A DNA stretch of 64,000 nt from Nannobrachium achirus (Eukaryota > Chordata > Actinopteri > Myctophiformes > Myctophidae): positions 2,168,079 through 2,232,078 of the forward strand of contig OY997642.1 in the NCBI GenBank assembly GCA_963921795.1. The letters run 5' to 3'. Position numbers and translations under genes: made by a program. The notes below the pieces were generated by a model. That model saw only the letters and a program-made list of their open reading frames with translations. It had not been told where the DNA came from and did no database searches. Of this stretch, positions 1 through 64,000 are shown in pieces; the first letter of the stretch is position 1; every line of letters begins with the position of its first letter.

Positions 1-233
1 AGGGTTTAGGTGGAGTCTGAAAAGGTGAGTCTTCAGTCCTCGGCGAAAGCTAGCGAGTGAGTCCGTTGTTCTATAAGTGCGACAGGGAGTTTATTCCACA
101 GCTTGGGGGCCAGGAGGGCAAACTGTCTCAGACGAGTGGACTTTTGTCCTGGAGTTTTTAGCGAGGGTTCTGTCAGGATCCCTGTGTTGGCTGATCTGAG
201 TGAACGGGTGGGGGTGTAGGGGTACAAGGTCAA
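1..233 (-). mobile_element. LINE reverse-transcriptase C-terminal fragment
   Basis: Read on the minus strand, 233 down to 33 encodes a 66-residue open frame containing YTPTRSLRSANTGIL and, further on, FALLAPKLWNKLP. A YxPxRxLRS block followed by APxLWNxLP is typical of the C-terminal end of reverse transcriptases of fish L2/CR1-type retrotransposons. The fragment is truncated by the window edge and ends at a stop near 33. It lies in the last CDYL intron, opposite to the gene, and is surely inactive. The exact clade cannot be told from this piece. Confidence 0.6.
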
Positions 234-294
234 CTAAAACTCAGACATCAAGATCCTTCTCTTTAACTCATCATGTCTCCTTCCTGTGGTGCAG

Positions 295-453
295 GTCCTG
301 AGGGAGTCCAAAGCTCTGATGCGCAGCAGCAGCCGCAGTGCTCTGGAGCAAACCAACGAGCGCGAGTGTGAATCCCTGAAGAGGATCTGGGGGTCCTCGC
401 AGGGCACCGACTCCATCCTCAAATACCTGCAGAAGAAGATCGACGGCTTTTAA
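295..453 (+). CDS. cdyl: CDYL last coding exon (C-terminus of chromodomain Y-like protein)
   Basis: The acceptor gtgcag precedes 295 and the frame runs 52 codons to TAA at 451-453. The peptide begins VLRESKALMRSSSR and ends ILKYLQKKIDGF, with ALEQTNERECESLKRIWGS between. This matches the C-terminal helix of the enoyl-CoA hydratase/isomerase-like domain of CDYL as I know it from mammals. CDYL is a chromatin co-repressor with an N-terminal chromodomain (outside this window) and a crotonase-like domain. Position directly upstream of RPP40 agrees with vertebrate gene order and argues against the paralogue CDYL2. Only this exon is in the window. The stop region (about 443-472) is weakly repeated at 521-547. 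Confidence 0.85.
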   Translation, partial: VLRESKALMRSSSRSALEQTNERECESLKRIWGSSQGTDSILKYLQKKIDGF

Positions 454-1146
454 TCTGAAAACAACAGGAAAACAGGACGTTCTCATCGGTACCCCCCTGT
501 AAGAGGAAGGACATCTCTCCACTGCTTTTAATTTGAAAACAGGAAGTTTCTCGTACGGTTTCCAACCCGGACTCCTCGGCCACAGGCTCACTTCCTGTCG
601 GGACACAAGGAGGTTCAGATAAGGAAAGGACGCTGATGCGTTTTTTGGCTCCATGGCCATCCGCCATGACACTCTGGGTGGCAAAACTAGCACCGGAAGT
701 TCAGTGAATAACATTAGAGTATATGAGAGGCGGCTGGACAAAATTCTGAACTATAGAGACCTTTATAAAATAACCAGCTCAGGAATATGAAAGAAAAAAG
801 GTCACACATTGTTTTCTGCTGTGTTGCTTTTCGGTGAGTACACTGTATAACATTATAGAGGCATCTAAACAGCACAAAGTACGTTTCTGAACTAGATAGT
901 ATCCCGAGACTCTCCGCCATTCCCTGTCTGGAATCCAAATCTTGTGATATCTCAGAGACAGAAACTATACTTGCCGCTGTTTAGCTATAACATTATAGCT
1001 AAATAACATAACATCATGTACTGTGCACATCGAAAAGCAAGTGATTGTAAAATTACCTGTGATGTGTCTTCTTTTATATTCCTGGAGCGATTATACAACA
1101 AAGGTCTCTATCGTTCAGAATTATTTTGTTGTTCATGAGCTGTCCC

Positions 1147-1657
1147 CAGGGGCGTCACACCAAACTCTGGGCCCTGGGTACAAGGATTCACTGCGGGCCC
1201 CCCATGAATGTTAACTATTGAAAAATAGCAGATATACAAGCTCACAGCGCGGCACTGAGTGCCGCGCTGCGAGCTTGTATATCTGCTATTTTTGAAAAAT
1301 CGTGAAAATGTGTGCAAGAAACTTGTATATCTGCTATTTTTGAAAAATCGTGAAAATGTGTGCAAGAAACCTATGTCAAGGACCCCCAAGATGATATGTA
1401 TTTGGCCACGGACCCCGATCTCAAAATATTTAGTTCCAGGGACCCCCAGAAGCAAAGTTTGAGTTAGAAATGTTGGCTTAAAAAATACATTATATTCAAA
1501 GATTTTCACACATTTTCACAACTTTTCAAAAATAGCAGATCTACAAGCGCTGTGAGCTTGTATATCTGCTATTTTTCAATAGATAAAGTTATTAGGGCCC
1601 CTCCACCTTGGGCCCTGGTAACTCAGTCCCACTTTCCTACCCCTTGTGACGCCCCTG
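1147..1657. mobile_element. non-autonomous hAT-type element (CAGGGGCGTCAC ends)
   Basis: It begins CAGGGGCGTCAC and ends GTGACGCCCCTG, and is flanked on both sides by the 8-bp duplication gctgtccc (1139-1146 and 1658-1665). The ends, target duplication length and lack of coding capacity fit a hAT-type MITE. It contains two internal hairpins of the shared family (1220-1294 and 1528-1577). It was inserted into the older foldback element. Confidence 0.8.
1220..1294. repeat. shared hairpin cassette
   Basis: Near-perfect palindrome with arms AATAGCAGATATACAAGCTC and its complement around a CG-rich tip (gcgcggcactgagtgccgcg). It lies inside the element at 1147-1657. Confidence 0.75.
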
Positions 1658-2424
1658 GCTGTCCCAGCCGGCTCTCATAGACTCCAATGTTATTCATGGA
1701 ACTTTCGTTGTGAGTTTTGCCACTGAAAGTGTCATGGCGCACGGCCGTGGTCACTGAGCGTCTCCTCCTCCTAGTCTTCTTGTCGGGACAAAACCCCCAG
1801 ACGTGTCACTTCCTGTGACCTTTGACCCCTGCATCACTACAGCCAACAGTCTGGGGAGTGAAACCCCACCGTTGAGCAAGGCAGCAAACCAACACAACGG
1901 AGGCAAAACCTGACTTTTCTTTTTAGTAAAAAAAAAGATTTCATTTCTTATTTCTCCACGTTTAGAAAAAACTGACTCAGTTTTTTCAAAGCAGTTCTTT
2001 AGTTTCTGAATCACCGCTCGATTACCGTTGCAACGTTCATTTTATTTCCGGTTTATTTTTCCACAATGTTAACGCCTGGCTTCCCCCCACGGTGAGGCTC
2101 TGGTTGCGAGTTTGAATCCCTCTGGAGTGAGACGGCAGAAGGAAGTTTTTTCACAGAACTTTATTCAAGCAAGCCGTTTGTTTTAGGTTATGAACTGAGT
2201 CACATGTATTATAATAATAATGGTTCCTATCAAAGATCCTCACACTGTATTTTCATATTTTGTAGCTCAGCTGTTCAAAGGTTTTCTAATATAGAACATT
2301 CTGTCTAAAATAATAATAAACTCACTCTGGTGATTTGCTGACGTGGGGGGCAGTTTCTTTTAACCCATTTACACATGCATCCATGTCACTCGATTTTTGC
2401 ACCATTATTTTATGCTTTAACTGT

Positions 2425-2483
2425 TAAAAAATAGCAGATCTACAAGCTCACAGCTCCTACGAGCTTGTAGATCTGCTATTTTG
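2425..2483. repeat. shared hairpin cassette
   Basis: Palindrome with arms aaaatagcagatctacaagc and its complement around a short loop. No element ends were recognised around this copy. Confidence 0.65.
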
Positions 2484-3110
2484 AAAAGTCCTGAAAATAT
2501 GTGAGCAATCTTTGAATATATTCTGTGAGAGCCTGGTTAACGAGGCCACGTAATTTTTTCGGTGAATAACTACAATTTACAATGTACAGTAGGCATTTAG
2601 CGGATCAAATCAAATCTATAATCTGTACATTGATTGAAACTATACACACTATTGATCTGGCAACAGTCTACATGCTATCCTGTGTATAAATGAATGAACC
2701 ATCGTAAAGCGCTTTGGGTAAAAGCAACTTGCTTAGTAAAGTGCTATAAAAATGCCCTCCGTTATTATAACCTCTACATTACATTTTCCCTTTTCATAAG
2801 CCTGTATGTTATGGAGGCTGGGGCAAGTGTTACGGTAAGTACTCAAGGCTGAGGTGAGTCTTCACATTAAACACTCCATTCAACAGGGGGTCCGGGACCC
2901 CTAGAGGGTCCTCAGAGTTACTGCCAAATCTTTTGTGGGGGGAGAGCAGGCCAAGCACAGAGCCAAATGTCAAGTTTATCAAGTATATTAAATATTGTAG
3001 GTTTAAGTTGGTTAAAATGTCTGAACATTAACATGAATCCAACCATGGGTGCATTTGAGAACTCAGAGTTACAGACCTTTTATGGTCATCCAGGGCTATA
3101 GCTCTTTATG
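2484..3110. repeat. degenerate repeat debris: LINE/SINE-like tail and decayed hAT fragment
   Basis: Around 2703-2760 the text aaagcgctttgggtaaaag followed by aaagtgctataaaaatgc resembles the 3' tail of fish LINE/SINE elements. From about 2884 to 3055 a diverged, inverted partial copy of the 3112-3588 family is visible (gggggtccgggacccc, tcaagtttatcaagtat). No gene is seen here. Confidence 0.4.
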
Positions 3111-3111
3111 T

Positions 3112-3588
3112 CAGGGGTCTTCAATGTTTTCAGGCCAAGGACCCCTTAGCTGGGAGAGAAGAAGCAGGGACCCCCACAACCTGTTCATAGATTCCATATA
3201 GTTTCATTGTTTGACAGCACAATCATCAGTGTATTTTGGATTCATGTCAATTTGTGTTTTCAGATATTAAACCACTTGAACCCTCAATACTTAATAAACT
3301 TGACCTTTCACTCTGAACTTAGTCTGCTCTTTTTCCCCTCTACACCAAACCACTTTGCCAAAAATAGATGATCTACAAGCTCACGACGCCTCACGCTGCC
3401 ATAGACTGTATGCACGCTGCGAGGCGTTGTGAGCTTGTAGATCTGCTATTTTTGGCTAAGAATATGGACACAAGGGTTCAAGTTTTTAATACAACAAAAC
3501 TTTTTCTATCACACAAAGATTTGGAGGACCCCCTGTAGTAACTCCGAGGACCCCCTAGGGGCCCCGGACCCCCTGTTGAAGACCCCTG
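3112..3588. mobile_element. non-autonomous hAT-type element (CAGGGGTCTTCAA family, copy 1)
   Basis: Starts CAGGGGTCTTCAA and ends TTGAAGACCCCTG. Flanks are ctttatgt (3104-3111) and ccttatgt (3589-3596), an 8-bp target duplication with one mismatch. The centre holds a hairpin of the shared family (3357-3455). Further copies are at 29759-30204 and 63548-63935. Confidence 0.8.
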
Positions 3589-3599
3589 CCTTATGTGTT

Positions 3600-4540
3600 T
3601 CTGTTAATATTATTGTCCACACACTGTATGGCCGTGACAAAACATTGAATTTAGAAAATACATTCCACCACAAGCCCTCATAGCCAGCATAGTGATGACC
3701 CCTGATCTGTATAAGCTCACAACAGTTGTGAGCTTGTAGATCTGCTATTTTGGTGAACCTTCCACCACTGACAGAAAGATGAGATGCAAGAGAAGTGATT
3801 CATTCCAAGGCTTTGGGCGCCCCCTAGTGTCCACTGCAGGGTGTGTGTGTGTGTGTAGAATAACAGGCAGTTGAAGCAGACAGGATTGATATTCATTCAT
3901 AAAGTTTATAATTGATTATAATGTATATGAAACGTAGGCCTATAGTAAATATTTGTTTAGGGCTCGGGATATCAATTTCATTTTCATCCAACCCCACAAA
4001 GATGCTTCAATGTCACACTGTCCCAGTTCCAATTTCAATATGCTTTTTTTTTTTGCTTGTTAAAAATATTTATTCAATAATAATAATATTAGTCATATTT
4101 GAAATAATGATCTCTATTATGTACCCACAATTTTAAAATAAAGGTTTTGCCATAATCATGCAGCTCTAACTGATAGCAGCAATGGAACAACAATTTAAAA
4201 AAGTATATAGCCTACAGTAGAGGCTGGCATCAATATTATATCCATATCATATTAGACTGGATATTGTCTGTGATTTTGGATTTTGATTGATTTGGCATTA
4301 GTGTTCTTCTAGCATATTGGTACTCAATTTGAAGTATGTCTTGTACTTGGCCTGGAAAAAAAAGTTAAACATTTTCACTTCCAATGTCACTATGCTGCTG
4401 TATGAGCTCTCTCTCCTGATTGGATCACATTGATATCCCGACCAGAAAGTGTATGTTGTGTTAAAAAGTTAAAGCCTCCTAGAGAGGCAGTGAAAACATC
4501 AACCACGTTTTACCTCCATGCCTTTATTTTGAAATCTAAA
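3600..4540. other. intergenic sequence between CDYL and RPP40
   Basis: AT-rich sequence with no convincing gene. It contains half of the shared hairpin (about 3711-3752), a short (GT)n at 3841-3856 and unclassified sequence. Short open frames here have no recognisable content. Confidence 0.4.
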
Positions 4541-4727
4541 GACGTTGGCGCGGCACGACCCGGAAGTGTTTGATAAACACAACACACGTGTTTTGTGTTT
4601 TGCGTTCAAAGCAGCAGAGAAACTTTCTGCCTTAAACTGTTTAAACAGACTCATAAATACTGTTAATAATATCATTTATACCATTAATACCTTCTATCTG
4701 ACCGTTTATTAGAGCTGTGAGACCAGC
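4540..4727 (+). promoter_or_regulatory. RPP40 promoter/5' UTR with ETS-like and E-box motifs
   Basis: The motif acccggaagtgttt at 4558-4571 contains the ETS/GABP core CCGGAAGTG and is followed by the E-box-containing cacacgtg near 4583-4590. The same 14-mer stands upstream of RIOK1 at 34965-34978. No TATA box is evident. Role inferred from motif and position only. Confidence 0.5.
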
Positions 4728-4844
4728 ATGGCCCTGGAGTTGGAGAAAACCCCCAGAAACCTGCTGGTCTGTGAGAAATCCAGTCTGGAAAATGACAAGA
4801 ACAGACTGAGCAAACAGATCCAAGATCACTACTATAACTATCAG
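4728..4844 (+). CDS. rpp40: RPP40 coding exon 1
   Basis: Begins at ATG 4728 and gives 39 codons (MALELEKTPRNLLVCEK to HYYNYQ), ending in phase 0 at CAG before donor gtaaaa. This ATG is chosen because the peptide aligns with the known N-terminus of RPP40 from its first residues. The frame stays open past the donor because the exon end is tandemly repeated downstream. Confidence 0.85.
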
Positions 4845-5335
4845 GTAAAATATATGATATTTATATATAATATAGATCACTACTATAACTATCAGGTAAA
4901 ATATATGATATTTATATATAATATAGATCACTACTATAACTATCAGGTAAAATATATGATATTTATATATAATATAGATCACTACTATAACTATCAGGTA
5001 ATATATGATTTATAATATGTATACTGTATATAATATATATAGACTATTACTATAACTATCAGGTAAATATATGATTTATAATATTTATATATGTATTTAT
5101 AATATAGACCATTACTACAACTATCAAGTAAATTATATATGATTTATAATATTACTACACCTACTAGGTTAAATATATGATTTATAATATTTATATATAA
5201 TATAGACCATTACTACAACTACCAGGTAAATAAATATATGATTTATAATATTACTACACCTACTAGGTTAAATATGTGATTTATAATATTTATATGTAAT
5301 ATAGATCATTACTACAACTATCAGGTAAAATGTAC
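4824..5335 (+). repeat. 51-bp tandem repeat of the RPP40 exon 1 donor junction
   Basis: The exon end and donor (gatcactactataactatc, then aggtaaaa) plus about 25 bp of intron are repeated with a 51-bp period. Copies 1-4 are nearly identical, with donors at 4845, 4896, 4947 and 4998. Diverged copies follow to about 5335 with units of variable length, about nine copies in all. The 51-bp period is 17 codons, so the first four donors share one reading frame. Confidence 0.9.
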
Positions 5336-5810
5336 GGGTGGTCCCCGGACCACTGGTTGAAAACCACTGATGTATGATGTAAATAAGACCCCCAGTTTGA
5401 GATGCATCAGGACTCAGGAGGGTACAAATGGAACCTAATAGACCCTTACAGCACAGCAGTGGTTCTCTTAGTGGGGTTCGGGGACCCCCAGGGGTCCTTG
5501 AGGGGGTCCCCAGCTGATGTAGCATCAAAATCATTTTACAATCACTTTGTCCATTTCTTATTCAAAAAGAGCAGATCTACAAGCTCACAGCGCGTCACTT
5601 TTTAAAAAAAATTATCTTGAAAATGTTCAGAAGATTATGAATTATATTTTTGATTTGCTTTACACTAATCCTCTCTGCTGGGGGAGGGGTCCCTGGCACA
5701 AATCTTCAGATGGGGGTCTGCGGCAAAATACATATTGATTCTCTACGGGTCCATTTGGTTCCATTTGTACACTCAGAGTTACAGTTATGAAATCGTCCGG
5801 GAATGGCCAG
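5336..5810. mobile_element. mixed hAT-like fragments in RPP40 intron 1
   Basis: Contains the ends gtccccggaccactggttga and cagtggttctcttagtgggg, a half hairpin (gcagatctacaagctcacag near 5570-5590) and the recurring motif gggtccatttggttccattt at 5747-5766. These are internal and terminal pieces of the element families seen elsewhere in the window. Precise boundaries are unclear. Confidence 0.4.
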
Positions 5811-5814
5811 GTTT

Positions 5815-6835
5815 GGAGTGAGTTTTATAGGACTCACTTGGTAACCGGTAGAGTCGCCGGAATGAAGCTCGCCTGGAAACAGTCTGAACTCTGAAGGTAA
5901 ACTTTCTGAAATGCAGCAGTTGCTAACCTAACGTTGCTATTGATGTTTAAACTAGGGTAAATTATAATAGAATATTAGAATATTAAATCATGTTGATACT
6001 GAAGAAGGCATACTGTGATTGTGTGACCTACTGTACATGTTTGTTGTTGCTAGCTTTAACATTTGTGATACTGTGAGATTAAGACTTATCACCATAATTT
6101 ACCCTAGTTTATGAACATCAATAGCAAGATGACTACATTAGTTTATGAACATCAATAGCAAGATGACTACATTAGTTTATGAACATCAATAGCAAGATGA
6201 CTACATTAGTTTATGAACATCAATAGCAAGATGACTACATTAGTTTATGAACATCAATAGCAAGATGACTACATTAGTTTATGAACATCAATAGCAAGAT
6301 GACTACATTAGTTTATGAACATCAATAGCAAGATGACTACATTAGTTTATGAACATCAATAGCAAGATGACTACATTAGTTTATGAACATCAATAGCAAG
6401 ATGACTACATTAGTTTATGAACATCAATAGCAAGATGACTACATTAGTTTATGAACATCAATAGCAAGATGACTACATTAGTTTATGAACATCAATAGCA
6501 AGATGACTACATTAGTTTATGAACATCAATAGCAAGATGACTACATTAGTTTATGAACATCAATAGCAAGATGACTACATTAGTTTATGAACATCAATAG
6601 CAAGATGACTACATTAGTTTATGAACATCAATAGCAAGATGACTACATTAGTTTATGAACATCAATAGCAAGATGACTACATTAGTTTAGCAACTGCTGC
6701 TTTTCAGAAAGTTTACCTTCAGAGTTCAGACTTGAAAAGCGCACCGTTGCTCCACCCAGTGTGCATTTCCGAACGCACCCCCGTATCCCGGCGAGTTTCA
6801 TTCCGGCGACTCTACTGGTATTCACTCACTTCACT
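5815..6835. mobile_element. foldback element containing a 34-bp minisatellite
   Basis: The left arm (about 5825-5975, with gagtcgccggaatgaa, ctgaactctgaaggtaaact, cagcagttgctaac) reappears inverted at about 6680-6825 (gtttagcaactgctgc, agtttaccttcagagttcag, ccggcgactctac). The right inner arm has expanded into the minisatellite at 6106-6690. No coding sequence. Confidence 0.65.
6106..6690 (+). repeat. 34-bp minisatellite, about 17 copies
   Basis: Nearly perfect repetition of a unit starting tagtttatgaacatcaatag and ending caagatgactacat. It lies in the arm of the foldback element in RPP40 intron 1. Confidence 0.95.
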
Positions 6836-7307
6836 GTATAATTTGGAGACTCACAATCCATTAAAATATTACAGCCGTGCTGCGCCGGTCCTGAAAATGC
6901 TCTCGTATAAGCACTCACTCATATAGCCTAATATGGGAGCGTTAATCCTTGTTCTGAGCTGGCGATCTTATCTGAATGACTGTTAAAGCACTTTATGTTA
7001 GGTTCCATATCGCTATAGATTTGAATTGCTTGTCTTTGTAACTTGTAAAGAAAATCGGTGTGCATTTTCATATGAAATGTATTTTCACAGGGATTAGTTA
7101 TTAGTGTGTTAGATATACATACTCCAAAATGTGTCAGATAGTCAGACAATGCTGCTCTGCATGTCTACAATGGAACAAAGTGGTGAAGGATGAATCCTAC
7201 ACCATCTCAGAACTTGACGTGAGATTTGATCCTACCCTACGCCAACGTCAAAGTCACACTGCGATGATAACTAAGTGCCGACACTTTGCCAAAATTTGGA
7301 TCTGCGC

Positions 7308-7729
7308 TAGGGCTGCATTATATGGACAAAATCTCATATTTCGTTATTCATGTCAAATATCTCGATATCGATACGATATACGATGCTGCCGTATAAATGT
7401 CATATTTTATATTTCAAGTGTTGCAACAGTGAAAACTAAGCATTATTCAACAAACACCGTAATAACAAGTCAATATCACTCTTGATTTTAAGTGCTATTG
7501 ACTTCCCACACTTGTATTTTGATATTCTAAATGTAGCAAAAGGCAACGATATGGGCAACGGTATAGGTGATAAGGCCGATATAGGAAACAATATGGACAA
7601 TATATTGCCCAGGGCAGTATAAAGTATGTCGCAAGTATATCGCGATATCCTTGCCTTTCACAATACTGATATTACGCATGGTCATCATACCTCGATAACG
7701 ATACGATAACGATGTATTGTGCAGCCCTA
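7308..7729. mobile_element. non-autonomous hAT-type element (TAGGGCTGCA ends)
   Basis: Begins TAGGGCTGCATTATATGG and ends TGTGCAGCCCTA. Flanks atctgcgc (7300-7307) and atctgcac (7730-7737) are an 8-bp duplication with one mismatch. The interior is rich in cgatat-type palindromic words. No transposase frame. Confidence 0.75.
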
Positions 7730-7821
7730 ATCTGCACCACGTTGGTAAATGAGGGCCCTAAGAGTTGTTAAAGCTTGTCTGTTCAGAGTGTTGTGTGTGT
7801 GGTACTGTGTCCGTCCACCAG

Positions 7822-7966
7822 GTGTCAGTGTTGGTTCCAGAGTGCTCAGGTCTTCCTCCTGATGTTTCTGACTTCCTGTCCAACCTGACTTCCTTCTACC
7901 TGCTGCGTCAACTTCCTGTTTACAGACTGCTGGAGAGCAGCTTCCTGCAGGAGGCTGTTTATAAGG
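7822..7966 (+). CDS. rpp40: RPP40 coding exon 2
   Basis: The acceptor gtccaccag precedes 7822. The frame reads VSVLVPECSGLPPDV to FLQEAVYK and leaves one base (phase 1) before donor gtgaca. The VSxLxPEC block following the exon 1 HYYNYQ is the conserved junction in RPP40. A (CA)n/(CACG)n tract begins about 12 bp after the donor. Confidence 0.87.
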
Positions 7967-7978
7967 GTGACACACTAT

Positions 7979-8073
7979 GCACACACACACACACACACAC
8001 ACACGCGCACGCACGCACGCACGCACGCTACGCACGCACGCTACGCACGCACGCACGCACGCACACACACACA
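7979..8073. repeat. (CA)n/(GCAC)n microsatellite after RPP40 exon 2 donor
   Basis: Alternating purine-pyrimidine tract beginning 12 bp into intron 2. Confidence 0.95.
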
Positions 8074-8279
8074 ACATAGCCGATCTACAAGCTCACAACA
8101 CGCGAGGTGTGCCAGTGTGCCAGTGTGCCAGTGATCACCCTCCATGTGCCAATGTTGGCACCGTGCCTACGGTTGCCCAACTCTGTTCTAAAGCATCTCT
8201 ATTAGTTATTATTGTGGTCCTATTAAATGTTGTTTGTTGAATGTTCTTTTTGAGCGGTGGTTACACCGTCTCCTATACG

Positions 8280-8470
8280 TGGCCGTGTGTGTATGCGTGT
8301 GTGTGTGCGTGTGTGTGTGCGTGTGTGCGTGTGTGTCTGTATGTAGCCTGCAGGCCTGCAGTACCTTTTATGACCACACATGTTAAGGGAGGGGCGCTGT
8401 TGTTCAGGCCAGGCCAGACCAGGCACGCACACACACACACACACACACAGGGGGGAAGGGGGGGGGGGGA
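8280..8470. repeat. (GT)n and (CA)n microsatellites and a poly-G tract
   Basis: A (GT)n/(GCGT)n tract at about 8285-8340 and a (CA)n tract at about 8424-8449, followed by a G-rich stretch to about 8475. All in RPP40 intron 2. Nothing else is seen around them. Confidence 0.9.
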
Positions 8471-8504
8471 AGGGGTAAACCACCGCTCAGTTCACACGGG
8501 TGTG

Positions 8505-8700
8505 ATTTTTTTCTCTAGGAGGAACATTGTATCGTTTTATTAATAATTATTATTGATACTTATATAATATGATAACCTATATCTCTATTAATACATATGA
8601 TGTATCTTCCAGTAGGAAGGTATAGTATTATTATTTATTATAATGTATCTTCCAGGAGGAACGTACGGTTTTATTAATACATATGATGTATGTTCCAGGA
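8505..8700 (+). repeat. degenerate tandem copies of the RPP40 exon 3 acceptor
   Basis: Acceptor-like segments followed by an exon-3-like start occur at 8519 (ctctag then gaggaacattgtatc), about 8612 (cttccag then taggaaggta), 8656 (cttccag then gaggaacgtacggttt) and the real one at 8699 (gttccag then gaacaacgtacggtct). Linker sequence taatacatatgatgtat also repeats. Confidence 0.7.
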
Positions 8701-8767
8701 ACAACGTACGGTCTCTCTCATCACACCAGGATAGATGAAGACAACACGGTGGCTCTGCTTCCTACAG
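8699..8767 (+). CDS. rpp40: RPP40 coding exon 3
   Basis: The last base of exon 2 plus this exon gives GTTYGLSHHTRIDEDNTVAL and then LPT, ending with one base before donor gtgact. The DEDNTVALLP motif is the conserved central block of RPP40. Upstream acceptor look-alikes do not give this peptide. Confidence 0.87.
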
Positions 8768-8856
8768 GTGACTTCTGTTCCCCTTTCTTTTTTTTCTCTA
8801 GAAGTTATACTTACAAGTTATATAACGCTGTGAACACTCCCGTTTTAATGAACTAG

Positions 8857-9036
8857 CCCTTACCCGTTCAAAGATATGAGCTCCAAAATGATGTGCAGTG
8901 TGTGGGTTATGGGATGTGCACTGTGCACACAGTATATGAGGGATGGAAAGTAACTTTAACTGGTGCTTGCATGATGTACTGTAGGAGCATCAACGTAAGA
9001 AACCCGTTTCGTTTTAATGGCTACAGAGATACTGTC
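8857..9036 (+). repeat. dispersed repeat, copy 1 (second copy at 41052-41240)
   Basis: The segment from ctagcccttacccgttcaaa through ggctacagagatactgt is about 90% identical to 41052-41240. Class unknown. The two copies are about 32 kb apart, in introns of RPP40 and RIOK1. Confidence 0.7.
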
Positions 9037-9038
9037 GT

Positions 9039-9066
9039 CCCCCCCCCCCCCCCCCGACCCCCAGCC

Positions 9067-9122
<56 letters not shown>
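9039..9122. repeat. poly-C tract followed by (CA)n
   Basis: Long C runs (9039-9082) interrupted by ga and ag, followed by about 20 CA units. Confidence 0.95.
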
Positions 9123-9123
<1 letters not shown>

Positions 9124-9159
9124 GTTAAACATGTTGCCTCATGCTAGATGCAGAATAGA

Positions 9160-9496
9160 TGCGCCTCAAGCTAGATGCAGAATAGATATAGATACACCAT
9201 AAAAATGCTAATATACAGCATATGATTTGTGAAAGTGACAAACGCGCTTCACAGTTATGTTAGGTGTGTTCATATGCTAATGGTGATGCGATTTCAGATC
9301 AATTGCTCCAGCCACTGAGGAGAAACGCCTCAAGCTAGATGCAGAATAGATAGTAGATACACCATAAAAATGCTAATATACAGTATACGATTTGTGAAAG
9401 TGACAAACGGGCTTCACAGTTATGTTAGGTGTGTTCATATGCTAATAGTGATGCGATTTCAGATCAATTGCTCCAGCCACTGAGGAGAAACGCTGT
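9160..9496 (+). repeat. two-copy tandem duplication of about 170 bp
   Basis: Unit from cctcaagctagatgcagaat to actgaggagaaacg occurs twice (about 9163-9330 and 9329-9494), with small differences. It is followed by (ACAG)n and (CACT)n at 9500-9548. Confidence 0.8.
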
Positions 9497-9839
9497 TTCA
9501 GACAGACAGACAGACAGACACTCACTCACTCACTCACTCACTCACTCAGACATTCGCAAAATTATAGTATAGATGAAGGGTGCTCCACTGCCGACGTTGA
9601 CGTCAATGTCGGACGCTCAAATTCACCCCGGTTCATTTTTTGACGCCATCCGACGGCGGCACGATGCCGTCTTTTTGGTGGAGTCCTAACCTTAAACACC
9701 AGTATGTCAGGAGTGTCTTATTGTGGGTACGGTCAGCTCACAGTATTTACTGTATGACTTGCCAAACCCAAGCCGTGCTGCTCACACTGAGCTGGTGGTG
9801 CCCGGGATGGAACCTCATGGCTCCTACCATGAGCTCTCT

Positions 9840-9972
9840 GCTCTGTAGCCCATGTAAAATGTCTCGAGATAACTTGTTATGATTTGACATTTTAATACAT
9901 TTTACTTGAATTGAACCTTTGGTCAAAAGGCCAGATCTCTACCGGATGAGCTACCCAGACATGTTACAAGCT
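9840..9972 (-). mobile_element. truncated tRNA-derived SINE joined to a LINE-type tail
   Basis: On the minus strand 9965-9905 shows a tRNA-like head: box-A-like tagctcatccggtagag and box-B-like ggttcaattc. It is followed (9900-9840) by aaatcataacaagttatctc, a tail shared with the LINE-like sequence at 31049-31130. Too short to assign a family. Confidence 0.5.
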
Positions 9973-9974
9973 TC

Positions 9975-9976
<2 letters not shown>

Positions 9977-10013
<37 letters not shown>

Positions 10014-10068
10014 GCGTGTGCGTGTGCGTGTGCGTGTGCGCGTGCGTGCGTGCGTGCGTGCGTGTGGT
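9977..10068. repeat. (GT)n/(GCGT)n microsatellite in RPP40 intron 3
   Basis: About 90 bp of TG, TGTGCG and TGCG repeats, ending 120 bp before the exon 4 acceptor. Confidence 0.95.
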
Positions 10069-10187
10069 TATTGGATATTTGTCCAGGATTTGCTGACTGT
10101 ACATTATTTACAGCACCTTGTAATATTTGTGTCCTTGTACTGTATCTGTTATGTGGACATAAATAAATGATTGAAATGTGTGTGCAG

Positions 10188-10283
10188 GTCATCTGATCCT
10201 GTCAGTAGATAAGGACACCTATGAGCTGCTAGGACTGGAAGGAAGAGAGTCTCGCTACAACCACAGACACCACAGCAGATACG
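10188..10283 (+). CDS. rpp40: RPP40 coding exon 4
   Basis: After acceptor tgtgcag the frame reads HLILSVDKDTYELLGLEGRE to HHSRY and leaves one base before donor gtcagt. LSVDKDTYE is a conserved RPP40 block. The donor chosen is the first of a long series of copies. It keeps frame with exon 5, whereas the bookend donor at 10619 (335 nt further) would not. Confidence 0.85.
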
Positions 10284-10632
10284 GTCAGTTCATACAACCA
10301 CACCATATATGGTCAGTTCCTACCACCACACCATATATGGTCAGTTCCTACCACCACACCATATATGGTCAGTTCCTACCACCACACCATATATGGTCAG
10401 TTCATACAACCACAGACACCACACCATATATGGTCAGTTCCTACCACCACACCATATATGGTCAGTTCCTACCACCACACCATATATGGTCAGTTCCTAC
10501 CACCACACCATATATGGTCAGTTCCTACAACCACAGACACCACACCATATATGGTCAGTTCCTACCACCACACCATATATGGTCAGTTCCTACAACCACA
10601 GACACCACAGCAGATACGGTCAGTTCCTGTCA
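10265..10632 (+). repeat. 28-bp tandem repeat of the RPP40 exon 4 donor junction
   Basis: Units of the type ccatatatggtcagttccta plus ccaccaca (28 bp), about twelve, with occasional insertion of a cagacaccaca segment copied from the exon. Each retains a gtcagt donor hexamer. The first (10275-10290) and last (10610-10625) copies carry the exon-like cagatacggtcagtt. Inner copies carry catatatggtcagtt instead. Confidence 0.9.
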
Positions 10633-10956
10633 GTCATTTATTATGAATATGTACACAGCTACACACCTGTGTCACCTCCAGAACTCAGCTCCAGAACCCC
10701 ACCCAACACCTCCCCAGAGGAGCCTCTTGTTGGTTAAACAAATAGAGCAGAAGAGGGGAGTTTAGCCTTGGCCAGGAGGAGGAGATGGGCAGTGATTTGG
10801 CCACCACTGCTAACCCTGCCATCAGGAGGGTGTAGCGGTTCAGGAGGGTGTAGCGGTTCAGGAGGGTGGAAACACCTGATGATCGATGGTTACGGCCTGA
10901 AGACATCATTTCTTCCTGGCCAGGGCTACTAAGGAGAAGCATCTTTAGATGTAATT

Positions 10957-11166
10957 CTTTTTTTTTTTTTAAGATTTGTTTTTGGGCTTTTTTCCCTTTT
11001 TTTATGCCTTTATTCGATAGGACAGTAGACTGACAGGAAACGGGGAGAGAGATGGGGAATGACATGTGGCAAAGGTCGTCCGGATCGGGAATCGAACCGG
11101 CGACGCCAGCAGGCATCATAGCCTAGTATATGGTACGCGCCTTGACCACCAGGCCAGCCGGCGCCC
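10957..11166 (-). mobile_element. tRNA-derived SINE, apparently complete
   Basis: On the minus strand it starts gggcgccggctggcctggtg, with box A (ggcctggtggtcaaggc) and box B (ggttcgattcc), then a tRNA-unrelated body ending in an A-rich tail. It is flanked by the direct repeat ctttagatgtaatt (10943-10956 and 11167-11180), the target-site duplication expected of LINE-mediated insertion. Lies in RPP40 intron 4. Confidence 0.85.
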
Positions 11167-11303
11167 CTTTAGATGTAATTATAATCATTAAAAAACACTG
11201 ATAACCCAAACGACGTAGTGCTGCTATAATTTACTCTGTGTATTTTACTGTGAATGAATTTGAATATGAATTTTACATTAATGTAAACATGTATATTTTA
11301 CAG

Positions 11304-11423
11304 TGGTGAACATTAATCTGAAGGACAGTAAGATGTCTCCTGGTCAGAGGTTTTATCAGAGAGTTGTGACATCACTCAGAGACAGAGTCCAGCTGAAGAC
11401 TGACTTCCTGCTGGCTAGACATG
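11304..11423 (+). CDS. rpp40: RPP40 coding exon 5
   Basis: Acceptor ttttacag precedes 11304. With the exon 4 base it reads VVNINLKDSKMSPGQRFYQR to KTDFLLARH, leaving one base before donor gtacgt. The block KxDFLLAxH is conserved in RPP40. A (CA)n tract starts 7 bp after the exon end. Confidence 0.86.
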
Positions 11424-11429
11424 GTACGT

Positions 11430-11476
11430 GCACACACACACACACACGCGCATGCACGCACGCACGCACACACAGA

Positions 11477-11508
<32 letters not shown>

Positions 11509-11560
11509 CACACAGTCACACACACGCACGCAGGAACGCACACACATGCACGCGTGCCTG
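11430..11560. repeat. (CA)n/(GCAC)n microsatellite after RPP40 exon 5 donor
   Basis: Alternating tract beginning at the seventh base of intron 5, only about 60 bp before the exon 6 acceptor. Intron 5 is just 198 bp and mostly microsatellite. Confidence 0.95.
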
Positions 11561-11621
11561 CTTTATCAGATAGAATAGAATAGAATTATATTATGATTTA
11601 ATTTTTCTTTTAACGTTTTAG

Positions 11622-11823
11622 CTCCAGATGGGGGCGGCGGCTTGCAGAGTCTCCTGGCTCATTGTGATTGGACGATACACAGGCCCAAAGTCGGGACACG
11701 CCTCCTGGACAACCTATCCTGCCCAACCCTCCAATCACACGACCTGCTGGGGGAGGAGCCGGAGTCATGTGACACTCAGGAGCTCCTGGAGTGGCTGGGC
11801 TGTGTGGAGGGCGGAGTCAGTTG
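11622..11823 (+). CDS. rpp40: RPP40 coding exon 6
   Basis: Acceptor cgttttag precedes 11622. The frame reads APDGGGGLQSLLAHCDW to LLEWLGCVEGGVS, ending with two bases before donor gtagga. LLDNLSCPTLQS and ELLEWLG correspond to conserved RPP40 segments. This exon is GC-richer than its surroundings, as expected for coding sequence here. Confidence 0.86.
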
Positions 11824-11963
11824 GTAGGAGGAGGCTTTTATTATGAAAACTCTTATTATTTTAATGACCAATCTAACGTAGGAATTAAAGGTCGACCACC
11901 AATCACAAGAAGCAGAACACAGACAAGAAGAGAATCTTCTCTGATGTGCAGAATATACTAGTA

Positions 11964-12539
11964 CAGGGTTCCCACGGTCATGAAATTCCAGGAAATATTT
12001 TGAAATTAGAAAAATATTTTTCCAGTACTGGAAAAGTTTTGTAATTGATCAAGGGTCCTGGAAGGTCCTGGAAAAAATAGCTATGCATTGTCTTTGGTTA
12101 TTGATCTTGTTAATACCTCTGAAATGACAAATTAAACATTGGCCAAATTGTCAAATATTAGAGGCAGAAATTGTGAAAATAGCAGATCTACATGCTCACA
12201 ACGCCTTGCGTTGTACGCCTCGCAACGCAAGGCGTTGTGAGCATGTAGATCTGCTATTTTCACAATAGAAACGTGTCATACAAAATGTAATGCCTCAACT
12301 CTTAGTGCTCGTCAGGGTGGGGGGTCCCCAGTTAAAATATGATTATTTTGTGGGTCACAGCCTGAAAAGGTTGAGAACCACTGGCATACACTACCTGTCT
12401 TTGGGCATTGCACATAAGAGTAAGCGACTCGTTATTGAGCTGAATCATTGTTATATAGTCTTGGAAATTGGGTTAAATATTCTGGAAAAGTTTTGGAAAA
12501 GTTTTGGAAATGAATTGGTAAAAATGTGTGGGAACCCTG
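11964..12539. mobile_element. non-autonomous element (CAGGGTTCCCAC family, copy 1)
   Basis: Begins CAGGGTTCCCACGGTCATGA and ends GTGGGAACCCTG, with ctagta on both sides. A close copy lies at 28063-28628. The centre holds the shared hairpin (12171-12267), and downstream of it a second embedded motif reads ctgaaaaggttgagaaccac. hAT-like by its ends, but the target duplication length is not clear. Confidence 0.7.
12171..12267. repeat. shared hairpin cassette
   Basis: Perfect or near-perfect arms gaaaatagcagatctacatg and complement, with tip caacgccttgcg/cgcaaggcgttg. Confidence 0.8.
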
Positions 12540-12614
12540 CTAGTAAGACACCTCAGGGCCACAAGCGAGGTCGCACCATGGCCCGTCCCCGTTGCGGGTG
12601 ATGTATATCAGACC

Positions 12615-12920
12615 AGTTACCCATATATGGAGACCCCTGATAACCATATATGGAGATCCATATCCATCCATATGGAGATATGCTGTGAGAGCCCAAACAT
12701 GCTTACTCAGTTATTTGTTATGTGAAAGTCCTATGGCGTCTATGACGTCTGACATCATACATACAATCCCTTTTATGCCCATATATGGAGATCCCTGTCT
12801 GTAGAACCAGCCACACAGATATGGGCTGTCTTCCTCCATATATGGGCATTCCCATATGCAGTCCTGTTAGATATGGGCTTAACATCAGGGATCTCCATAT
12901 ATGGGCATAAAAGGCATTCT
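12615..12920. repeat. cluster of ccatatatgg palindromes with inverted repeat
   Basis: The words ccatatatggagat and atctccatatatgg recur about seven times. The segment cttttatgcccatatatgga (about 12772-12791) is found inverted near 12891-12910. Probably the remains of a foldback element. No gene. Confidence 0.55.
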
Positions 12921-13012
12921 GTTAGTGTGGTTAGCCTGACCTGTCAGAGTGTGATGTCATAATGTCGAATGCTGTGCACTTGCGTGAGACACGATCCATG
13001 CACAATCTAGAC

Positions 13013-13696
13013 CATACATGGGCAACTGGTGGCCCAGGGGCCACATGCGGCCCCCACCTTCACTTAATGCGGCCTGCAGGTTAATACTGGAATACTGATA
13101 TATTATTGATTTCAGCTGTTACAATTCCAAACATGACATGCTTTAATTCCTTCAGTCTATATTAGTAGCTAAATGACTAGTATTACCCTTTGATGGTTGG
13201 ATCAACCAAATGGTAGAGCACATTTTAAGTCCATATTTTTCATTGAAAACAATGCTGAAATTAACTCAACCTCATTCAGCCATCTCTACCATTTGGTTGA
13301 GGCTTATATTTTAATAACTGGGGGGTGTATTGTAAAAAAAAACAATTGATTGTTGTTATTAATGCATAAAGGGAATAGAAAATGCAAAGAAATACTTTTT
13401 TGACAGCTTCTTTCTTGGTGCGAACTTGGTGAGTTCATAAAGTTAACATAAGAACATATAAATACATTTGAAATTTTAAAACAAAAGAAGAGAAAATAAA
13501 GTTACTTTTCGGGATTCCAATTCAAAAATAGCAAAAATAGCAGATCTACAAGCTCAAAACGCGTCGCAGGGCGACGCCGCGCGTTTTGAGCTTGTAGATC
13601 TGCTATTTTTGCTATGTACCGTATATGCATTGTGGCTCTCTGGAGTGAGTGTGAAAATGTAGTGGCCCTCTCTATCATCAAAGTTGCCCACCCCTG
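13013..13696. mobile_element. non-autonomous hAT-type element (CATACATGGGCAACT family)
   Basis: Starts catacatgggcaactggtgg and ends agttgcccacccctg. Flanks atctagac and atctatag are an 8-bp duplication with mismatches. Internal ggccctctc/ggcccaggggcc words are typical of fish hAT MITEs. Contains the shared hairpin at 13527-13613. Confidence 0.6.
13527..13613. repeat. shared hairpin cassette
   Basis: Arms aaaatagcagatctacaagc and complement, tip ctcaaaacgcgtcg/gcgcgttttgag. Confidence 0.8.
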
Positions 13697-13995
13697 ATCT
13701 ATAGGGACGCTCTGCGTAAAAGGTAAGAAAACATCGTCAATGAAGTGGAAAGGATGATTTTTTAATTGCACAGTGAGTTAACATCACCAAGTCCAAAAGA
13801 ACCAACTAAATAGTGTAATTAAAGACAACATGGGTATGCAACGTTCTTCTGTGTTTTAATATCAAAACATTATGAATAGTTTATTTTTAACCTCAATATC
13901 CCCCTAGACCATCAGATGAGGATGTTTAATAAACCAGGGTGATTATTATCTCATAGATCTCATTAATAGTGTTGTTTTAATTGTTTGTGTTTCAG

Positions 13996-14130
13996 TAACA
14001 ACGCGTCTGACAGTCACGTGTCTACGTACGTGTGTCCTGAACCTCACAGTGCATGTGAACACGCCCTGCTGTGCACCGTGACCGGACTCATCACACCTGA
14101 AGATGTCTATGAGCTGATCAAACTCATGAG
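13996..14130 (+). CDS. rpp40: RPP40 coding exon 7
   Basis: Acceptor tgtttcag precedes 13996. Joined to exon 6 it reads CNNASDSHVSTYVCPEPHSA to VYELIKLM, ending with two bases before donor gtaatc. STYVCPEP and LCTVTGLI are conserved RPP40 blocks. Confidence 0.87.
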
Positions 14131-14181
14131 GTAATCAATACTATGATCTGATCAAACTGCTGAGGTAATCAATACTATGAT
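14114..14181 (+). repeat. two-copy 34-bp duplication of the RPP40 exon 7 donor junction
   Basis: 14114-14147 (ctgatcaaactcatgaggta...) and 14148-14181 (ctgatcaaactgctgaggta...) are adjacent, nearly identical copies. Each contains the exon end, the donor gtaatc and 17 bp of intron. Confidence 0.9.
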
Positions 14182-14454
14182 CTGCTATTATCAATACACA
14201 AATGACAATATAATCTACCTGTAGATATACAGAACTGTCTAAAAAAAAAGATTTTCTTCTGTAATATAATAATTATTGTTAAACTTTGATATCTAGATTC
14301 ATTGTGCATGCAGTGACATTTTCAAAACCTTTTTTTCGTTGTATTTTTATGGCATACATTTCATGAAAATCAAAAAATCCATATCTCAAAATATTAGAAT
14401 ATGACTTCAAAAGAAGGATTTATAATACAGAAATGCTAAAACCTCTGAAAGGTT

Positions 14455-14670
14455 ATCTTAATTTATGCACTCAGTTGTGAGCTTGTAGATCTGCTATTTT
14501 CACAATAGAACCGTGTTATACAAAATGTAATGCCTCAACTCTTAGTGCTCGAAAGGGTGGGGGGGGGGGGGGTCCCCAGTTAAAATATGATTATTTTGGG
14601 GGTCCCCAGTTAAAATATGATTATTTTGGGGATCGCGTCCTGAAAAGGTTGAGAACCACTGTTCTATAAC
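14455..14670. mobile_element. partial copies of the embedded hAT-like motif
   Basis: Half of the shared hairpin (ttgtgagcttgtagatctgc at 14475-14494) followed by a truncated copy of the inner part of the CAGGGTTCCCAC family (atgcctcaactcttagtgct, ggttgagaaccact). A short direct duplication of gtccccagttaaaatatg is present. Confidence 0.5.
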
Positions 14671-14671
14671 A

Positions 14672-17600
14672 TGGATATTATTTCTCATCAGGCCGTATTT
14701 AGAACAGCCTAGACTCAGTATTAACCATAATGATATTATTTGTCATCAGGCAGTATTTAGAACAGCCCAGACTCAGTATTAACCATAATGATATTATTTG
14801 TCGTCAGGCAGTATGTAGAACAGCCCAGAGTCAGTATTAACCATAATGATATTATTTGTCATCAGGCAGTATTTAGAACAGCCCAGACTCAGTATTAACC
14901 ATAATGATATTATTTGTCGTCAGGCAGTATGTAGAACAGCCCAGAGTCAGTATTAACCATAATGATATTATTTGTCATCAGGCAGTATTTAGAACAGCTC
15001 AGACTCAGTATTAACCATAATGATATTATTTGTCATCAGGCAGTATTTAGAACAGACTCAGTATTAACCATAATGATATTATTTGTCATCAGGCAGTATT
15101 TAGAACAGCCCAGACTCAGTATTAACCATAATGATATTATTTGTCGTCAGGCAGTATGTAGAACAGCCCAGAGTCAGTATTAACCATAATGATATTATTT
15201 GTCATCAGGCAGTATTTAGAACAGCCCAGACTCAGTATTAACCATAATGATATTATTTGTCGTCAGGCAGTATGTAGAACAGCCCAGAGTCAGTATTAAC
15301 CATAATGATATTATTTGTCATCAGGCAGTATTTAGAACAGCCCAGACTCAGTATTAACCATAATGATATTATTTGTCGTCAGGCAGTATGTAGAACAGCC
15401 CAGAGTCAGTATTAACCATAATGATATTATTTGTCATCAGGCAGTATGTAGAACAGCCCAGAGTCAGTATTAACCATAATGATATTATTTGTCATCAGGC
15501 AGTATGTAGAACAGCCCAGAGTCAGTATTAACCATAATGATATTATTTGTCGTCAGGCAGTATGTAGAACAGCCCAGACTCAGTATTAACCATAATGATA
15601 TTATTTCTCATCAGGCCGTATTTAGAACAGCCCAGACTCAGTATTAACCATAATGATATTATTTGTCATCAGGCAGTATGTAGAACAGCCCAGACTCAGT
15701 ATTAACCATAATGATATTATTTGTCGTCAGGCAGTATGTAGAACAGCCCAGAGTCAGTATTAACCATAATGATATTATTTGTCATCAGGCAGTATTTAGA
15801 ACAGCTCAGACTCAGTATTAACCATAATGATATTATTTGTCATCAGGCAGTATGTAGAACAGCCCAGACTCAGTATTAACCATAATGATATTATTTGTCG
15901 TCAGGCAGTATGTAGAACAGCCCAGAGTCAGTATTAACCATAATGATATTATTTGTCATCAGGCAGTATTTAGAACAGCTCAGACTCAGTATTAACCATA
16001 ATGATATTATTTGTCATCAGGCAGTATTTAGAACAGCTCAGACTCAGTATTAACCATAATGATATTATTTGTCATCAGGCAGTATGTAGAACAGCCCAGA
16101 GTCAGTATTAACCATAATGATATTATTTGTCATCAGGCAGTATTTAGAACAGCCCAGACTCAGTATTAACCATAATGATATTATTTGTCATCAGGCAGTA
16201 TGTAGAACAGCCCAGACTCAGTATTAACCATAATGATATTATTTGTCGTCAGGCAGTATGTAGAACAGCCCAGAGTCAGTATTAACCATAATGATATTAT
16301 TTGTCATCAGGCAGTATTTAGAACAGCTCAGACTCAGTATTAACCATAATGATATTATTTGTCATCAGGCAGTATGTAGAACAGCCCAGACTCAGTATTA
16401 ACCATAATGATATTATTTGTCGTCAGGCAGTATGTAGAACAGCCCAGAGTCAGTATTAACCATAATGATATTATTTGTCATCAGGCAGTATTTAGAACAG
16501 CTCAGACTCAGTATTAACCATAATGATATTATTTGTCATCAGGCAGTATTTAGAACAGCTCAGACTCAGTATTAACCATAATGATATTATTTGTCATCAG
16601 GCAGTATGTAGAACAGCCCAGAGTCAGTATTAACCATAATGATATTATTTGTCATCAGGCAGTATTTAGAACAGCCCAGACTCAGTATTAACCATAATGA
16701 TATTATTTGTCATCAGGCAGTATTTAGAACAGCCCAGACTCAGTATTAACCATAATGATATTATTTGTCATCAGGCCGTATTTAGAACAGCCCAGACTCA
16801 GTATTAACCATAATGATATTATTTGTCATCAGGCAGTATTTAGAACAGCCCAGACTCAGTATTAACCATAATGATATTATTTGTCATCAGGCAGTATTTA
16901 GAACAGCCCAGACTCAGTATTAACCATAATGATATTATTTGTCGTCAGGCAGTATTTAGAACAGCCCAGACTCAGTATTAACCATAATGATATTATTTGT
17001 CATCAGGCAGTATGTAGAACAGCCCAGACTCAGTATTAACCATAATGATATTATTTGTCGTCAGGCAGTATGTAGAACAGCCCAGAGTCAGTATTAACCA
17101 TAATGATATTATTTGTCATCAGGCAGTATTTAGAACAGCTCAGACTCAGTATTAACCATAATGATATTATTTGTCATCAGGCAGTATGTAGAACAGCCCA
17201 GACTCAGTATTAACCATAATGATATTATTTGTCGTCAGGCAGTATGTAGAACAGCCCAGAGTCAGTATTAACCATAATGATATTATTTGTCATCAGGCAG
17301 TATTTAGAACAGCTCAGACTCAGTATTAACCATAATGATATTATTTGTCATCAGGCAGTATTTAGAACAGCTCAGACTCAGTATTAACCATAATGATATT
17401 ATTTGTCATCAGGCAGTATGTAGAACAGCCCAGAGTCAGTATTAACCATAATGATATTATTTGTCATCAGGCAGTATTTAGAACAGCCCAGACTCAGTAT
17501 TAACCATAATGATATTATTTGTCATCAGGCAGTATTTAGAACAGCCCAGACTCAGTATTAACCATAATGATATTATTTGTCATCAGGCAGTATTTAGAAC

Positions 17601-18081
17601 AGCCCAGACTCAGTATTAACCATAATGATATTATTTGTCGTCAGGCAGTATTTAGAACAGCCCAGACTCAGTATTAACCATAATGATATTATTTGTCATC
17701 AGGCAGTATGTAGAACAGCCCAGAGTCAGTATTAACCATAATGATATTATTTGTCATCAGGCAGTATTTAGAACAGCCCAGACTCAGTATTAACCATAAT
17801 GATATTATTTGTCATCAGGCAGTATTTAGAACAGCCCAGACTCAGTATTAACCATAATGATATTATTTGTCATCAGGCCGTATTTAGAACAGCCCAGACT
17901 CAGTATTAACCATAATGATATTATTTGTCATCAGGCAGTATTTAGAACAGACTCAGTATTAACCATAATGATATTATTTCCCATCAGACAGTATTTAGAA
18001 CAGCTCAGACTCAGTATTAACCATAATGATATTATTTCTCCTAGACTAAGTATTAACCATAATGATATTATTTCTCATCAG
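14672..18081 (+). repeat. 58-bp minisatellite of the RPP40 exon 8 acceptor junction, about 58 copies
   Basis: Unit: gcagtatttagaacagccca, gactcagtattaaccataat, gatattatttgtcatcag (58 bp). The end of each unit is a usable-looking 3' splice site (ttatttgtcatcag) and its start resembles the true exon 8 start (gcagtacgtggggcagcccg). Copies differ mainly at cag/cgt, attta/atgta and agact/agagt. The last unit runs directly into exon 8. Confidence 0.97.
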
Positions 18082-18280
18082 GCAGTACGTGGGGCAGCCC
18101 GGGGGGTCCTCGTGGCTGGCGGTGACGGTGAAGGGTTTTGTTGACAGTCCCGTTGCCTGGACGACGGCGGAGCATGGCTTCCTCCAGGGAGGAGACAGCC
18201 TGTACAGCCTGGTTCTGTTTGAAGATGCTGTCTACTGGATGATGATGATGACTGGTCCCCATGATGACTGTCCTCCTTAA
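18082..18280 (+). CDS. rpp40: RPP40 coding exon 8 and stop
   Basis: Acceptor tttctcatcag precedes 18082. Joined to exon 7 it reads RQYVGQPGGSSWLAVTVKG, then FVDSPVAW, AEHGFLQGGDSLYSLVLFE and a C-terminal GPHDDCPP before TAA (18278-18280). The C-terminus matches the characteristic end of RPP40. The exon immediately follows the 58-copy array of its own acceptor region. Confidence 0.88.
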
Positions 18281-18310
18281 TGACTGGTCCCCACGATGAC
18301 TGTCCTCCTT

Positions 18311-18416
18311 AACACTTCCTCCAGGGAGGAGACAGTCTGTACAGCCTGGTTCTGTTTGAAGATGCTGTCTACTGGATGATGATGATGACTGGTGCTTATG
18401 ATGACTGTCCTCCATA
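18311..18416 (+). pseudogene. tandem duplicate of the RPP40 stop region
   Basis: About 105 bp repeat of 18178-18283, from ttcctccagggaggagacag to gactgtcctcc and a stop (TAG instead of TAA), with the conserved CPP end. It lies 3' of the real stop, so it is not translated in the normal transcript. Its last bases (ctccatag) became the target of three later insertions. Confidence 0.85.
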
Positions 18417-18417
18417 G

Positions 18418-18949
18418 CAGGGGTTCCCAAACTTTTTTGTCTCAGGTCACCCCATAAATATTGTTTTAATCCGAGGCACCCATACATTATAATTTTCACT
18501 CCCAGCACCTTATATTTAAATGTTATAGCATATCGTCGTTTTGTATTTATTATCTATAAAATGTACTAAAACTAGTGAAAACAGCAGATCTACAAGCACG
18601 CTTGTAGATCAGCTGTTTTCACTAGTTTTCACTAGTTTAGATCGGCTGTTTTCACTAGTTTTCACTAGTTTAGATCGGCTGTTTTCACTAGTTTTGTGCC
18701 ACAGTCTTGTATGATGAAGCAGGGCTTTGCTTTACCAAAAGACGTACACATTTGAAACTTGGAGATACGAGGTTTCTGCCCGACAGTGACGATATTTTAG
18801 TGATTATGTTGCGAGGAAAACATTGAGATAACAGCCATTTTGGTTAGAACTGACTGAAAATAACAAATATTATCAAATTATCTGGCGGCACCCCTGGACT
18901 GCCATCGCGGCACCCCAGGGTGCCCCGTCACCCACTTTGAAAACCCCTG
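18418..18949. mobile_element. non-autonomous hAT-type element (CAGGGGTTCCCAAAC), stack member A
   Basis: Begins CAGGGGTTCCCAAACTTTTT and ends TTTGAAAACCCCTG. It is flanked by a perfect 8-bp duplication ctccatag (18410-18417, 18950-18957). Contains a shared hairpin (18577-18690) whose loop arm is itself duplicated. Confidence 0.85.
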
Positions 18950-18958
18950 CTCCATAGC

Positions 18959-19395
18959 CAGGGACGTGCTGGCCATTGGGAAAAGCGGGACAACTCCCGA
19001 ACGTCCGGTTCATTCCCGGCCGATCCAGGCTGGCCATTAGGAAAAAAATAAAAATAAAATGTTGGCCTTCGTTCCATTTTGGGGGCTGGGCGGCCAACAA
19101 AGTAAATCGTCACTGTCGGGCAGTTTCAAATGTGTATCTGCTGTTTTCACTAGTTTAATTCATTTTTTAAATGATAAATACAGAACAAACGGTTTTGGAC
19201 ATATAAGGTTTCCACCCGACAACAACGAAATACAACTTATGTACAATAATTGGCCCACTGGCTTGTCACTTGTCATGATCTGAAATGGCAAATCTTTGAG
19301 TAGCAGCAGCGCTATAGAGAGTCTCTCTATAGCGCGCAATGAGGGCCTCTCCAACTCTTTTTCCTGGGCTGAATCAGAGGCCCAGCACGTCCCTG
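18959..19395. mobile_element. non-autonomous hAT-type element (CAGGGACGTGCTGG), stack member B
   Basis: Begins CAGGGACGTGCTGGCCATTG and ends CCCAGCACGTCCCTG. It is flanked by a perfect 8-bp duplication tccatagc (18951-18958, 19396-19403). Adjacent to A and C at practically the same target. Confidence 0.85.
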
Positions 19396-19402
19396 TCCAT
19401 AG

Positions 19403-19780
19403 CAGAGGTTTTCAATAAATAAAAAGGTCTTTTATTTATTGGTCATGTGGGCCCACAGAACCACCATGTGATGACATTCAGCCTCTCAGACCCAAACCTA
19501 AGAATATTTTGTCGTTGGATCAGATTTTATCCACATTTCCATCCATGCTGTATTGATGCTGGAGCCATAGGAGAGACAACAGGAAAACGTTCTAGAAGTG
19601 AATGTTCTTCAAATGTTCTTCTTTTGTAAATTAAGTAATGCAGATAAACGATAATGTAACTCTTGAGATTGTAACATGAAACCAAATGGACCTATCAGGG
19701 TCCATTTGGTTACCATCTCTCCATCATTTAGCTGGGGACCACCTGGAGCCGCCTCAAGGACCACTGGTTGAAAACCACTG
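19403..19780. mobile_element. non-autonomous hAT-type element (CAGAGGTTTTCAA), stack member C
   Basis: Begins CAGAGGTTTTCAATAAAT and ends GGTTGAAAACCACTG. The right target duplication is ctccatag (19781-19788); the left copy is tccatag (19396-19402). The same family occurs at about 33060-33706. Interior carries the recurring gggtccatttggtt word in palindromic form. Confidence 0.8.
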
Positions 19781-19944
19781 CTCCATAGGGCTGTTACACC
19801 TGTACTGTACGTTGTTATAGTCTTCAAGCTGGGAGGAACGCTTCTGTGTCATTTTAGTTGTTGTCGGGCTGAAACCTTTTCAGTTTGTTTTTGTTTAGTA
19901 AATTACTGTCCTCCATCATAACTACAGCATCACACAAAAGCATC

Positions 19945-20020
19945 AAAAGTAGCCAATCCTCAAGCTCCAAACACGATGCAAAGCAGCGCGTTTGGAGCTT
20001 GTAGATCTGCTACTGGTGAT
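19945..20020. repeat. diverged shared hairpin
   Basis: aagtagccaatcctcaagct and its near-complement agcttgtagatctgctact flank a CG-containing tip (gcaaagcagcgcg). Confidence 0.55.
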
Positions 20021-20330
20021 AGCTTTGAATTAGAACCCTGCAAAGTATGTTTTGGACATAATGAGGTTTCCACACGACAGAGACGAAATGTATCGAAATT
20101 TTATTTATATTTTTCAGAAAACCTAAAATATCTAAAGGATAGTAACCAGCTTCATCCTGCTCATGTAGATTAAATAGATTAATTGAGAAGCAGGTTTTTA
20201 TTTTCTTTTTATACATTTGTATTCATTTTGTATATCAACAAATCGACACAAAGAAATGTCAAATATGTTTTTCATAAGCGACTAAATTGATTTTTTCCCT
20301 CCTTTTTATAATCCTTCATTACAGATACTA

Positions 20331-23300
20331 GAGGGTAAAGTTATACATAATGGTGACATGGATTTGATGTCCTATGGTTCAGTTCTAGTCCATCATGTGT
20401 ACAACCTGTACAGTGTGATGTCCTATGGTTCAGTTCTAGTCCATCATGTGTACAACCTGTACAGTGTGTTGTCCTATGGTTCAGTTAGTCCATCATGTGT
20501 ACAACCTGTACAGTGTGTTGTCCTATGGTTCAGTTAGTCCATCATGTGTACAACCTGTACAGTGTGATGTCCTATGGTTCAGTTAGTCCATCATGTGTAC
20601 AACCTGTACAGTGTGTTGTCCTATGGTTCAGTTCTAGTCCATCATGTGTACAACCTGTACAGTGTGATGTCCTATGGTTCAGTTAGTCCATCATGTGTAC
20701 AACCTGTACAGTGTGATGTCCTATGGTTCAGTTCTAGTCCATCATGTGTACAACCTGTACAGTGTGATGTCCTATGGTTCAGTTAGTCCATCATGTGTAC
20801 AACCTGTACAGTGTGATGTCCTATGGTTCAGTTCTAGTCCATCATGTGTACAACCTGTACAGTGTGATGTCCTATGGTTCAGTTAGTCCATCATGTGTAC
20901 AACCTGTACAGTGTGATGTCCTATGGTTCAGTTAGTCCATCATGTGTACAACCTGTACAGTGTGATGTCCTATGGTTCAGTTCTAGTCCATCATGTGTAC
21001 AACCTGTACAGTGTGATGTCCTATGGTTCAGTTCTAGTCCATCATGTGTACAACCTGTACAGTGTGATGTCCTATGGTTCAGTTAGTCCATCATGTGTAC
21101 AACCTGTACAGTGTGATGTCCTATGGTTCAGTTCTAGTCCATCATGTGTACAACCTGTACAGTGTGATGTCCTATGGTTCAGTTAGTCCATCATGTGTAC
21201 AACCTGTACAGTGTGATGTCCTATGGTTCAGTTAGTCCATCATGTGTACAACCTGTACAGTGTGATGTCCTATGGTTCAGTTCTAGTCCATCATGTGTAC
21301 AACCTGTACAGTGTGATGTCCTATGGTTCAGTTCTAGTCCATCATGTGTACAACCTGTACAGTGTGTTGTCCTATGGTTCAGTTAGTCCATCATGTGTAC
21401 AACCTGTACAGTGTGTTGTCCTATGGTTCAGTTAGTCCATCATGTGTACAACCTGTACAGTGTGATGTCCTATGGTTCAGTTAGTCCATCATGTGTACAA
21501 CCTGTACAGTGTGTTGTCCTATGGTTCAGTTCTAGTCCATCATGTGTACAACCTGTACAGTGTGATGTCCTATGGTTCAGTTCTAGTCCATCATGTGTAC
21601 AACCTGTACAGTGTGATGTCCTATGGTTCAGTTCTAGTCCATCATGTGTACAACCTGTACAGTGTGATGTCCTATGGTTCAGTTAGTCCATCATGTGTAC
21701 AACCTGTACAGTGTGATGTCCTATGGTTCAGTTCTAGTCCATCATGTGTACAACCTGTACAGTGTGATGTCCTATGGTTCAGTTCTAGTCCATCATGTGT
21801 ACAACCTGTACAGTGTGATGTCCTATGGTTCAGTTAGTCCATCATGTGTACAACCTGTACAGTGTGATGTCCTATGGTTCAGTTCTAGTCCATCATGTGT
21901 ACAACCTGTACAGTGTGATGTCCTATGGTTCAGTTAGTCCATCATGTGTACAACCTGTACAGTGTGATGTCATATGGTTCAGTTCTAGTCCATCATGTGT
22001 ACAACCTGTACAGTGTGATGTCCTATGGTTCAGTTCTAGTCCATCATGTGTACAACCTGTACAGTGTGATGTCCTATGGTTCAGTTCTAGTCCATCATGT
22101 GTACAACCTGTACAGTGTGATGTCCTATGGTTCAGTTAGTCCATCATGTGTACAACCTGTACAGTGTGATGTCCTATGGTTCAGTTCTAGTCCATCATGT
22201 GTACAACCTGTACAGTGTGATGTCCTATGGTTCAGTTCTAGTCCATCATGTGTACAACCTGTACAGTGTGATGTCCTATGGTTCAGTTCTAGTCCATCAT
22301 GTGTACAACCTGTACAGTGTGTTGTCCTATGGTTCAGTTAGTCCATCATGTGTACAACCTGTACAGTGTGATGTCATATGGTTCAGTTAGTCCATCATGT
22401 GTACAACCTGTACAGTGTGATGTCCTATGGTTCAGTTCTAGTCCATCATGTGTACAACCTGTACAGTGTGATGTCCTATGGTTCAGTTCTAGTCCATCAT
22501 GTGTACAACCTGTACAGTGTGATGTCCTATGGTTCAGTTAGTCCATCATGTGTACAACCTGTACAGTGTGATGTCCTATGGTTCAGTTCTAGTCCATCAT
22601 GTGTACAACCTGTACAGTGTGATGTCATATGGTTCAGTTCTAGTCCATCATGTGTACAACCTGTACAGTGTGATGTCCTATGGTTCAGTTCTAGTCCATC
22701 ATGTGTACAACCTGTACAGTGTGATGTCCTATGGTTCAGTTCTAGTCCATCATGTGTACAACCTGTACAGTGTGATGTCCTATGGTTCAGTTCTAGTCCA
22801 TCATGTGTACAACCTGTACAGTGTGATGTCCTATGGTTCAGTTCTAGTCCATCATGTGTACAACCTGTACAGTGTGATGTCCTATGGTTCAGTTCTAGTC
22901 CATCATGTGTACAACCTGTACAGTGTGATGTCCTATGGTTCAGTTAGTCCATCATGTGTACAACCTGTACAGTGTGATGTCCTATGGTTCAGTTCTAGTC
23001 CATCATGTGTACAACCTGTACAGTGTGATGTCCTATGGTTCAGTTCTAGTCCATCATGTGTACAACCTGTACAGTGTGATGTCCTATGGTTCAGTTAGTC
23101 CATCATGTGTACAACCTGTACAGTGTGATGTCCTATGGTTCAGTTAGTCCATCATGTGTACAACCTGTACAGTGTGATGTCCTATGGTTCAGTTCTAGTC
23201 CATCATGTGTACAACCTGTACAGTGTGATGTCCTATGGTTCAGTTCTAGTCCATCATGTGTACAACCTGTACAGTGTGATGTCCTATGGTTCAGTTAGTC

Positions 23301-26300
23301 CATCATGTGTACAACCTGTACAGTGTGATGTCCTATGGTTCAGTTCTAGTCCATCATGTGTACAACCTGTACAGTGTGATGTCCTATGGTTCAGTTCTAG
23401 TCCATCATGTGTACAACCTGTACAGTGTGATGTCCTATGGTTCAGTTCTAGTCCATCATGTGTACAACCTGTACAGTGTGATGTCATATGGTTCAGTTCT
23501 AGTCCATCATGTGTACAACCTGTACAGTGTGATGTCCTATGGTTCAGTTCTAGTCCATCATGTGTACAACCTGTACAGTGTGATGTCCTATGGTTCAGTT
23601 CTAGTCCATCATGTGTACAACCTGTACAGTGTGATGTCCTATGGTTCAGTTCTAGTCCATCATGTGTACAACCTGTACAGTGTGATGTCCTATGGTTCAG
23701 TTCTAGTCCATCATGTGTACAACCTGTACAGTGTGATGTCCTATGGTTCAGTTCTAGTCCATCATGTGTACAACCTGTACAGTGTGATGTCCTATGGTTC
23801 AGTTAGTCCATCATGTGTACAACCTGTACAGTGTGATGTCCTATGGTTCAGTTCTAGTCCATCATGTGTACAACCTGTACAGTGTGATGTCCTATGGTTC
23901 AGTTAGTCCATCATGTGTACAACCTGTACAGTGTGATGTCCTATGGTTCAGTTAGTCCATCATGTGTACAACCTGTACAGTGTGATGTCATATGGTTCAG
24001 TTCTAGTCCATCATGTGTACAACCTGTACAGTGTGATGTCCTATGGTTCAGTTCTAGTCCATCATGTGTACAACCTGTACAGTGTGATGTCATATGGTTC
24101 AGTTCTAGTCCATCATGTGTACAACCTGTACAGTGTGATGTCCTATGGTTCAGTTAGTCCATCATGTGTACAACCTGTACAGTGTGATGTCATATGGTTC
24201 AGTTCTAGTCCATCATGTGTACAACCTGTACAGTGTGATGTCCTATGGTTCAGTTCTAGTCCATCATGTGTACAACCTGTACAGTGTGATGTCATATGGT
24301 TCAGTTCTAGTCCATCATGTGTACAACCTGTACAGTGTGATGTCCTATGGTTCAGTTCTAGTCCATCATGTGTACAACCTGTACAGTGTGATGTCCTATG
24401 GTTCAGTTCTAGTCCATCATGTGTACAACCTGTACAGTGTGATGTCCTATGGTTCAGTTAGTCCATCATGTGTACAACCTGTACAGTGTGATGTCCTATG
24501 GTTCAGTTAGTCCATCATGTGTACAACCTGTACAGTGTGATGTCCTATGGTTCAGTTAGTCCATCATGTGTACAACCTGTACAGTGTGATGTCCTATGGT
24601 TCAGTTAGTCCATCATGTGTACAACCTGTACAGTGTGATGTCCTATGGTTCAGTTCTAGTCCATCATGTGTACAACCTGTACAGTGTGATGTCCTATGGT
24701 TCAGTTCTAGTCCATCATGTGTACAACCTGTACAGTGTGATGTCCTATGGTTCAGTTCTAGTCCATCATGTGTACAACCTGTACAGTGTGATGTCCTATG
24801 GTTCAGTTCTAGTCCATCATGTGTACAACCTGTACAGTGTGATGTCCTATGGTTCAGTTCTAGTCCATCATGTGTACAACCTGTACAGTGTGATGTCCTA
24901 TGGTTCAGTTCTAGTCCATCATGTGTACAACCTGTACAGTGTGATGTCCTATGGTTCAGTTCTAGTCCATCATGTGTACAACCTGTACAGTGTGATGTCC
25001 TATGGTTCAGTTCTAGTCCATCATGTGTACAACCTGTACAGTGTGATGTCCTATGGTTCAGTTAGTCCATCATGTGTACAACCTGTACAGTGTGATGTCC
25101 TATGGTTCAGTTCTAGTCCATCATGTGTACAACCTGTACAGTGTGATGTCCTATGGTTCAGTTCTAGTCCATCATGTGTACAACCTGTACAGTGTGATGT
25201 CATATGGTTCAGTTCTAGTCCATCATGTGTACAACCTGTACAGTGTGATGTCCTATGGTTCAGTTCTAGTCCATCATGTGTACAACCTGTACAGTGTGAT
25301 GTCCTATGGTTCAGTTCTAGTCCATCATGTGTACAACCTGTACAGTGTGATGTCCTATGGTTCAGTTCTAGTCCATCATGTGTACAACCTGTACAGTGTG
25401 ATGTCCTATGGTTCAGTTCTAGTCCATCATGTGTACAACCTGTACAGTGTGATGTCCTATGGTTCAGTTCTAGTCCATCATGTGTACAACCTGTACAGTG
25501 TGATGTCCTATGGTTCAGTTCTAGTCCATCATGTGTACAACCTGTACAGTGTGATGTCCTATGGTTCAGTTAGTCCATCATGTGTACAACCTGTACAGTG
25601 TGATGTCCTATGGTTCAGTTAGTCCATCATGTGTACAACCTGTACAGTGTGATGTCCTATGGTTCAGTTCTAGTCCATCATGTGTACAACCTGTACAGTG
25701 TGTTGTCCTATGGTTCAGTTCTAGTCCATCATGTGTACAACCTGTACAGTGTGATGTCCTATGGTTCAGTTCTAGTCCATCATGTGTACAACCTGTACAG
25801 TGTGATGTCATATGGTTCAGTTAGTCCATCATGTGTACAACCTGTACAGTGTGATGTCCTATGGTTCAGTTCTAGTCCATCATGTGTACAACCTGTACAG
25901 TGTGTTGTCCTATGGTTCAGTTCTAGTCCATCATGTGTACAACCTGTACAGTGTGATGTCCTATGGTTCAGTTAGTCCATCATGTGTACAACCTGTACAG
26001 TGTGATGTCCTATGGTTCAGTTCTAGTCCATCATGTGTACAACCTGTACAGTGTGATGTCCTATGGTTCAGTTAGTCCATCATGTGTACAACCTGTACAG
26101 TGTGATGTCATATGGTTCAGTTCTAGTCCATCATGTGTACAACCTGTACAGTGTGATGTCCTATGGTTCAGTTCTAGTCCATCATGTGTACAACCTGTAC
26201 AGTGTGATGTCCTATGGTTCAGTTCTAGTCCATCATGTGTACAACCTGTACAGTGTGATGTCCTATGGTTCAGTTCTAGTCCATCATGTGTACAACCTGT

Positions 26301-26624
26301 ACAGTGTGATGTCCTATGGTTCAGTTCTAGTCCATCATGTGTACAACCTGTACAGTGTGATGTCCTATGGTTCAGTTCTAGTCCATCATGTGTACAACCT
26401 GTACAGTGTGATGTCCTATGGTTCAGTTCTAGTCCATCATGTGTACAACCTGTACAGTGTGATGTCCTATGGTTCAGTTAGTCCATCATGTGTACAACCT
26501 GTACAGTGTGATGTCCTATGGTTCAGTTCTAGTCCATCATGTGTACAACCTGTACAGTGTGTTTCTGTGTGATAATAAACACCAGTGGATGTCTGTGATG
26601 ATGAGTGGACCTGACAGGACCTGA
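20331..26624 (+). pseudogene. possible diverged RPP40-like terminal exon expanded by an internal minisatellite
   Basis: A splice-acceptor-like ttcattacag at 20321-20330 is followed by an open frame ILEGKVIHNGDMDLMSYGS. On the far side of the array, the frame continuing HHVYNLYSVFLCDNKHQW and then MSVMMSGPDRT ends at TGA 26622-26624. The tail LYSV-(V/F)L-(x)-D-(x)-W-M-x-M-M-x-GP resembles the RPP40 C-terminus (LYSLVLFED, YWMMMMTGP) encoded at 18207-18266. This suggests a third, older copy of that exon end. The similarity is short and may be chance; I infer it is non-functional because of frame-breaking repeat units. Confidence 0.35.
20371..26562 (+). repeat. 49/51-bp minisatellite, about 120 copies
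   Basis: Unit tccatcatgtgtacaacctg, tacagtgtgatgtcctatgg, ttcagttctag (51 bp) mixed with a form lacking ct (ttcagttag, 49 bp). Minor variants have gttgtcc or gtcatat. The 51-bp units are 17 codons and stay open in several frames. Every 49-bp unit shifts the frame, and gttag closes the frame reading VLWFS. Long open frames on both strands are produced by the repeat itself. Confidence 0.97.
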
Positions 26625-28060
26625 AACACTTGACTTGGACAGAAACTTTACATTTAGTTTTAGTTTTAGTCAGCCCAGCCCAGATGACAGTGAAGTTACA
26701 AGTTAAGGCCTTTTCAGACCTTTGTAATACTTAAAAAGAAATAAAAATATCAAATAAAAGACCTTTACTGCATCAAAGGTAATCAACACATTATACTATA
26801 AGAACTAGTAACTCTTAGGCCAAATTGTCAAATAATATAAGAAAGGCAACAATTTGAAAAATAGCCGATCTACAAGCAATGCCTGGAATCCAGCAGGCCT
26901 TTTTGGCCATATAATGTCAGCCACCGAATAGTTTGTCTCTTTCACACCAATTTTGATAAAACCGTACAGATTAGTTGTGGGTCAAAATCCCAGTAGATCA
27001 GCTGTTTCTGAATCTGAAACACTCTGACCAGCAGACAGAATGCTAACCTCGGTGTAGGCCTACACCAGAGTGACAGGTAGATCAGAGTAGGCCTACACCA
27101 GAGTGACAGGTAGGCTACAGCTGTTGTAAACCTTCATGTTGATGAGCAAGAACCCAAAGACGATGTTATAAAACTATTTGTCACATCCACTAAATTCACC
27201 TTTAATATCATCACTAGAGTAGAACTCTTTCTCTCTCTCGTAAACTCACTGATACTGTACTTCATATAAGAGTGTCGCACAAAAGTAGTGAAAATCTGCA
27301 AAAATAATTTGAAAACAAATTTAAGAACATGAAAGTTGTTACATCTGGGTTTATAAATATTTAATCAATGAAAGGTATAATTAACTAAAGCTTGGGACTA
27401 AATAATAACTATAATGGATCCATTAGAAAACAGCTTCATTACAGATCCTGAACAGTGAGAGTTTTGAACATCCAAGGTTTACTCCTCCAGACAGATCATC
27501 ATATGAACCATCCTGACATTGATAACATTTTACAACTGTTGGGTTGAGTAAAGGCTTTCTTTATTTTTTACACAGCTTGTTACAATTTATTTAACACAAT
27601 ACTATCCACCTACAGTAGCATAAAAAAAAGAAAACACTTCAAAAGAAAATGTGACAAAAAGAACCTCTTTGAGTGTAACATTTTCACATTAAATTAGTAA
27701 AGTGGGCAGGTTTGTTTGCATTGATGCTGTTGCCTTCGATTGAACCTGCAATCATTCCAAGACCACATGTGATGCGGTACACTTCTAAACATGTTGGCAT
27801 TGAACCTGTGGCATTCTGTGTGCGGTACACTTCAAACATATGGCAGTTTTTAATCCAGGGGTTGTGGACATTTTTGTCAAAATTCAATTTTTGCCACGGA
27901 TACGAGAGTTTACAAATGGAGCCTCACAGGTCCATTTGGTTCCATTTGTACCCTCACAGTTAAGGAGGTCCTTGCAAAATAAAACATTTGAAAACCACTA
28001 GTACTATAGGACTCACAATGTGACATAGTGTCATAGTAAATCAGTGTCATACATATTGTG
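26625..28060. other. intergenic sequence between RPP40 and LYRM4
   Basis: Two convergent genes are separated here. I see half of a shared hairpin (about 26855-26877), a short duplicated segment (gtaggcctacaccagagtga, 27053-27115), an AT-rich stretch, and the word ggtccatttggttccatttg at about 27930. No gene is recognisable. Confidence 0.4.
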
Positions 28061-28062
28061 AA

Positions 28063-28628
28063 CAGGGTTCCCACGGTCATGAAATTCCTGGAAATATTTT
28101 GAAATTAGAAAAATATTTTTCCAGTACTGGAAAGGTTTTGGAATTGATCAAGCGTCCTGGAAGGTCCTGGAAAAAATAGCTATGCATTGTCTTTGGTTAT
28201 TGATTTTGTTAATAATACCTCTGAAATGACAAATTAAACATGGGCCAAATTGTCAAATATTAGAGGCAGAAATTTTGCAAATAGCCGATTGTGAAAATAG
28301 CGATCTACATGCTCACAACGCCTCGCAACCGCGAGGCGTTGTGAGCATGTAGATCTGCTATTTTCACAATAGAACCTTGTTATACAAAATTCCTCAACTC
28401 TTAGTGCTCGTCAGGGTGGGGGGGTCCCCAGTTAAAACATGATTATTTTGGGGGTCACAGCCTGAAAAGGTTGAGAACCACTGCCATACACTAGCTGTCT
28501 TTGGGCATTGCGCATAGGAGTAAGCGACTCGTTACTGAGCTGAATTATTGTTATATAGTCCTGGAAATTGGGTTAAATATTCTGGAAAAGTTTTGGAAAT
28601 TAATTGTTAAAAATGGGTGGGAACCCTG
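28063..28628. mobile_element. non-autonomous element (CAGGGTTCCCAC family, copy 2)
   Basis: Begins CAGGGTTCCCACGGTCATGA and ends GTGGGAACCCTG, about 90% identical to the copy at 11964-12539, including the central hairpin (28289-28372) and the embedded ggttgagaaccact motif. Confidence 0.75.
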
Positions 28629-28791
28629 TGAGAAGAAACCTGTGAGACTGACATTCACTAATTGGGTCTTAATGATTAAAATAAGAACATTATAATTCTG
28701 TGTGAAACAAAAACAATCTGACCAAGTATTTTCCCCGGACACATGTGTCTGTGTGCAGACATGTTGATGACTCCTGGTAGGATCTCTATCC

Positions 28792-29419
28792 TAGGGGTGG
28801 GCGATATGGTGATAATTATCGTTGAGACGATACAATGTCTCCACGATATGCCTTTTCAGAGGTATCCTATATGTATCCTGTTTAATCGTTAATACAGAGA
28901 TTCATTGCAGAATTCAATTTAAAACCTGCATTTTGGTCTAAATCAGTAGTTCTCAAACTTTAAAATGTCAAGGTCTCCACTTAACTCTGACAGAATACAA
29001 ATGAAACCAAATGGAACCGTAAGGGTCCATTTGGTTTCATTTGTACACTGTCACGAGTTACATACTTGTTCAAGTTCAATTTAGACGTCCCAATAGGGTG
29101 TGCCAAATGTAGTTCTAAGAGCGGCCATTTCTTGGGTAAACACAGCCTTACACAGGTGTTCTGATTAGACTATAGCATTAGTTCTATGCAATCAAACAAT
29201 TGAAACACCTGTGTTTTGACCCAAGAAATGGCCACTAAGGACTACAATTGCGTCACCGCTGGCACACACTAAAGGAACCCAGAGAGTCCAGTTTTTGTCA
29301 AGTAACTTGAAAAATTACCATAAAAACCAACATGATAAAGAATCGTGAAAGAATCGTGTATCGTGATACAGCTTGGGAAAATATCATGATATTGTATTTT
29401 TCCATATGGCCCACCCCTA
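28792..29419. mobile_element. non-autonomous hAT-type element (TAGGGGTGGGCGATATGG)
   Basis: Begins TAGGGGTGGGCGATATGGTG and ends CCATATGGCCCACCCCTA. Perfect 8-bp duplication ctctatcc (28784-28791, 29420-29427). The interior has an inverted pair around aaatggaaccgtaagggtcc. No transposase frame. Confidence 0.85.
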
Positions 29420-29515
29420 CTCTATCCTGGGTGGAATGAATTCACAGTAAAGCGCAGAACGCAGGTTAGACTGCAGAGGCAGGAGCAGAGGGTGTCATCA
29501 GGTAGGTTAGGATGG

Positions 29516-29572
29516 TTAATGATAGTCCTCCAGTATGGTCCTCTGACTGGTGTACATCTGACCCACCAACAC
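29516..29572 (-). CDS. lyrm4: LYRM4 coding exon 3 and stop
   Basis: On the minus strand acceptor cgtgtgtgcag is followed by VLVGQMYTSQRTILEDYH and TAA (29518-29516). The VxxGQxY start corresponds to the known C-terminal segment of LYRM4. The last residues differ from mammals. The acceptor is formed at the edge of a (GT)n tract and has no ordinary polypyrimidine run. Confidence 0.8.
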   Translation of the reverse strand: MLVGQMYTSQRTILEDYH

Positions 29573-29577
29573 CTGCA

Positions 29578-29623
29578 CACACGCACACGCACGCACGCAC
29601 GCACCCACGCACGCACGCACGCA

Positions 29624-29690
<67 letters not shown>
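29578..29690. repeat. (CA)n/(GCAC)n microsatellite forming the LYRM4 intron 2 acceptor region
   Basis: About 110 bp. On the transcribed (minus) strand it is a (GU)n/(GUGC)n tract ending in gcag at the exon 3 acceptor. Confidence 0.95.
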
Positions 29691-29693
<3 letters not shown>

Positions 29694-29758
29694 TTATGAC
29701 AGATCATACCCACTGAGCAATCTTTGGACTATTATATACATCTAAGATAAGTCTAAAG

Positions 29759-30204
29759 CAGGGGTCTTCAATGTTTTCAGGCCAAGGACCCCTTAGTTGA
29801 GAGAGAGATGAAGCAGGGACCCCCACAACCTGTTCATAGATTCCATATAGTTTCATTGTTTGACAGCACAATCATCAGTGTATTTTGGATTCATGTTAAT
29901 TTGTCTTTTCAGATATTTAACCACTTGAACTGTCAATACTTAATAAACTTGACCTTTCACTCTGTACTTAGTATGCTCTTTTTCCCCTCTACACCAAACC
30001 TCTTTGCTTAAAATAGCCGATCTACAAGCTCACAACGAACGCCTCGTGCTGCTATTTTTGGCTTCTCAGAATATGGACGCTAGGGTTCAAGTGGTTCATA
30101 TAAAAAGGAGAAAAAAAGTTTCTATCACACAAAGATTTGGAGGACCCCCTCTAGTAACACTGAGGACCTCCTAGGGGTCCCGGACCCCCTGTTGAAGACC
30201 CCTG
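29759..30204. mobile_element. non-autonomous hAT-type element (CAGGGGTCTTCAA family, copy 2)
   Basis: Begins CAGGGGTCTTCAATG and ends TTGAAGACCCCTG. Flanks gtctaaag and gtctaaac form an 8-bp duplication with one mismatch. Contains a shortened shared hairpin (about 30012-30060). Lies in LYRM4 intron 2. Confidence 0.8.
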
Positions 30205-30462
30205 GTCTAAACAGCCAGGATAAAACATGTGTTATAAGTTATAACTGATCTAAAAGTTTTTTTTTAGACAGCTAGGTTTAGATTAGATGTTGATTAGCTG
30301 TTTTTTAAGTGTCCACATATAGAAGTCTATGTATGGCCATTGAAAAATGATGTCGGTTTCAAAGTCTAGATAAGCCTAGTCTAAAAAACATTCACTTTTA
30401 GACCAGTTATAACTATGGGATAGAACTATTCAACATTGTAGTTATTTTATAAAGATGTAAAA

Positions 30463-30480
30463 GACGCGCGCACGCACATA

Positions 30481-30571
<91 letters not shown>
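30463..30571. repeat. (CA)n/(GCAC)n microsatellite starting at the LYRM4 exon 2 donor
   Basis: On the minus strand the exon 2 donor itself is the first GT of a long (GT)n tract: the exon ends AGACAG and the intron reads gtgtgtgtg onward. Confidence 0.95.
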
Positions 30572-30573
<2 letters not shown>

Positions 30574-30692
30574 GTCTCTTGATGAGCGCCAGACTCTCCT
30601 GTGCCTGGCTCAACAGCAGGTCCAGAGCTTTGGGGTTTTCAACCGACATGTTTTCCCGGAAACCGTCTTTGATTCTGCGCAGGGCGTACGTC
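30572..30692 (-). CDS. lyrm4: LYRM4 coding exon 2
   Basis: On the minus strand, after acceptor gtcattgcag, the frame reads (R)TYALRRIKDGFRENMSVENP to LALIKRQ, ending in phase 0 at CAG before a GT-repeat donor. RTYAxRRIxDxFREN is the signature of LYRM4. Confidence 0.9.
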
Positions 30693-31035
30693 CTGCAATG
30701 ACACATTTAAACATGGGAACATTATCCAGTGTTACAGTCCTGCAATGACACATTTAAACATGGGAACATTATCCAGTGTTACAGTCCTGCAACGACACAT
30801 TTAAACATGGGAACATTATCCAGTGTTACAGTCCTGCAACGACACATTTAAACATGGGAACATAATCCAGTGTTACATCCTCCAGTGTTAACAGTCCTAC
30901 AACGACACATTTAAACATGGAAACATTATCCAGTGTTACAGTCCTGAAACGACACATTTAAACATGGGAACATAATCCAGTGTTACAGTCCTGCAACGAC
31001 ACATTTAAACATGGGAACATAATCCAGTGTTACTG
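30693..31035 (-). repeat. 47-bp tandem repeat of the LYRM4 exon 2 acceptor, about 7 copies
   Basis: Plus-strand unit tcctgcaatgacacatttaa, acatgggaacattatccagt, gttacag (47 bp). On the gene strand each unit ends in a 3' splice-site-like tgtcattgcag or tgtcgttgcag followed by the GGA that opens exon 2. One copy has ttcag. A partial extra unit is at about 30872-30895. Confidence 0.92.
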
Positions 31036-31048
31036 TACATCTTAACTC

Positions 31049-31200
31049 TATTCAATTCAATTCAATTTTATTAAAGTGTCAAATCATAACAAGTTATCTC
31101 AAGACACTTTACAAAGGCTAAAGAGCCATGAGAGAGAGAGAGGGAGAAACATTGAACTCTACAAAGGTTTTTAAACAAAAGTGACATGAAACAGAAAACA
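31049..31200 (-). mobile_element. LINE 3'-end fragment
   Basis: ttcaattcaattttattaaa followed by caaatcataacaagttatct and agacactttacaaaggc is a widespread fish LINE 3' tail, read here in reverse. The related tail at 9840-9905 supports a dispersed family. 5'-truncated. Confidence 0.55.
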
Positions 31201-31311
31201 TTTGCTTCCATATTAACTTTGAGTTGTCAGGTTAAGGATTCCCCACACATTTTAATGATGACATTTCAAAACCTTTCCATAGCTTTTCCATATTATTTCA
31301 CCTCTCCTTTG

Positions 31312-32135
31312 GGGTCCATTTGGTTCCATGTGTACACTCTCAGAGTTACAGAGCTATAAGGGTCCATTTGGTTCCATGTGTACACTCTCAGAGTTACAGA
31401 GCTGTAAGGGTCCATTTGGTTCCATTTGTACACTCTCAGAGTTACAGAGCCGTAAGGGTCCATTTGGTTCCATTTGTACACTCTCAGAGTTACAGAGCCG
31501 TAAGGGTCCATTTGGTTCCATGTGTACACTCTCAGAGTTACAGAGCCGTAAGGGTCCATTTGGTTCCATTTGTACACTCTCAGAGTTACAGAGCCGTAAG
31601 GGTCCATTTGGTTCCATGTGTACACTCTCAGAGTTACAGAGCCGTAAGGGTCCATTTGGTTCCATGTGTACACTCTCAGAGTTACAGAGCCGTAAGGGTC
31701 CATTTGGTTCCATGTGTACACTCTCAGAGTTACAGAGCCGTAAGGGTCCATTTGGTTCCATTTGTACACTCTCAGAGTTACAGAGCCGTAAGGGTCCATT
31801 TGGTTCCATGTGTACACTCTCAGAGTTACAGAGCCGTAAGGGTCCATTTGGTTCCATTTGGACACTCTCAGAGTTACAGAGCTGTAAGGGTCCATTTGGT
31901 TCCATTTGTACACTCTCAGAGTTACAGAGCTGTAAGGGTCCATTTGGTTCCATTTTTGGACACTCAGAGTTACAGACCTGTAAGGGTCCATTTGGTTCCA
32001 TGTGTACACTCAGAGTTACAGAGCTGTAAGGGTCCATTTGGTTCCATTTGTACACTCTCAGAGTTACAGAGCTGTAAGGGTCCATTTGGTTCCATTTGTA
32101 CACTCTCAGAGTTACAGAGCTGTAAGGGTCATTCA
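31312..32135. repeat. 48-bp minisatellite, about 17 copies, in LYRM4 intron 1
   Basis: Unit agggtccatttggttccatt, tgtacactctcagagttaca, gagccgta (48 bp, 16 codons) with variants cgta/tgta and atttg/atgtg. The multiple-of-three period yields 230-300-residue open frames on both strands that are repeat artefacts. The gggtccatttggttccattt core also occurs singly inside mobile elements at 5747, about 19700, about 27928 and about 29022. Confidence 0.95.
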
Positions 32136-32501
32136 GGCTATCTCTACTATGTAATTCTGGTAATATTAGTGTCATTAATTCTCATGTTCTATGTATTGTG
32201 TATTCATATGATGAACTTCTGATGCAACACCAGCTCATGATTGCTGCAGAAAACAAATCATATTCATAAACTCACACATTGTGTATCAAACACTGAATGT
32301 AGATGAGCTCAAAGTGCGTTTTAAAATCTATTCACACATGTTGAGTAACAGAGCAGCCTATAAAGGTGAACACATTAATGTTAGTACAGGAGGAGCATAG
32401 CTGTCTCTTCACATGGAGGCTTATATCCAGTGTAATATTTCTACAGAGTATTGTTATATTTACCTGCAGTTGATCATCATATTGTTATACAGTGTATTTA
32501 C

Positions 32502-32587
32502 CTGTAGTTGTACGTGGGGAACTTCATGCTCTCTCTGATCATCATTCTGTACAGATGAATAACCTGCTTTCTGCTCAGAGACGCCAT
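32502..32587 (-). CDS. lyrm4: LYRM4 coding exon 1
   Basis: ATG at 32587 (minus). The frame gives MASLSRKQVIHLYRMMIRES then MKFPTYNY, with two bases before donor gtaaat. The initiator is the first ATG and the peptide matches the known N-terminus with LYR at residues 12-14. The short N-terminus is compatible with the mitochondrial/nuclear distribution known for this protein. Confidence 0.88.
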
Positions 32588-32593
32588 GTTGCT

Positions 32594-32700
32594 TTACACA
32601 ACAACAGTAACACTGCTCTGCTGCCCTCTGTCGGTGGGTTTACACAACAACACTGCTCTGCTGCCCTCTGTTGGTCACACCGTGCTAGAGCATCGCAGCA
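32594..32700 (-). promoter_or_regulatory. LYRM4 promoter region with duplicated CTCF-like motif
   Basis: Two adjacent copies of cactgctctgctgccctctg (32611-32630 and 32651-32670) carry on the minus strand the CTCF-like core acagagggcagcag. They lie 25-85 bp upstream of the LYRM4 start codon. Promoter assignment is by position only. Confidence 0.4.
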
Positions 32701-32701
32701 T

Positions 32702-33068
32702 AAGTGGTTTACTGGTGCCACTTAAACATCGCCCATTCATTTTCCTCATAGACTTTTATAAAAATATTTATAACAATTATGTTAAGCCTCGAACCAAGCC
32801 ATCCAGGATGGCAGTGAATCATGACCATACCTTTGTTTCTATGTGAAAAGGACATTTTGAAAATCGCTAAACAAATTGGGTAGTTATTAAATGTAGTATA
32901 TCAAATGATTTAATATTAAAATATGTTTTCACATAGGATCAAAGGTTTTATGGTCATGATTCAAGGCCATCCTGGATGGCTGTGTTCTATGCTTAACATA
33001 ATTGTTATCAATATTTTTGTAAAAGTCTATGGGGAAAATGAATGGGAGATTTTTAAGTGGCACCAGTA
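32702..33068. mobile_element. foldback element upstream of LYRM4
   Basis: The left arm (ggtgccacttaaacatcgcc, cttttataaaaatattta, ccatccaggatggc, catgaccatacctttg) is repeated inverted at about 32920-33068, giving a palindrome of about 160-bp arms around a short spacer. No coding sequence. Ends about 115 bp upstream of the LYRM4 ATG. Confidence 0.7.
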
Positions 33069-33706
33069 GAGGTCCATTATTTATCATCAAGGTCCATTAT
33101 TTATCATCAAGGTCCATTATTTATCATCAAGGTCCATTATTTATCATCAAGGTCCATTATTTATCATCAAGGTCCATTAACTATTCAACATTTGATCCAC
33201 AGAACCACCATTTGTTGACATTTTACCTCTCACACCAACATCTAGAATATGTTCTTATCATTGGATGACATTTTGCCCACTAATGGTACCATAGGAGAGA
33301 TAACAGGCAAACATTGATAGAAGACATTGATACAAAAAATATCTTCTACATTCTCTAATTGTGTAGACTTCTGGTAAAATGATTAATTCAGGTGTTTGAC
33401 AATAATTTAACTCTTAAGAGCATAATAAGATGAAACCAAATGGACCCGTACGGGTCCATTTGGTTTCATTTTATTACGCTCTCAAGAGTTAAACAACTAA
33501 GGCCCTTATTTAACCAAAGGAACCCTTATTATAAGGGTCCATTTGGTTTCATTTTATTACGCTCTCAAGAGTTAAACAACTAAGGCCCTTATTTAACCAA
33601 AGGAACCCTTATTATAAGGGTCCATTTGGTTGCCAACTCTCCATCATTTAGCTGGGGACCACCTGGAACCTGCTCAAGGACCACTGATGGTCCCCGGAAC
33701 GCTGTT
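33060..33706. mobile_element. hAT-like element (CAGAGGTTTTCAA family, copy 2) with internal repeats
   Basis: Shares cagaaccaccat, accataggagagataacagg and ctccatcatttagctgggga with the copy at 19403-19780. It contains a 20-bp tandem repeat ggtccattatttatcatcaa, six copies at 33071-33180. It also has an 84-bp tandem duplication around aagggtccatttggtttcat (33450 and 33535), next to the palindrome aaatggacccgtacgggtcc. Ends not certain. Confidence 0.55.
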
Positions 33707-33784
33707 TGAAAAAACAACACATGACGATCGTCTCTCTCTTCAGTCATGGGTCTGATTCATGGTTTTTAATGCCATTCCTCCATA

Positions 33785-34170
33785 TTTGCCCCTCACGTCT
33801 ACATAAACGTTCATATGTCAAATAAGTACTTTCTCTCAGTTTACAGATGTTATGATATTGTACGGACCCGTAAAAATATCCGTATCTTCTGTATGTTTTA
33901 ATAAAATGCATTTTAATCCGATCTGGGGCCATTTCTGTCTGCTTTCAACTTCGTGACCCTATCGGTTGGGAGGTGTACTGCACTCTGATACATTATAACG
34001 TGTTTTAGAACAAGGCCGCAGATCGGATTAAAATACATGTTATTAAAACAATACGGACGATACGGGTACTTCTGTGGGACGGTACACTATCATAACATCC
34101 GTGGCCTGGCGATAAGTACTTTATATTTGAAATATAAACGTTTATGTAGACGCGAAGGGCAAATATGGAG
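33785..34170. mobile_element. foldback element
   Basis: The left arm 33785-33930 (cgtctacataaacgttcata, aaataagtactttc, ttttaatccgatctg) returns inverted at 34017-34170 (cagatcggattaaaat, gataagtacttta, aaacgtttatgtagacg). Spacer about 85 bp. No gene. Confidence 0.7.
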
Positions 34171-34244
34171 GACACCAATAAACCAGGTTGAAGCAGAACC
34201 ACGACTGCTGGTTTTCTTTTCGTCTTGTTCTTCCAGGGCTTCAC

Positions 34245-34860
34245 GTGAGCCTGACAATCATTTCATTCAGAACTTATAACTTCAGTATTCTTTATTTTTC
34301 ATTCTGAAAAGAGAGGTTTCTATGTTGAAAGCAGTTAAATGTTCTATTAACTGAAAACCAACATAATTCAGCATCAGCCTGTAATTATGAACTAAACACA
34401 TTATTTTACCATTAGCCTTTAACTAAAACAGTAATAGTAACATATTCATATACTGTAAAAACATAACTTAGTGATCAGTTTCGCCCGTTTCCTGTGTGAT
34501 TCCTTAATTTTTAGACTTGTTGTAACGCCGCCTTTATTCATTTCTTTTATACAATATGTTGTTGTTATGTAGGCCTGTGTGGGCTTTGACCAGTCTGACT
34601 CATGGTGGGTTTGACTTATAAAAGGTTGAAAACCCCTCAACTGCACAATAATAAATGCCTAAACTGTATAGTAAACTGTAATACACACTTATTAACTGTT
34701 ATTAACTAAAAACACATTTAATTTGATACTGGAGACTTTAGTTTTAAATAAAGCTGAACAAAATGAAGATAACGAAGTATTTGCTATGTTTCAAATCAAG
34801 GGTAAAAGGTTTGAATCGTTTAAATGATGGAAAAATAATAAAACATTTTATATTTTTCTT
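34245..34860. other. intergenic AT-rich sequence
   Basis: No gene, repeat family or structured RNA is recognised here. Confidence 0.4.
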
Positions 34861-34891
34861 CATGTCGTTACATTGTAGTTCCACAGTGCAC

Positions 34892-34905
34892 CCAGCAGAG
34901 GGCAG
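34892..34905 (+). promoter_or_regulatory. CTCF-like site upstream of RIOK1
   Basis: ccagcagagggcag fits the vertebrate CTCF core consensus at every position. It stands 215 bp upstream of the RIOK1 start codon and in the opposite orientation to the pair upstream of LYRM4. Confidence 0.5.
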
Positions 34906-34959
34906 CGCTGTTCCGCGCTTCGCTCTGTTTCTGAGCCTCAACGCTCTCCGTAGCAGGGG

Positions 34960-35106
34960 GCGTGACCCGGAAGTGTTTACACACAACACGTTGAGCTGCA
35001 GTGTGTGTGTGGAGTTTATCTCACATTAATCTGTCTTTATTTGGTCATATAAAGTTAATTTAGTTACATTTACGTCATACATTTAAGCGACAGCTAGGAT
35101 TACGTC
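34960..35106 (+). promoter_or_regulatory. RIOK1 promoter/5' UTR with ETS-like and CRE-like motifs
   Basis: acccggaagtgttt at 34965-34978 contains an ETS/GABP core and equals the motif upstream of RPP40 (4558-4571). CRE-like tacgtca words at 35071 and 35101 are followed by a full palindromic tgacgtca at 35121-35128, already inside coding exon 1. No TATA box. Confidence 0.5.
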
Positions 35107-35165
35107 ATGGTGTCCATGGCTGACGTCATCCCGGGACAGTTTGATGATGCAGATGAGACTGACAG
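35107..35165 (+). CDS. riok1: RIOK1 coding exon 1
   Basis: Reads MVSMADVIPGQFDDADETD with two bases before donor gtgaga. VxPGQFDDAD is the conserved RIOK1 N-terminus. A second in-frame ATG is at 35116; the choice between them is not settled by sequence. Confidence 0.8.
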
Positions 35166-35189
35166 GTGAGATTAAAAAATAAAAGTATG

Positions 35190-35192
<3 letters not shown>

Positions 35193-35258
<66 letters not shown>

Positions 35259-35275
35259 TTGTGTGTGTCTCTCTC
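35193..35275 (+). repeat. (CT)n microsatellite after RIOK1 exon 1
   Basis: About 30 CT units followed by short gt/ct-rich sequence, 28 bp into intron 1. Confidence 0.95.
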
Positions 35276-35924
35276 TACCACATATTGTATAAAATCAAAA
35301 GTGTTTCAGGTCATTAGATTTCATAGATGTTTTGTACATTTATGTATTTTTTTCTACACATCATCTTTCCTATGTTGGATTCATGTTAATGTTTTGTTGT
35401 CCATTTAACCACTTCCATGACTACTTTGTAAATGTAGTTATATGAGCTTGTAGATCGACTATTTCATGTTCCCCCAGGAATACTTATGGATGCTGGGGTT
35501 ACAGTGGTAAAGTATTCCATCAGGGGGTGCTATTGACATTAAGCTGTCCATGATGTGCACGAATGTATAAATGTGAATATTGAATATTTTATTAGACAAC
35601 AATGTAGAACAAGTTGAGTCAAACCCCCTGGCTAAAAGGAACACCCCACAAAGGTCCTTGTGTTCTTGTTTCCATTGGGATCCTTGGTATTCAATCCATC
35701 AACATATAAAGCAGCATTAAAAACATTCAAATATTATCACGTAGTAAGTATAAAACACTATTATGTTCAGAGTAGGGAATGAATTGGACGCTGTTCCTCC
35801 CCCCCCCCCACCTCCCCCAGGTATAGGACATGACACGTGCTTAACTGTGTGTCTGTGGCCTAAGAGAATATTTACAAACGGTTTCAAAATGTTACACCAT
35901 TATTTCTTTCTGTGTGTTTGTAAG

Positions 35925-36150
35925 TAAATGGTGCATTTATATATCACTATTTGCATGACTGTGCATTCCATTCATCCATTCACACACACATTCATTACAT
36001 TCCATTCACCCATTCACACACACATTCATTACATTCATCCATTCACACACACATTCATACAGTGATGTCAGAGGAAACCATGCTTGGCACCAACCTGCTC
36101 ATCAGGAGCAGTTAGGGGTTCAGAGTCTTGCTCAAGGACTCTTCAACACT
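35925..36150. mobile_element. dispersed fish repeat (LINE/SINE-type tail)
   Basis: aatggtgcatttatatatca, followed by three copies of cattcacacacacattcat and ctgctcatcaggagcagtta with ttgctcaaggactcttc, is a very common ray-finned fish repeat. I recognise the pattern but not the family name. Confidence 0.5.
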
Positions 36151-36164
36151 AAACCTTATTTTGT

Positions 36165-36246
36165 CTGTGCGTGCGTGCGTGCGTGCGTGCGTGCGTGTGT
36201 GTGTGTGCGTGCGTGTGTGTGTGTGCAGTGTGGGTGTGTGTGTGTT
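36165..36246. repeat. (GT)n/(GCGT)n microsatellite spanning the RIOK1 exon 2 acceptor
   Basis: The tract runs from intron into exon: intronic copies up to 36225, then cag, then an exonic gt tract (36234-36246) translated as V-C-V. Confidence 0.9.
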
Positions 36247-36430
36247 GGAGCAGCAGGTAAACGGTGTCACCTTACAGCCTGCATCGACCAATCAGCATCC
36301 AGAGGAGGAGGAGGAGGACTATGATGATGAAGAGTATGATGAAGATGAGGGTGATGAAGACGAGGACTGGGGTTGGAGTGAAACCAGAGGTCACTCCATG
36401 AAACCCAGCAGAGCTGGACTCAACACACAG
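36229..36430 (+). CDS. riok1: RIOK1 coding exon 2 (acidic region)
   Basis: Only the acceptor gtgtgtgcag before 36229 keeps frame with exon 1. The two later cag triplets lead at once to TAA. It reads (S)VGVCVLEQQVNGVTL to the acidic HPEEEEEDYDDEEYDEDEG and DEDEDWGWSE, ending in phase 0 before donor gtctgt. The acidic stretch and DWxW fit the RIOK1 N-terminal region. The first codons come from microsatellite sequence. Confidence 0.8.
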
Positions 36431-36436
36431 GTCTGT

Positions 36437-36600
36437 TTATTACATCATTTATTACTGTATTCATTAATAACATGATTCATAACATCATGTATTACTGTAT
36501 TAATTAATAACATGATTCATAACATAATTTATTACTTTATTAATTAACTCCATGAAACCCAGCAGAGCTGGACTCAACACACAGGTCTGGTTCATTACAC
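36437..36600 (+). repeat. duplications downstream of RIOK1 exon 2 including its donor
   Basis: 36547-36584 repeats the last 38 bases of exon 2 (actccatgaaacccagcaga to acacag) together with donor gtctgg. Between them a sequence of about 47 bp (ttattactgtattaattaat with acatgattcataaca) is itself repeated two to three times. Confidence 0.88.
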
Positions 36601-36609
36601 AATCATTAC

Positions 36610-37006
36610 TTAAAGGACAACTTTGTTTTTTTACAACAAGGGTTCATATTTTAGATTGTATTTAGAGAAAAGAAAAAGTGAGTTTCAGTGGGTGGGGGCA
36701 TTCGTACAAGTGGCTAAAGATGTCTTTTTAGACAAAATAAGCTGGTGATTTCTTTACAGTAACACTACCAGCCCCCATAAGTAACATCTGCCTATGAAGG
36801 ATTGCGGTTCATCTTGGGAATGGGCTTATTGTGTCTAAAAATACTTATTTAACCACACGCATGCCCCCACCCACTGAAATCAAAGTCATTAAAATGGCTA
36901 AAACAACAGAAAGAAGCAAATGAAAACTTTTAACACTCATCTTTTCTTTTCTCTAATTACAATCTAAAATATGAACCCTTGTAAAAAAAACAAAGTTGGC
37001 CTTTAA
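36610..37006. mobile_element. palindromic MITE
   Basis: taaaggacaactttgttttt at the left end mirrors aaacaaagttggccttta at the right. Inner arms gggttcatattttagattgt and acaatctaaaatatgaaccc also pair, as do ccccacccactgaaa and its complement. No coding sequence. Confidence 0.75.
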
Positions 37007-37089
37007 TGCTTTAAACAACAGCAGATCACAAAAGTCTTTGAATATTTTTGACCCAATTCTATAAATGTCTTCTATATCCTTCAGTCCAG

Positions 37090-37270
37090 ATCAGTGGTCC
37101 TCAAACCTTGTCATGTCAAGGATCCCCAAAATTACATACATTGTTCCAGGGACCACCCAGAAGCAAATATTTTAGTAACAAATGTTCGCTTTTAAAAAGA
37201 TATTCAAAGAGTAAAAAAAAAAAAAAAAGAATCAGATGTAGATCTGTTATTTTTCAATGGTTAAAGCATT
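37090..37270. mobile_element. fragment of a hAT-like element with half hairpin
   Basis: cagtggtcctcaaaccttgt near 37093, followed by ggatccccaaaattacatac and cagggaccacccagaagcaa, resembles the element at 1147-1657 (gacccccagaagcaaag). A poly-A run and gtagatctgttatttttcaa follow. Confidence 0.5.
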
Positions 37271-37378
37271 GAATAATTTTAGGCCTAAATGGGATCATAA
37301 CAGAGCTGGTCTGACTCATAACACACATTCATTCATTTCTTTATTACACTGCTTTATTTAATATTTACATTAAATCAC

Positions 37379-38588
37379 TGCATGTGTTCATCTAAAGGTA
37401 CATGTTGAATGAAGCATTACAATGTTGAACATCACTCATGTTGAACATCACTCATGTTGAACATCACTCATGTTGAACATCACTCATGTTGAACATCACT
37501 CATGTTGAACGTCACTCATGTTGAACATCACTCATGTTGAACGTCACTCATGTTGAACGTCACTCATGTTGAACATCACTCATGTTGAACATCACTCATG
37601 TTGAACATCACTCATGTTGAACATCACTCATGTTGAACATCACTCATGTTGAACGTCACTCATGTTGAACGTCACTCATGTTGAACATCACTCATGTTGA
37701 ACGTCACTCATGTTGAACGTCACTCATGTTGAACATCACTCATGTTGAACATCACTCATGTTGAACATCACTCATGTTGAACATCACTCATGTTGAACAT
37801 CACTCATGTTGAACGTCACTCATGTTGAACGTCACTCATGTTGAACGTCACTCATGTTGAACGTCACTCATGTTGAACGTCACTCATGTTGAACGTCACT
37901 CATGTTGAACATCACTCATGTTGAACATCACTCATGTTGAACATCACTCATGTTGAACATCACTCATGTTGAACATCACTCATGTTGAACATCACTCATG
38001 TTGAACGTCACTCATGTTGAACGTCACTCATGTTGAACGTCACTCATGTTGAACGTCACTCATGTTGAACGTCACTCATGTTGAACATCACTCATGTTGA
38101 ACATCACTCATGTTGAACGTCACTCATGTTGAACGTCACTCATGTTGAACGTCACTCATGTTGAACGTCACTCATGTTGAACGTCACTCATGTTGAACAT
38201 CACTCATGTTGAACATCACTCATGTTGAACATCACTCATGTTGAACGTCACTCATGTTGAACGTCACTCATGTTGAACGTCACTCATGTTGAACATCACT
38301 CATGTTGAACATCACTCATGTTGAACGTCACTCATGTTGAACGTCACTCATGTTGAACGTCACTCATGTTGAACGTCACTCATGTTGAACGTCACTCATG
38401 TTGAACGTCACTCATGTTGAACGTCACTCATGTTGAACATCACTCATGTTGAACATCACTCATGTTGAACATCACTCATGTTGAACATCACTCATGTTGA
38501 ACATCACTCATGTGTTCATCTAAAGGTACATGTTGAATGAAGCATTACAATGTTGAACATCACTCATGTTGAACATCACTCAGATAGT
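37379..38588 (+). repeat. 16-bp minisatellite, about 68 copies, with duplicated flank
   Basis: Unit atgttgaacatcactc with a frequent A-to-G variant (aacgtcactc). The leader catctaaaggtacatgttga followed by atgaagcattacaa occurs at both ends (37390-37425 and 38517-38554), so the whole block has been duplicated or re-inserted. Confidence 0.95.
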
Positions 38589-38633
38589 TTCTGATGCATC
38601 CAAGGAACAGCAACACGTTTTATTATGATATAC

Positions 38634-38664
<31 letters not shown>

Positions 38665-38799
38665 ATGTATTAGTCAAAGACATAACCATCACAAGTACAG
38701 TGCAGTAATACTTGGGCTAAAAGGATAACACCATTTTTTTGTTATGTTTCCATTGTGGTCCTATGTATTATACATAACTATTTCATTTTTATGGTTGCA

Positions 38800-39057
38800 T
38801 TTATCATTATATCATTTATCATTATATCATTTATCATTATATCATTTATCATTATATCATTTATCATTATATCACTTATCATTATATCACTTATCATTAT
38901 ATCATTTATCATTATATCATTTATCATTATATCATTTATCATTATATCATTTATCATTATATCACTTATCATTATATCATTTATCATTATATCATTTATC
39001 ATTATATCATTTATCATTATATCATTTATCATTATATCATTTATCATTATATCACTC
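38800..39057 (+). repeat. 15-bp minisatellite before RIOK1 exon 3, about 17 copies
   Basis: Unit atcatttatcattat, ending about 30 bp upstream of the exon 3 acceptor. The five-codon period makes open frames (SLYHL repeats) in three readings; these are artefacts. Confidence 0.95.
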
Positions 39058-39088
39058 TAATTATGAACTGTGACTTTATTTGTTTCAG

Positions 39089-39167
39089 AAACCCTCCATC
39101 AACGCCGGGAAGTCATCGACTCCAAACGACAAAGCTCTGAGGAAATATGAACACAAGATTAACCTGG
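39089..39167 (+). CDS. riok1: RIOK1 coding exon 3
   Basis: Acceptor tttgtttcag precedes 39089. It reads KPSINAGKSSTPNDKALRKY to EHKINL with one base before donor gtaaaa. KxLRKxExKINLD is conserved in RIOK1. Confidence 0.87.
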
Positions 39168-39632
39168 GTAAAATTATGAAATATGAACACATTAACCTGG
39201 TAAAACTATGAAATATGAACACATTAACCTGGTAAAACTATGAAATATGAACACATTAACCTGGTAAAACTATGAAATATGAACACATTAACCTGGTAAA
39301 ACTATGAAATATGAACACATTAACCTGGTAAAACTATGAAATATGAACACATTAACCTGGTAAAACTATGAAATATGAACACATTAACCTGGTAAAACTA
39401 TAAATATGAACACATTAACCTGGTAAAACTATGAAATATGAACACATTAACCTGGTAAAACTATGAAATATGAACACATTAACCTGGTAAAACTATGAAA
39501 TATGAACACATTAACCTGGTAAAACTATGAAATATGAACACATTAACCTGGTAAAACTATGAAATATGAACACATTAACCTGGTAAAACTATGAAATATG
39601 AACACAAGATTAACCTGGGTAAAACTCAAACT
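39140..39632 (+). repeat. 32-bp tandem repeat of the RIOK1 exon 3 donor junction, about 14 copies
   Basis: Unit gaaatatgaacacattaacc plus tggtaaaactat, derived from the exon end (aaatatgaacacaagattaa, cctgg) and donor gtaaaa. Inner copies lack 3 bases (cacatta for cacaagatta) and one g. The last copy (39592-39625) again has the full exon-like form. Confidence 0.93.
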
Positions 39633-39689
39633 AAACCAGTAAGACTCCCTAATCGGGAGATAAGGGACCGTCAGGTCGCATACACAAAC

Positions 39690-40160
39690 TTTAGAAGGCA
39701 ATGGAAGCCAATCAGGAGGGAATATGTGAAATGGGACAGATCCATGTTGATGACATGACTGTAGACATACTGTGTACCGCTTTGCGTGACTTTTGGGCCA
39801 AATCTGTAGGAGCAGTGTCCAAAAATGTGTTTGGACACAACGCCTCGCACCGTGAGGCGTTGTGTGCTTGTAGATCTGCTACTTTCACTGGTTTTGTGCC
39901 ACAGTCTCCTATGATGAAGCAGGGCTTTACGAAATAAATGAATAAATAAATAAAAACATGAAAATTGACAATTACAATATAGGCCTACAGGTATTTCCTA
40001 AAAGATACGGGGCATTTCCTAAAATATACGGGGCATTTCCTAAAATTCGTTATTTCGTTATTATTTCAAAATATTCTCTAACATAGTACACATAAAAACA
40101 CCGGATCTACAAGCTTGAGTAGAAAATAGCAGATCTAGGAGCTGGTAGTAGTTTGGGAAC
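39690..40160. repeat. mixed repeat fragments in RIOK1 intron 3
   Basis: Contains atactgtgtaccgctttgcg, related to the dispersed repeat ending near 41250. It also has a diverged hairpin (aacgcctcgcaccgtgaggc, gtgcttgtagatctgctac at 39839-39880), the tail of element family A (ggttttgtgccacagtct), and a short duplication of atacggggcatttcctaaaa. No gene. Confidence 0.5.
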
Positions 40161-40232
40161 CTCTGATGTAGAACTTATGTTTATGGTTGTAGAAATACTG
40201 ATCTGTGTTTGTTGATGTGTTTTGTGTTGCAG

Positions 40233-40302
40233 ATAAACTGAACTATGCAGACTCGGTCATCAACAAAGTCACAGCCATGCAGAGACAGAGAGAAGCAGAC
40301 AC
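40233..40302 (+). CDS. riok1: RIOK1 coding exon 4
   Basis: Acceptor gtgttgcag precedes 40233. With exon 3 it reads DKLNYADSVINKVTAMQRQ to READ, leaving two bases before donor gtaggt. DSVINKVT is conserved. Confidence 0.87.
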
Positions 40303-40372
40303 GTAGGTTTAATCATTCTGTTCTTCAGAGACAGAGGGAAGCAGACACGTAGGTTTTATCATTCTGTTCTTC
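40281..40372 (+). repeat. two-copy 46-bp duplication of the RIOK1 exon 4 donor junction
   Basis: agagacagagagaagcagac, acgtaggtttaatcattctg, ttcttc is followed directly by a second copy with three substitutions. Each copy has the exon end, donor and 24 bp of intron. Confidence 0.93.
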
Positions 40373-40445
40373 TCACACAAACCATAATCTGTGTGGTTGT
40401 GTACGATGGGTAATGCTCAGATTTATAGAATGTGCTTTAAGGTAC

Positions 40446-40937
40446 AAACATCCATCCATCCATCTTCAACCGCTTATCCGTAGTCGGGTCACGGGGCAAT
40501 AGTTCCAGCAGAGAGCTCCAGACTTCCCTTCCCTGAGCAACGTTATCAGCTTCCTTCTGGGGGATCCCGAGGCGTTCCCAGGCCAGTATGGAGAAATAAT
40601 CCTTCCATCTGGTCTTTGGTCTGCCACGGGGTCTCCTCCCAGTGGGACGTGCATCGAGGACCTTCCTAGGAAGGCGCTCGGGGGGCATCCGTACTAGATG
40701 CCCGAACCACCTAAGCTGACTCCTTTCCAAGTGTAGGAGCAGCAGTTCTACTCCAAGTCTCTCTCGGGTGACTGAACTTTTCACCCTATCTCTAAGGGAG
40801 ATACCAGCCACCCTTCTGAGAAAAAACTAATTTCGCTTGTACCGGAGACCTCATACCTTGGGTCATGACCCACACTTCATGACCATAGGTGAGAGTAGGA
40901 AGGAAGATTGCTCGGTAGACAGAGAGCTTTGCCTTAT
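40446..40937 (-). mobile_element. Rex3-like LINE, 5'-truncated 3' end
   Basis: On the minus strand it encodes RWFGHLVRMPPERLPRK, GRRPRGRPKTRWKD and EADNVAQGREVWSSLLELLP, the C-terminal end of a Rex3/RTE-type reverse transcriptase protein. It ends in a (GATG)n tail, seen here as catccatccatccatc at 40448-40463. Such 5'-truncated copies are typical of fish genomes. Lies antisense in RIOK1 intron 4. Confidence 0.85.
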
Positions 40938-41051
40938 GAGTCAGCATTCAGGTGTTTGTCTTGTAGTGTCCCTACCTAGATCATTATGGACGGGAACACA
41001 TTTTTTGTGTTTTTACCCCTCAGGCGGGGAACCCATTGTTGTGTATTACAG

Positions 41052-41240
41052 TACACTAGCCCTTACCCGTTCAAAGATATGAGCTCCGAAATGATGTGCA
41101 GTGTGTGGGTTATGGGATGTGCACTGTGCACACAGTATATGAGGGATGGAAAGTAACTTTAACTGGTGCTTGCATGCTAATATGTAGGAGCATCAATGTA
41201 AGAAATACCCGTTCCATTTAACGGCTACAGAGATACTGTG
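41052..41240 (+). repeat. dispersed repeat, copy 2 (first copy at 8857-9036)
   Basis: Same sequence as 8857-9036 with few changes, for example gagctccgaaatgatgtgca. Unknown class. Confidence 0.7.
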
Positions 41241-41504
41241 TACCGATCTGCATGATTTTTGGACAACATCTGTAACAGGGTTAGAATTTTGTTTCTAACT
41301 GCTACAGAGGATGAGTAATTCCAGAGTTTTCCAGAAAAACTGGGTTTCAAATTGGACTTAGGTTTTGAAGGCTTTTTTTCAAATCGGACTTATGCCTAAA
41401 TGACAAACAGTCTTCAGGTGTTTTTCATGTAGAGAAAATGGATTATTATTGGTGCTAAATGGTGACTAATTGATCACTTAATTATTGTTCTCTGGTGTCT
41501 CCAG

Positions 41505-41547
41505 GTATCGAGTGAAGGACAAATCGGACCGAGCCACGGTGGAGCAG
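41505..41547 (+). CDS. riok1: RIOK1 coding exon 5
   Basis: A 43-nt exon. Acceptor gtctccag precedes 41505. With exon 4 it reads TYRVKDKSDRATVEQ, phase 0 before donor gtacag. The peptide is strongly conserved in RIOK1. Confidence 0.87.
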
Positions 41548-41576
41548 GTACAGTTCAACACAACCTTTAGTCTTTA

Positions 41577-42145
41577 TAATAAACTCAGCACAAAAAGAAA
41601 GGAAACTTGACTTCGGTCCATTATATCTCCCCTTTAATAATACCAATTTGTATTGTGTTTTATATCATTTCTATCGTTGATTCGTCGCCTTTACAACGAG
41701 GTACAGCTTGTAAGCATCAGGCATTCGAGGCATGAGCTACACAGCCAAACGTGGGTAGCACCAACCAAAATCTTGCCAAAATGGCCTGCAATACTGTTCT
41801 GCTGGCATTTACTCTCGTTTTGGGCATCCCTGACACTGAGCTTAAAATGAACAAAGTGTAAAAATTGCCAATATGTGTTGTTTTTTCTTTTCCTTATTAC
41901 TGTGGGAGAGTGCAATCATTCAATGCTCCAAGCAACAAAGGTGAACACCAAAAGAACAGTATTGCAGGCCTGCCAGGCCATTTTGACCATTTTTGGAGGG
42001 GTGCTACCCACACGTTTGTTGCTCATTCCACATATGCCCAATGCTTACAAGCTGTACCTCGTTGTAAAGGTGACGAATCAATGATAATTATTAAAGGGGA
42101 GATATAATGGACATCATAAACGTTCTTTTTGTGCTGAGTTTTTTA
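41577..42145. mobile_element. foldback/Tc1-like palindromic element
   Basis: Ends aactcagcacaaaaagaaag and cttttttgtgctgag-like (near 42125-42141) mirror each other. Long inner arms pair too: cgtcgcctttacaacgaggt and acctcgttgtaaaggtgacg, gtgggtagcac and gtgctacccac, ggcctgcaatactgttct and its complement. The end sequence recalls Tc1/mariner-type elements, but no transposase remains. Confidence 0.65.
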
Positions 42146-42228
42146 TACTTTAAAAAGTGTACATTTTAATATTACACATTATTATAGACTGATAGAGATG
42201 TTTAACTGAAAGGTTTGCTGTTTCCTAG

Positions 42229-42321
42229 GTTCTGGATCCCAGGACTCGTATGATCCTCTTCAAGATGCTGAACAGAGGGATCATCTCTGAGATCAACGGA
42301 TGTATCAGCACTGGGAAGGAG
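42229..42321 (+). CDS. riok1: RIOK1 coding exon 6 (start of the ATP-binding loop)
   Basis: Acceptor gtttcctag precedes 42229. It reads [18 protein letters not shown] and ends NGCISTGKE in phase 0 before donor gtgtgg. STGKEANV, completed by exon 7, is the nucleotide-binding loop of RIO kinases. Confidence 0.9.
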
Positions 42322-42329
42322 GTGTGGTT

Positions 42330-43055
42330 TTAATCACTATACCTTTTAATCATGAATATATATAATATAATAATAATGAATGAATGAATGATTACTATCA
42401 AAACCTCCACCGACTGTCTGTCAGTCAGTCTGTCCGTCACGTCACACTTTTGCCCTACTCATATCTCCGCCACCGTTGCCCCTATCCATGCCAAACTTTA
42501 CCCACACACTCCTTGGCTGCCAAACCACAACCTCCGCCCCTCATTTCTCACATGGCCCTCTTCTAGCGCCACCACAAGGCCGATTCTTGCAAGACACATT
42601 TTTATGACACTGCTCCTATTGAGTTTGCCTTAAAATCACACAAAGTGGTACACAGTATCTCTATAGTCATGTCATGAACATGGATCTGTCCCATTTCCAT
42701 GTTGCCATGTGCAACTTCATAGCCTACAAGCCAAACCGAAATGTAATTGTCAACAACAAAAACACAATTAAATCGTTAATCACAATTATTTGAGTGACAA
42801 TTAATTGTCATGTAAAATACCATATTGTGACAGCCCTACAGGTACCCCCCTCTCCCCTCTGACTGACAGCTGTCAAAGTGATTGATGTCTTTGATGCATT
42901 CATTGATCAGAGCACTAAGGCACATAGAACAACGTTGACACTGTTGCTTTTATGACTCCATCTCAGTACAAAAACCCTTTGCAGTTCGGTCCTCTCGCTA
43001 CCCAGGTCCACTCCACTATTTGTTATAGACTCGCTCCCCGCTGCTTTTAACATTG
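42330..43055. other. RIOK1 intron 6, mostly unclassified
   Basis: Contains short (AATG)n, (CAGT)n and a segment (42395-42640) rich in simple C/A words. No gene, hairpin or element ends recognised. Confidence 0.4.
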
Positions 43056-43056
43056 T

Positions 43057-43057
<1 letters not shown>

Positions 43058-43109
<52 letters not shown>
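43058..43109 (+). repeat. (GT)n tract replacing the polypyrimidine tract of RIOK1 exon 7 acceptor
   Basis: About 26 GT units run to within 6 bases of the exon, followed by tcccag. Confidence 0.95.
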
Positions 43110-43110
<1 letters not shown>

Positions 43111-43115
43111 CCCAG

Positions 43116-43228
43116 GCTAACGTGTACCATGCTAGCACGGCCAGTGGGGAGAGCAGAGCCATCAAGATCTACAAGACCAGCATCCTCCAGTTTAAAGACA
43201 GAGACAAATATGTTAGTGGAGAGTTCAG
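43116..43228 (+). CDS. riok1: RIOK1 coding exon 7 (ATP-binding lysine)
   Basis: Reads [20 protein letters not shown] to DKYVSGEF with two bases before donor gtgaga. The lysine of AIKIYK is the expected ATP-anchoring residue. [12 protein letters not shown] is invariant in RIOK1. Confidence 0.92.
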
Positions 43229-43316
43229 GTGAGAGGGGGAAAAAGACCGTAAAAGGTGTTATTTGGGATGTTCCTTTTAGGCAGGGTGTTTAACTGTACT
43301 GTACTGTACTATTGTC

Positions 43317-43947
43317 TGGGGTTGCAACGGTACTCGGTGTTACCGGTGTTACCGGTGAGCGAGCACAACACAGAGTACTTTACTTGCACACCGATAACAC
43401 CGTTAAATAAAAAGAAACCGCATCCGCTGCTCTGCTCTGCTCTGCTCTGCCCCGAGGAGCGCAGTAGAGATGTGGCGTTCGCCAACGATTCTGCTTTTTT
43501 GAACAGCTCTTTTACATGAATGATGGGATTCGGTTCTCAATCGCAGGAGGCCGGGAGCTGTGAACAGATTCAGAATCAACGGATCATCCACGAGGCGAGG
43601 CACAGCCCATCAGACTGCATGATGTCTCGTCCCCACTCGCAGGGCACGTTCCAGGAGACTAGTAGTGGCTTTATAATGTCACAGTGCGCAGTAGGCGGAA
43701 AAACAACGATTAGCCAAACGCAGGGCTGTTGTAACACTAACAGTGTTGTTGCTTTTTTACAAAGCTGCATTTTTAATATGGTCGGATGGTTGTTGTTGTT
43801 GTTGTAGCTTGAGGTAGCATTGGCTGCTACTGAATGCTCACAAGACGACAAGACACGCAATGGTGGTTGAAACGGTGTTACCGATAACCGCAGTGTTGAC
43901 ACGGACGATATTTTCGGTGTTAAAAATCTCATACCGTTGCAACCCTA
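43317..43947. mobile_element. non-autonomous hAT-type element (GGGTTGCAACGGTA ends)
   Basis: Starts tggggttgcaacggtactcg and ends ataccgttgcaaccctа-type sequence at 43947. Perfect 8-bp duplication ctattgtc (43309-43316, 43948-43955). Inner arms repeat cggtgttaccgg. Contains (CTCTG)n. No transposase frame. Confidence 0.8.
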
Positions 43948-43959
43948 CTATTGTCTATT

Positions 43960-45390
43960 GCAGTGTTTCTCAAATGGGGGTACGCGGAGGTACTGCAGGG
44001 GGTACTCAAGAAGATGCCCCTCGAAAAGAAAATAGAAGTATAAATCTTGATAATATTATTCATAGTTAAATAATTCATTACAATTGAATTAGGAGAAAAA
44101 ACATTTTCTGTTATGTATAATGATGAAACTTGGAGACACTTGTTGTGAGCTTGATAGTCGCCAATCCAAATTCGGTACCAGGCAACTGGCATGTGTTTGA
44201 ATGATGTTTGAATGTAAGTTATTGATATGAAAACTGGACTGAAATGTTATGGCCACAGTGTTCAAGATTCAAGATGTTTATTGTCACAAGGATGTACAAG
44301 TGTAGGTTATACGGTATGCACGTTGGCTCTTGCCAACGTGCCTGGCACTTTGGCTGACTGGTCAGTGCACATACCTGGAAAATCGGGGTCCCGGGTTTGC
44401 CTCCCGGCCGCGACGCGTGATTCAAAATAACGGCGCAGTTCGGCCAGTGGAGACGCCCCTATACTCTATAGAGACGCCCCTCTTAACAACACACACGCAT
44501 TAACTGTTAAAGCCTGCACCTGACACTTTTGTGCTGTGCTCAAAATAAACTTGACACTTGTACTGTGAAAGGCCTCTCATTTTATTTATCTTCTGTGCTG
44601 GGTGTTTTTTTAATGGGTTGGCATGGTACGTAAAGAGAAATTAGAATGAGTGAAAACGGCTCACAACACACTTTGAAAAGATAAAAAAATATACTGTCTT
44701 GTTTTGTTCACTACTAGAAAATGCAGATATAACTTAGAAGACATAACTGTTTATTTACAACAGCCAAAAATGTAATAAAACATGGGCTGTAGGAAACAAT
44801 TAAGGAAACCATAAAATGTGAATTAACGTTCATACTCAGCATTTCCCTAAAGCTTATTCGAATTCGCCTTTACTTTAACATTAAAACCCGAACTACTGTC
44901 ATACTCAAGATAACTTATAACGTGTCGGGTTAATAAAGTAACGCGCTACGTGCCTGACAGAGATGACAGCGTCCCCACCCGGGTGCCGCCACGGGCCAAT
45001 CAGAGGCAAGCGGAACGAGAGGGGCGTCTCCACTGGCCGAACTGCGCCGTTATTTTGAATCACGCGGCCGTGACGCTACACAAGTACATGCACTGTGAAA
45101 AACTTAGGGTGGGGGTGCTCCATAATACACAGAATAAAAAATAAAAAATAAAATAAATCTATGTTGAAAATAAATCTCAGGAGGCACTGTTTGAAACTCT
45201 CACTCCCTTTCTTATTTTTTGTGATGTTATATTCTTGAAAATGGGGGTTATCATAGCTGATATACTGTACCACTGGTTATGGTTTTAATTGCAGTTTTAG
45301 GACATTTTTGTCGTTGGGTAAAGGGGGTACTTAGATTCAGAAATACTATACTTGTACTGTTCTCCATTTGTGTCTAATAAAATACTCAAT
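43960..45390. mobile_element. composite repeat region with a 47-bp inverted repeat
   Basis: cagtgtttctcaaatggggg near 43961 is a hAT-like end. A LINE/SINE-like ttcaagatgtttattgtcac follows at about 44272. The 47-bp sequence beginning cgcgtgattcaaaataacgg (about 44413) is repeated inverted near 45021-45067. A tRNA-like segment (ggctgactggtcagtgc with cccgggtttgcctccc) stands at 44352-44405. Individual boundaries are unclear; no gene is seen. Confidence 0.45.
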
Positions 45391-48130
45391 CAATCCAAAA
45401 ACAGGTTCCGTCACGGTTACTGTAAAGGAAACCCCAGGAAGATGTAATAAAATACTCAATCAATCCAAAAACAGGTTCCGTCACGGTTACTGTAAAGGAA
45501 ACCCCAGGAAGATGTAATAAAATACTCAATCAATCCAAAAACAGGTTCCGTCACGGTTACTGTAAAGATAATAAAATACTCAATCAATCCAAAAACAGGT
45601 TCCGTCACGGTTACTGTAAAGGAAACCCCAGGAAGATGTAATAAAATACTCAATCAATCCAAAAACAGGTTCCGTCACGGTTACTGTAAAGGAAACCCCA
45701 GGAAGATGTAATAAAATACTCAATCAATCCAAAAACAGGTTCCGTCACGGTTACTGTAAAGATAATAAAATACTCAATCAATCCAAAAACAGGTTCCGTC
45801 ACGGTTACTGTAAAGGAAACCCCAGGAAGATGTAATAAAATACTCAATCAATCCAAAAACAGGTTCCGTCACGGTTACTGTAAAGATAATAAAATACTCA
45901 ATCAATCCAAAAACAGGTTCCGTCACGGTTACTGTAAAGGAAACCCCAGGAAGATGTAATAAAATACTCAATCAATCCAAAAACAGGTTCCGTCACGGTT
46001 ACTGTAAAGATAATAAAATACTCAATCAATCCAAAAACAGGTTCCGTCACGGTTACTGTAAAGGAAACCCCAGGAAGATGTAATAAAATACTCAATCAAT
46101 CCAAAAACAGGTTCCGTCACGGTTACTGTAAAGGAAACCCCAGGAAGATGTAATAAAATACTCAATCAATCCAAAAACAGGTTCCGTCACGGTTACTGTA
46201 AAGATAATAAAATACTCAATCAATCCAAAAACAGGTTCCGTCACGGTTACTGTAAAGGAAACCCCAGGAAGATGTAATAAAATACTCAATCAATCCAAAA
46301 ACAGGTTCCGTCACGGTTACTGTAAAGATAATAAAATACTCAATCAATCCAAAAACAGGTTCCGTCACGGTTACTGTAAAGGAAACCCCAGGAAGATGTA
46401 ATAAAATACTCAATCAATCCAAAAACAGGTTCCGTCACGGTTACTGTAAAGATAATAAAATACTCAATCAATCCAAAAACAGGTTCCGTCACGGTTACTG
46501 TAAAGGAAACCCCAGGAAGATGTAATAAAATACTCAATCAATCCAAAAACAGGTTCCGTCACGGTTACTGTAAAGATAATAAAATACTCAATCAATCCAA
46601 AAACAGGTTCCGTCACGGTTACTGTAAAGGAAACCCCAGGAAGATGTAATAAAATACTCAATCAATCCAAAAACAGGTTCCGTCACGGTTACTGTAAAGA
46701 TAATAAAATACTCAATCAATCCAAAAACAGGTTCCGTCACGGTTACTGTAAAGGAAACCCCAGGAAGATGTAATAAAATACTCAATCAATCCAAAAACAG
46801 GTTCCGTCACGGTTACTGTAAAGATAATAAAATACTCAATCAATCCAAAAACAGGTTCCGTCATGGTTACTGTAAAGGAAACCCCAGGAAGATGTAATAA
46901 AATACTCAATCAATCCAAAAACAGGTTCCGTCATGGTTACTGTAAAGGAAACCCCAGGAAGATGTAATAAAATACTCAATCAATCCAAAAACAGGTTCCG
47001 TCATGGTTACTGTAAAGGAAACCCCAGGAAGATGTAATAAAATACTCAATCAATCCAAAAACAGGTTCCGTCACGGTTACTGTAAAGATAATAAAATACT
47101 CAATCAATCCAAAAACAGGTTCCGTCACGGTTACTGTAAAGGAAACCCCAGGAAGATGTAATAAAATACTCAATCAATCCAAAAACAGGTTCCGTCACGG
47201 TTACTGTAAAGATAATAAAATACTCAATCAATCCAAAAACAGGTTCCGTCACGGTTACTGTAAAGGAAACCCCAGGAAGATGTAATAAAATACTCAATCA
47301 ATCCAAAAACAGGTTCCGTCACGGTTACTGTAAAGATAATAAAATACTCAATCAATCCAAAAACAGGTTCCGTCACGGTTACTGTAAAGGAAACCCCAGG
47401 AAGATGTAATAAAATACTCAATCAATCCAAAAACAGGTTCCGTCACGGTTACTGTAAAGATAATAAAATACTCAATCAATCCAAAAACAGGTTCCGTCAT
47501 GGTTACTGTAAAGGAAACCCCAGGAAGATGTAATAAAATACTCAATCAATCCAAAAACAGGTTCCGTCATGGTTACTGTAAAGGAAACCCCAGGAAGATG
47601 TAATAAAATACTCAATCAATCCAAAAACAGGTTCCGTCATGGTTACTGTAAAGGAAACCCCAGGAAGATGTAATAAAATACTCAATCAATCCAAAAACAG
47701 GTTCCGTCACGGTTACTGTAAAGATAATAAAATACTCAATCAATCCAAAAACAGGTTCCGTCATGGTTACTGTAAAGGAAACCCCAGGAAGATGTAATAA
47801 AATACTCAATCAATCCAAAAACAGGTTCCGTCACGGTTACTGTAAAGATAATAAAATACTCAATCAATCCAAAAACAGGTTCCGTCATGGTTACTGTAAA
47901 GGAAACCCCAGGAAGATGTAATAAAATACTCAATCAATCCAAAAACAGGTTCCGTCACGGTTACTGTAAAGATAATAAAATACTCAATCAATCCAAAAAC
48001 AGGTTCCGTCATGGTTACTGTAAAGGAAACCCCAGGAAGATGTAATAAAATACTCAATCAATCCAAAAACAGGTTCCGTCATGGTTACTGTAAAGATAAT
48101 AAAATACTCAATCAATCCAAAAACAGGTTA
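45376..48130 (+). repeat. 70/54-bp higher-order array of the RIOK1 exon 8 acceptor junction
   Basis: Long unit (70 bp): aaaatactcaatcaatccaa, aaacaggttccgtcacggtt, actgtaaaggaaaccccagg, aagatgtaat. Short unit (54 bp) stops after actgtaaag and adds ataat. They alternate as a 124-bp pair with occasional long-long or long-long-long runs, about 44 monomers. The part after aaaacag copies the first 40 bases of exon 8, so each long unit encodes [13 protein letters not shown] behind an acceptor-like AG. The recurring 65-residue minus-strand frames are artefacts. Confidence 0.96.
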
Positions 48131-48158
48131 CTGTAAAGGTTTATGATGTGATTGACAG

Positions 48159-48239
48159 GTTCCGTCATGGTTACTGTAAAGGAAACCCCAGGAAGATGGT
48201 GAGGACCTGGGCTGAGAAGGAGATGAGGAACCTGATAAG
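48159..48239 (+). CDS. riok1: RIOK1 coding exon 8
   Basis: Acceptor gtgattgacag precedes 48159. With exon 7 it reads [20 protein letters not shown] to MRNLI, ending with two bases before a weak donor gttata. This copy, unlike those in the array, continues into [14 protein letters not shown], conserved in RIOK1. Confidence 0.9.
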
Positions 48240-48246
48240 GTTATAC

Positions 48247-48642
<396 letters not shown>

Positions 48643-48649
48643 TTTGCTT

Positions 48650-49975
48650 TCTACTTGCATGCTTGAAACTCTCATCAAAGGCGTCACACATTCAGTTTCC
48701 ACGTTAGAATGAAACGCTTGTAGAACAAATTAAATCCAGTGGATTCCTGCTGAATGGAGAAGGTCACTCTGTGTTACAGGTTAGCGTTGTTGTCTTTATT
48801 TGCCACGCACATGTTTTGTGTCACACACTGAGCATGGACCAAATAAAAAGGAGAGAAATGTCAGGAGGTCAGAGGTCAGATTGTATCCAAACATGGCCAT
48901 ACTGAAGGCTCCAAGTCCATCTCCAGAGACCTTGATGTTCCTTCACTGTGCTAATCTAGACCACTGTGTGTTGCAATGCAAGGGTGCCAATACTTTTAGC
49001 CATGACTGTAATAATGTGCCAATGCCATGGTGTTGTAGTAACCAGTTAGTTATACACATGTTGTGAAGAAAACCTGGACACTGACATTCAGTAATTGGGT
49101 CAAAATAATAGCATTATAAAGGTGTGTAAAACAAAAAGAAAAATCAAACAATTTGCCATGGACAAGACCATGCCTTGTGTACGGTCGGACATATTAACAC
49201 TTATGTTGCAGTGATTTTTTCTCTTCAATGTCCCGCGATGCCATGGTCTCCATAGACTTCCATGTAATTTATAGTGCACGGATCGTGCACGCCCATGCCT
49301 AGATGCATGCACCACGTGTGTGCACACTGTTCACAGCTTTCAAACAAAAAAATCCGCTTGGAAATCCGTTCAGGCATTCATGATTTATCAGTCATTATGT
49401 TTTCTTCAGACTAGAAGTTCGCGGCCGCTGTGCGGCCGCTCACATCTAGAAATCGCGCCCTAACGGGCGCTCATATTTAAAAAAAAAAAAAAAAGTTGAT
49501 GGTCAGCAAGGAACATGCGTTGTTGATTTTTGTATTATGTTTTTGAGACAATTGAACAACTGCTGAACGTGGAGTTGCAGATGCAAGACATTGGGACATA
49601 CAGACATACATACACACGACCCCATTCTGATTAGGTTGTGAGATGTAAACAAACATGGCTGCCATGTTTGAAAGAATGGGTTGGTATGGGGGTTAAACAT
49701 GCAATTTCGCGATCGCGATCATGACTAATACAATTTCGCGATCGCGATCATGCCTAATACAATTTCGCGATCGCGATCATGCCTAATACATTTCTGGAGG
49801 TCCAAAAATTTTTTTTGAAAAAAAAATATATATATATTATTATTTTTTTCAAAAACGGCCCAAACTCGGGAAACTCAGGGTTGGCACCATATGTGTTAAT
49901 GGCCATTAGTGTCAACCCCTGCATGCATACCAACATGAACAAAACACAAACATTATACATTAACTAGTGTATCTT
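48650..49975. other. RIOK1 intron 8, mostly unclassified
   Basis: Around 48965-49015, gtgttgcaatgcaagggtgc followed by caatacttttagccatgact resembles the terminal part of Tc1-like elements. At 49421-49470 short CG-rich inverted words occur (gcggccgctgtgcggccgc, gcgccctaacgggcgc). At 49711-49797 lies a 29-bp tandem repeat listed separately. No gene is visible. Confidence 0.4.
49711..49797 (+). repeat. 29-bp tandem repeat with cgcgatcgcg palindrome, 3 copies
   Basis: caatttcgcgatcgcgatca plus tgcctaata repeated three times (first copy tgactaata). Each has the palindrome tcgcgatcgcga, CpG-rich in AT-rich surroundings. Confidence 0.9.
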
Positions 49976-50188
49976 TGATTGACAGGTTGCAGACAGCAGG
50001 CATCCTGAGTCCAGAGTGATTGACAGGTCTATAATGTGATTGACAGGTTTATAATGTGATTGACAGGTCTATAATGTGATTGACAGGTTTATAATGTGAT
50101 TGACAGGTTGATATAACGTGATTGACAGGTCTATAATGTGATTGACAGGTCTATAATGTGATTGACAGGTCTATAATGTGATTGACAG
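49976..50188 (+). repeat. 20-bp tandem repeat and partial exon copy before RIOK1 exon 9
   Basis: 49986-50016 is a partial copy of exon 9 (gttgcagacagcaggcatcc, tgagtccagag) behind its own gattgacag acceptor. It is followed by about nine 20-bp units (gtctataatgtgattgacag) up to the real acceptor. Each unit ends in a 3' splice-site-like gattgacag. The same unit also precedes exon 8 (48139-48158). Confidence 0.92.
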
Positions 50189-50275
50189 GTTGCAGACAGC
50201 AGGCATCCTGAGTCCAGAGCCTCTCATGTTGAGGAGTCACGTTCTACTGATGACCTTCATCGGCAAGGATGACAT
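50189..50275 (+). CDS. riok1: RIOK1 coding exon 9
   Basis: Reads (R)[18 protein letters not shown] to FIGKDD with two bases (AT) before donor gtaaga. [17 protein letters not shown] is conserved in RIOK1. Confidence 0.9.
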
Positions 50276-50465
50276 GTAAGAACCAATCACATGTTAGAAT
50301 GACATGTAAGAACCAATCACATGTTAGGATGACATGTAAGAACCAATCACATGTTAGAATGACATGTAAGAACCAATCACATGTTAGGATGACATGTAAG
50401 AACCAATCATAATCACCTGTTAGATTGAAATGTAAGGGAACGAGAACCAATCACACGTTAGAATG
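50266..50465 (+). repeat. 30-bp tandem repeat of the RIOK1 exon 9 donor junction
   Basis: Unit gacatgtaagaaccaatcac plus atgttagaat (30 bp), about six copies, each beginning with the exon end gacat and donor gtaaga. A related, more diverged block resumes at 58796-58990 after large insertions. Confidence 0.93.
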
Positions 50466-50468
50466 ACA

Positions 50469-50930
50469 TGTCACGGTGGTGCAGTGGGTAGTGCCGTCTC
50501 CTCACAGCTAGAAGGTCCTGGGTTCGATTCCCGCCGGGGGACGCTGTGGGCGTTGGGGGTGTGTTCTCTCCTACGAGTCATCAGTGCCCACACCCTAGGT
50601 GGGGTCGGCTGATAGGGCCTTTCTGTGTGGAGTTTGCATGTTCTCCTCGTGTCTCCTAGGGTTGATACCCTCACAAAAACATGCAGTAATACTGGTCTCC
50701 ATACTGCCTCCCCCTGGCCAGCCGGGGAATGGAGGGGAAAGGAACTGGTTGGAATAACGTGTTCCTTCCACACGCTACGTCCAACCAGGGAAACTACCCC
50801 TCCCTTCCCCCCATGAGCTCAGTTCAGGGCTCTGCCCAGGTTGGCAGAGGGAGAGCAGAGCCCAGGATTACAGCTTAGGCAACTGGCACTGGGGGAAACA
50901 TGGCTTACAAAATTGTGGGATAAAAAAATG
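50469..50930 (+). mobile_element. tRNA-derived SINE
   Basis: Starts tcacggtggtgcagtgggta (box-A-like) with box B gggttcgattcccgcc at about 50520. A long body rich in ctggccagccggggaatgga-type words follows, with A-rich sequence near 50920. It was inserted into the exon 9 donor repeat. Confidence 0.7.
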
Positions 50931-51111
50931 TAAGAGAAGAATAATGACAATCACCTGTTAGAACAGGGGTGTCCAAACCTTGTTCAAAGGAGGCCGCATT
51001 AGAAAATATGAAAACACCCGAGGGCCGACAATATCTCCTGACAAAATGTACTTTCAGTCGGACCATAACATAAGTCACATACTGTATGCATCACAATTAC
51101 AATATTGTATT

Positions 51112-51365
51112 TAAAGGAGCTATAGTCAACTTGTTCTTGAAAAACGGATGCTAAAATAAAAATAATGTTTCGAACATATTTTATAAAAAAATAAGCTTCG
51201 TATATGTGTTTCTATTCAAAAATGACCACAAAAAGCGTAAAATAATGATAAAATAATCATTTTGGCCGTTGTCAGACCGACACTTTGTTTACATCCTAGT
51301 CTATAGACTAGGATGTAAACAAAGTGTTGGCCCTACAATGAAAAAGTTGACTATAGCTCCTTTAA
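51112..51365. mobile_element. palindromic MITE nested in the hAT-type element
   Basis: aaaggagctatagtcaactt at the left mirrors aagttgactatagctccttt at the right. The centre is the palindrome acatcctagtctatagacta with ggatgt. Ends overlap TTAA. Confidence 0.8.
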
Positions 51366-51474
51366 CTATCATCATCAATATGTAATGGTCTTTTGTCAGG
51401 TGTGTACTCTGACCAAAACACTAATAACTCACATTACCAAATGTAACCAGACGTGCAAGGTATAAAATACAACA

Positions 51475-54400
51475 GGGTATTGTTTTGACCCCTTCAGAAT
51501 GAGACAACAGGGAATAAGGAATCCTGATAAATGATGCTATAAACATTGTTGTTTGTTTTACCCCTTCAGAATGAGACAACAGGGAATAAGGAATCCTGAT
51601 AAATGATGCTATAAACATTGTTGTTTGTTTGACCCCTTCAGAATGAGACGACAGGGAATAAGGAATCCTGATAAATGATGCTATAAACATGCTTGTTTGA
51701 CCCCTTCAGAATGAGACAACAGGGAATAAGGAATCCTGACAAATGATGCTATAAACATTGTTGTTTGTTTGACCCCTTCAGAATGAGACGACAGGGAATA
51801 AGGAATCCTGACAAATGATGCTATAAACATTGTTGTTTGTTTTACCCCTTCAGAATGAGACAACAGGGAATAAGGAATCCTGACAAATGATGCTATAAAC
51901 ATTGTTGTTTGTTTTACCCCTTCAGAATGAGACAACAGGGAATAAGGAATCCTGACAAATGATGCTATAAACATTGTTGTTTGTTTTACCCCTTCAGAAT
52001 GAGACAACAGGGAATAAGGAATCCTGACAAATGATGCTATAAACATTGTTGTTTGTTTTACCCCTTCAGAATGAGACAACAGGGAATAAGGAATCCTGAC
52101 AAATGATGCTATAAACATTGTTGTTTGTTTTACCCCTTCAGAATGAGACAACAGGGAATAAGGAATCCTGACAAATGATGCTATAAACATTGTTGTTTGT
52201 TTTACCCCTTCAGAATGAGACAACAGGGAATAAGGAATCCTGACAAATGATGCTATAAACATTGTTGTTTGTTTTACCCCTTCAGAATGAGACAACAGGG
52301 AATAAGGAATCCTGACAAATGATGCTATAAACATTGTTGTTTGTTTTACCCCTTCAGAATGAGACAACAGGGAACAAGGAATCCTGACAAATGATGCTAT
52401 AAACATTGTTGTTTGTTTTACCCCTTCAGAATGAGACAACAGGGAATAAGGAATCCTGACAAATGATGCTATAAACATTGTTGTTTGTTTTACCCCTTCA
52501 GAATGAGACAACAGGGAACAAGGAATCCTGACAAATGATGCTATAAACATTGTTGTTTGTTTTACCCCTTCAGAATGAGACAACAGGGAATAAGGAATCC
52601 TGACAAATGATGCTATAAACATTGTTGTTTGTTTTACCCCTTCAGAATGAGACAACAGGGAATAAGGAATCCTGACAAATGATGCTATAAACATTGTTGT
52701 TTGTTTTACCCCTTCAGAATGAGACAACAGGGAATAAGGAATCCTGACAAATGATGCTATAAACATTGTTGTTTGTTTGACCCCTTCAGAATGAGACGAC
52801 AGGGAATAAGGAATCCTGACAAATGATGCTATAAACATTGTTGTTTGTTTTACCCCTTCAGAATGAGACAACAGGGAATAAGGAATCCTGACAAATGATG
52901 CTATAAACATTGTTGTTTGTTTGACCCCTTCAGAATGAGACAACAGGGAATAAGGAATCCTGACAAATGATGCTATAAACATTGTTGTTTGGTTTACCCC
53001 TTCAGAATGAGACAACAGGGAACAAGGAATCCTGACAAATGATGCTATAAACATTGTTGTTTGTTTTACCCCTTCAGAATGAGACAACAGGGAACAAGGA
53101 ATCCTGACAAATGATGCTATAAACATTGTTGTTTGTTTTACCCCTTCAGAATGAGACAACAGGGAACAAGGAATCCTGACAAATGATGCTATAAACATTG
53201 TTGTTTGTTTTACCCCTTCAGAATGAGACAACAGGGAATAAGGAATCCTGACAAATGATGCTATAAACATTGTTGTTTGTTTTACCCCTTCAGAATGAGA
53301 CAACAGGGAATAAGGAATCCTGACAAATGATGCTATAAACATTGTTGTTTGTTTTACCCCTTCAGAATGAGACAACAGGGAACAAGGAATCCTGACAAAT
53401 GATGCTATAAACATTGTTGTTTGTTTTACCCCTTCAGAATGAGACGACAGGGAATAAGGAATCCTGACAAATGATGCTATAAACATTGTTGTTTGTTTTA
53501 CCCCTTCAGAATGAGACAACAGGGAATAAGGAATCCTGACAAATGATGCTATAAACATTGTTGTTTGTTTGACCCCTTCAGAATGAGACAACAGGGAATA
53601 AGGAATCCTGACAAATGATGCTATAAACATTGTTGTTTGTTTTACCCCTTCAGAATGAGACAACAGGGAACAAGGAATCCTGACAAATGATGCTATAAAC
53701 ATTGTTGTTTGTTTTACCCCTTCAGAATGAGACAACAGGGAATAAGGAATCCTGACAAATGATGCTATAAACATTGTTGTTTGTTTTACCCCTTCAGAAT
53801 GAGACAACAGGGAATAAGGAATCCTGACAAATGATGCTATAAACATTGTTGTTTGTTTTACCCCTTCAGAATGAGACAACAGGGAATAAGGAATCCTGAC
53901 AAATGATGCTATAAACATTGTTGTTTGTTTTACCCCTTCAGAATGAGACAACAGGGAACAAGGAATCCTGACAAATGATGCTATAAACATTGTTGTTTGT
54001 TTTACCCCTTCAGAATGAGACAACAGGGAATAAGGAATCCTGACAAATGATGCTATAAACATTGTTGTTTGTTTTACCCCTTCAGAATGAGACAACAGGG
54101 AACAAGGAATCCTGACAAATGATGCTATAAACATTGTTGTTTGTTTGACCCCTTCAGAATGAGACAACAGGGAATAAGGAATCCTGACAAATGATGCTAT
54201 AAACATTGTTGTTTGTTTGACCCCTTCAGAATGAGACAACAGGGAACAAGGAATCCTGACAAATGATGCTATAAACATTGTTGTTTGTTTGACCCCTTCA
54301 GAATGAGACAACAGGGAATAAGGAATCCTGACAAATGATGCTATAAACATTGTTGTTTGTTTTACCCCTTCAGAATGAGACAACAGGGAATAAGGAATCC

Positions 54401-57400
54401 TGACAAATGATGCTATAAACATTGTTGTTTGTTTGACCCCTTCAGAATGAGACGACAGGGAATAAGGAATCCTGACAAATGATGCTATAAACATTGTTGT
54501 TTGTTTTACCCCTTCAGAATGAGACAACAGGGAACAAGGAATCCTGACAAATGATGCTATAAACATTGTTGTTTGTTTTACCCCTTCAGAATGAGACAAC
54601 AGGGAATAAGGAATCCTGACAAATGATGCTATAAACATTGTTGTTTGTTTGACCCCTTCAGAATGAGACGACAGGGAATAAGGAATCCTGACAAATGATG
54701 CTATAAACATTGTTGTTTGTTTTACCCCTTCAGAATGAGACAACAGGGAATAAGGAATCCTGACAAATGATGCTATAAACATTGTTGTTTGTTTTACCCC
54801 TTCAGAATGAGACAACAGGGAATAAGGAATCCTGACAAATGATGCTATAAACATTGTTGTTTGTTTTACCCCTTCAGAATGAGACAACAGGGAATAAGGA
54901 ATCCTGACAAATGATGCTATAAACATTGTTGTTTGTTTTACCCCTTCAGAATGAGACAACAGGGAACAAGGAATCCTGACAAATGATGCTATAAACATTG
55001 TTGTTTGTTTTACCCCTTCAGAATGAGACAACAGGGAACAAGGAATCCTGACAAATGATGCTATAAACATTGTTGTTTGTTTTACCCCTTCAGAATGAGA
55101 CAACAGGGAATAAGGAATCCTGACAAATGATGCTATAAACATTGTTGTTTGTTTTACCCCTTCAGAATGAGACAACAGGGAACAAGGAATCCTGACAAAT
55201 GATGCTATAAACATTGTTGTTTGTTTTACCCCTTCAGAATGAGACAACAGGGAACAAGGAATCCTGACAAATGATGCTATAAACATTGTTGTTTGTTTTA
55301 CCCCTTCAGAATGAGACAACAGGGAACAAGGAATCCTGACAAATGATGCTATAAACATTGTTGTTTGTTTTACCCCTTCAGAATGAGACGACAGGGAATA
55401 AGGAATCCTGACAAATGATGCTATAAACATTGTTGTTTGTTTTACCCCTTCAGAATGAGACGACAGGGAATAAGGAATCCTGACAAATGATGCTATAAAC
55501 ATTGTTGTTTGTTTTACCCCTTCAGAATGAGACGACAGGGAACAAGGAATCCTGACAAATGATGCTATAAACATTGTTGTTTGTTTGACCCCTTCAGAAT
55601 GAGACAACAGGGAATAAGGAATCCTGACAAATGATGCTATAAACATTGTTGTTTGTTTGACCCCTTCAGAATGAGACGACAGGGAATAAGGAATCCTGAC
55701 AAATGATGCTATAAACATTGTTGTTTGTTTTACCCCTTCAGAATGAGACAACAGGGAATAAGGAATCCTGACAAATGATGCTATAAACATTGTTGTTTGT
55801 TTTACCCCTTCAGAATGAGACAACAGGGAATAAGGAATCCTGACAAATGATGCTATAAACATTGTTGTTTGTTTTACCCCTTCAGAATGAGACAACAGGG
55901 AATAAGGAATCCTGACAAATGATGCTATAAACATTGTTGTTTGTTTTACCCCTTCAGAATGAGACAACAGGGAACAAGGAATCCTGACAAATGATGCTAT
56001 AAACATTGTTGTTTGTTTTACCCCTTCAGAATGAGACAACAGGGAACAAGGAATCCTGACAAATGATGCTATAAACATTGTTGTTTGTTTTACCCCTTCA
56101 GAATGAGACAACAGGGAATAAGGAATCCTGACAAATGATGCTATAAACATTGTTGTTTGTTTTACCCCTTCAGAATGAGACAACAGGGAATAAGGAATCC
56201 TGACAAATGATGCTATAAACATTGTTGTTTGTTTTACCCCTTCAGAATGAGACAACAGGGAATAAGGAATCCTGACAAATGATGCTATAAACATTGTTGT
56301 TTGTTTTACCCCTTCAGAATGAGACGACAGGGAACAAGGAATCCTGACAAATGATGCTATAAACATTGTTGTTTGTTTTACCCCTTCAGAATGAGACAAC
56401 AGGGAATAAGGAATCCTGACAAATGATGCTATAAACATTGTTGTTTGTTTTACCCCTTCAGAATGAGACAACAGGGAATAAGGAATCCTGACAAATGATG
56501 CTATAAACATTGTTGTTTGTTTTACCCCTTCAGAATGAGACAACAGGGAATAAGGAATCCTGACAAATGATGCTATAAACATTGTTGTTTGTTTTACCCC
56601 TTCAGAATGAGACAACAGGGAATAAGGAATCCTGACAAATGATGCTATAAACATTGTTGTTTGTTTTACCCCTTCAGAATGAGACAACAGGGAATAAGGA
56701 ATCCTGACAAATGATGCTATAAACATTGTTGTTTGTTTTACCCCTTCAGAATGAGACAACAGGGAATAAGGAATCCTGACAAATGATGCTATAAACATTG
56801 TTGTTTGTTTGACCCCTTCAGAATGAGACAACAGGGAACAAGGAATCCTGACAAATGATGCTATAAACATTGTTGTTTGTTTTACCCCTTCAGAATGAGA
56901 CAACAGGGAATAAGGAATCCTGATAAATGATGCTATAAACATTGTTGTTTGTTTTACCCCTTCAGAATGAGACAACAGGGAACAAGGAATCCTGACAAAT
57001 GATGCTATAAACATTGTTGTTTGTTTTACCCCTTCAGAATGAGACGACAGGGAATAAGGAATCCTGACAAATGATGCTATAAACATTGTTGTTTGTTTTA
57101 CCCCTTCAGAATGAGACAACAGGGAATAAGGAATCCTGACAAATGATGCTATAAACATTGTTGTTTGTTTTACCCCTTCAGAATGAGACAACAGGGAATA
57201 AGGAATCCTGACAAATGATGCTATAAACATTGTTGTTTGTTTTACCCCTTCAGAATGAGACAACAGGGAATAAGGAATCCTGACAAATGATGCTATAAAC
57301 ATTGTTGTTTGTTTTACCCCTTCAGAATGAGACAACAGGGAACAAGGAATCCTGATAAATGATGCTATAAACATTGTTGTTTGTTTTACCCCTTCAGAAT

Positions 57401-57899
57401 GAGACAACAGGGAATAAGGAATCCTGATAAATGATGCTATAAACATTGTTGTTTGTTTTACCCCTTCAGAATGAGACAACAGGGAATAAGGAATCCTGAT
57501 AAATGATGCTATAAACATGCTTGTTTGACCCCTTCAGAATGAGACAACAGAGAACAAGGAATCCTGATAAATGATGCTATAAACATGCTTGTTTGACCCC
57601 TTCAGAATGAGACAACAGAGAACAAGGAATCCTGATAAATGATGCTATAAACATGCTTGTTTGGCCCTTCAGAATGAGACAACAGGGATGACAAATGATG
57701 CTATAAACATGCTTGTTTGGCCCTTCAGAATGAGACAACAGGAATGACAAATGATGCTATAAACATGCTTGTTTGGCCCTTCAGAATGAGACAACAGGAA
57801 TGACAAATGATGCTATAAACATGCTTGTTTGACCCCTTCAGAATGAGACAACAGAGAACAAGGAATCCTGACAAATGATGCTATAAACATGCTTGTTTG
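51475..57899 (+). repeat. 72-bp minisatellite, about 88 copies
   Basis: Unit gacaaatgatgctataaaca, ttgttgtttgttttacccct, tcagaatgagacaacaggga, ataaggaatcct. Inner copies differ only at a few sites (aca/acg, ata/aca, tttta/tttga). Edge copies carry gataaatg, catgcttgtttg or are shortened at the 3' end. Because 72 is 24 codons and no unit has a stop on one minus-strand frame, a 1945-residue open frame arises; I regard it as non-coding. Confidence 0.97.
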
Positions 57900-58529
57900 G
57901 CGGTGCTGGGGGCGGCGTTTATAATACAATTAAGGAATGAAGCTGCGGGCCGTATACAATTCACCGTTTGTCAGCCTTCTGATTGGTCCCTGAGACTCCC
58001 TGACTGGCCAACCAGAAAAAACCATTCACTTTTTGCTATCGGGGGTGGAGTTTGTGCAGTGGAGAATGTTTCTTTAGGCTTTCAACAACTGCAATGGGTG
58101 ATTCTGTCCCACTGGGATTAAACTAATCAAAACATATATTTTCGGGGAAACCCCCTGTTTTGCAATGTAACTACTGTACTTCCCTTTTTATTAATATCAC
58201 CTAGATGTTTTTCCTTTGGTACTTTAAATTGCAATAATGAGGCAATGAAAATACCCTCTCCCCCATTCACTGCCACTATAAAAACAATCTGCCCAGGGTC
58301 AAATGTCCCACCATAGTAACAGGGCAGAATGGGGCGGGATTTGCAAAAGCCTGAATTTGTCATCGGGCCGCATTTGGCCCCCCAGGCCGCACTTTGGACA
58401 CCCCATGTGTTAGATTGACCAGACCCATTGATAAGAGAGAGTTCTGACACTTACGTCGACTCCCATTGTAAGCGTGGAAAGCGGACGTGACTGTGATGGT
58501 AACCAAGGCATTTCCACTCACTGGTAAGT

Positions 58530-58665
58530 AGACTAAATCACGTCTTCTCCCCCTTTTAACGCATTCACGGGCCTCTCCAAGTTAATTTGTGAAATAATAA
58601 TGTGGCCTAACTTGGAGAGGCCCGTGAATGCGTTAGAAGGGTGGAAAAGACGTGATTTGGTGGAG
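58530..58665. repeat. small palindromic element
   Basis: cacgtcttctcccccttttaac-type left arm with gcattcacgggcctctccaa is mirrored by ttggagaggcccgtgaatgc and gaaaagacgtg. Arms about 50 bp around an AT-rich spacer. Confidence 0.75.
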
Positions 58666-58795
58666 TGAAAATGTCTGGGTTGCAACGGAGGTGGACGGTG
58701 CTGAAGAGCTGTAGGAACGTCACCAGGCTCCAGCGACGCCACTTCTGGTCTGCGGCGAGATCAAAGCGTGACGCCGCTCTCCCCTATACAACTCT

Positions 58796-58990
58796 GAGAA
58801 TGACATATAAAGACCAGCCAATCACCTATTAGAATGGCATGTAAAGACAGCCAATCACCTATTAGAATGGCATGTAAAGACCAGCCAATCACCTATTAGA
58901 ATGGCATGTAAAGACAGCCAATCACCTATTAGAATGGCATGTAAAGACCAGCCAATCACCTATTAGAATGGCATGTAAAGACAGCCAATC
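58796..58990 (+). repeat. second block of the exon 9 donor-type repeat, about 7 copies
   Basis: Units of 29-31 bp such as gcatgtaaagacagccaatc plus acctattagaatg, clearly related to the 30-bp unit at 50266-50465 (gacatgtaagaaccaatcac). They alternate between gaccagccaat and gacagccaat. Confidence 0.88.
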
Positions 58991-59019
58991 AACTTGTGTT
59001 GAGGTAGTTGTTTGGTGTA

Positions 59020-59115
59020 TGTTGTCTGTCTTCAGCTCCTCTCCTCTCCTATAGAAGGATTGATGTGTGTTGTCTCTTCAGTGAAGCATGTTTGATGCGT
59101 GTTGTCTCTTCCAGT
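59020..59115 (+). repeat. three-copy duplication of the RIOK1 exon 10 acceptor
   Basis: gttgtctgtcttcag then ctcctctcctctcctatag (59036 onward), gttgtctcttcag then tgaagcatg (about 59081), and gttgtctcttccag then tccctctcctctcctgaag (59115, the real one). The first copy includes an exon-like start. Confidence 0.85.
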
Positions 59116-59252
59116 CCCTCTCCTCTCCTGAAGAACGCGGTCCTGTCGTCGTCCAAGTCCAGAGAGCTTTACCTGCAGGTGATCCACCAGATGAGGAGGA
59201 TGTACCAGGACGCACGGCTGGTCCACGCCGACCTCAGTGAGTTCAACATGCT
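59115..59252 (+). CDS. riok1: RIOK1 coding exon 10 (catalytic loop)
   Basis: With exon 9 it reads [20 protein letters not shown] and [20 protein letters not shown], then [10 protein letters not shown] with two bases before donor gtgagt. HADLSEFN holds the catalytic aspartate and metal-binding asparagine of RIO kinases. The acceptor at 59115 is preferred over 59036 because only it continues into LLKN in frame. Confidence 0.9.
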
Positions 59253-59387
59253 GTGAGTATGATGATTATTATACTGTATGATTATTATACTCCATACATA
59301 TGTATATGTATGGAGGATGTACCAGGACGCACGGCTGGTCCACGCAGACCTCAGTGAGTTCAACATGCTGTAAGTATGATGATTATT
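59195..59387 (+). repeat. duplication of the RIOK1 exon 10 end, including the catalytic loop
   Basis: 59195-59267 is repeated at 59312-59384 (offset 117 bp) with one coding change (gccgac to gcagac, synonymous). The donor is changed from gtgagt to gtaagt. Shorter echoes of ttcaacatgctgtatgta occur at 59769-59786 and 62999-63016. Confidence 0.93.
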
Positions 59388-59745
59388 AGATAGATATATA
59401 CCTTTATTATCCCAAGGGGGAAATTCAGTTGTCCAGTTGTAGCATAGCAGTATACAGTTATTTACAAAGTTACAGAGAAGTAAGAAAAAAGATAGATAAG
59501 AGGAAAAAACAAGAGCAGTACAGTACCAATAAAGAGAAGGTGCATCAATAGAGGGGGCGAATAATATATAAGTATATATACATAAAGTGACTTACAAAAA
59601 GAGACCATAGCAGTCAATGCTAGTTAGTGCAACAAGTATCACACTTGTTGTCATTGTTAAACAGAGCAGAATACTCAGAAACTACCAACACAACCTAATA
59701 GTGCAATGTCAAAAATCAGTGCGAATGCGAATTATTATAGTGTAC
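59386..59745 (-). mobile_element. LINE 3'-end fragment
   Basis: tagatagatatataccttta followed by ttatcccaagggggaaattc is, in reverse, the widespread fish LINE 3' end with its TCTA tail. The body to about 59745 shows no intact frame. Confidence 0.6.
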
Positions 59746-60064
59746 GCTGTATGTATTCTATCTGTTTAGTTCAACATGCTGTATGTACAATGATTATTCT
59801 GTGTAGACATCAAAGGGGGCTTGAGCCCCTGCCCTTTTACCCATCTGTAAAAAGTGCCCTCTCCAGACCATGAATGCAGTTTTAACTACGGTGAAAGAAA
59901 TGCAAATGCCCCCTCTTTCCATGCCATACCTGAAGGCAGCATTCAAGAGAATTGCCTTGTCCAAACTCTCCTGAACTTGAATGCAGCATCTTATGTTTTT
60001 TGCCCTCTCTGTGTAGAAATCCATGCCGTTACGCCACATCTCCAATATTGACTCAAGTGATTAT

Positions 60065-60965
60065 TAGGGCTGCAAGCGAACCTTCGGGGATTCGAACGTT
60101 CGTTCGTTACGTTGGCAATCGAAGTTCGAAATTAATGGGTTCAGGTTTTTTTATTTTTTTATTTTTTTACACGAAAAATAATTATCAGAATGTGATAGGC
60201 CTATTCAGAATATCACAGTAGTAGAGATAGCCAAATACGAAATAAGTTAGGCCTACCGGTAAACACTAACAGTTAATGGTGACCGTTATAGTAGTTATAA
60301 AATGCACCAGAACAGCTTGGAGCGATCAAGGACCGTGCTTCGCTCCAATTCCGCTCCTGTTTGGGGCCGCGAACCACGCTGTGTGAACCTCGCTGACACA
60401 CGCTTGATGACAGTAGAGTGAGAGCAGCCGAGCTGGGCATAGACAGACGTGTGTGCTCTGAACAGCGAACACCCATCCATGCACCCAAAGATTAAACAGC
60501 CGTTCTCCTAAGCATGAGCAAAGATGGATTTTATTGCAACCCCCTAAAGGATCTATAATGCGATTTCTGGGGTTGTTAGACTTGTTACATCGAGACCAGT
60601 TCAGCCCGAACGCGATGCGCTCTGACGCTGTCACCAAGTCTAATCATCATCCGTGCAACTCCGCTATACATTGAGCCTGTTGGTCAACAAACTGCGCAAC
60701 ATTTTCTCCGATTGGGTTGGATTTTCCAAGTGTTAGCCTACGTGTTAATGCGGCCACGCATCCACGCGTTTTCAATGGTTAAAACAGCGCATTTAAAACA
60801 TTTCCTACACTGTTTTAGCTGGTTAAAGGTACAGTACGTTCGATGGTTCGATTGTCCGAACGTTCGGTTTTTATTCAATTGAACGAACCATCTAAGGTTC
60901 GATGGTTCGTTCGGAAAATCCCCCCGAAGTTCGAATCCCTAAAACAGGGCTAGATTACAGCCCTA
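60065..60965. mobile_element. non-autonomous hAT-type element (TAGGGCTGCAAGCGAACC)
   Basis: Starts TAGGGCTGCAAGCGAACCTT and ends ATTACAGCCCTA, with perfect 8-bp duplication gtgattat (60057-60064, 60966-60973). Inner words ttcgaacgttcg and cgaacgttcgg form palindromes. No transposase frame in 900 bp. Confidence 0.85.
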
Positions 60966-60989
60966 GTGATTATGCTTGGTTCAGTGTGG

Positions 60990-61680
60990 TATCAAGCACC
61001 GAAAATAGTGACACGTTGCGCTGTGACACGTTGTGAGCTTGGAGGTCTGCTTGGAGGTTTGCCTGGCTCCAGCCAATAGACCCGCCCACTCTCTGAGTGG
61101 ACTGCTTCTCTTGGTCTGGAGGTGTCATATGACACGCCTCTTTCTGTCTGTGTCTTGGCACACTGACCAATGAAATCAATGCAAGACGGAGGAGGGGTGG
61201 GTCTAACTTTTGATAATCAACAGAAACAGTGGAGGGAGGGGTGGCTGTGTGGCTCACCAAAGTTCTTAATTCCTCCCTTTGAACTTCAAAGGGGTTCTGA
61301 ACTGCAGTCATTGATTGAGCCATACAAGTGTAAATAGCTCGTTAGTGCTTCTCTCTAATCAATCAAACATCAAAGACAACAACTTGATTCCTGTCATACA
61401 GGGGGAGGGGGAATGTTTTGTGTACACAAGTCAAACACAACCCCTCCCACCAGATCTCTTGTGATTGGGAATTTCACATTTTAAATCCCCTCCCCTTTTA
61501 AATCAAATAGAATAGGGACAACTTCAGACTCAAGCTCCAGCGTAGAGTCTGAAATCAGGCTACTTGGAGGTCTGCTTGTTTTCCTGTTTTGAGAAACAAA
61601 ACAGGACAACAAGAACAAGGTGCTTGGTGCAACAAAGTGCCCTGCCCAGTGCAATGGAGTCATGGAAGTTAAAAACACCA
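60990..61680. other. RIOK1 intron 10 sequence between two hAT-type elements
   Basis: Contains diverged remnants of the shared hairpin (gttgtgagcttggaggtctg near 61030) and duplicated tggaggtctgcttg words. No gene. Confidence 0.35.
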
Positions 61681-61690
61681 CTGAAAAGAC

Positions 61691-62875
61691 TAGGGCTGAC
61701 CCAAAAAATTAGAATATTCGAAGCTTCGTTCGAAGGCACGGTATTCGAATTTGAAAAATAAATTCGAATAATCGGCCGCGGCCGTTTGTCCTTTGGGGGG
61801 GCCGCGTGCCTTAGCTTGCATGCGCCTCGCTCCACTCTAGCGTGATAGCGTCACCCCCTTCTCACACACGTGTTAACATTAAAGCCAACAGCAACAAGAG
61901 CATGCATGAAGCCATCAGAATGGTCGATGATGAAGAAAAAAAAAGAAAAGACAGCGCGCTGTCACATATACACCGACATGCGTTTGGCACCGAAATGTGT
62001 GACACCAATGTCTGAGTAACATCACCCAATGCAACTATGCGATGCAGTCACACATTTCGTTATCAAACCATTGTCGGTGTAACATGATCCATGCATGCGT
62101 TTGCTGTCTTCCACTCGCTGACAGACACACAACTCAACGCAAGGAAACAAACAGCGAAAATTGGATTTTACAAAACGGACCCCGTCAGCGTCGATCCCGT
62201 TTTAAAGAGGAAAAAAGAGCTTAAAACCCAACTTGCTAGGGTTACGTTGTCGTGGTGTTGATGAAGTTTATATCGGATCTGCTGCAAGCTCAATAGTCGC
62301 GCCCGCATAGAGTAGGCTACGTTGTCTGAGCCTGACCATCAGCTTTCGGTTGATGAGTGTGGAACTTTAATTCAGACACAGTGCAGTGCAATTATTTACT
62401 ATAAAATCTACTATTACATTAGCGTGTACAACACCTTGGGACTTGGGAGTTAATCTGTTTGTTATATAGGGCTCGAGTCGCGCTGCAGTGTTTGCTGTTG
62501 CAGCCGCGCTTTGTTACATTACTGACGTGATGTGATTATGTCAATCCTACTTGTCCTGCAAAAACACCTTTCTTTAATGTAGAAAACATTCGTATCTTCT
62601 TCTTCCTCGTTGTATTGTTGTACTATTTAATGAAAATAAGGAGCATTATTATGAGGAAAAAACTGGTGTGTTTTCCCTTTTAAAATTGTGTAAATCGCAC
62701 ATTTTTAAACACATTTCCTTAACGGTTATCACTTATGTAACCGATAAACTTTTGCTCCCTACCACCCCCCCCCCCCCCCCCCCCCCCCCCGGTCGCCGTC
62801 ATCGAAGCTTCGAAGTTCGAAAGAAAGCTTCGATTAAGCTTCGATTATGAAAAAAGTAATCGAAGGTCAGCCCTA
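61691..62875. mobile_element. non-autonomous hAT-type element (TAGGGCTGACC ends)
   Basis: Starts TAGGGCTGACCCAAAAAATT and ends AGGTCAGCCCTA. Perfect 8-bp duplication gaaaagac (61683-61690, 62876-62883). Subterminal words attcgaagcttcgttcgaag and gcttcgaagttcgaaagaa pair. Contains a 28-base C run near 62764. No intact transposase frame in 1.2 kb. Confidence 0.88.
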
Positions 62876-63128
62876 GAAAAGACTAACCTGAAAGATTAAT
62901 TCACTAAAAACATCTGCTCTTTCTATACTTAAGTGATTACATGTGTGTGAGTGTTAGCCACTGCCCTGTGAAAGCACCATGTGTGTCAGTCTGTTTAGTT
63001 CAACATGCTGTATGTAGAGTGTTTAGTAGAACATATGCCAACACAATTATTATTATTATTTGTCCTGTTTTTTACATCTCTGTAAAACATTCAAGGTATT
63101 TATTTTTGAAGTTGGAATGGCCAGTTTC

Positions 63129-63376
63129 CACCTAAAACACCCTGGACGACGCTCCACTCGTCCCAGACTCTTCTCCCTTCCCTAAAACACCCTGGACGAC
63201 GCTCCACTCGTCCCAGACTCTTCTCCCTTCCCTAAAACACCCTGGACGACGCTCCACGCGTCCCAGACTCTTCTCCCTTCCCTAAAACGCCCCGGACGAC
63301 GCTCCACGTGTCCCAGACTCTTCTAAAACACCCTGGACGACGCTCCGCGCGTCCCAGACTCCTCTAAAACACCCTG
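63129..63376 (+). repeat. 51-bp tandem repeat before RIOK1 exon 11, about 5 copies
   Basis: Unit ccctaaaacaccctggacga, cgctccactcgtcccagact, cttctcccttc, with the last two copies shortened (ttctaaaacaccctgg). Pyrimidine-rich; ends 17 bp before the exon 11 acceptor. Confidence 0.92.
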
Positions 63377-63392
63377 TCCCATGTGTTTGCAG

Positions 63393-63496
63393 GTACCATG
63401 AAGGCGAGGCCTACATCATTGATGTCAGTCAGTCAGTGGAACACGATCATCCTCACGCCTTGGAGTTCCTACGGAAAGACTGCAACAACGTCAACG
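63393..63496 (+). CDS. riok1: RIOK1 coding exon 11 (metal-binding motif)
   Basis: Acceptor tgtttgcag precedes 63393. With exon 10 it reads [20 protein letters not shown] to [15 protein letters not shown], leaving one base before donor gtaaca. IIDVSQS contains the metal-binding aspartate (about residue 332) that in RIO kinases takes the place of the DFG motif. Following exons lie beyond the window. Confidence 0.92.
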
Positions 63497-63547
63497 GTAA
63501 CAAATACTGGTTTATGACCTCTAAATACTGTCATTTAACCTCTAAAA

Positions 63548-63935
63548 CAGGGGTCTTCAACAGGGGGTCCGGGACCCCTAGGGGCTCCTCAGAGTTACTA
63601 CAGGGGGTCCTCCAAATCTTTGTGTGATACAAACTTTTTTTCTCCTTTTTTTATATTAACCAACCGCTGCGAGGCGTTGTGAGCTTGTAGATCGGCTATT
63701 TTCGGCAAAGAGGTGAAAAAGAAGAGAAAAAGAGTGAAAGGTCAAGTTCATTAAGTATTGACGGTTCAAGGGGTTAAATATCTGAAAACACAAATTGACA
63801 TGAATCCAAAATACACTGATGATTGTGCTGTCAAACAATGACACTATATGGAATATATGAACAGGTTGTGGGGGTCCCTGCTTCATCTCTCTCTCAACTA
63901 AGGGGTCCTTGACCTGAAAACGTTGAAGACCCCTG
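63548..63935. mobile_element. non-autonomous hAT-type element (CAGGGGTCTTCAA family, copy 3)
   Basis: Starts CAGGGGTCTTCAACAGGGGG and ends TTGAAGACCCCTG. Perfect 8-bp duplication ctctaaaa (63540-63547, 63936-63943). Inverted relative to copies at 3112 and 29759. Only half of the central hairpin (63663-63704) is left. Confidence 0.87.
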
Positions 63936-64000
63936 CTCTAAAAGACTGCAATGATGTCACAATCAGGCCTGGAATTTCCTCATTTTAGGGTTAAGGCCAC

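Follow-up and report, generated by a model that had tools for sequence, protein, structure and literature searches.

Tandem arrays, each counted once, cluster on exon-intron junctions in a 64-kb window containing three vertebrate-like genes

In amphioxus, mirages are minisatellite-like tandem duplications of exon-intron boundaries, affecting donors and acceptors, and have been described for Adh3, troponin C, the globins BflGb6 and BflGb9, and PGBD5. Many mirage copies keep AG or GT, and copies at the array edges escape homogenisation, according to the amphioxus sources; the literature drawn on here comprises PMC3087553, PMC3902484, PMC3045353, PMC12783039, and PMC8355091. The globin paper gives repeat units of 150-160 bp (3 and 6 units) for BflGb6 and of 10-72 bp for Adh3. 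Sparid fish harbor polymorphic repeats in GH introns 1 and 3, and a 150-bp repeat at the 5' end of MSTN-2 intron 1; the accessible part of that source does not mention exonic bases in the unit. Earthworm intronic minisatellites are likewise reported, in the portion available of PMC12783039, with no mention of a boundary-spanning unit. Our literature search, which covered few subscription journals and relied on listings beyond these papers, found no vertebrate mirages. The amphioxus precedent was absent from the earlier note on this DNA.

The window, that is, the whole 64-kb stretch of DNA analyzed, contains RPP40 (forward strand, 8 exons), LYRM4 (reverse strand, 3 exons), and the first 11 exons of RIOK1 (forward strand). 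Reconstruction of these genes yielded 39 splice junctions rather than the 40 previously counted. The products translated from the joined exons of all three genes align to human proteins with few gaps, fall into the expected Pfam families, and match PDB entries for human p40 (RPP40, query 5-360), human LYRM4 (query 1-85), and human RIO1 (RIOK1, query 4-356). One dispersed element is present in several introns. Two of the RPP40 exon models are as follows:

4728..4844, forward strand: RPP40 exon 1, coding part (exon model; human p40 alignment)
18082..18280, forward strand: RPP40 exon 8 to the first stop (exon model)

TRF detected 34 minisatellite loci amounting to 25.9 kb of the window. A TRF locus lies within 30 bp of 21 of the 39 junctions, and inclusion of the RIOK1 exon 10 acceptor and donor brings the total to 23, in agreement with the earlier estimate of about 23 junctions in or beside arrays. 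Since TRF reported no locus at the RIOK1 exon 10 duplications and placed the arrays of RPP40 exon 8 and RIOK1 exon 8 next to rather than over the junction, an edit-distance probe was added, consisting of 30 bases centered on each junction, with a local copy defined as a match of at most 5 edits within 3.5 kb. Of 38 testable junctions, 13 had a local copy, 8 of them donors and 5 acceptors; the low-complexity RIOK1 exon 2 acceptor was left out of the scan. The RIOK1 exon 8 acceptor required 7 edits for the whole probe because its intron side is unlike the array, and matched the array by its exon side alone; with this case, the total is 14 of 39. None of the 39 opposite-strand probes had a match within 5 edits, and a single reversed probe did (1/39, the low-complexity RIOK1 exon 2 acceptor). 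The array units are copies of the junctions, as listed below.

4823..5329, forward strand: RPP40 exon 1 donor array; 51-bp unit made of 22 exonic bases, the GT donor, and intron; three identical copies first, then diverged copies
8586..8712, forward strand: RPP40 exon 3 acceptor array; 43 bp, 3 copies, 14 exonic bases
10268..10628, forward strand: RPP40 exon 4 donor array; 28 bp, 11-12 copies
14107..14184, forward strand: RPP40 exon 7 donor array; 34 bp, 2.3 copies, 24 exonic bases; probe copy at offset 34 with 2 edits in 30
14674..18081, forward strand: RPP40 exon 8 acceptor array; 58-bp unit with 6 exonic bases; 58 acceptor words including the true one
30690..31033, reverse strand: LYRM4 exon 2 acceptor array; 47 bp, only 3-6 exonic bases
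36393..36610, forward strand: RIOK1 exon 2 donor repeat; 38 exonic bases and the intron start, second copy at +154, the two separated by a 40-bp sub-array (36442-36547)
39142..39626, forward strand: RIOK1 exon 3 donor array; 32-bp unit in 15 copies, one of them at the true donor
40280..40372, forward strand: RIOK1 exon 4 donor; single duplication, 46 bp, 23 exonic bases
45375..48129, forward strand: array upstream of the RIOK1 exon 8 acceptor; units of 70 and 54 bp, 43 copies of the acceptor
48137..48161, forward strand: exon-adjacent stretch of the RIOK1 exon 8 acceptor; 24 of 25 bases shared with a unit from the exon 9 acceptor array
49976..50192, forward strand: RIOK1 exon 9 acceptor array; includes a 20-bp sub-array with 4 exonic bases
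50266..50471, forward strand: RIOK1 exon 9 donor array; 30-bp unit containing 10 exonic bases, about 5 good copies
59010..59135, forward strand: RIOK1 exon 10 acceptor; copy with 21 exonic bases lying 79 bp upstream, diverged to 79% identity
59195..59388, forward strand: RIOK1 exon 10 donor; 58 exonic and 19 intronic bases again at +117, 97% identity

The probe recovered 12 of the 13 junction-copy units proposed in the earlier note, the RIOK1 exon 8 acceptor being retained by its exon side only. It also matched the LYRM4 exon 2 acceptor, which had been put forward as a further case with few exonic bases; the claim that both strands are involved holds for this acceptor, the sole minus-strand case. 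The assertion that the units are unrelated was not upheld for all of them: the RIOK1 exon 8 acceptor, located 1.9 kb upstream of the exon 9 acceptor array, shares the above-mentioned unit with it, and two further pairs of arrays are related. The acceptor that RIOK1 exon 8 uses appears to be a unit from the exon 9 array.

Judged from sequence, the junction arrays would be the same kind of object as the amphioxus mirages, now in vertebrate-like genes and denser. Their units span the exon-intron boundary at both 5' and 3' ends of introns, and AG or GT is kept in many copies. Exon-like edge copies flank a homogenized interior in three arrays. In the RIOK1 exon 3 donor array, both edge copies match the exon (32/32 for the far copy) and the interior copies have small deletions in common; in the RIOK1 exon 9 acceptor array, the far boundary copy (10 intronic and 31 exonic bases) is identical to the true one (41/41); in the RPP40 exon 4 donor array, the copy at the distal edge matches the exon at 83%. 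Within the limits of the excerpts available, the amphioxus cases concern single genes of a lancelet, whereas all three genes of this window, encoding vertebrate-like proteins, are affected, with up to 58 acceptor words in one intron and one unit common to two neighboring splice sites. The sparid repeats resemble the present arrays in residing in fish introns, at the donor end for MSTN-2, and differ, as far as that source describes them, in that exonic bases are included here.

The arrays are probably mirage minisatellites, that is, stretches of exon end that were duplicated in tandem, several of them later expanded internally, and that are tolerated through the exon-proximal copy. A stretch of approximately 30-120 bp, running from the end of the exon through the splice site into the intron, would have been duplicated, and several duplications would then have grown from the middle into arrays. 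The gene would remain functional because the exon-proximal copy holds the true junction and the remainder is spliced out as intron; splicing is presumed to be normal, and the gene models are intact. The first duplication probably arose at staggered breaks, through fill-in synthesis and end-joining, rather than by slippage between AGGT words, a view based on few arrays. Among eight loci with a TRF copy number of 2.0-2.3, six extend only 1-4 bp past two full units, as worked out by hand, and the other two extend 10 and 14 bp; the locus at 30690-31033 was omitted from this set, as its unit is in fact 47 bp long. Small tandem duplications in mammalian cells have been attributed to Ku-dependent joining after fill-in by Pol alpha-primase. 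Exon ends may break more than deep intron, with transcription, a nucleosome edge, or a base-composition step as candidate causes.

The main alternative, which we consider unlikely, holds that there is no focus on junctions: duplications would be frequent everywhere, exonic ones purged, and junction-spanning ones tolerated, so that dense arrays touch junctions by chance. In agreement with this proposal, arrays occupy about 45% of intron bases, counted at positions at least 60 bp from a junction, and a local copy was found at 48% of uncollapsed intron positions, compared to 34% of junctions. A different kind of coding boundary, the stop codon of RPP40, is likewise crossed by a 32-bp duplication (18245-18312). 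Downstream of this stop, the end of the RPP40 coding sequence recurs as a 102-bp copy (18315-18416). The base-coverage null was not used as the sole test because it counts one large array thousands of times. When each array was counted once, with the unit length of eight arrays set by hand from TRF rows, junctions (13/38) were about five-fold above collapsed intron positions (6.5%, a baseline that includes unmasked dispersed repeats, maybe younger, which may dilute it). The binomial tail was 4 × 10–7, junctions being treated as independent. In the same introns, copies were present at 13 of 38 junctions versus 1 of 36 positions at +150 bp (one-sided Fisher test, P = 0.0004). In simulations with uniform placement of founders, 9 junctions were covered by TRF arrays, against an expectation of 1.25 over the entire window and 1.37 over the span of the finding, the observed value being reached in none of 20,000 draws, the independence of arrays being imperfect since some are related. 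Requiring at least 5 exonic bases left 7 junctions versus 1.11 and 1.20 expected (P = 1 × 10–4 and 5 × 10–5). Tolerance alone predicts a flat profile along introns, but the frequency of local copies fell from 34% at the junction to 30% at +1 to +10, 15% at +21 to +40, 6% at +81 to +160, and 2-4% beyond, with 3% in intergenic DNA. The contrast was weaker near the junction (at distances of 20-80 bp, copies at 4-6 of 38-39 positions; one-sided P of 0.01-0.06). Microsatellites were concentrated at junctions too (8/39 versus 3.1%).

Thus, within the window and with arrays counted once, copying is focused on junctions. This supports the focus of duplication on exon ends suggested in the earlier note, with founders concentrated there and the peak on the junction. 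The accompanying statement that repeat density alone is insufficient holds only in this counting, since there is no excess per base. As correlates of junction-copy sites, neither the GC step (P = 0.078) nor intron-end GC (P = 0.054) gave a clear signal, and splice strength did not differ between junction-copy and other junctions. Intron length was associated with junction-copy status (P = 0.010), but the arrays themselves lengthen introns.

A less probable explanation is that duplications near exons remain visible for longer, one copy being under selection and the nearby sequence being older and less often deleted. The dispersed element in several introns and two old-looking junction copies, with 77% and 79% identity, are compatible with such shelter. 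However, identity reaches 92% or more in 11 of the 13 junction copies that were aligned, indicating that the excess is not made of old protected copies; for arrays, the aligned stretch takes in neighboring units, and 5 of 20 alignments that gave nothing but the trivial self-match (RPP40 exon 7 donor and stop codon, LYRM4 exon 1 donor, RIOK1 exon 4 acceptor and exon 9 acceptor near copy) were left out. Moreover, the density at junctions exceeds that at 100-150 bp, a zone expected to be nearly as sheltered.

It is very unlikely that spare splice sites were retained for robustness or regulation of splicing. Splice dinucleotides were intact in all score-filtered copies at seven of eight arrays, for example 55/55 (from 60 segments) and 43/43, the eighth, the RPP40 exon 4 donor array, having been scored with a shift of one base; when RPP40 exon 8 was recounted under stricter criteria, the figure was 40/41. 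The copies are nevertheless so similar that intact dinucleotides are expected regardless. The greedy segmentation behind these counts dropped diverged copies (copies used/segments: RPP40 exon 1, 4/10; exon 4, 9/12; exon 8, 55/60; LYRM4, 6/7; RIOK1 exon 3, 15/15; exon 8, 43/43; exon 9 acceptor, 7/9; exon 9 donor, 5/7). Exon-derived bases were less variable than intron-derived bases in four of the eight arrays but more variable in the other four, including the two largest. For RIOK1 exon 8, an exonic variation of 0.048 had been inflated by fitting 54-bp units to the 70-bp unit, and the recount gave 0.010 for exonic versus 0.000 for intronic bases; for RPP40 exon 8, the values from 41 anchored copies were about equal (0.062 and 0.064). 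This mixed picture leads us to make no claim for or against constraint. At RPP40 exon 1, the reading frame stays open across three additional, in-frame donors (ORF 4713-5012), but 25 fuller copies among the RIOK1 exon 8 acceptors contain 40 exonic nucleotides followed by a TAA that is in frame according to the exon 7-8 phase. The similar splice strength of mirage and other junctions also argues against retention.

The earlier note had proposed slippage between AGGT/CAG words, and a route to new introns; we regard AGGT-word slippage or intron birth through tandem duplication as highly improbable here. Intron gain of this type, as far as the sources describe it, also involves tandem duplication of splice-word segments within genes, and has been proposed to derive from mirages for amphioxus globins. 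The present units contain AG-GT words, and the end of the repeat lies 3-6 bp from the splice word in three cases: RPP40 exon 8 (6), LYRM4 exon 2 (3-6), and the 20-bp sub-array of RIOK1 exon 9 (4 bases). In contrast, at 12 of the 14 junctions the repeat takes in 10-58 bp of exon, so that most duplication edges lie away from AGGT words. The alignments to human proteins, with few gaps, place the arrays inside existing introns that separate old exons, a reading for which we presume the human intron positions of these genes. An assembly artefact hardly deserves credence: long, near-identical arrays are difficult to assemble, but these vary in unit and period, hold internal variants and sub-arrays, and adjoin intact coding exons in a 64-kb window without N.

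Preferential duplication of exon ends, as favored here, was tested in one window of three genes, where a regional effect is possible. We tentatively propose that, in this vertebrate lineage, exon ends may be genome-wide hot spots for short tandem duplication, generating up to dozens of decoy splice sites at many junctions, with units copied between neighboring splice sites; the accuracy of splicing might then be constantly tested by a mutation process that seeks out junctions and is coupled to transcription or exon chromatin. If general, this would reveal that a vertebrate has a mutation process targeting the ends of exons, provide a natural experiment in which the spliceosome picks one among up to 58 near-identical sites, and make the origin of amphioxus mirages testable where many relatives are sequenced.

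Exons of RPP40, LYRM4, and RIOK1 were placed by tblastn using human protein sequences as queries, and splice sites were then set by eye on the sequence. The joined proteins aligned in the PDB to human p40 for RPP40 (query 5–360), to human LYRM4 for LYRM4 (1–85), and to human RIO1 for RIOK1 (4–356, with gaps in its acidic N-terminal region), and all three matched the expected Pfam families. These sequence matches indicate that the exon models are correct in all conserved parts of the proteins. The weakest splice-site call of the models is the RIOK1 exon 2 acceptor. The rebuilt genes comprise 20 donor and 19 acceptor sites, or 39 junctions in total. Their proteins resemble those of a vertebrate, probably a fish.

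Tandem Repeats Finder (TRF) returned 109 rows in the window, which were merged into 34 minisatellite loci (25.9 kb) and 16 microsatellite loci, and 21 of the 39 junctions were at most 30 bp away from one of the TRF loci. Independently from TRF, each junction was represented by a probe of 15 exonic and 15 intronic bases, a copy being defined as a match with at most 5 edits within 3.5 kb. The RIOK1 exon 2 acceptor, which is of low complexity, was left out of this count. Local copies were detected for 13 of the remaining 38 junctions, the best match of the other 25 requiring 7 to 11 edits. No probe copy was found on the opposite strand (8 edits for the best of 39 junctions), and reversed probes reached 5 edits or fewer only at the low-complexity junction, again among 39. 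The RIOK1 exon 8 acceptor provides a fourteenth case through its exon side alone: 43 copies of the acceptor word are present upstream, 25 of which carry 40 exonic bases immediately followed by TAA, and the intron bases adjoining the true exon are unlike the array.

Whether junctions are over-represented depends on the null, since two nulls give opposite answers: there is no excess per base, whereas there is an excess per array. Per base, junctions are not special: 48% of the intron positions lying at least 40 bp away from junctions have a local copy, a figure that is high because a few arrays are huge. Since each array arises once, counting was reduced to one unit per array. Copies were then present at 6.5% of the positions in introns and 5.1% of those in intergenic DNA versus 34% of junctions (binomial tail of 4 × 10–7 against intron positions). 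In a founder simulation, one unit per array was placed randomly, none wholly inside exons, in 20,000 draws. The nine junctions covered by TRF arrays, versus expectations of 1.25 in the whole window and 1.37 in the span 4728–63496, were never reached in these draws. Seven junctions remained if at least 5 exonic bases were demanded, versus 1.11 and 1.20 expected (P = 1 × 10–4 and 5 × 10–5, respectively). Copy density was maximal on the junction and lower to either side. In the same introns, local copies were found at 13/38 junctions, and at 6/38, 4/39, and 1/36 positions located 40, 80, and 150 bp away (one-sided Fisher P versus junction of 0.055, 0.011, and 0.0004). Selection may cause the exon-side drop; the intron-side drop is hard to explain that way. 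Exon interiors at least 20 bp from a junction had a copy at 9.5% of positions, partly owing to these same junction repeats. Microsatellites behaved likewise, occurring within 30 bp of 8/39 junctions versus 3.1% of intron positions. All counts apply to one 64-kb window and three genes.

At six junctions, CA/TG microsatellites start or stop within about 12 bp of the splice site; at the LYRM4 exon 2 donor, the repeat continues straight from the GT.

CA/TG microsatellites at junctions (window positions).
7979–8072
11430–11545
29576–29689
30471–30571
43054–43109
48250–48642

Exonic bases in the repeated stretch.
RPP40 (+ strand) exon 1: 22
RPP40 exon 3: 14
RPP40 exon 4: 20
RPP40 exon 7: 24
RPP40 exon 8: 6
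LYRM4 (– strand) exon 2: 3–6
RIOK1 (+ strand) exon 2: 38
RIOK1 exon 3: 26
RIOK1 exon 4: 23
RIOK1 exon 8: 23–40
RIOK1 exon 9 acceptor: 31 (far copy)
RIOK1 exon 9 donor: 10
RIOK1 exon 10: 21 and 58

The repeated stretch runs at least 10 bases into the exon at 12 of the 14 junctions. Slippage between AGGT words, proposed in the earlier note, is therefore not compatible with the repeat edges at most junctions. Identity was at least 92% in 11 of 13 aligned junction copies. The array at RIOK1 exon 3 has a distal edge copy that agrees with the exon copy at all 32 bases compared, whereas its interior copies share small deletions. The RIOK1 exon 9 acceptor has a 20-bp sub-array flanked by two identical 41-base boundary copies, and the RIOK1 exon 2 donor has two copies with a 40-bp sub-array in between. 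These edge copies and intervening sub-arrays suggest that a single tandem duplication was followed by expansion between both copies. Exon-derived bases were more variable than intron-derived bases in four of eight arrays and less variable in the other four, with segmentation errors in one array.

Eight loci, at junctions and other sites, had a TRF copy number of 2.0–2.3 (30690–31033 was excluded, the real unit there being 47 bp). Six of them extend 1–4 bp past two full units and two extend 10 and 14 bp, as worked out by hand from TRF rows, whose edges are approximate. End-joining with fill-in accounts for these repeat ends better than slippage at long homology does, and it is our preferred mechanism for the first duplication. 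In mammalian cells, small tandem duplications at breaks with 3' overhangs are reported to arise from fill-in by Pol alpha-primase and Ku-dependent joining (PMC8355091). Among the junctions of the window, splice strength did not differ at affected junctions; GC step and intron-end GC were borderline, and introns were longer, in part due to the arrays themselves.

The units had been described as unrelated in sequence, which does not hold for three pairs; the units are thus not all unrelated. The exon-adjoining RIOK1 exon 8 acceptor agrees at 24 of 25 bases with a single unit of the array at the exon 9 acceptor, which lies 1.9 kb away (score of 22 versus 12 for the best of 500 shuffles). The RIOK1 exon 9 donor array is akin to the array at 58797–58991 (z of 13.5), and the arrays flanking LYRM4 exon 1 (31312–32130 and 33452–33631) have a related unit (z of 16.5). 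On this sequence relatedness, copying seems to have occurred between neighbouring sites, either direction being possible.

Other repeats were observed in the window. Two very large arrays off junctions, 51 bp × 123 (20365–26561) and 72 bp × 90 (51480–57899), account for about half of the minisatellite bases. The RPP40 coding end (18245–18416) is duplicated twice, as a 32-bp tandem copy over the stop codon and as a 102-bp downstream copy that stays in frame up to a stop of its own. RPP40 intron 6 (12622–12904) contains five CATATATGG sites, and the array at the exon 4 donor has 10 occurrences of CATATATGG. The LYRM4 5' leader (32587–32700) harbors an imperfect duplication of about 45 bp, identified by eye, directly upstream from the start codon. 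A dispersed short word, AAAATAGCAGATCTAC, was found on both strands at 11 places not covered by TRF loci (including 1529, 2428, 3437, 13534, 14485, and 28349), some of them in introns; it probably belongs to a mobile element.

The arrays are the same kind of thing as amphioxus mirages, minisatellite-like tandem duplications of exon-intron boundaries. One report refers to mirages already described at Adh3 and further loci, suggests regular splicing from Adh3 data and the authors' RT-PCR, describes edge copies as excluded from homogenisation, and proposes mirages as a route to intron gain (PMC3087553). PGBD5 was added in a later paper, which also cites the troponin C case (PMC3902484). As far as our searches showed, the host group, density, and array size are new with respect to the literature found, as are the quantified junction focus and the unit common to two acceptors.
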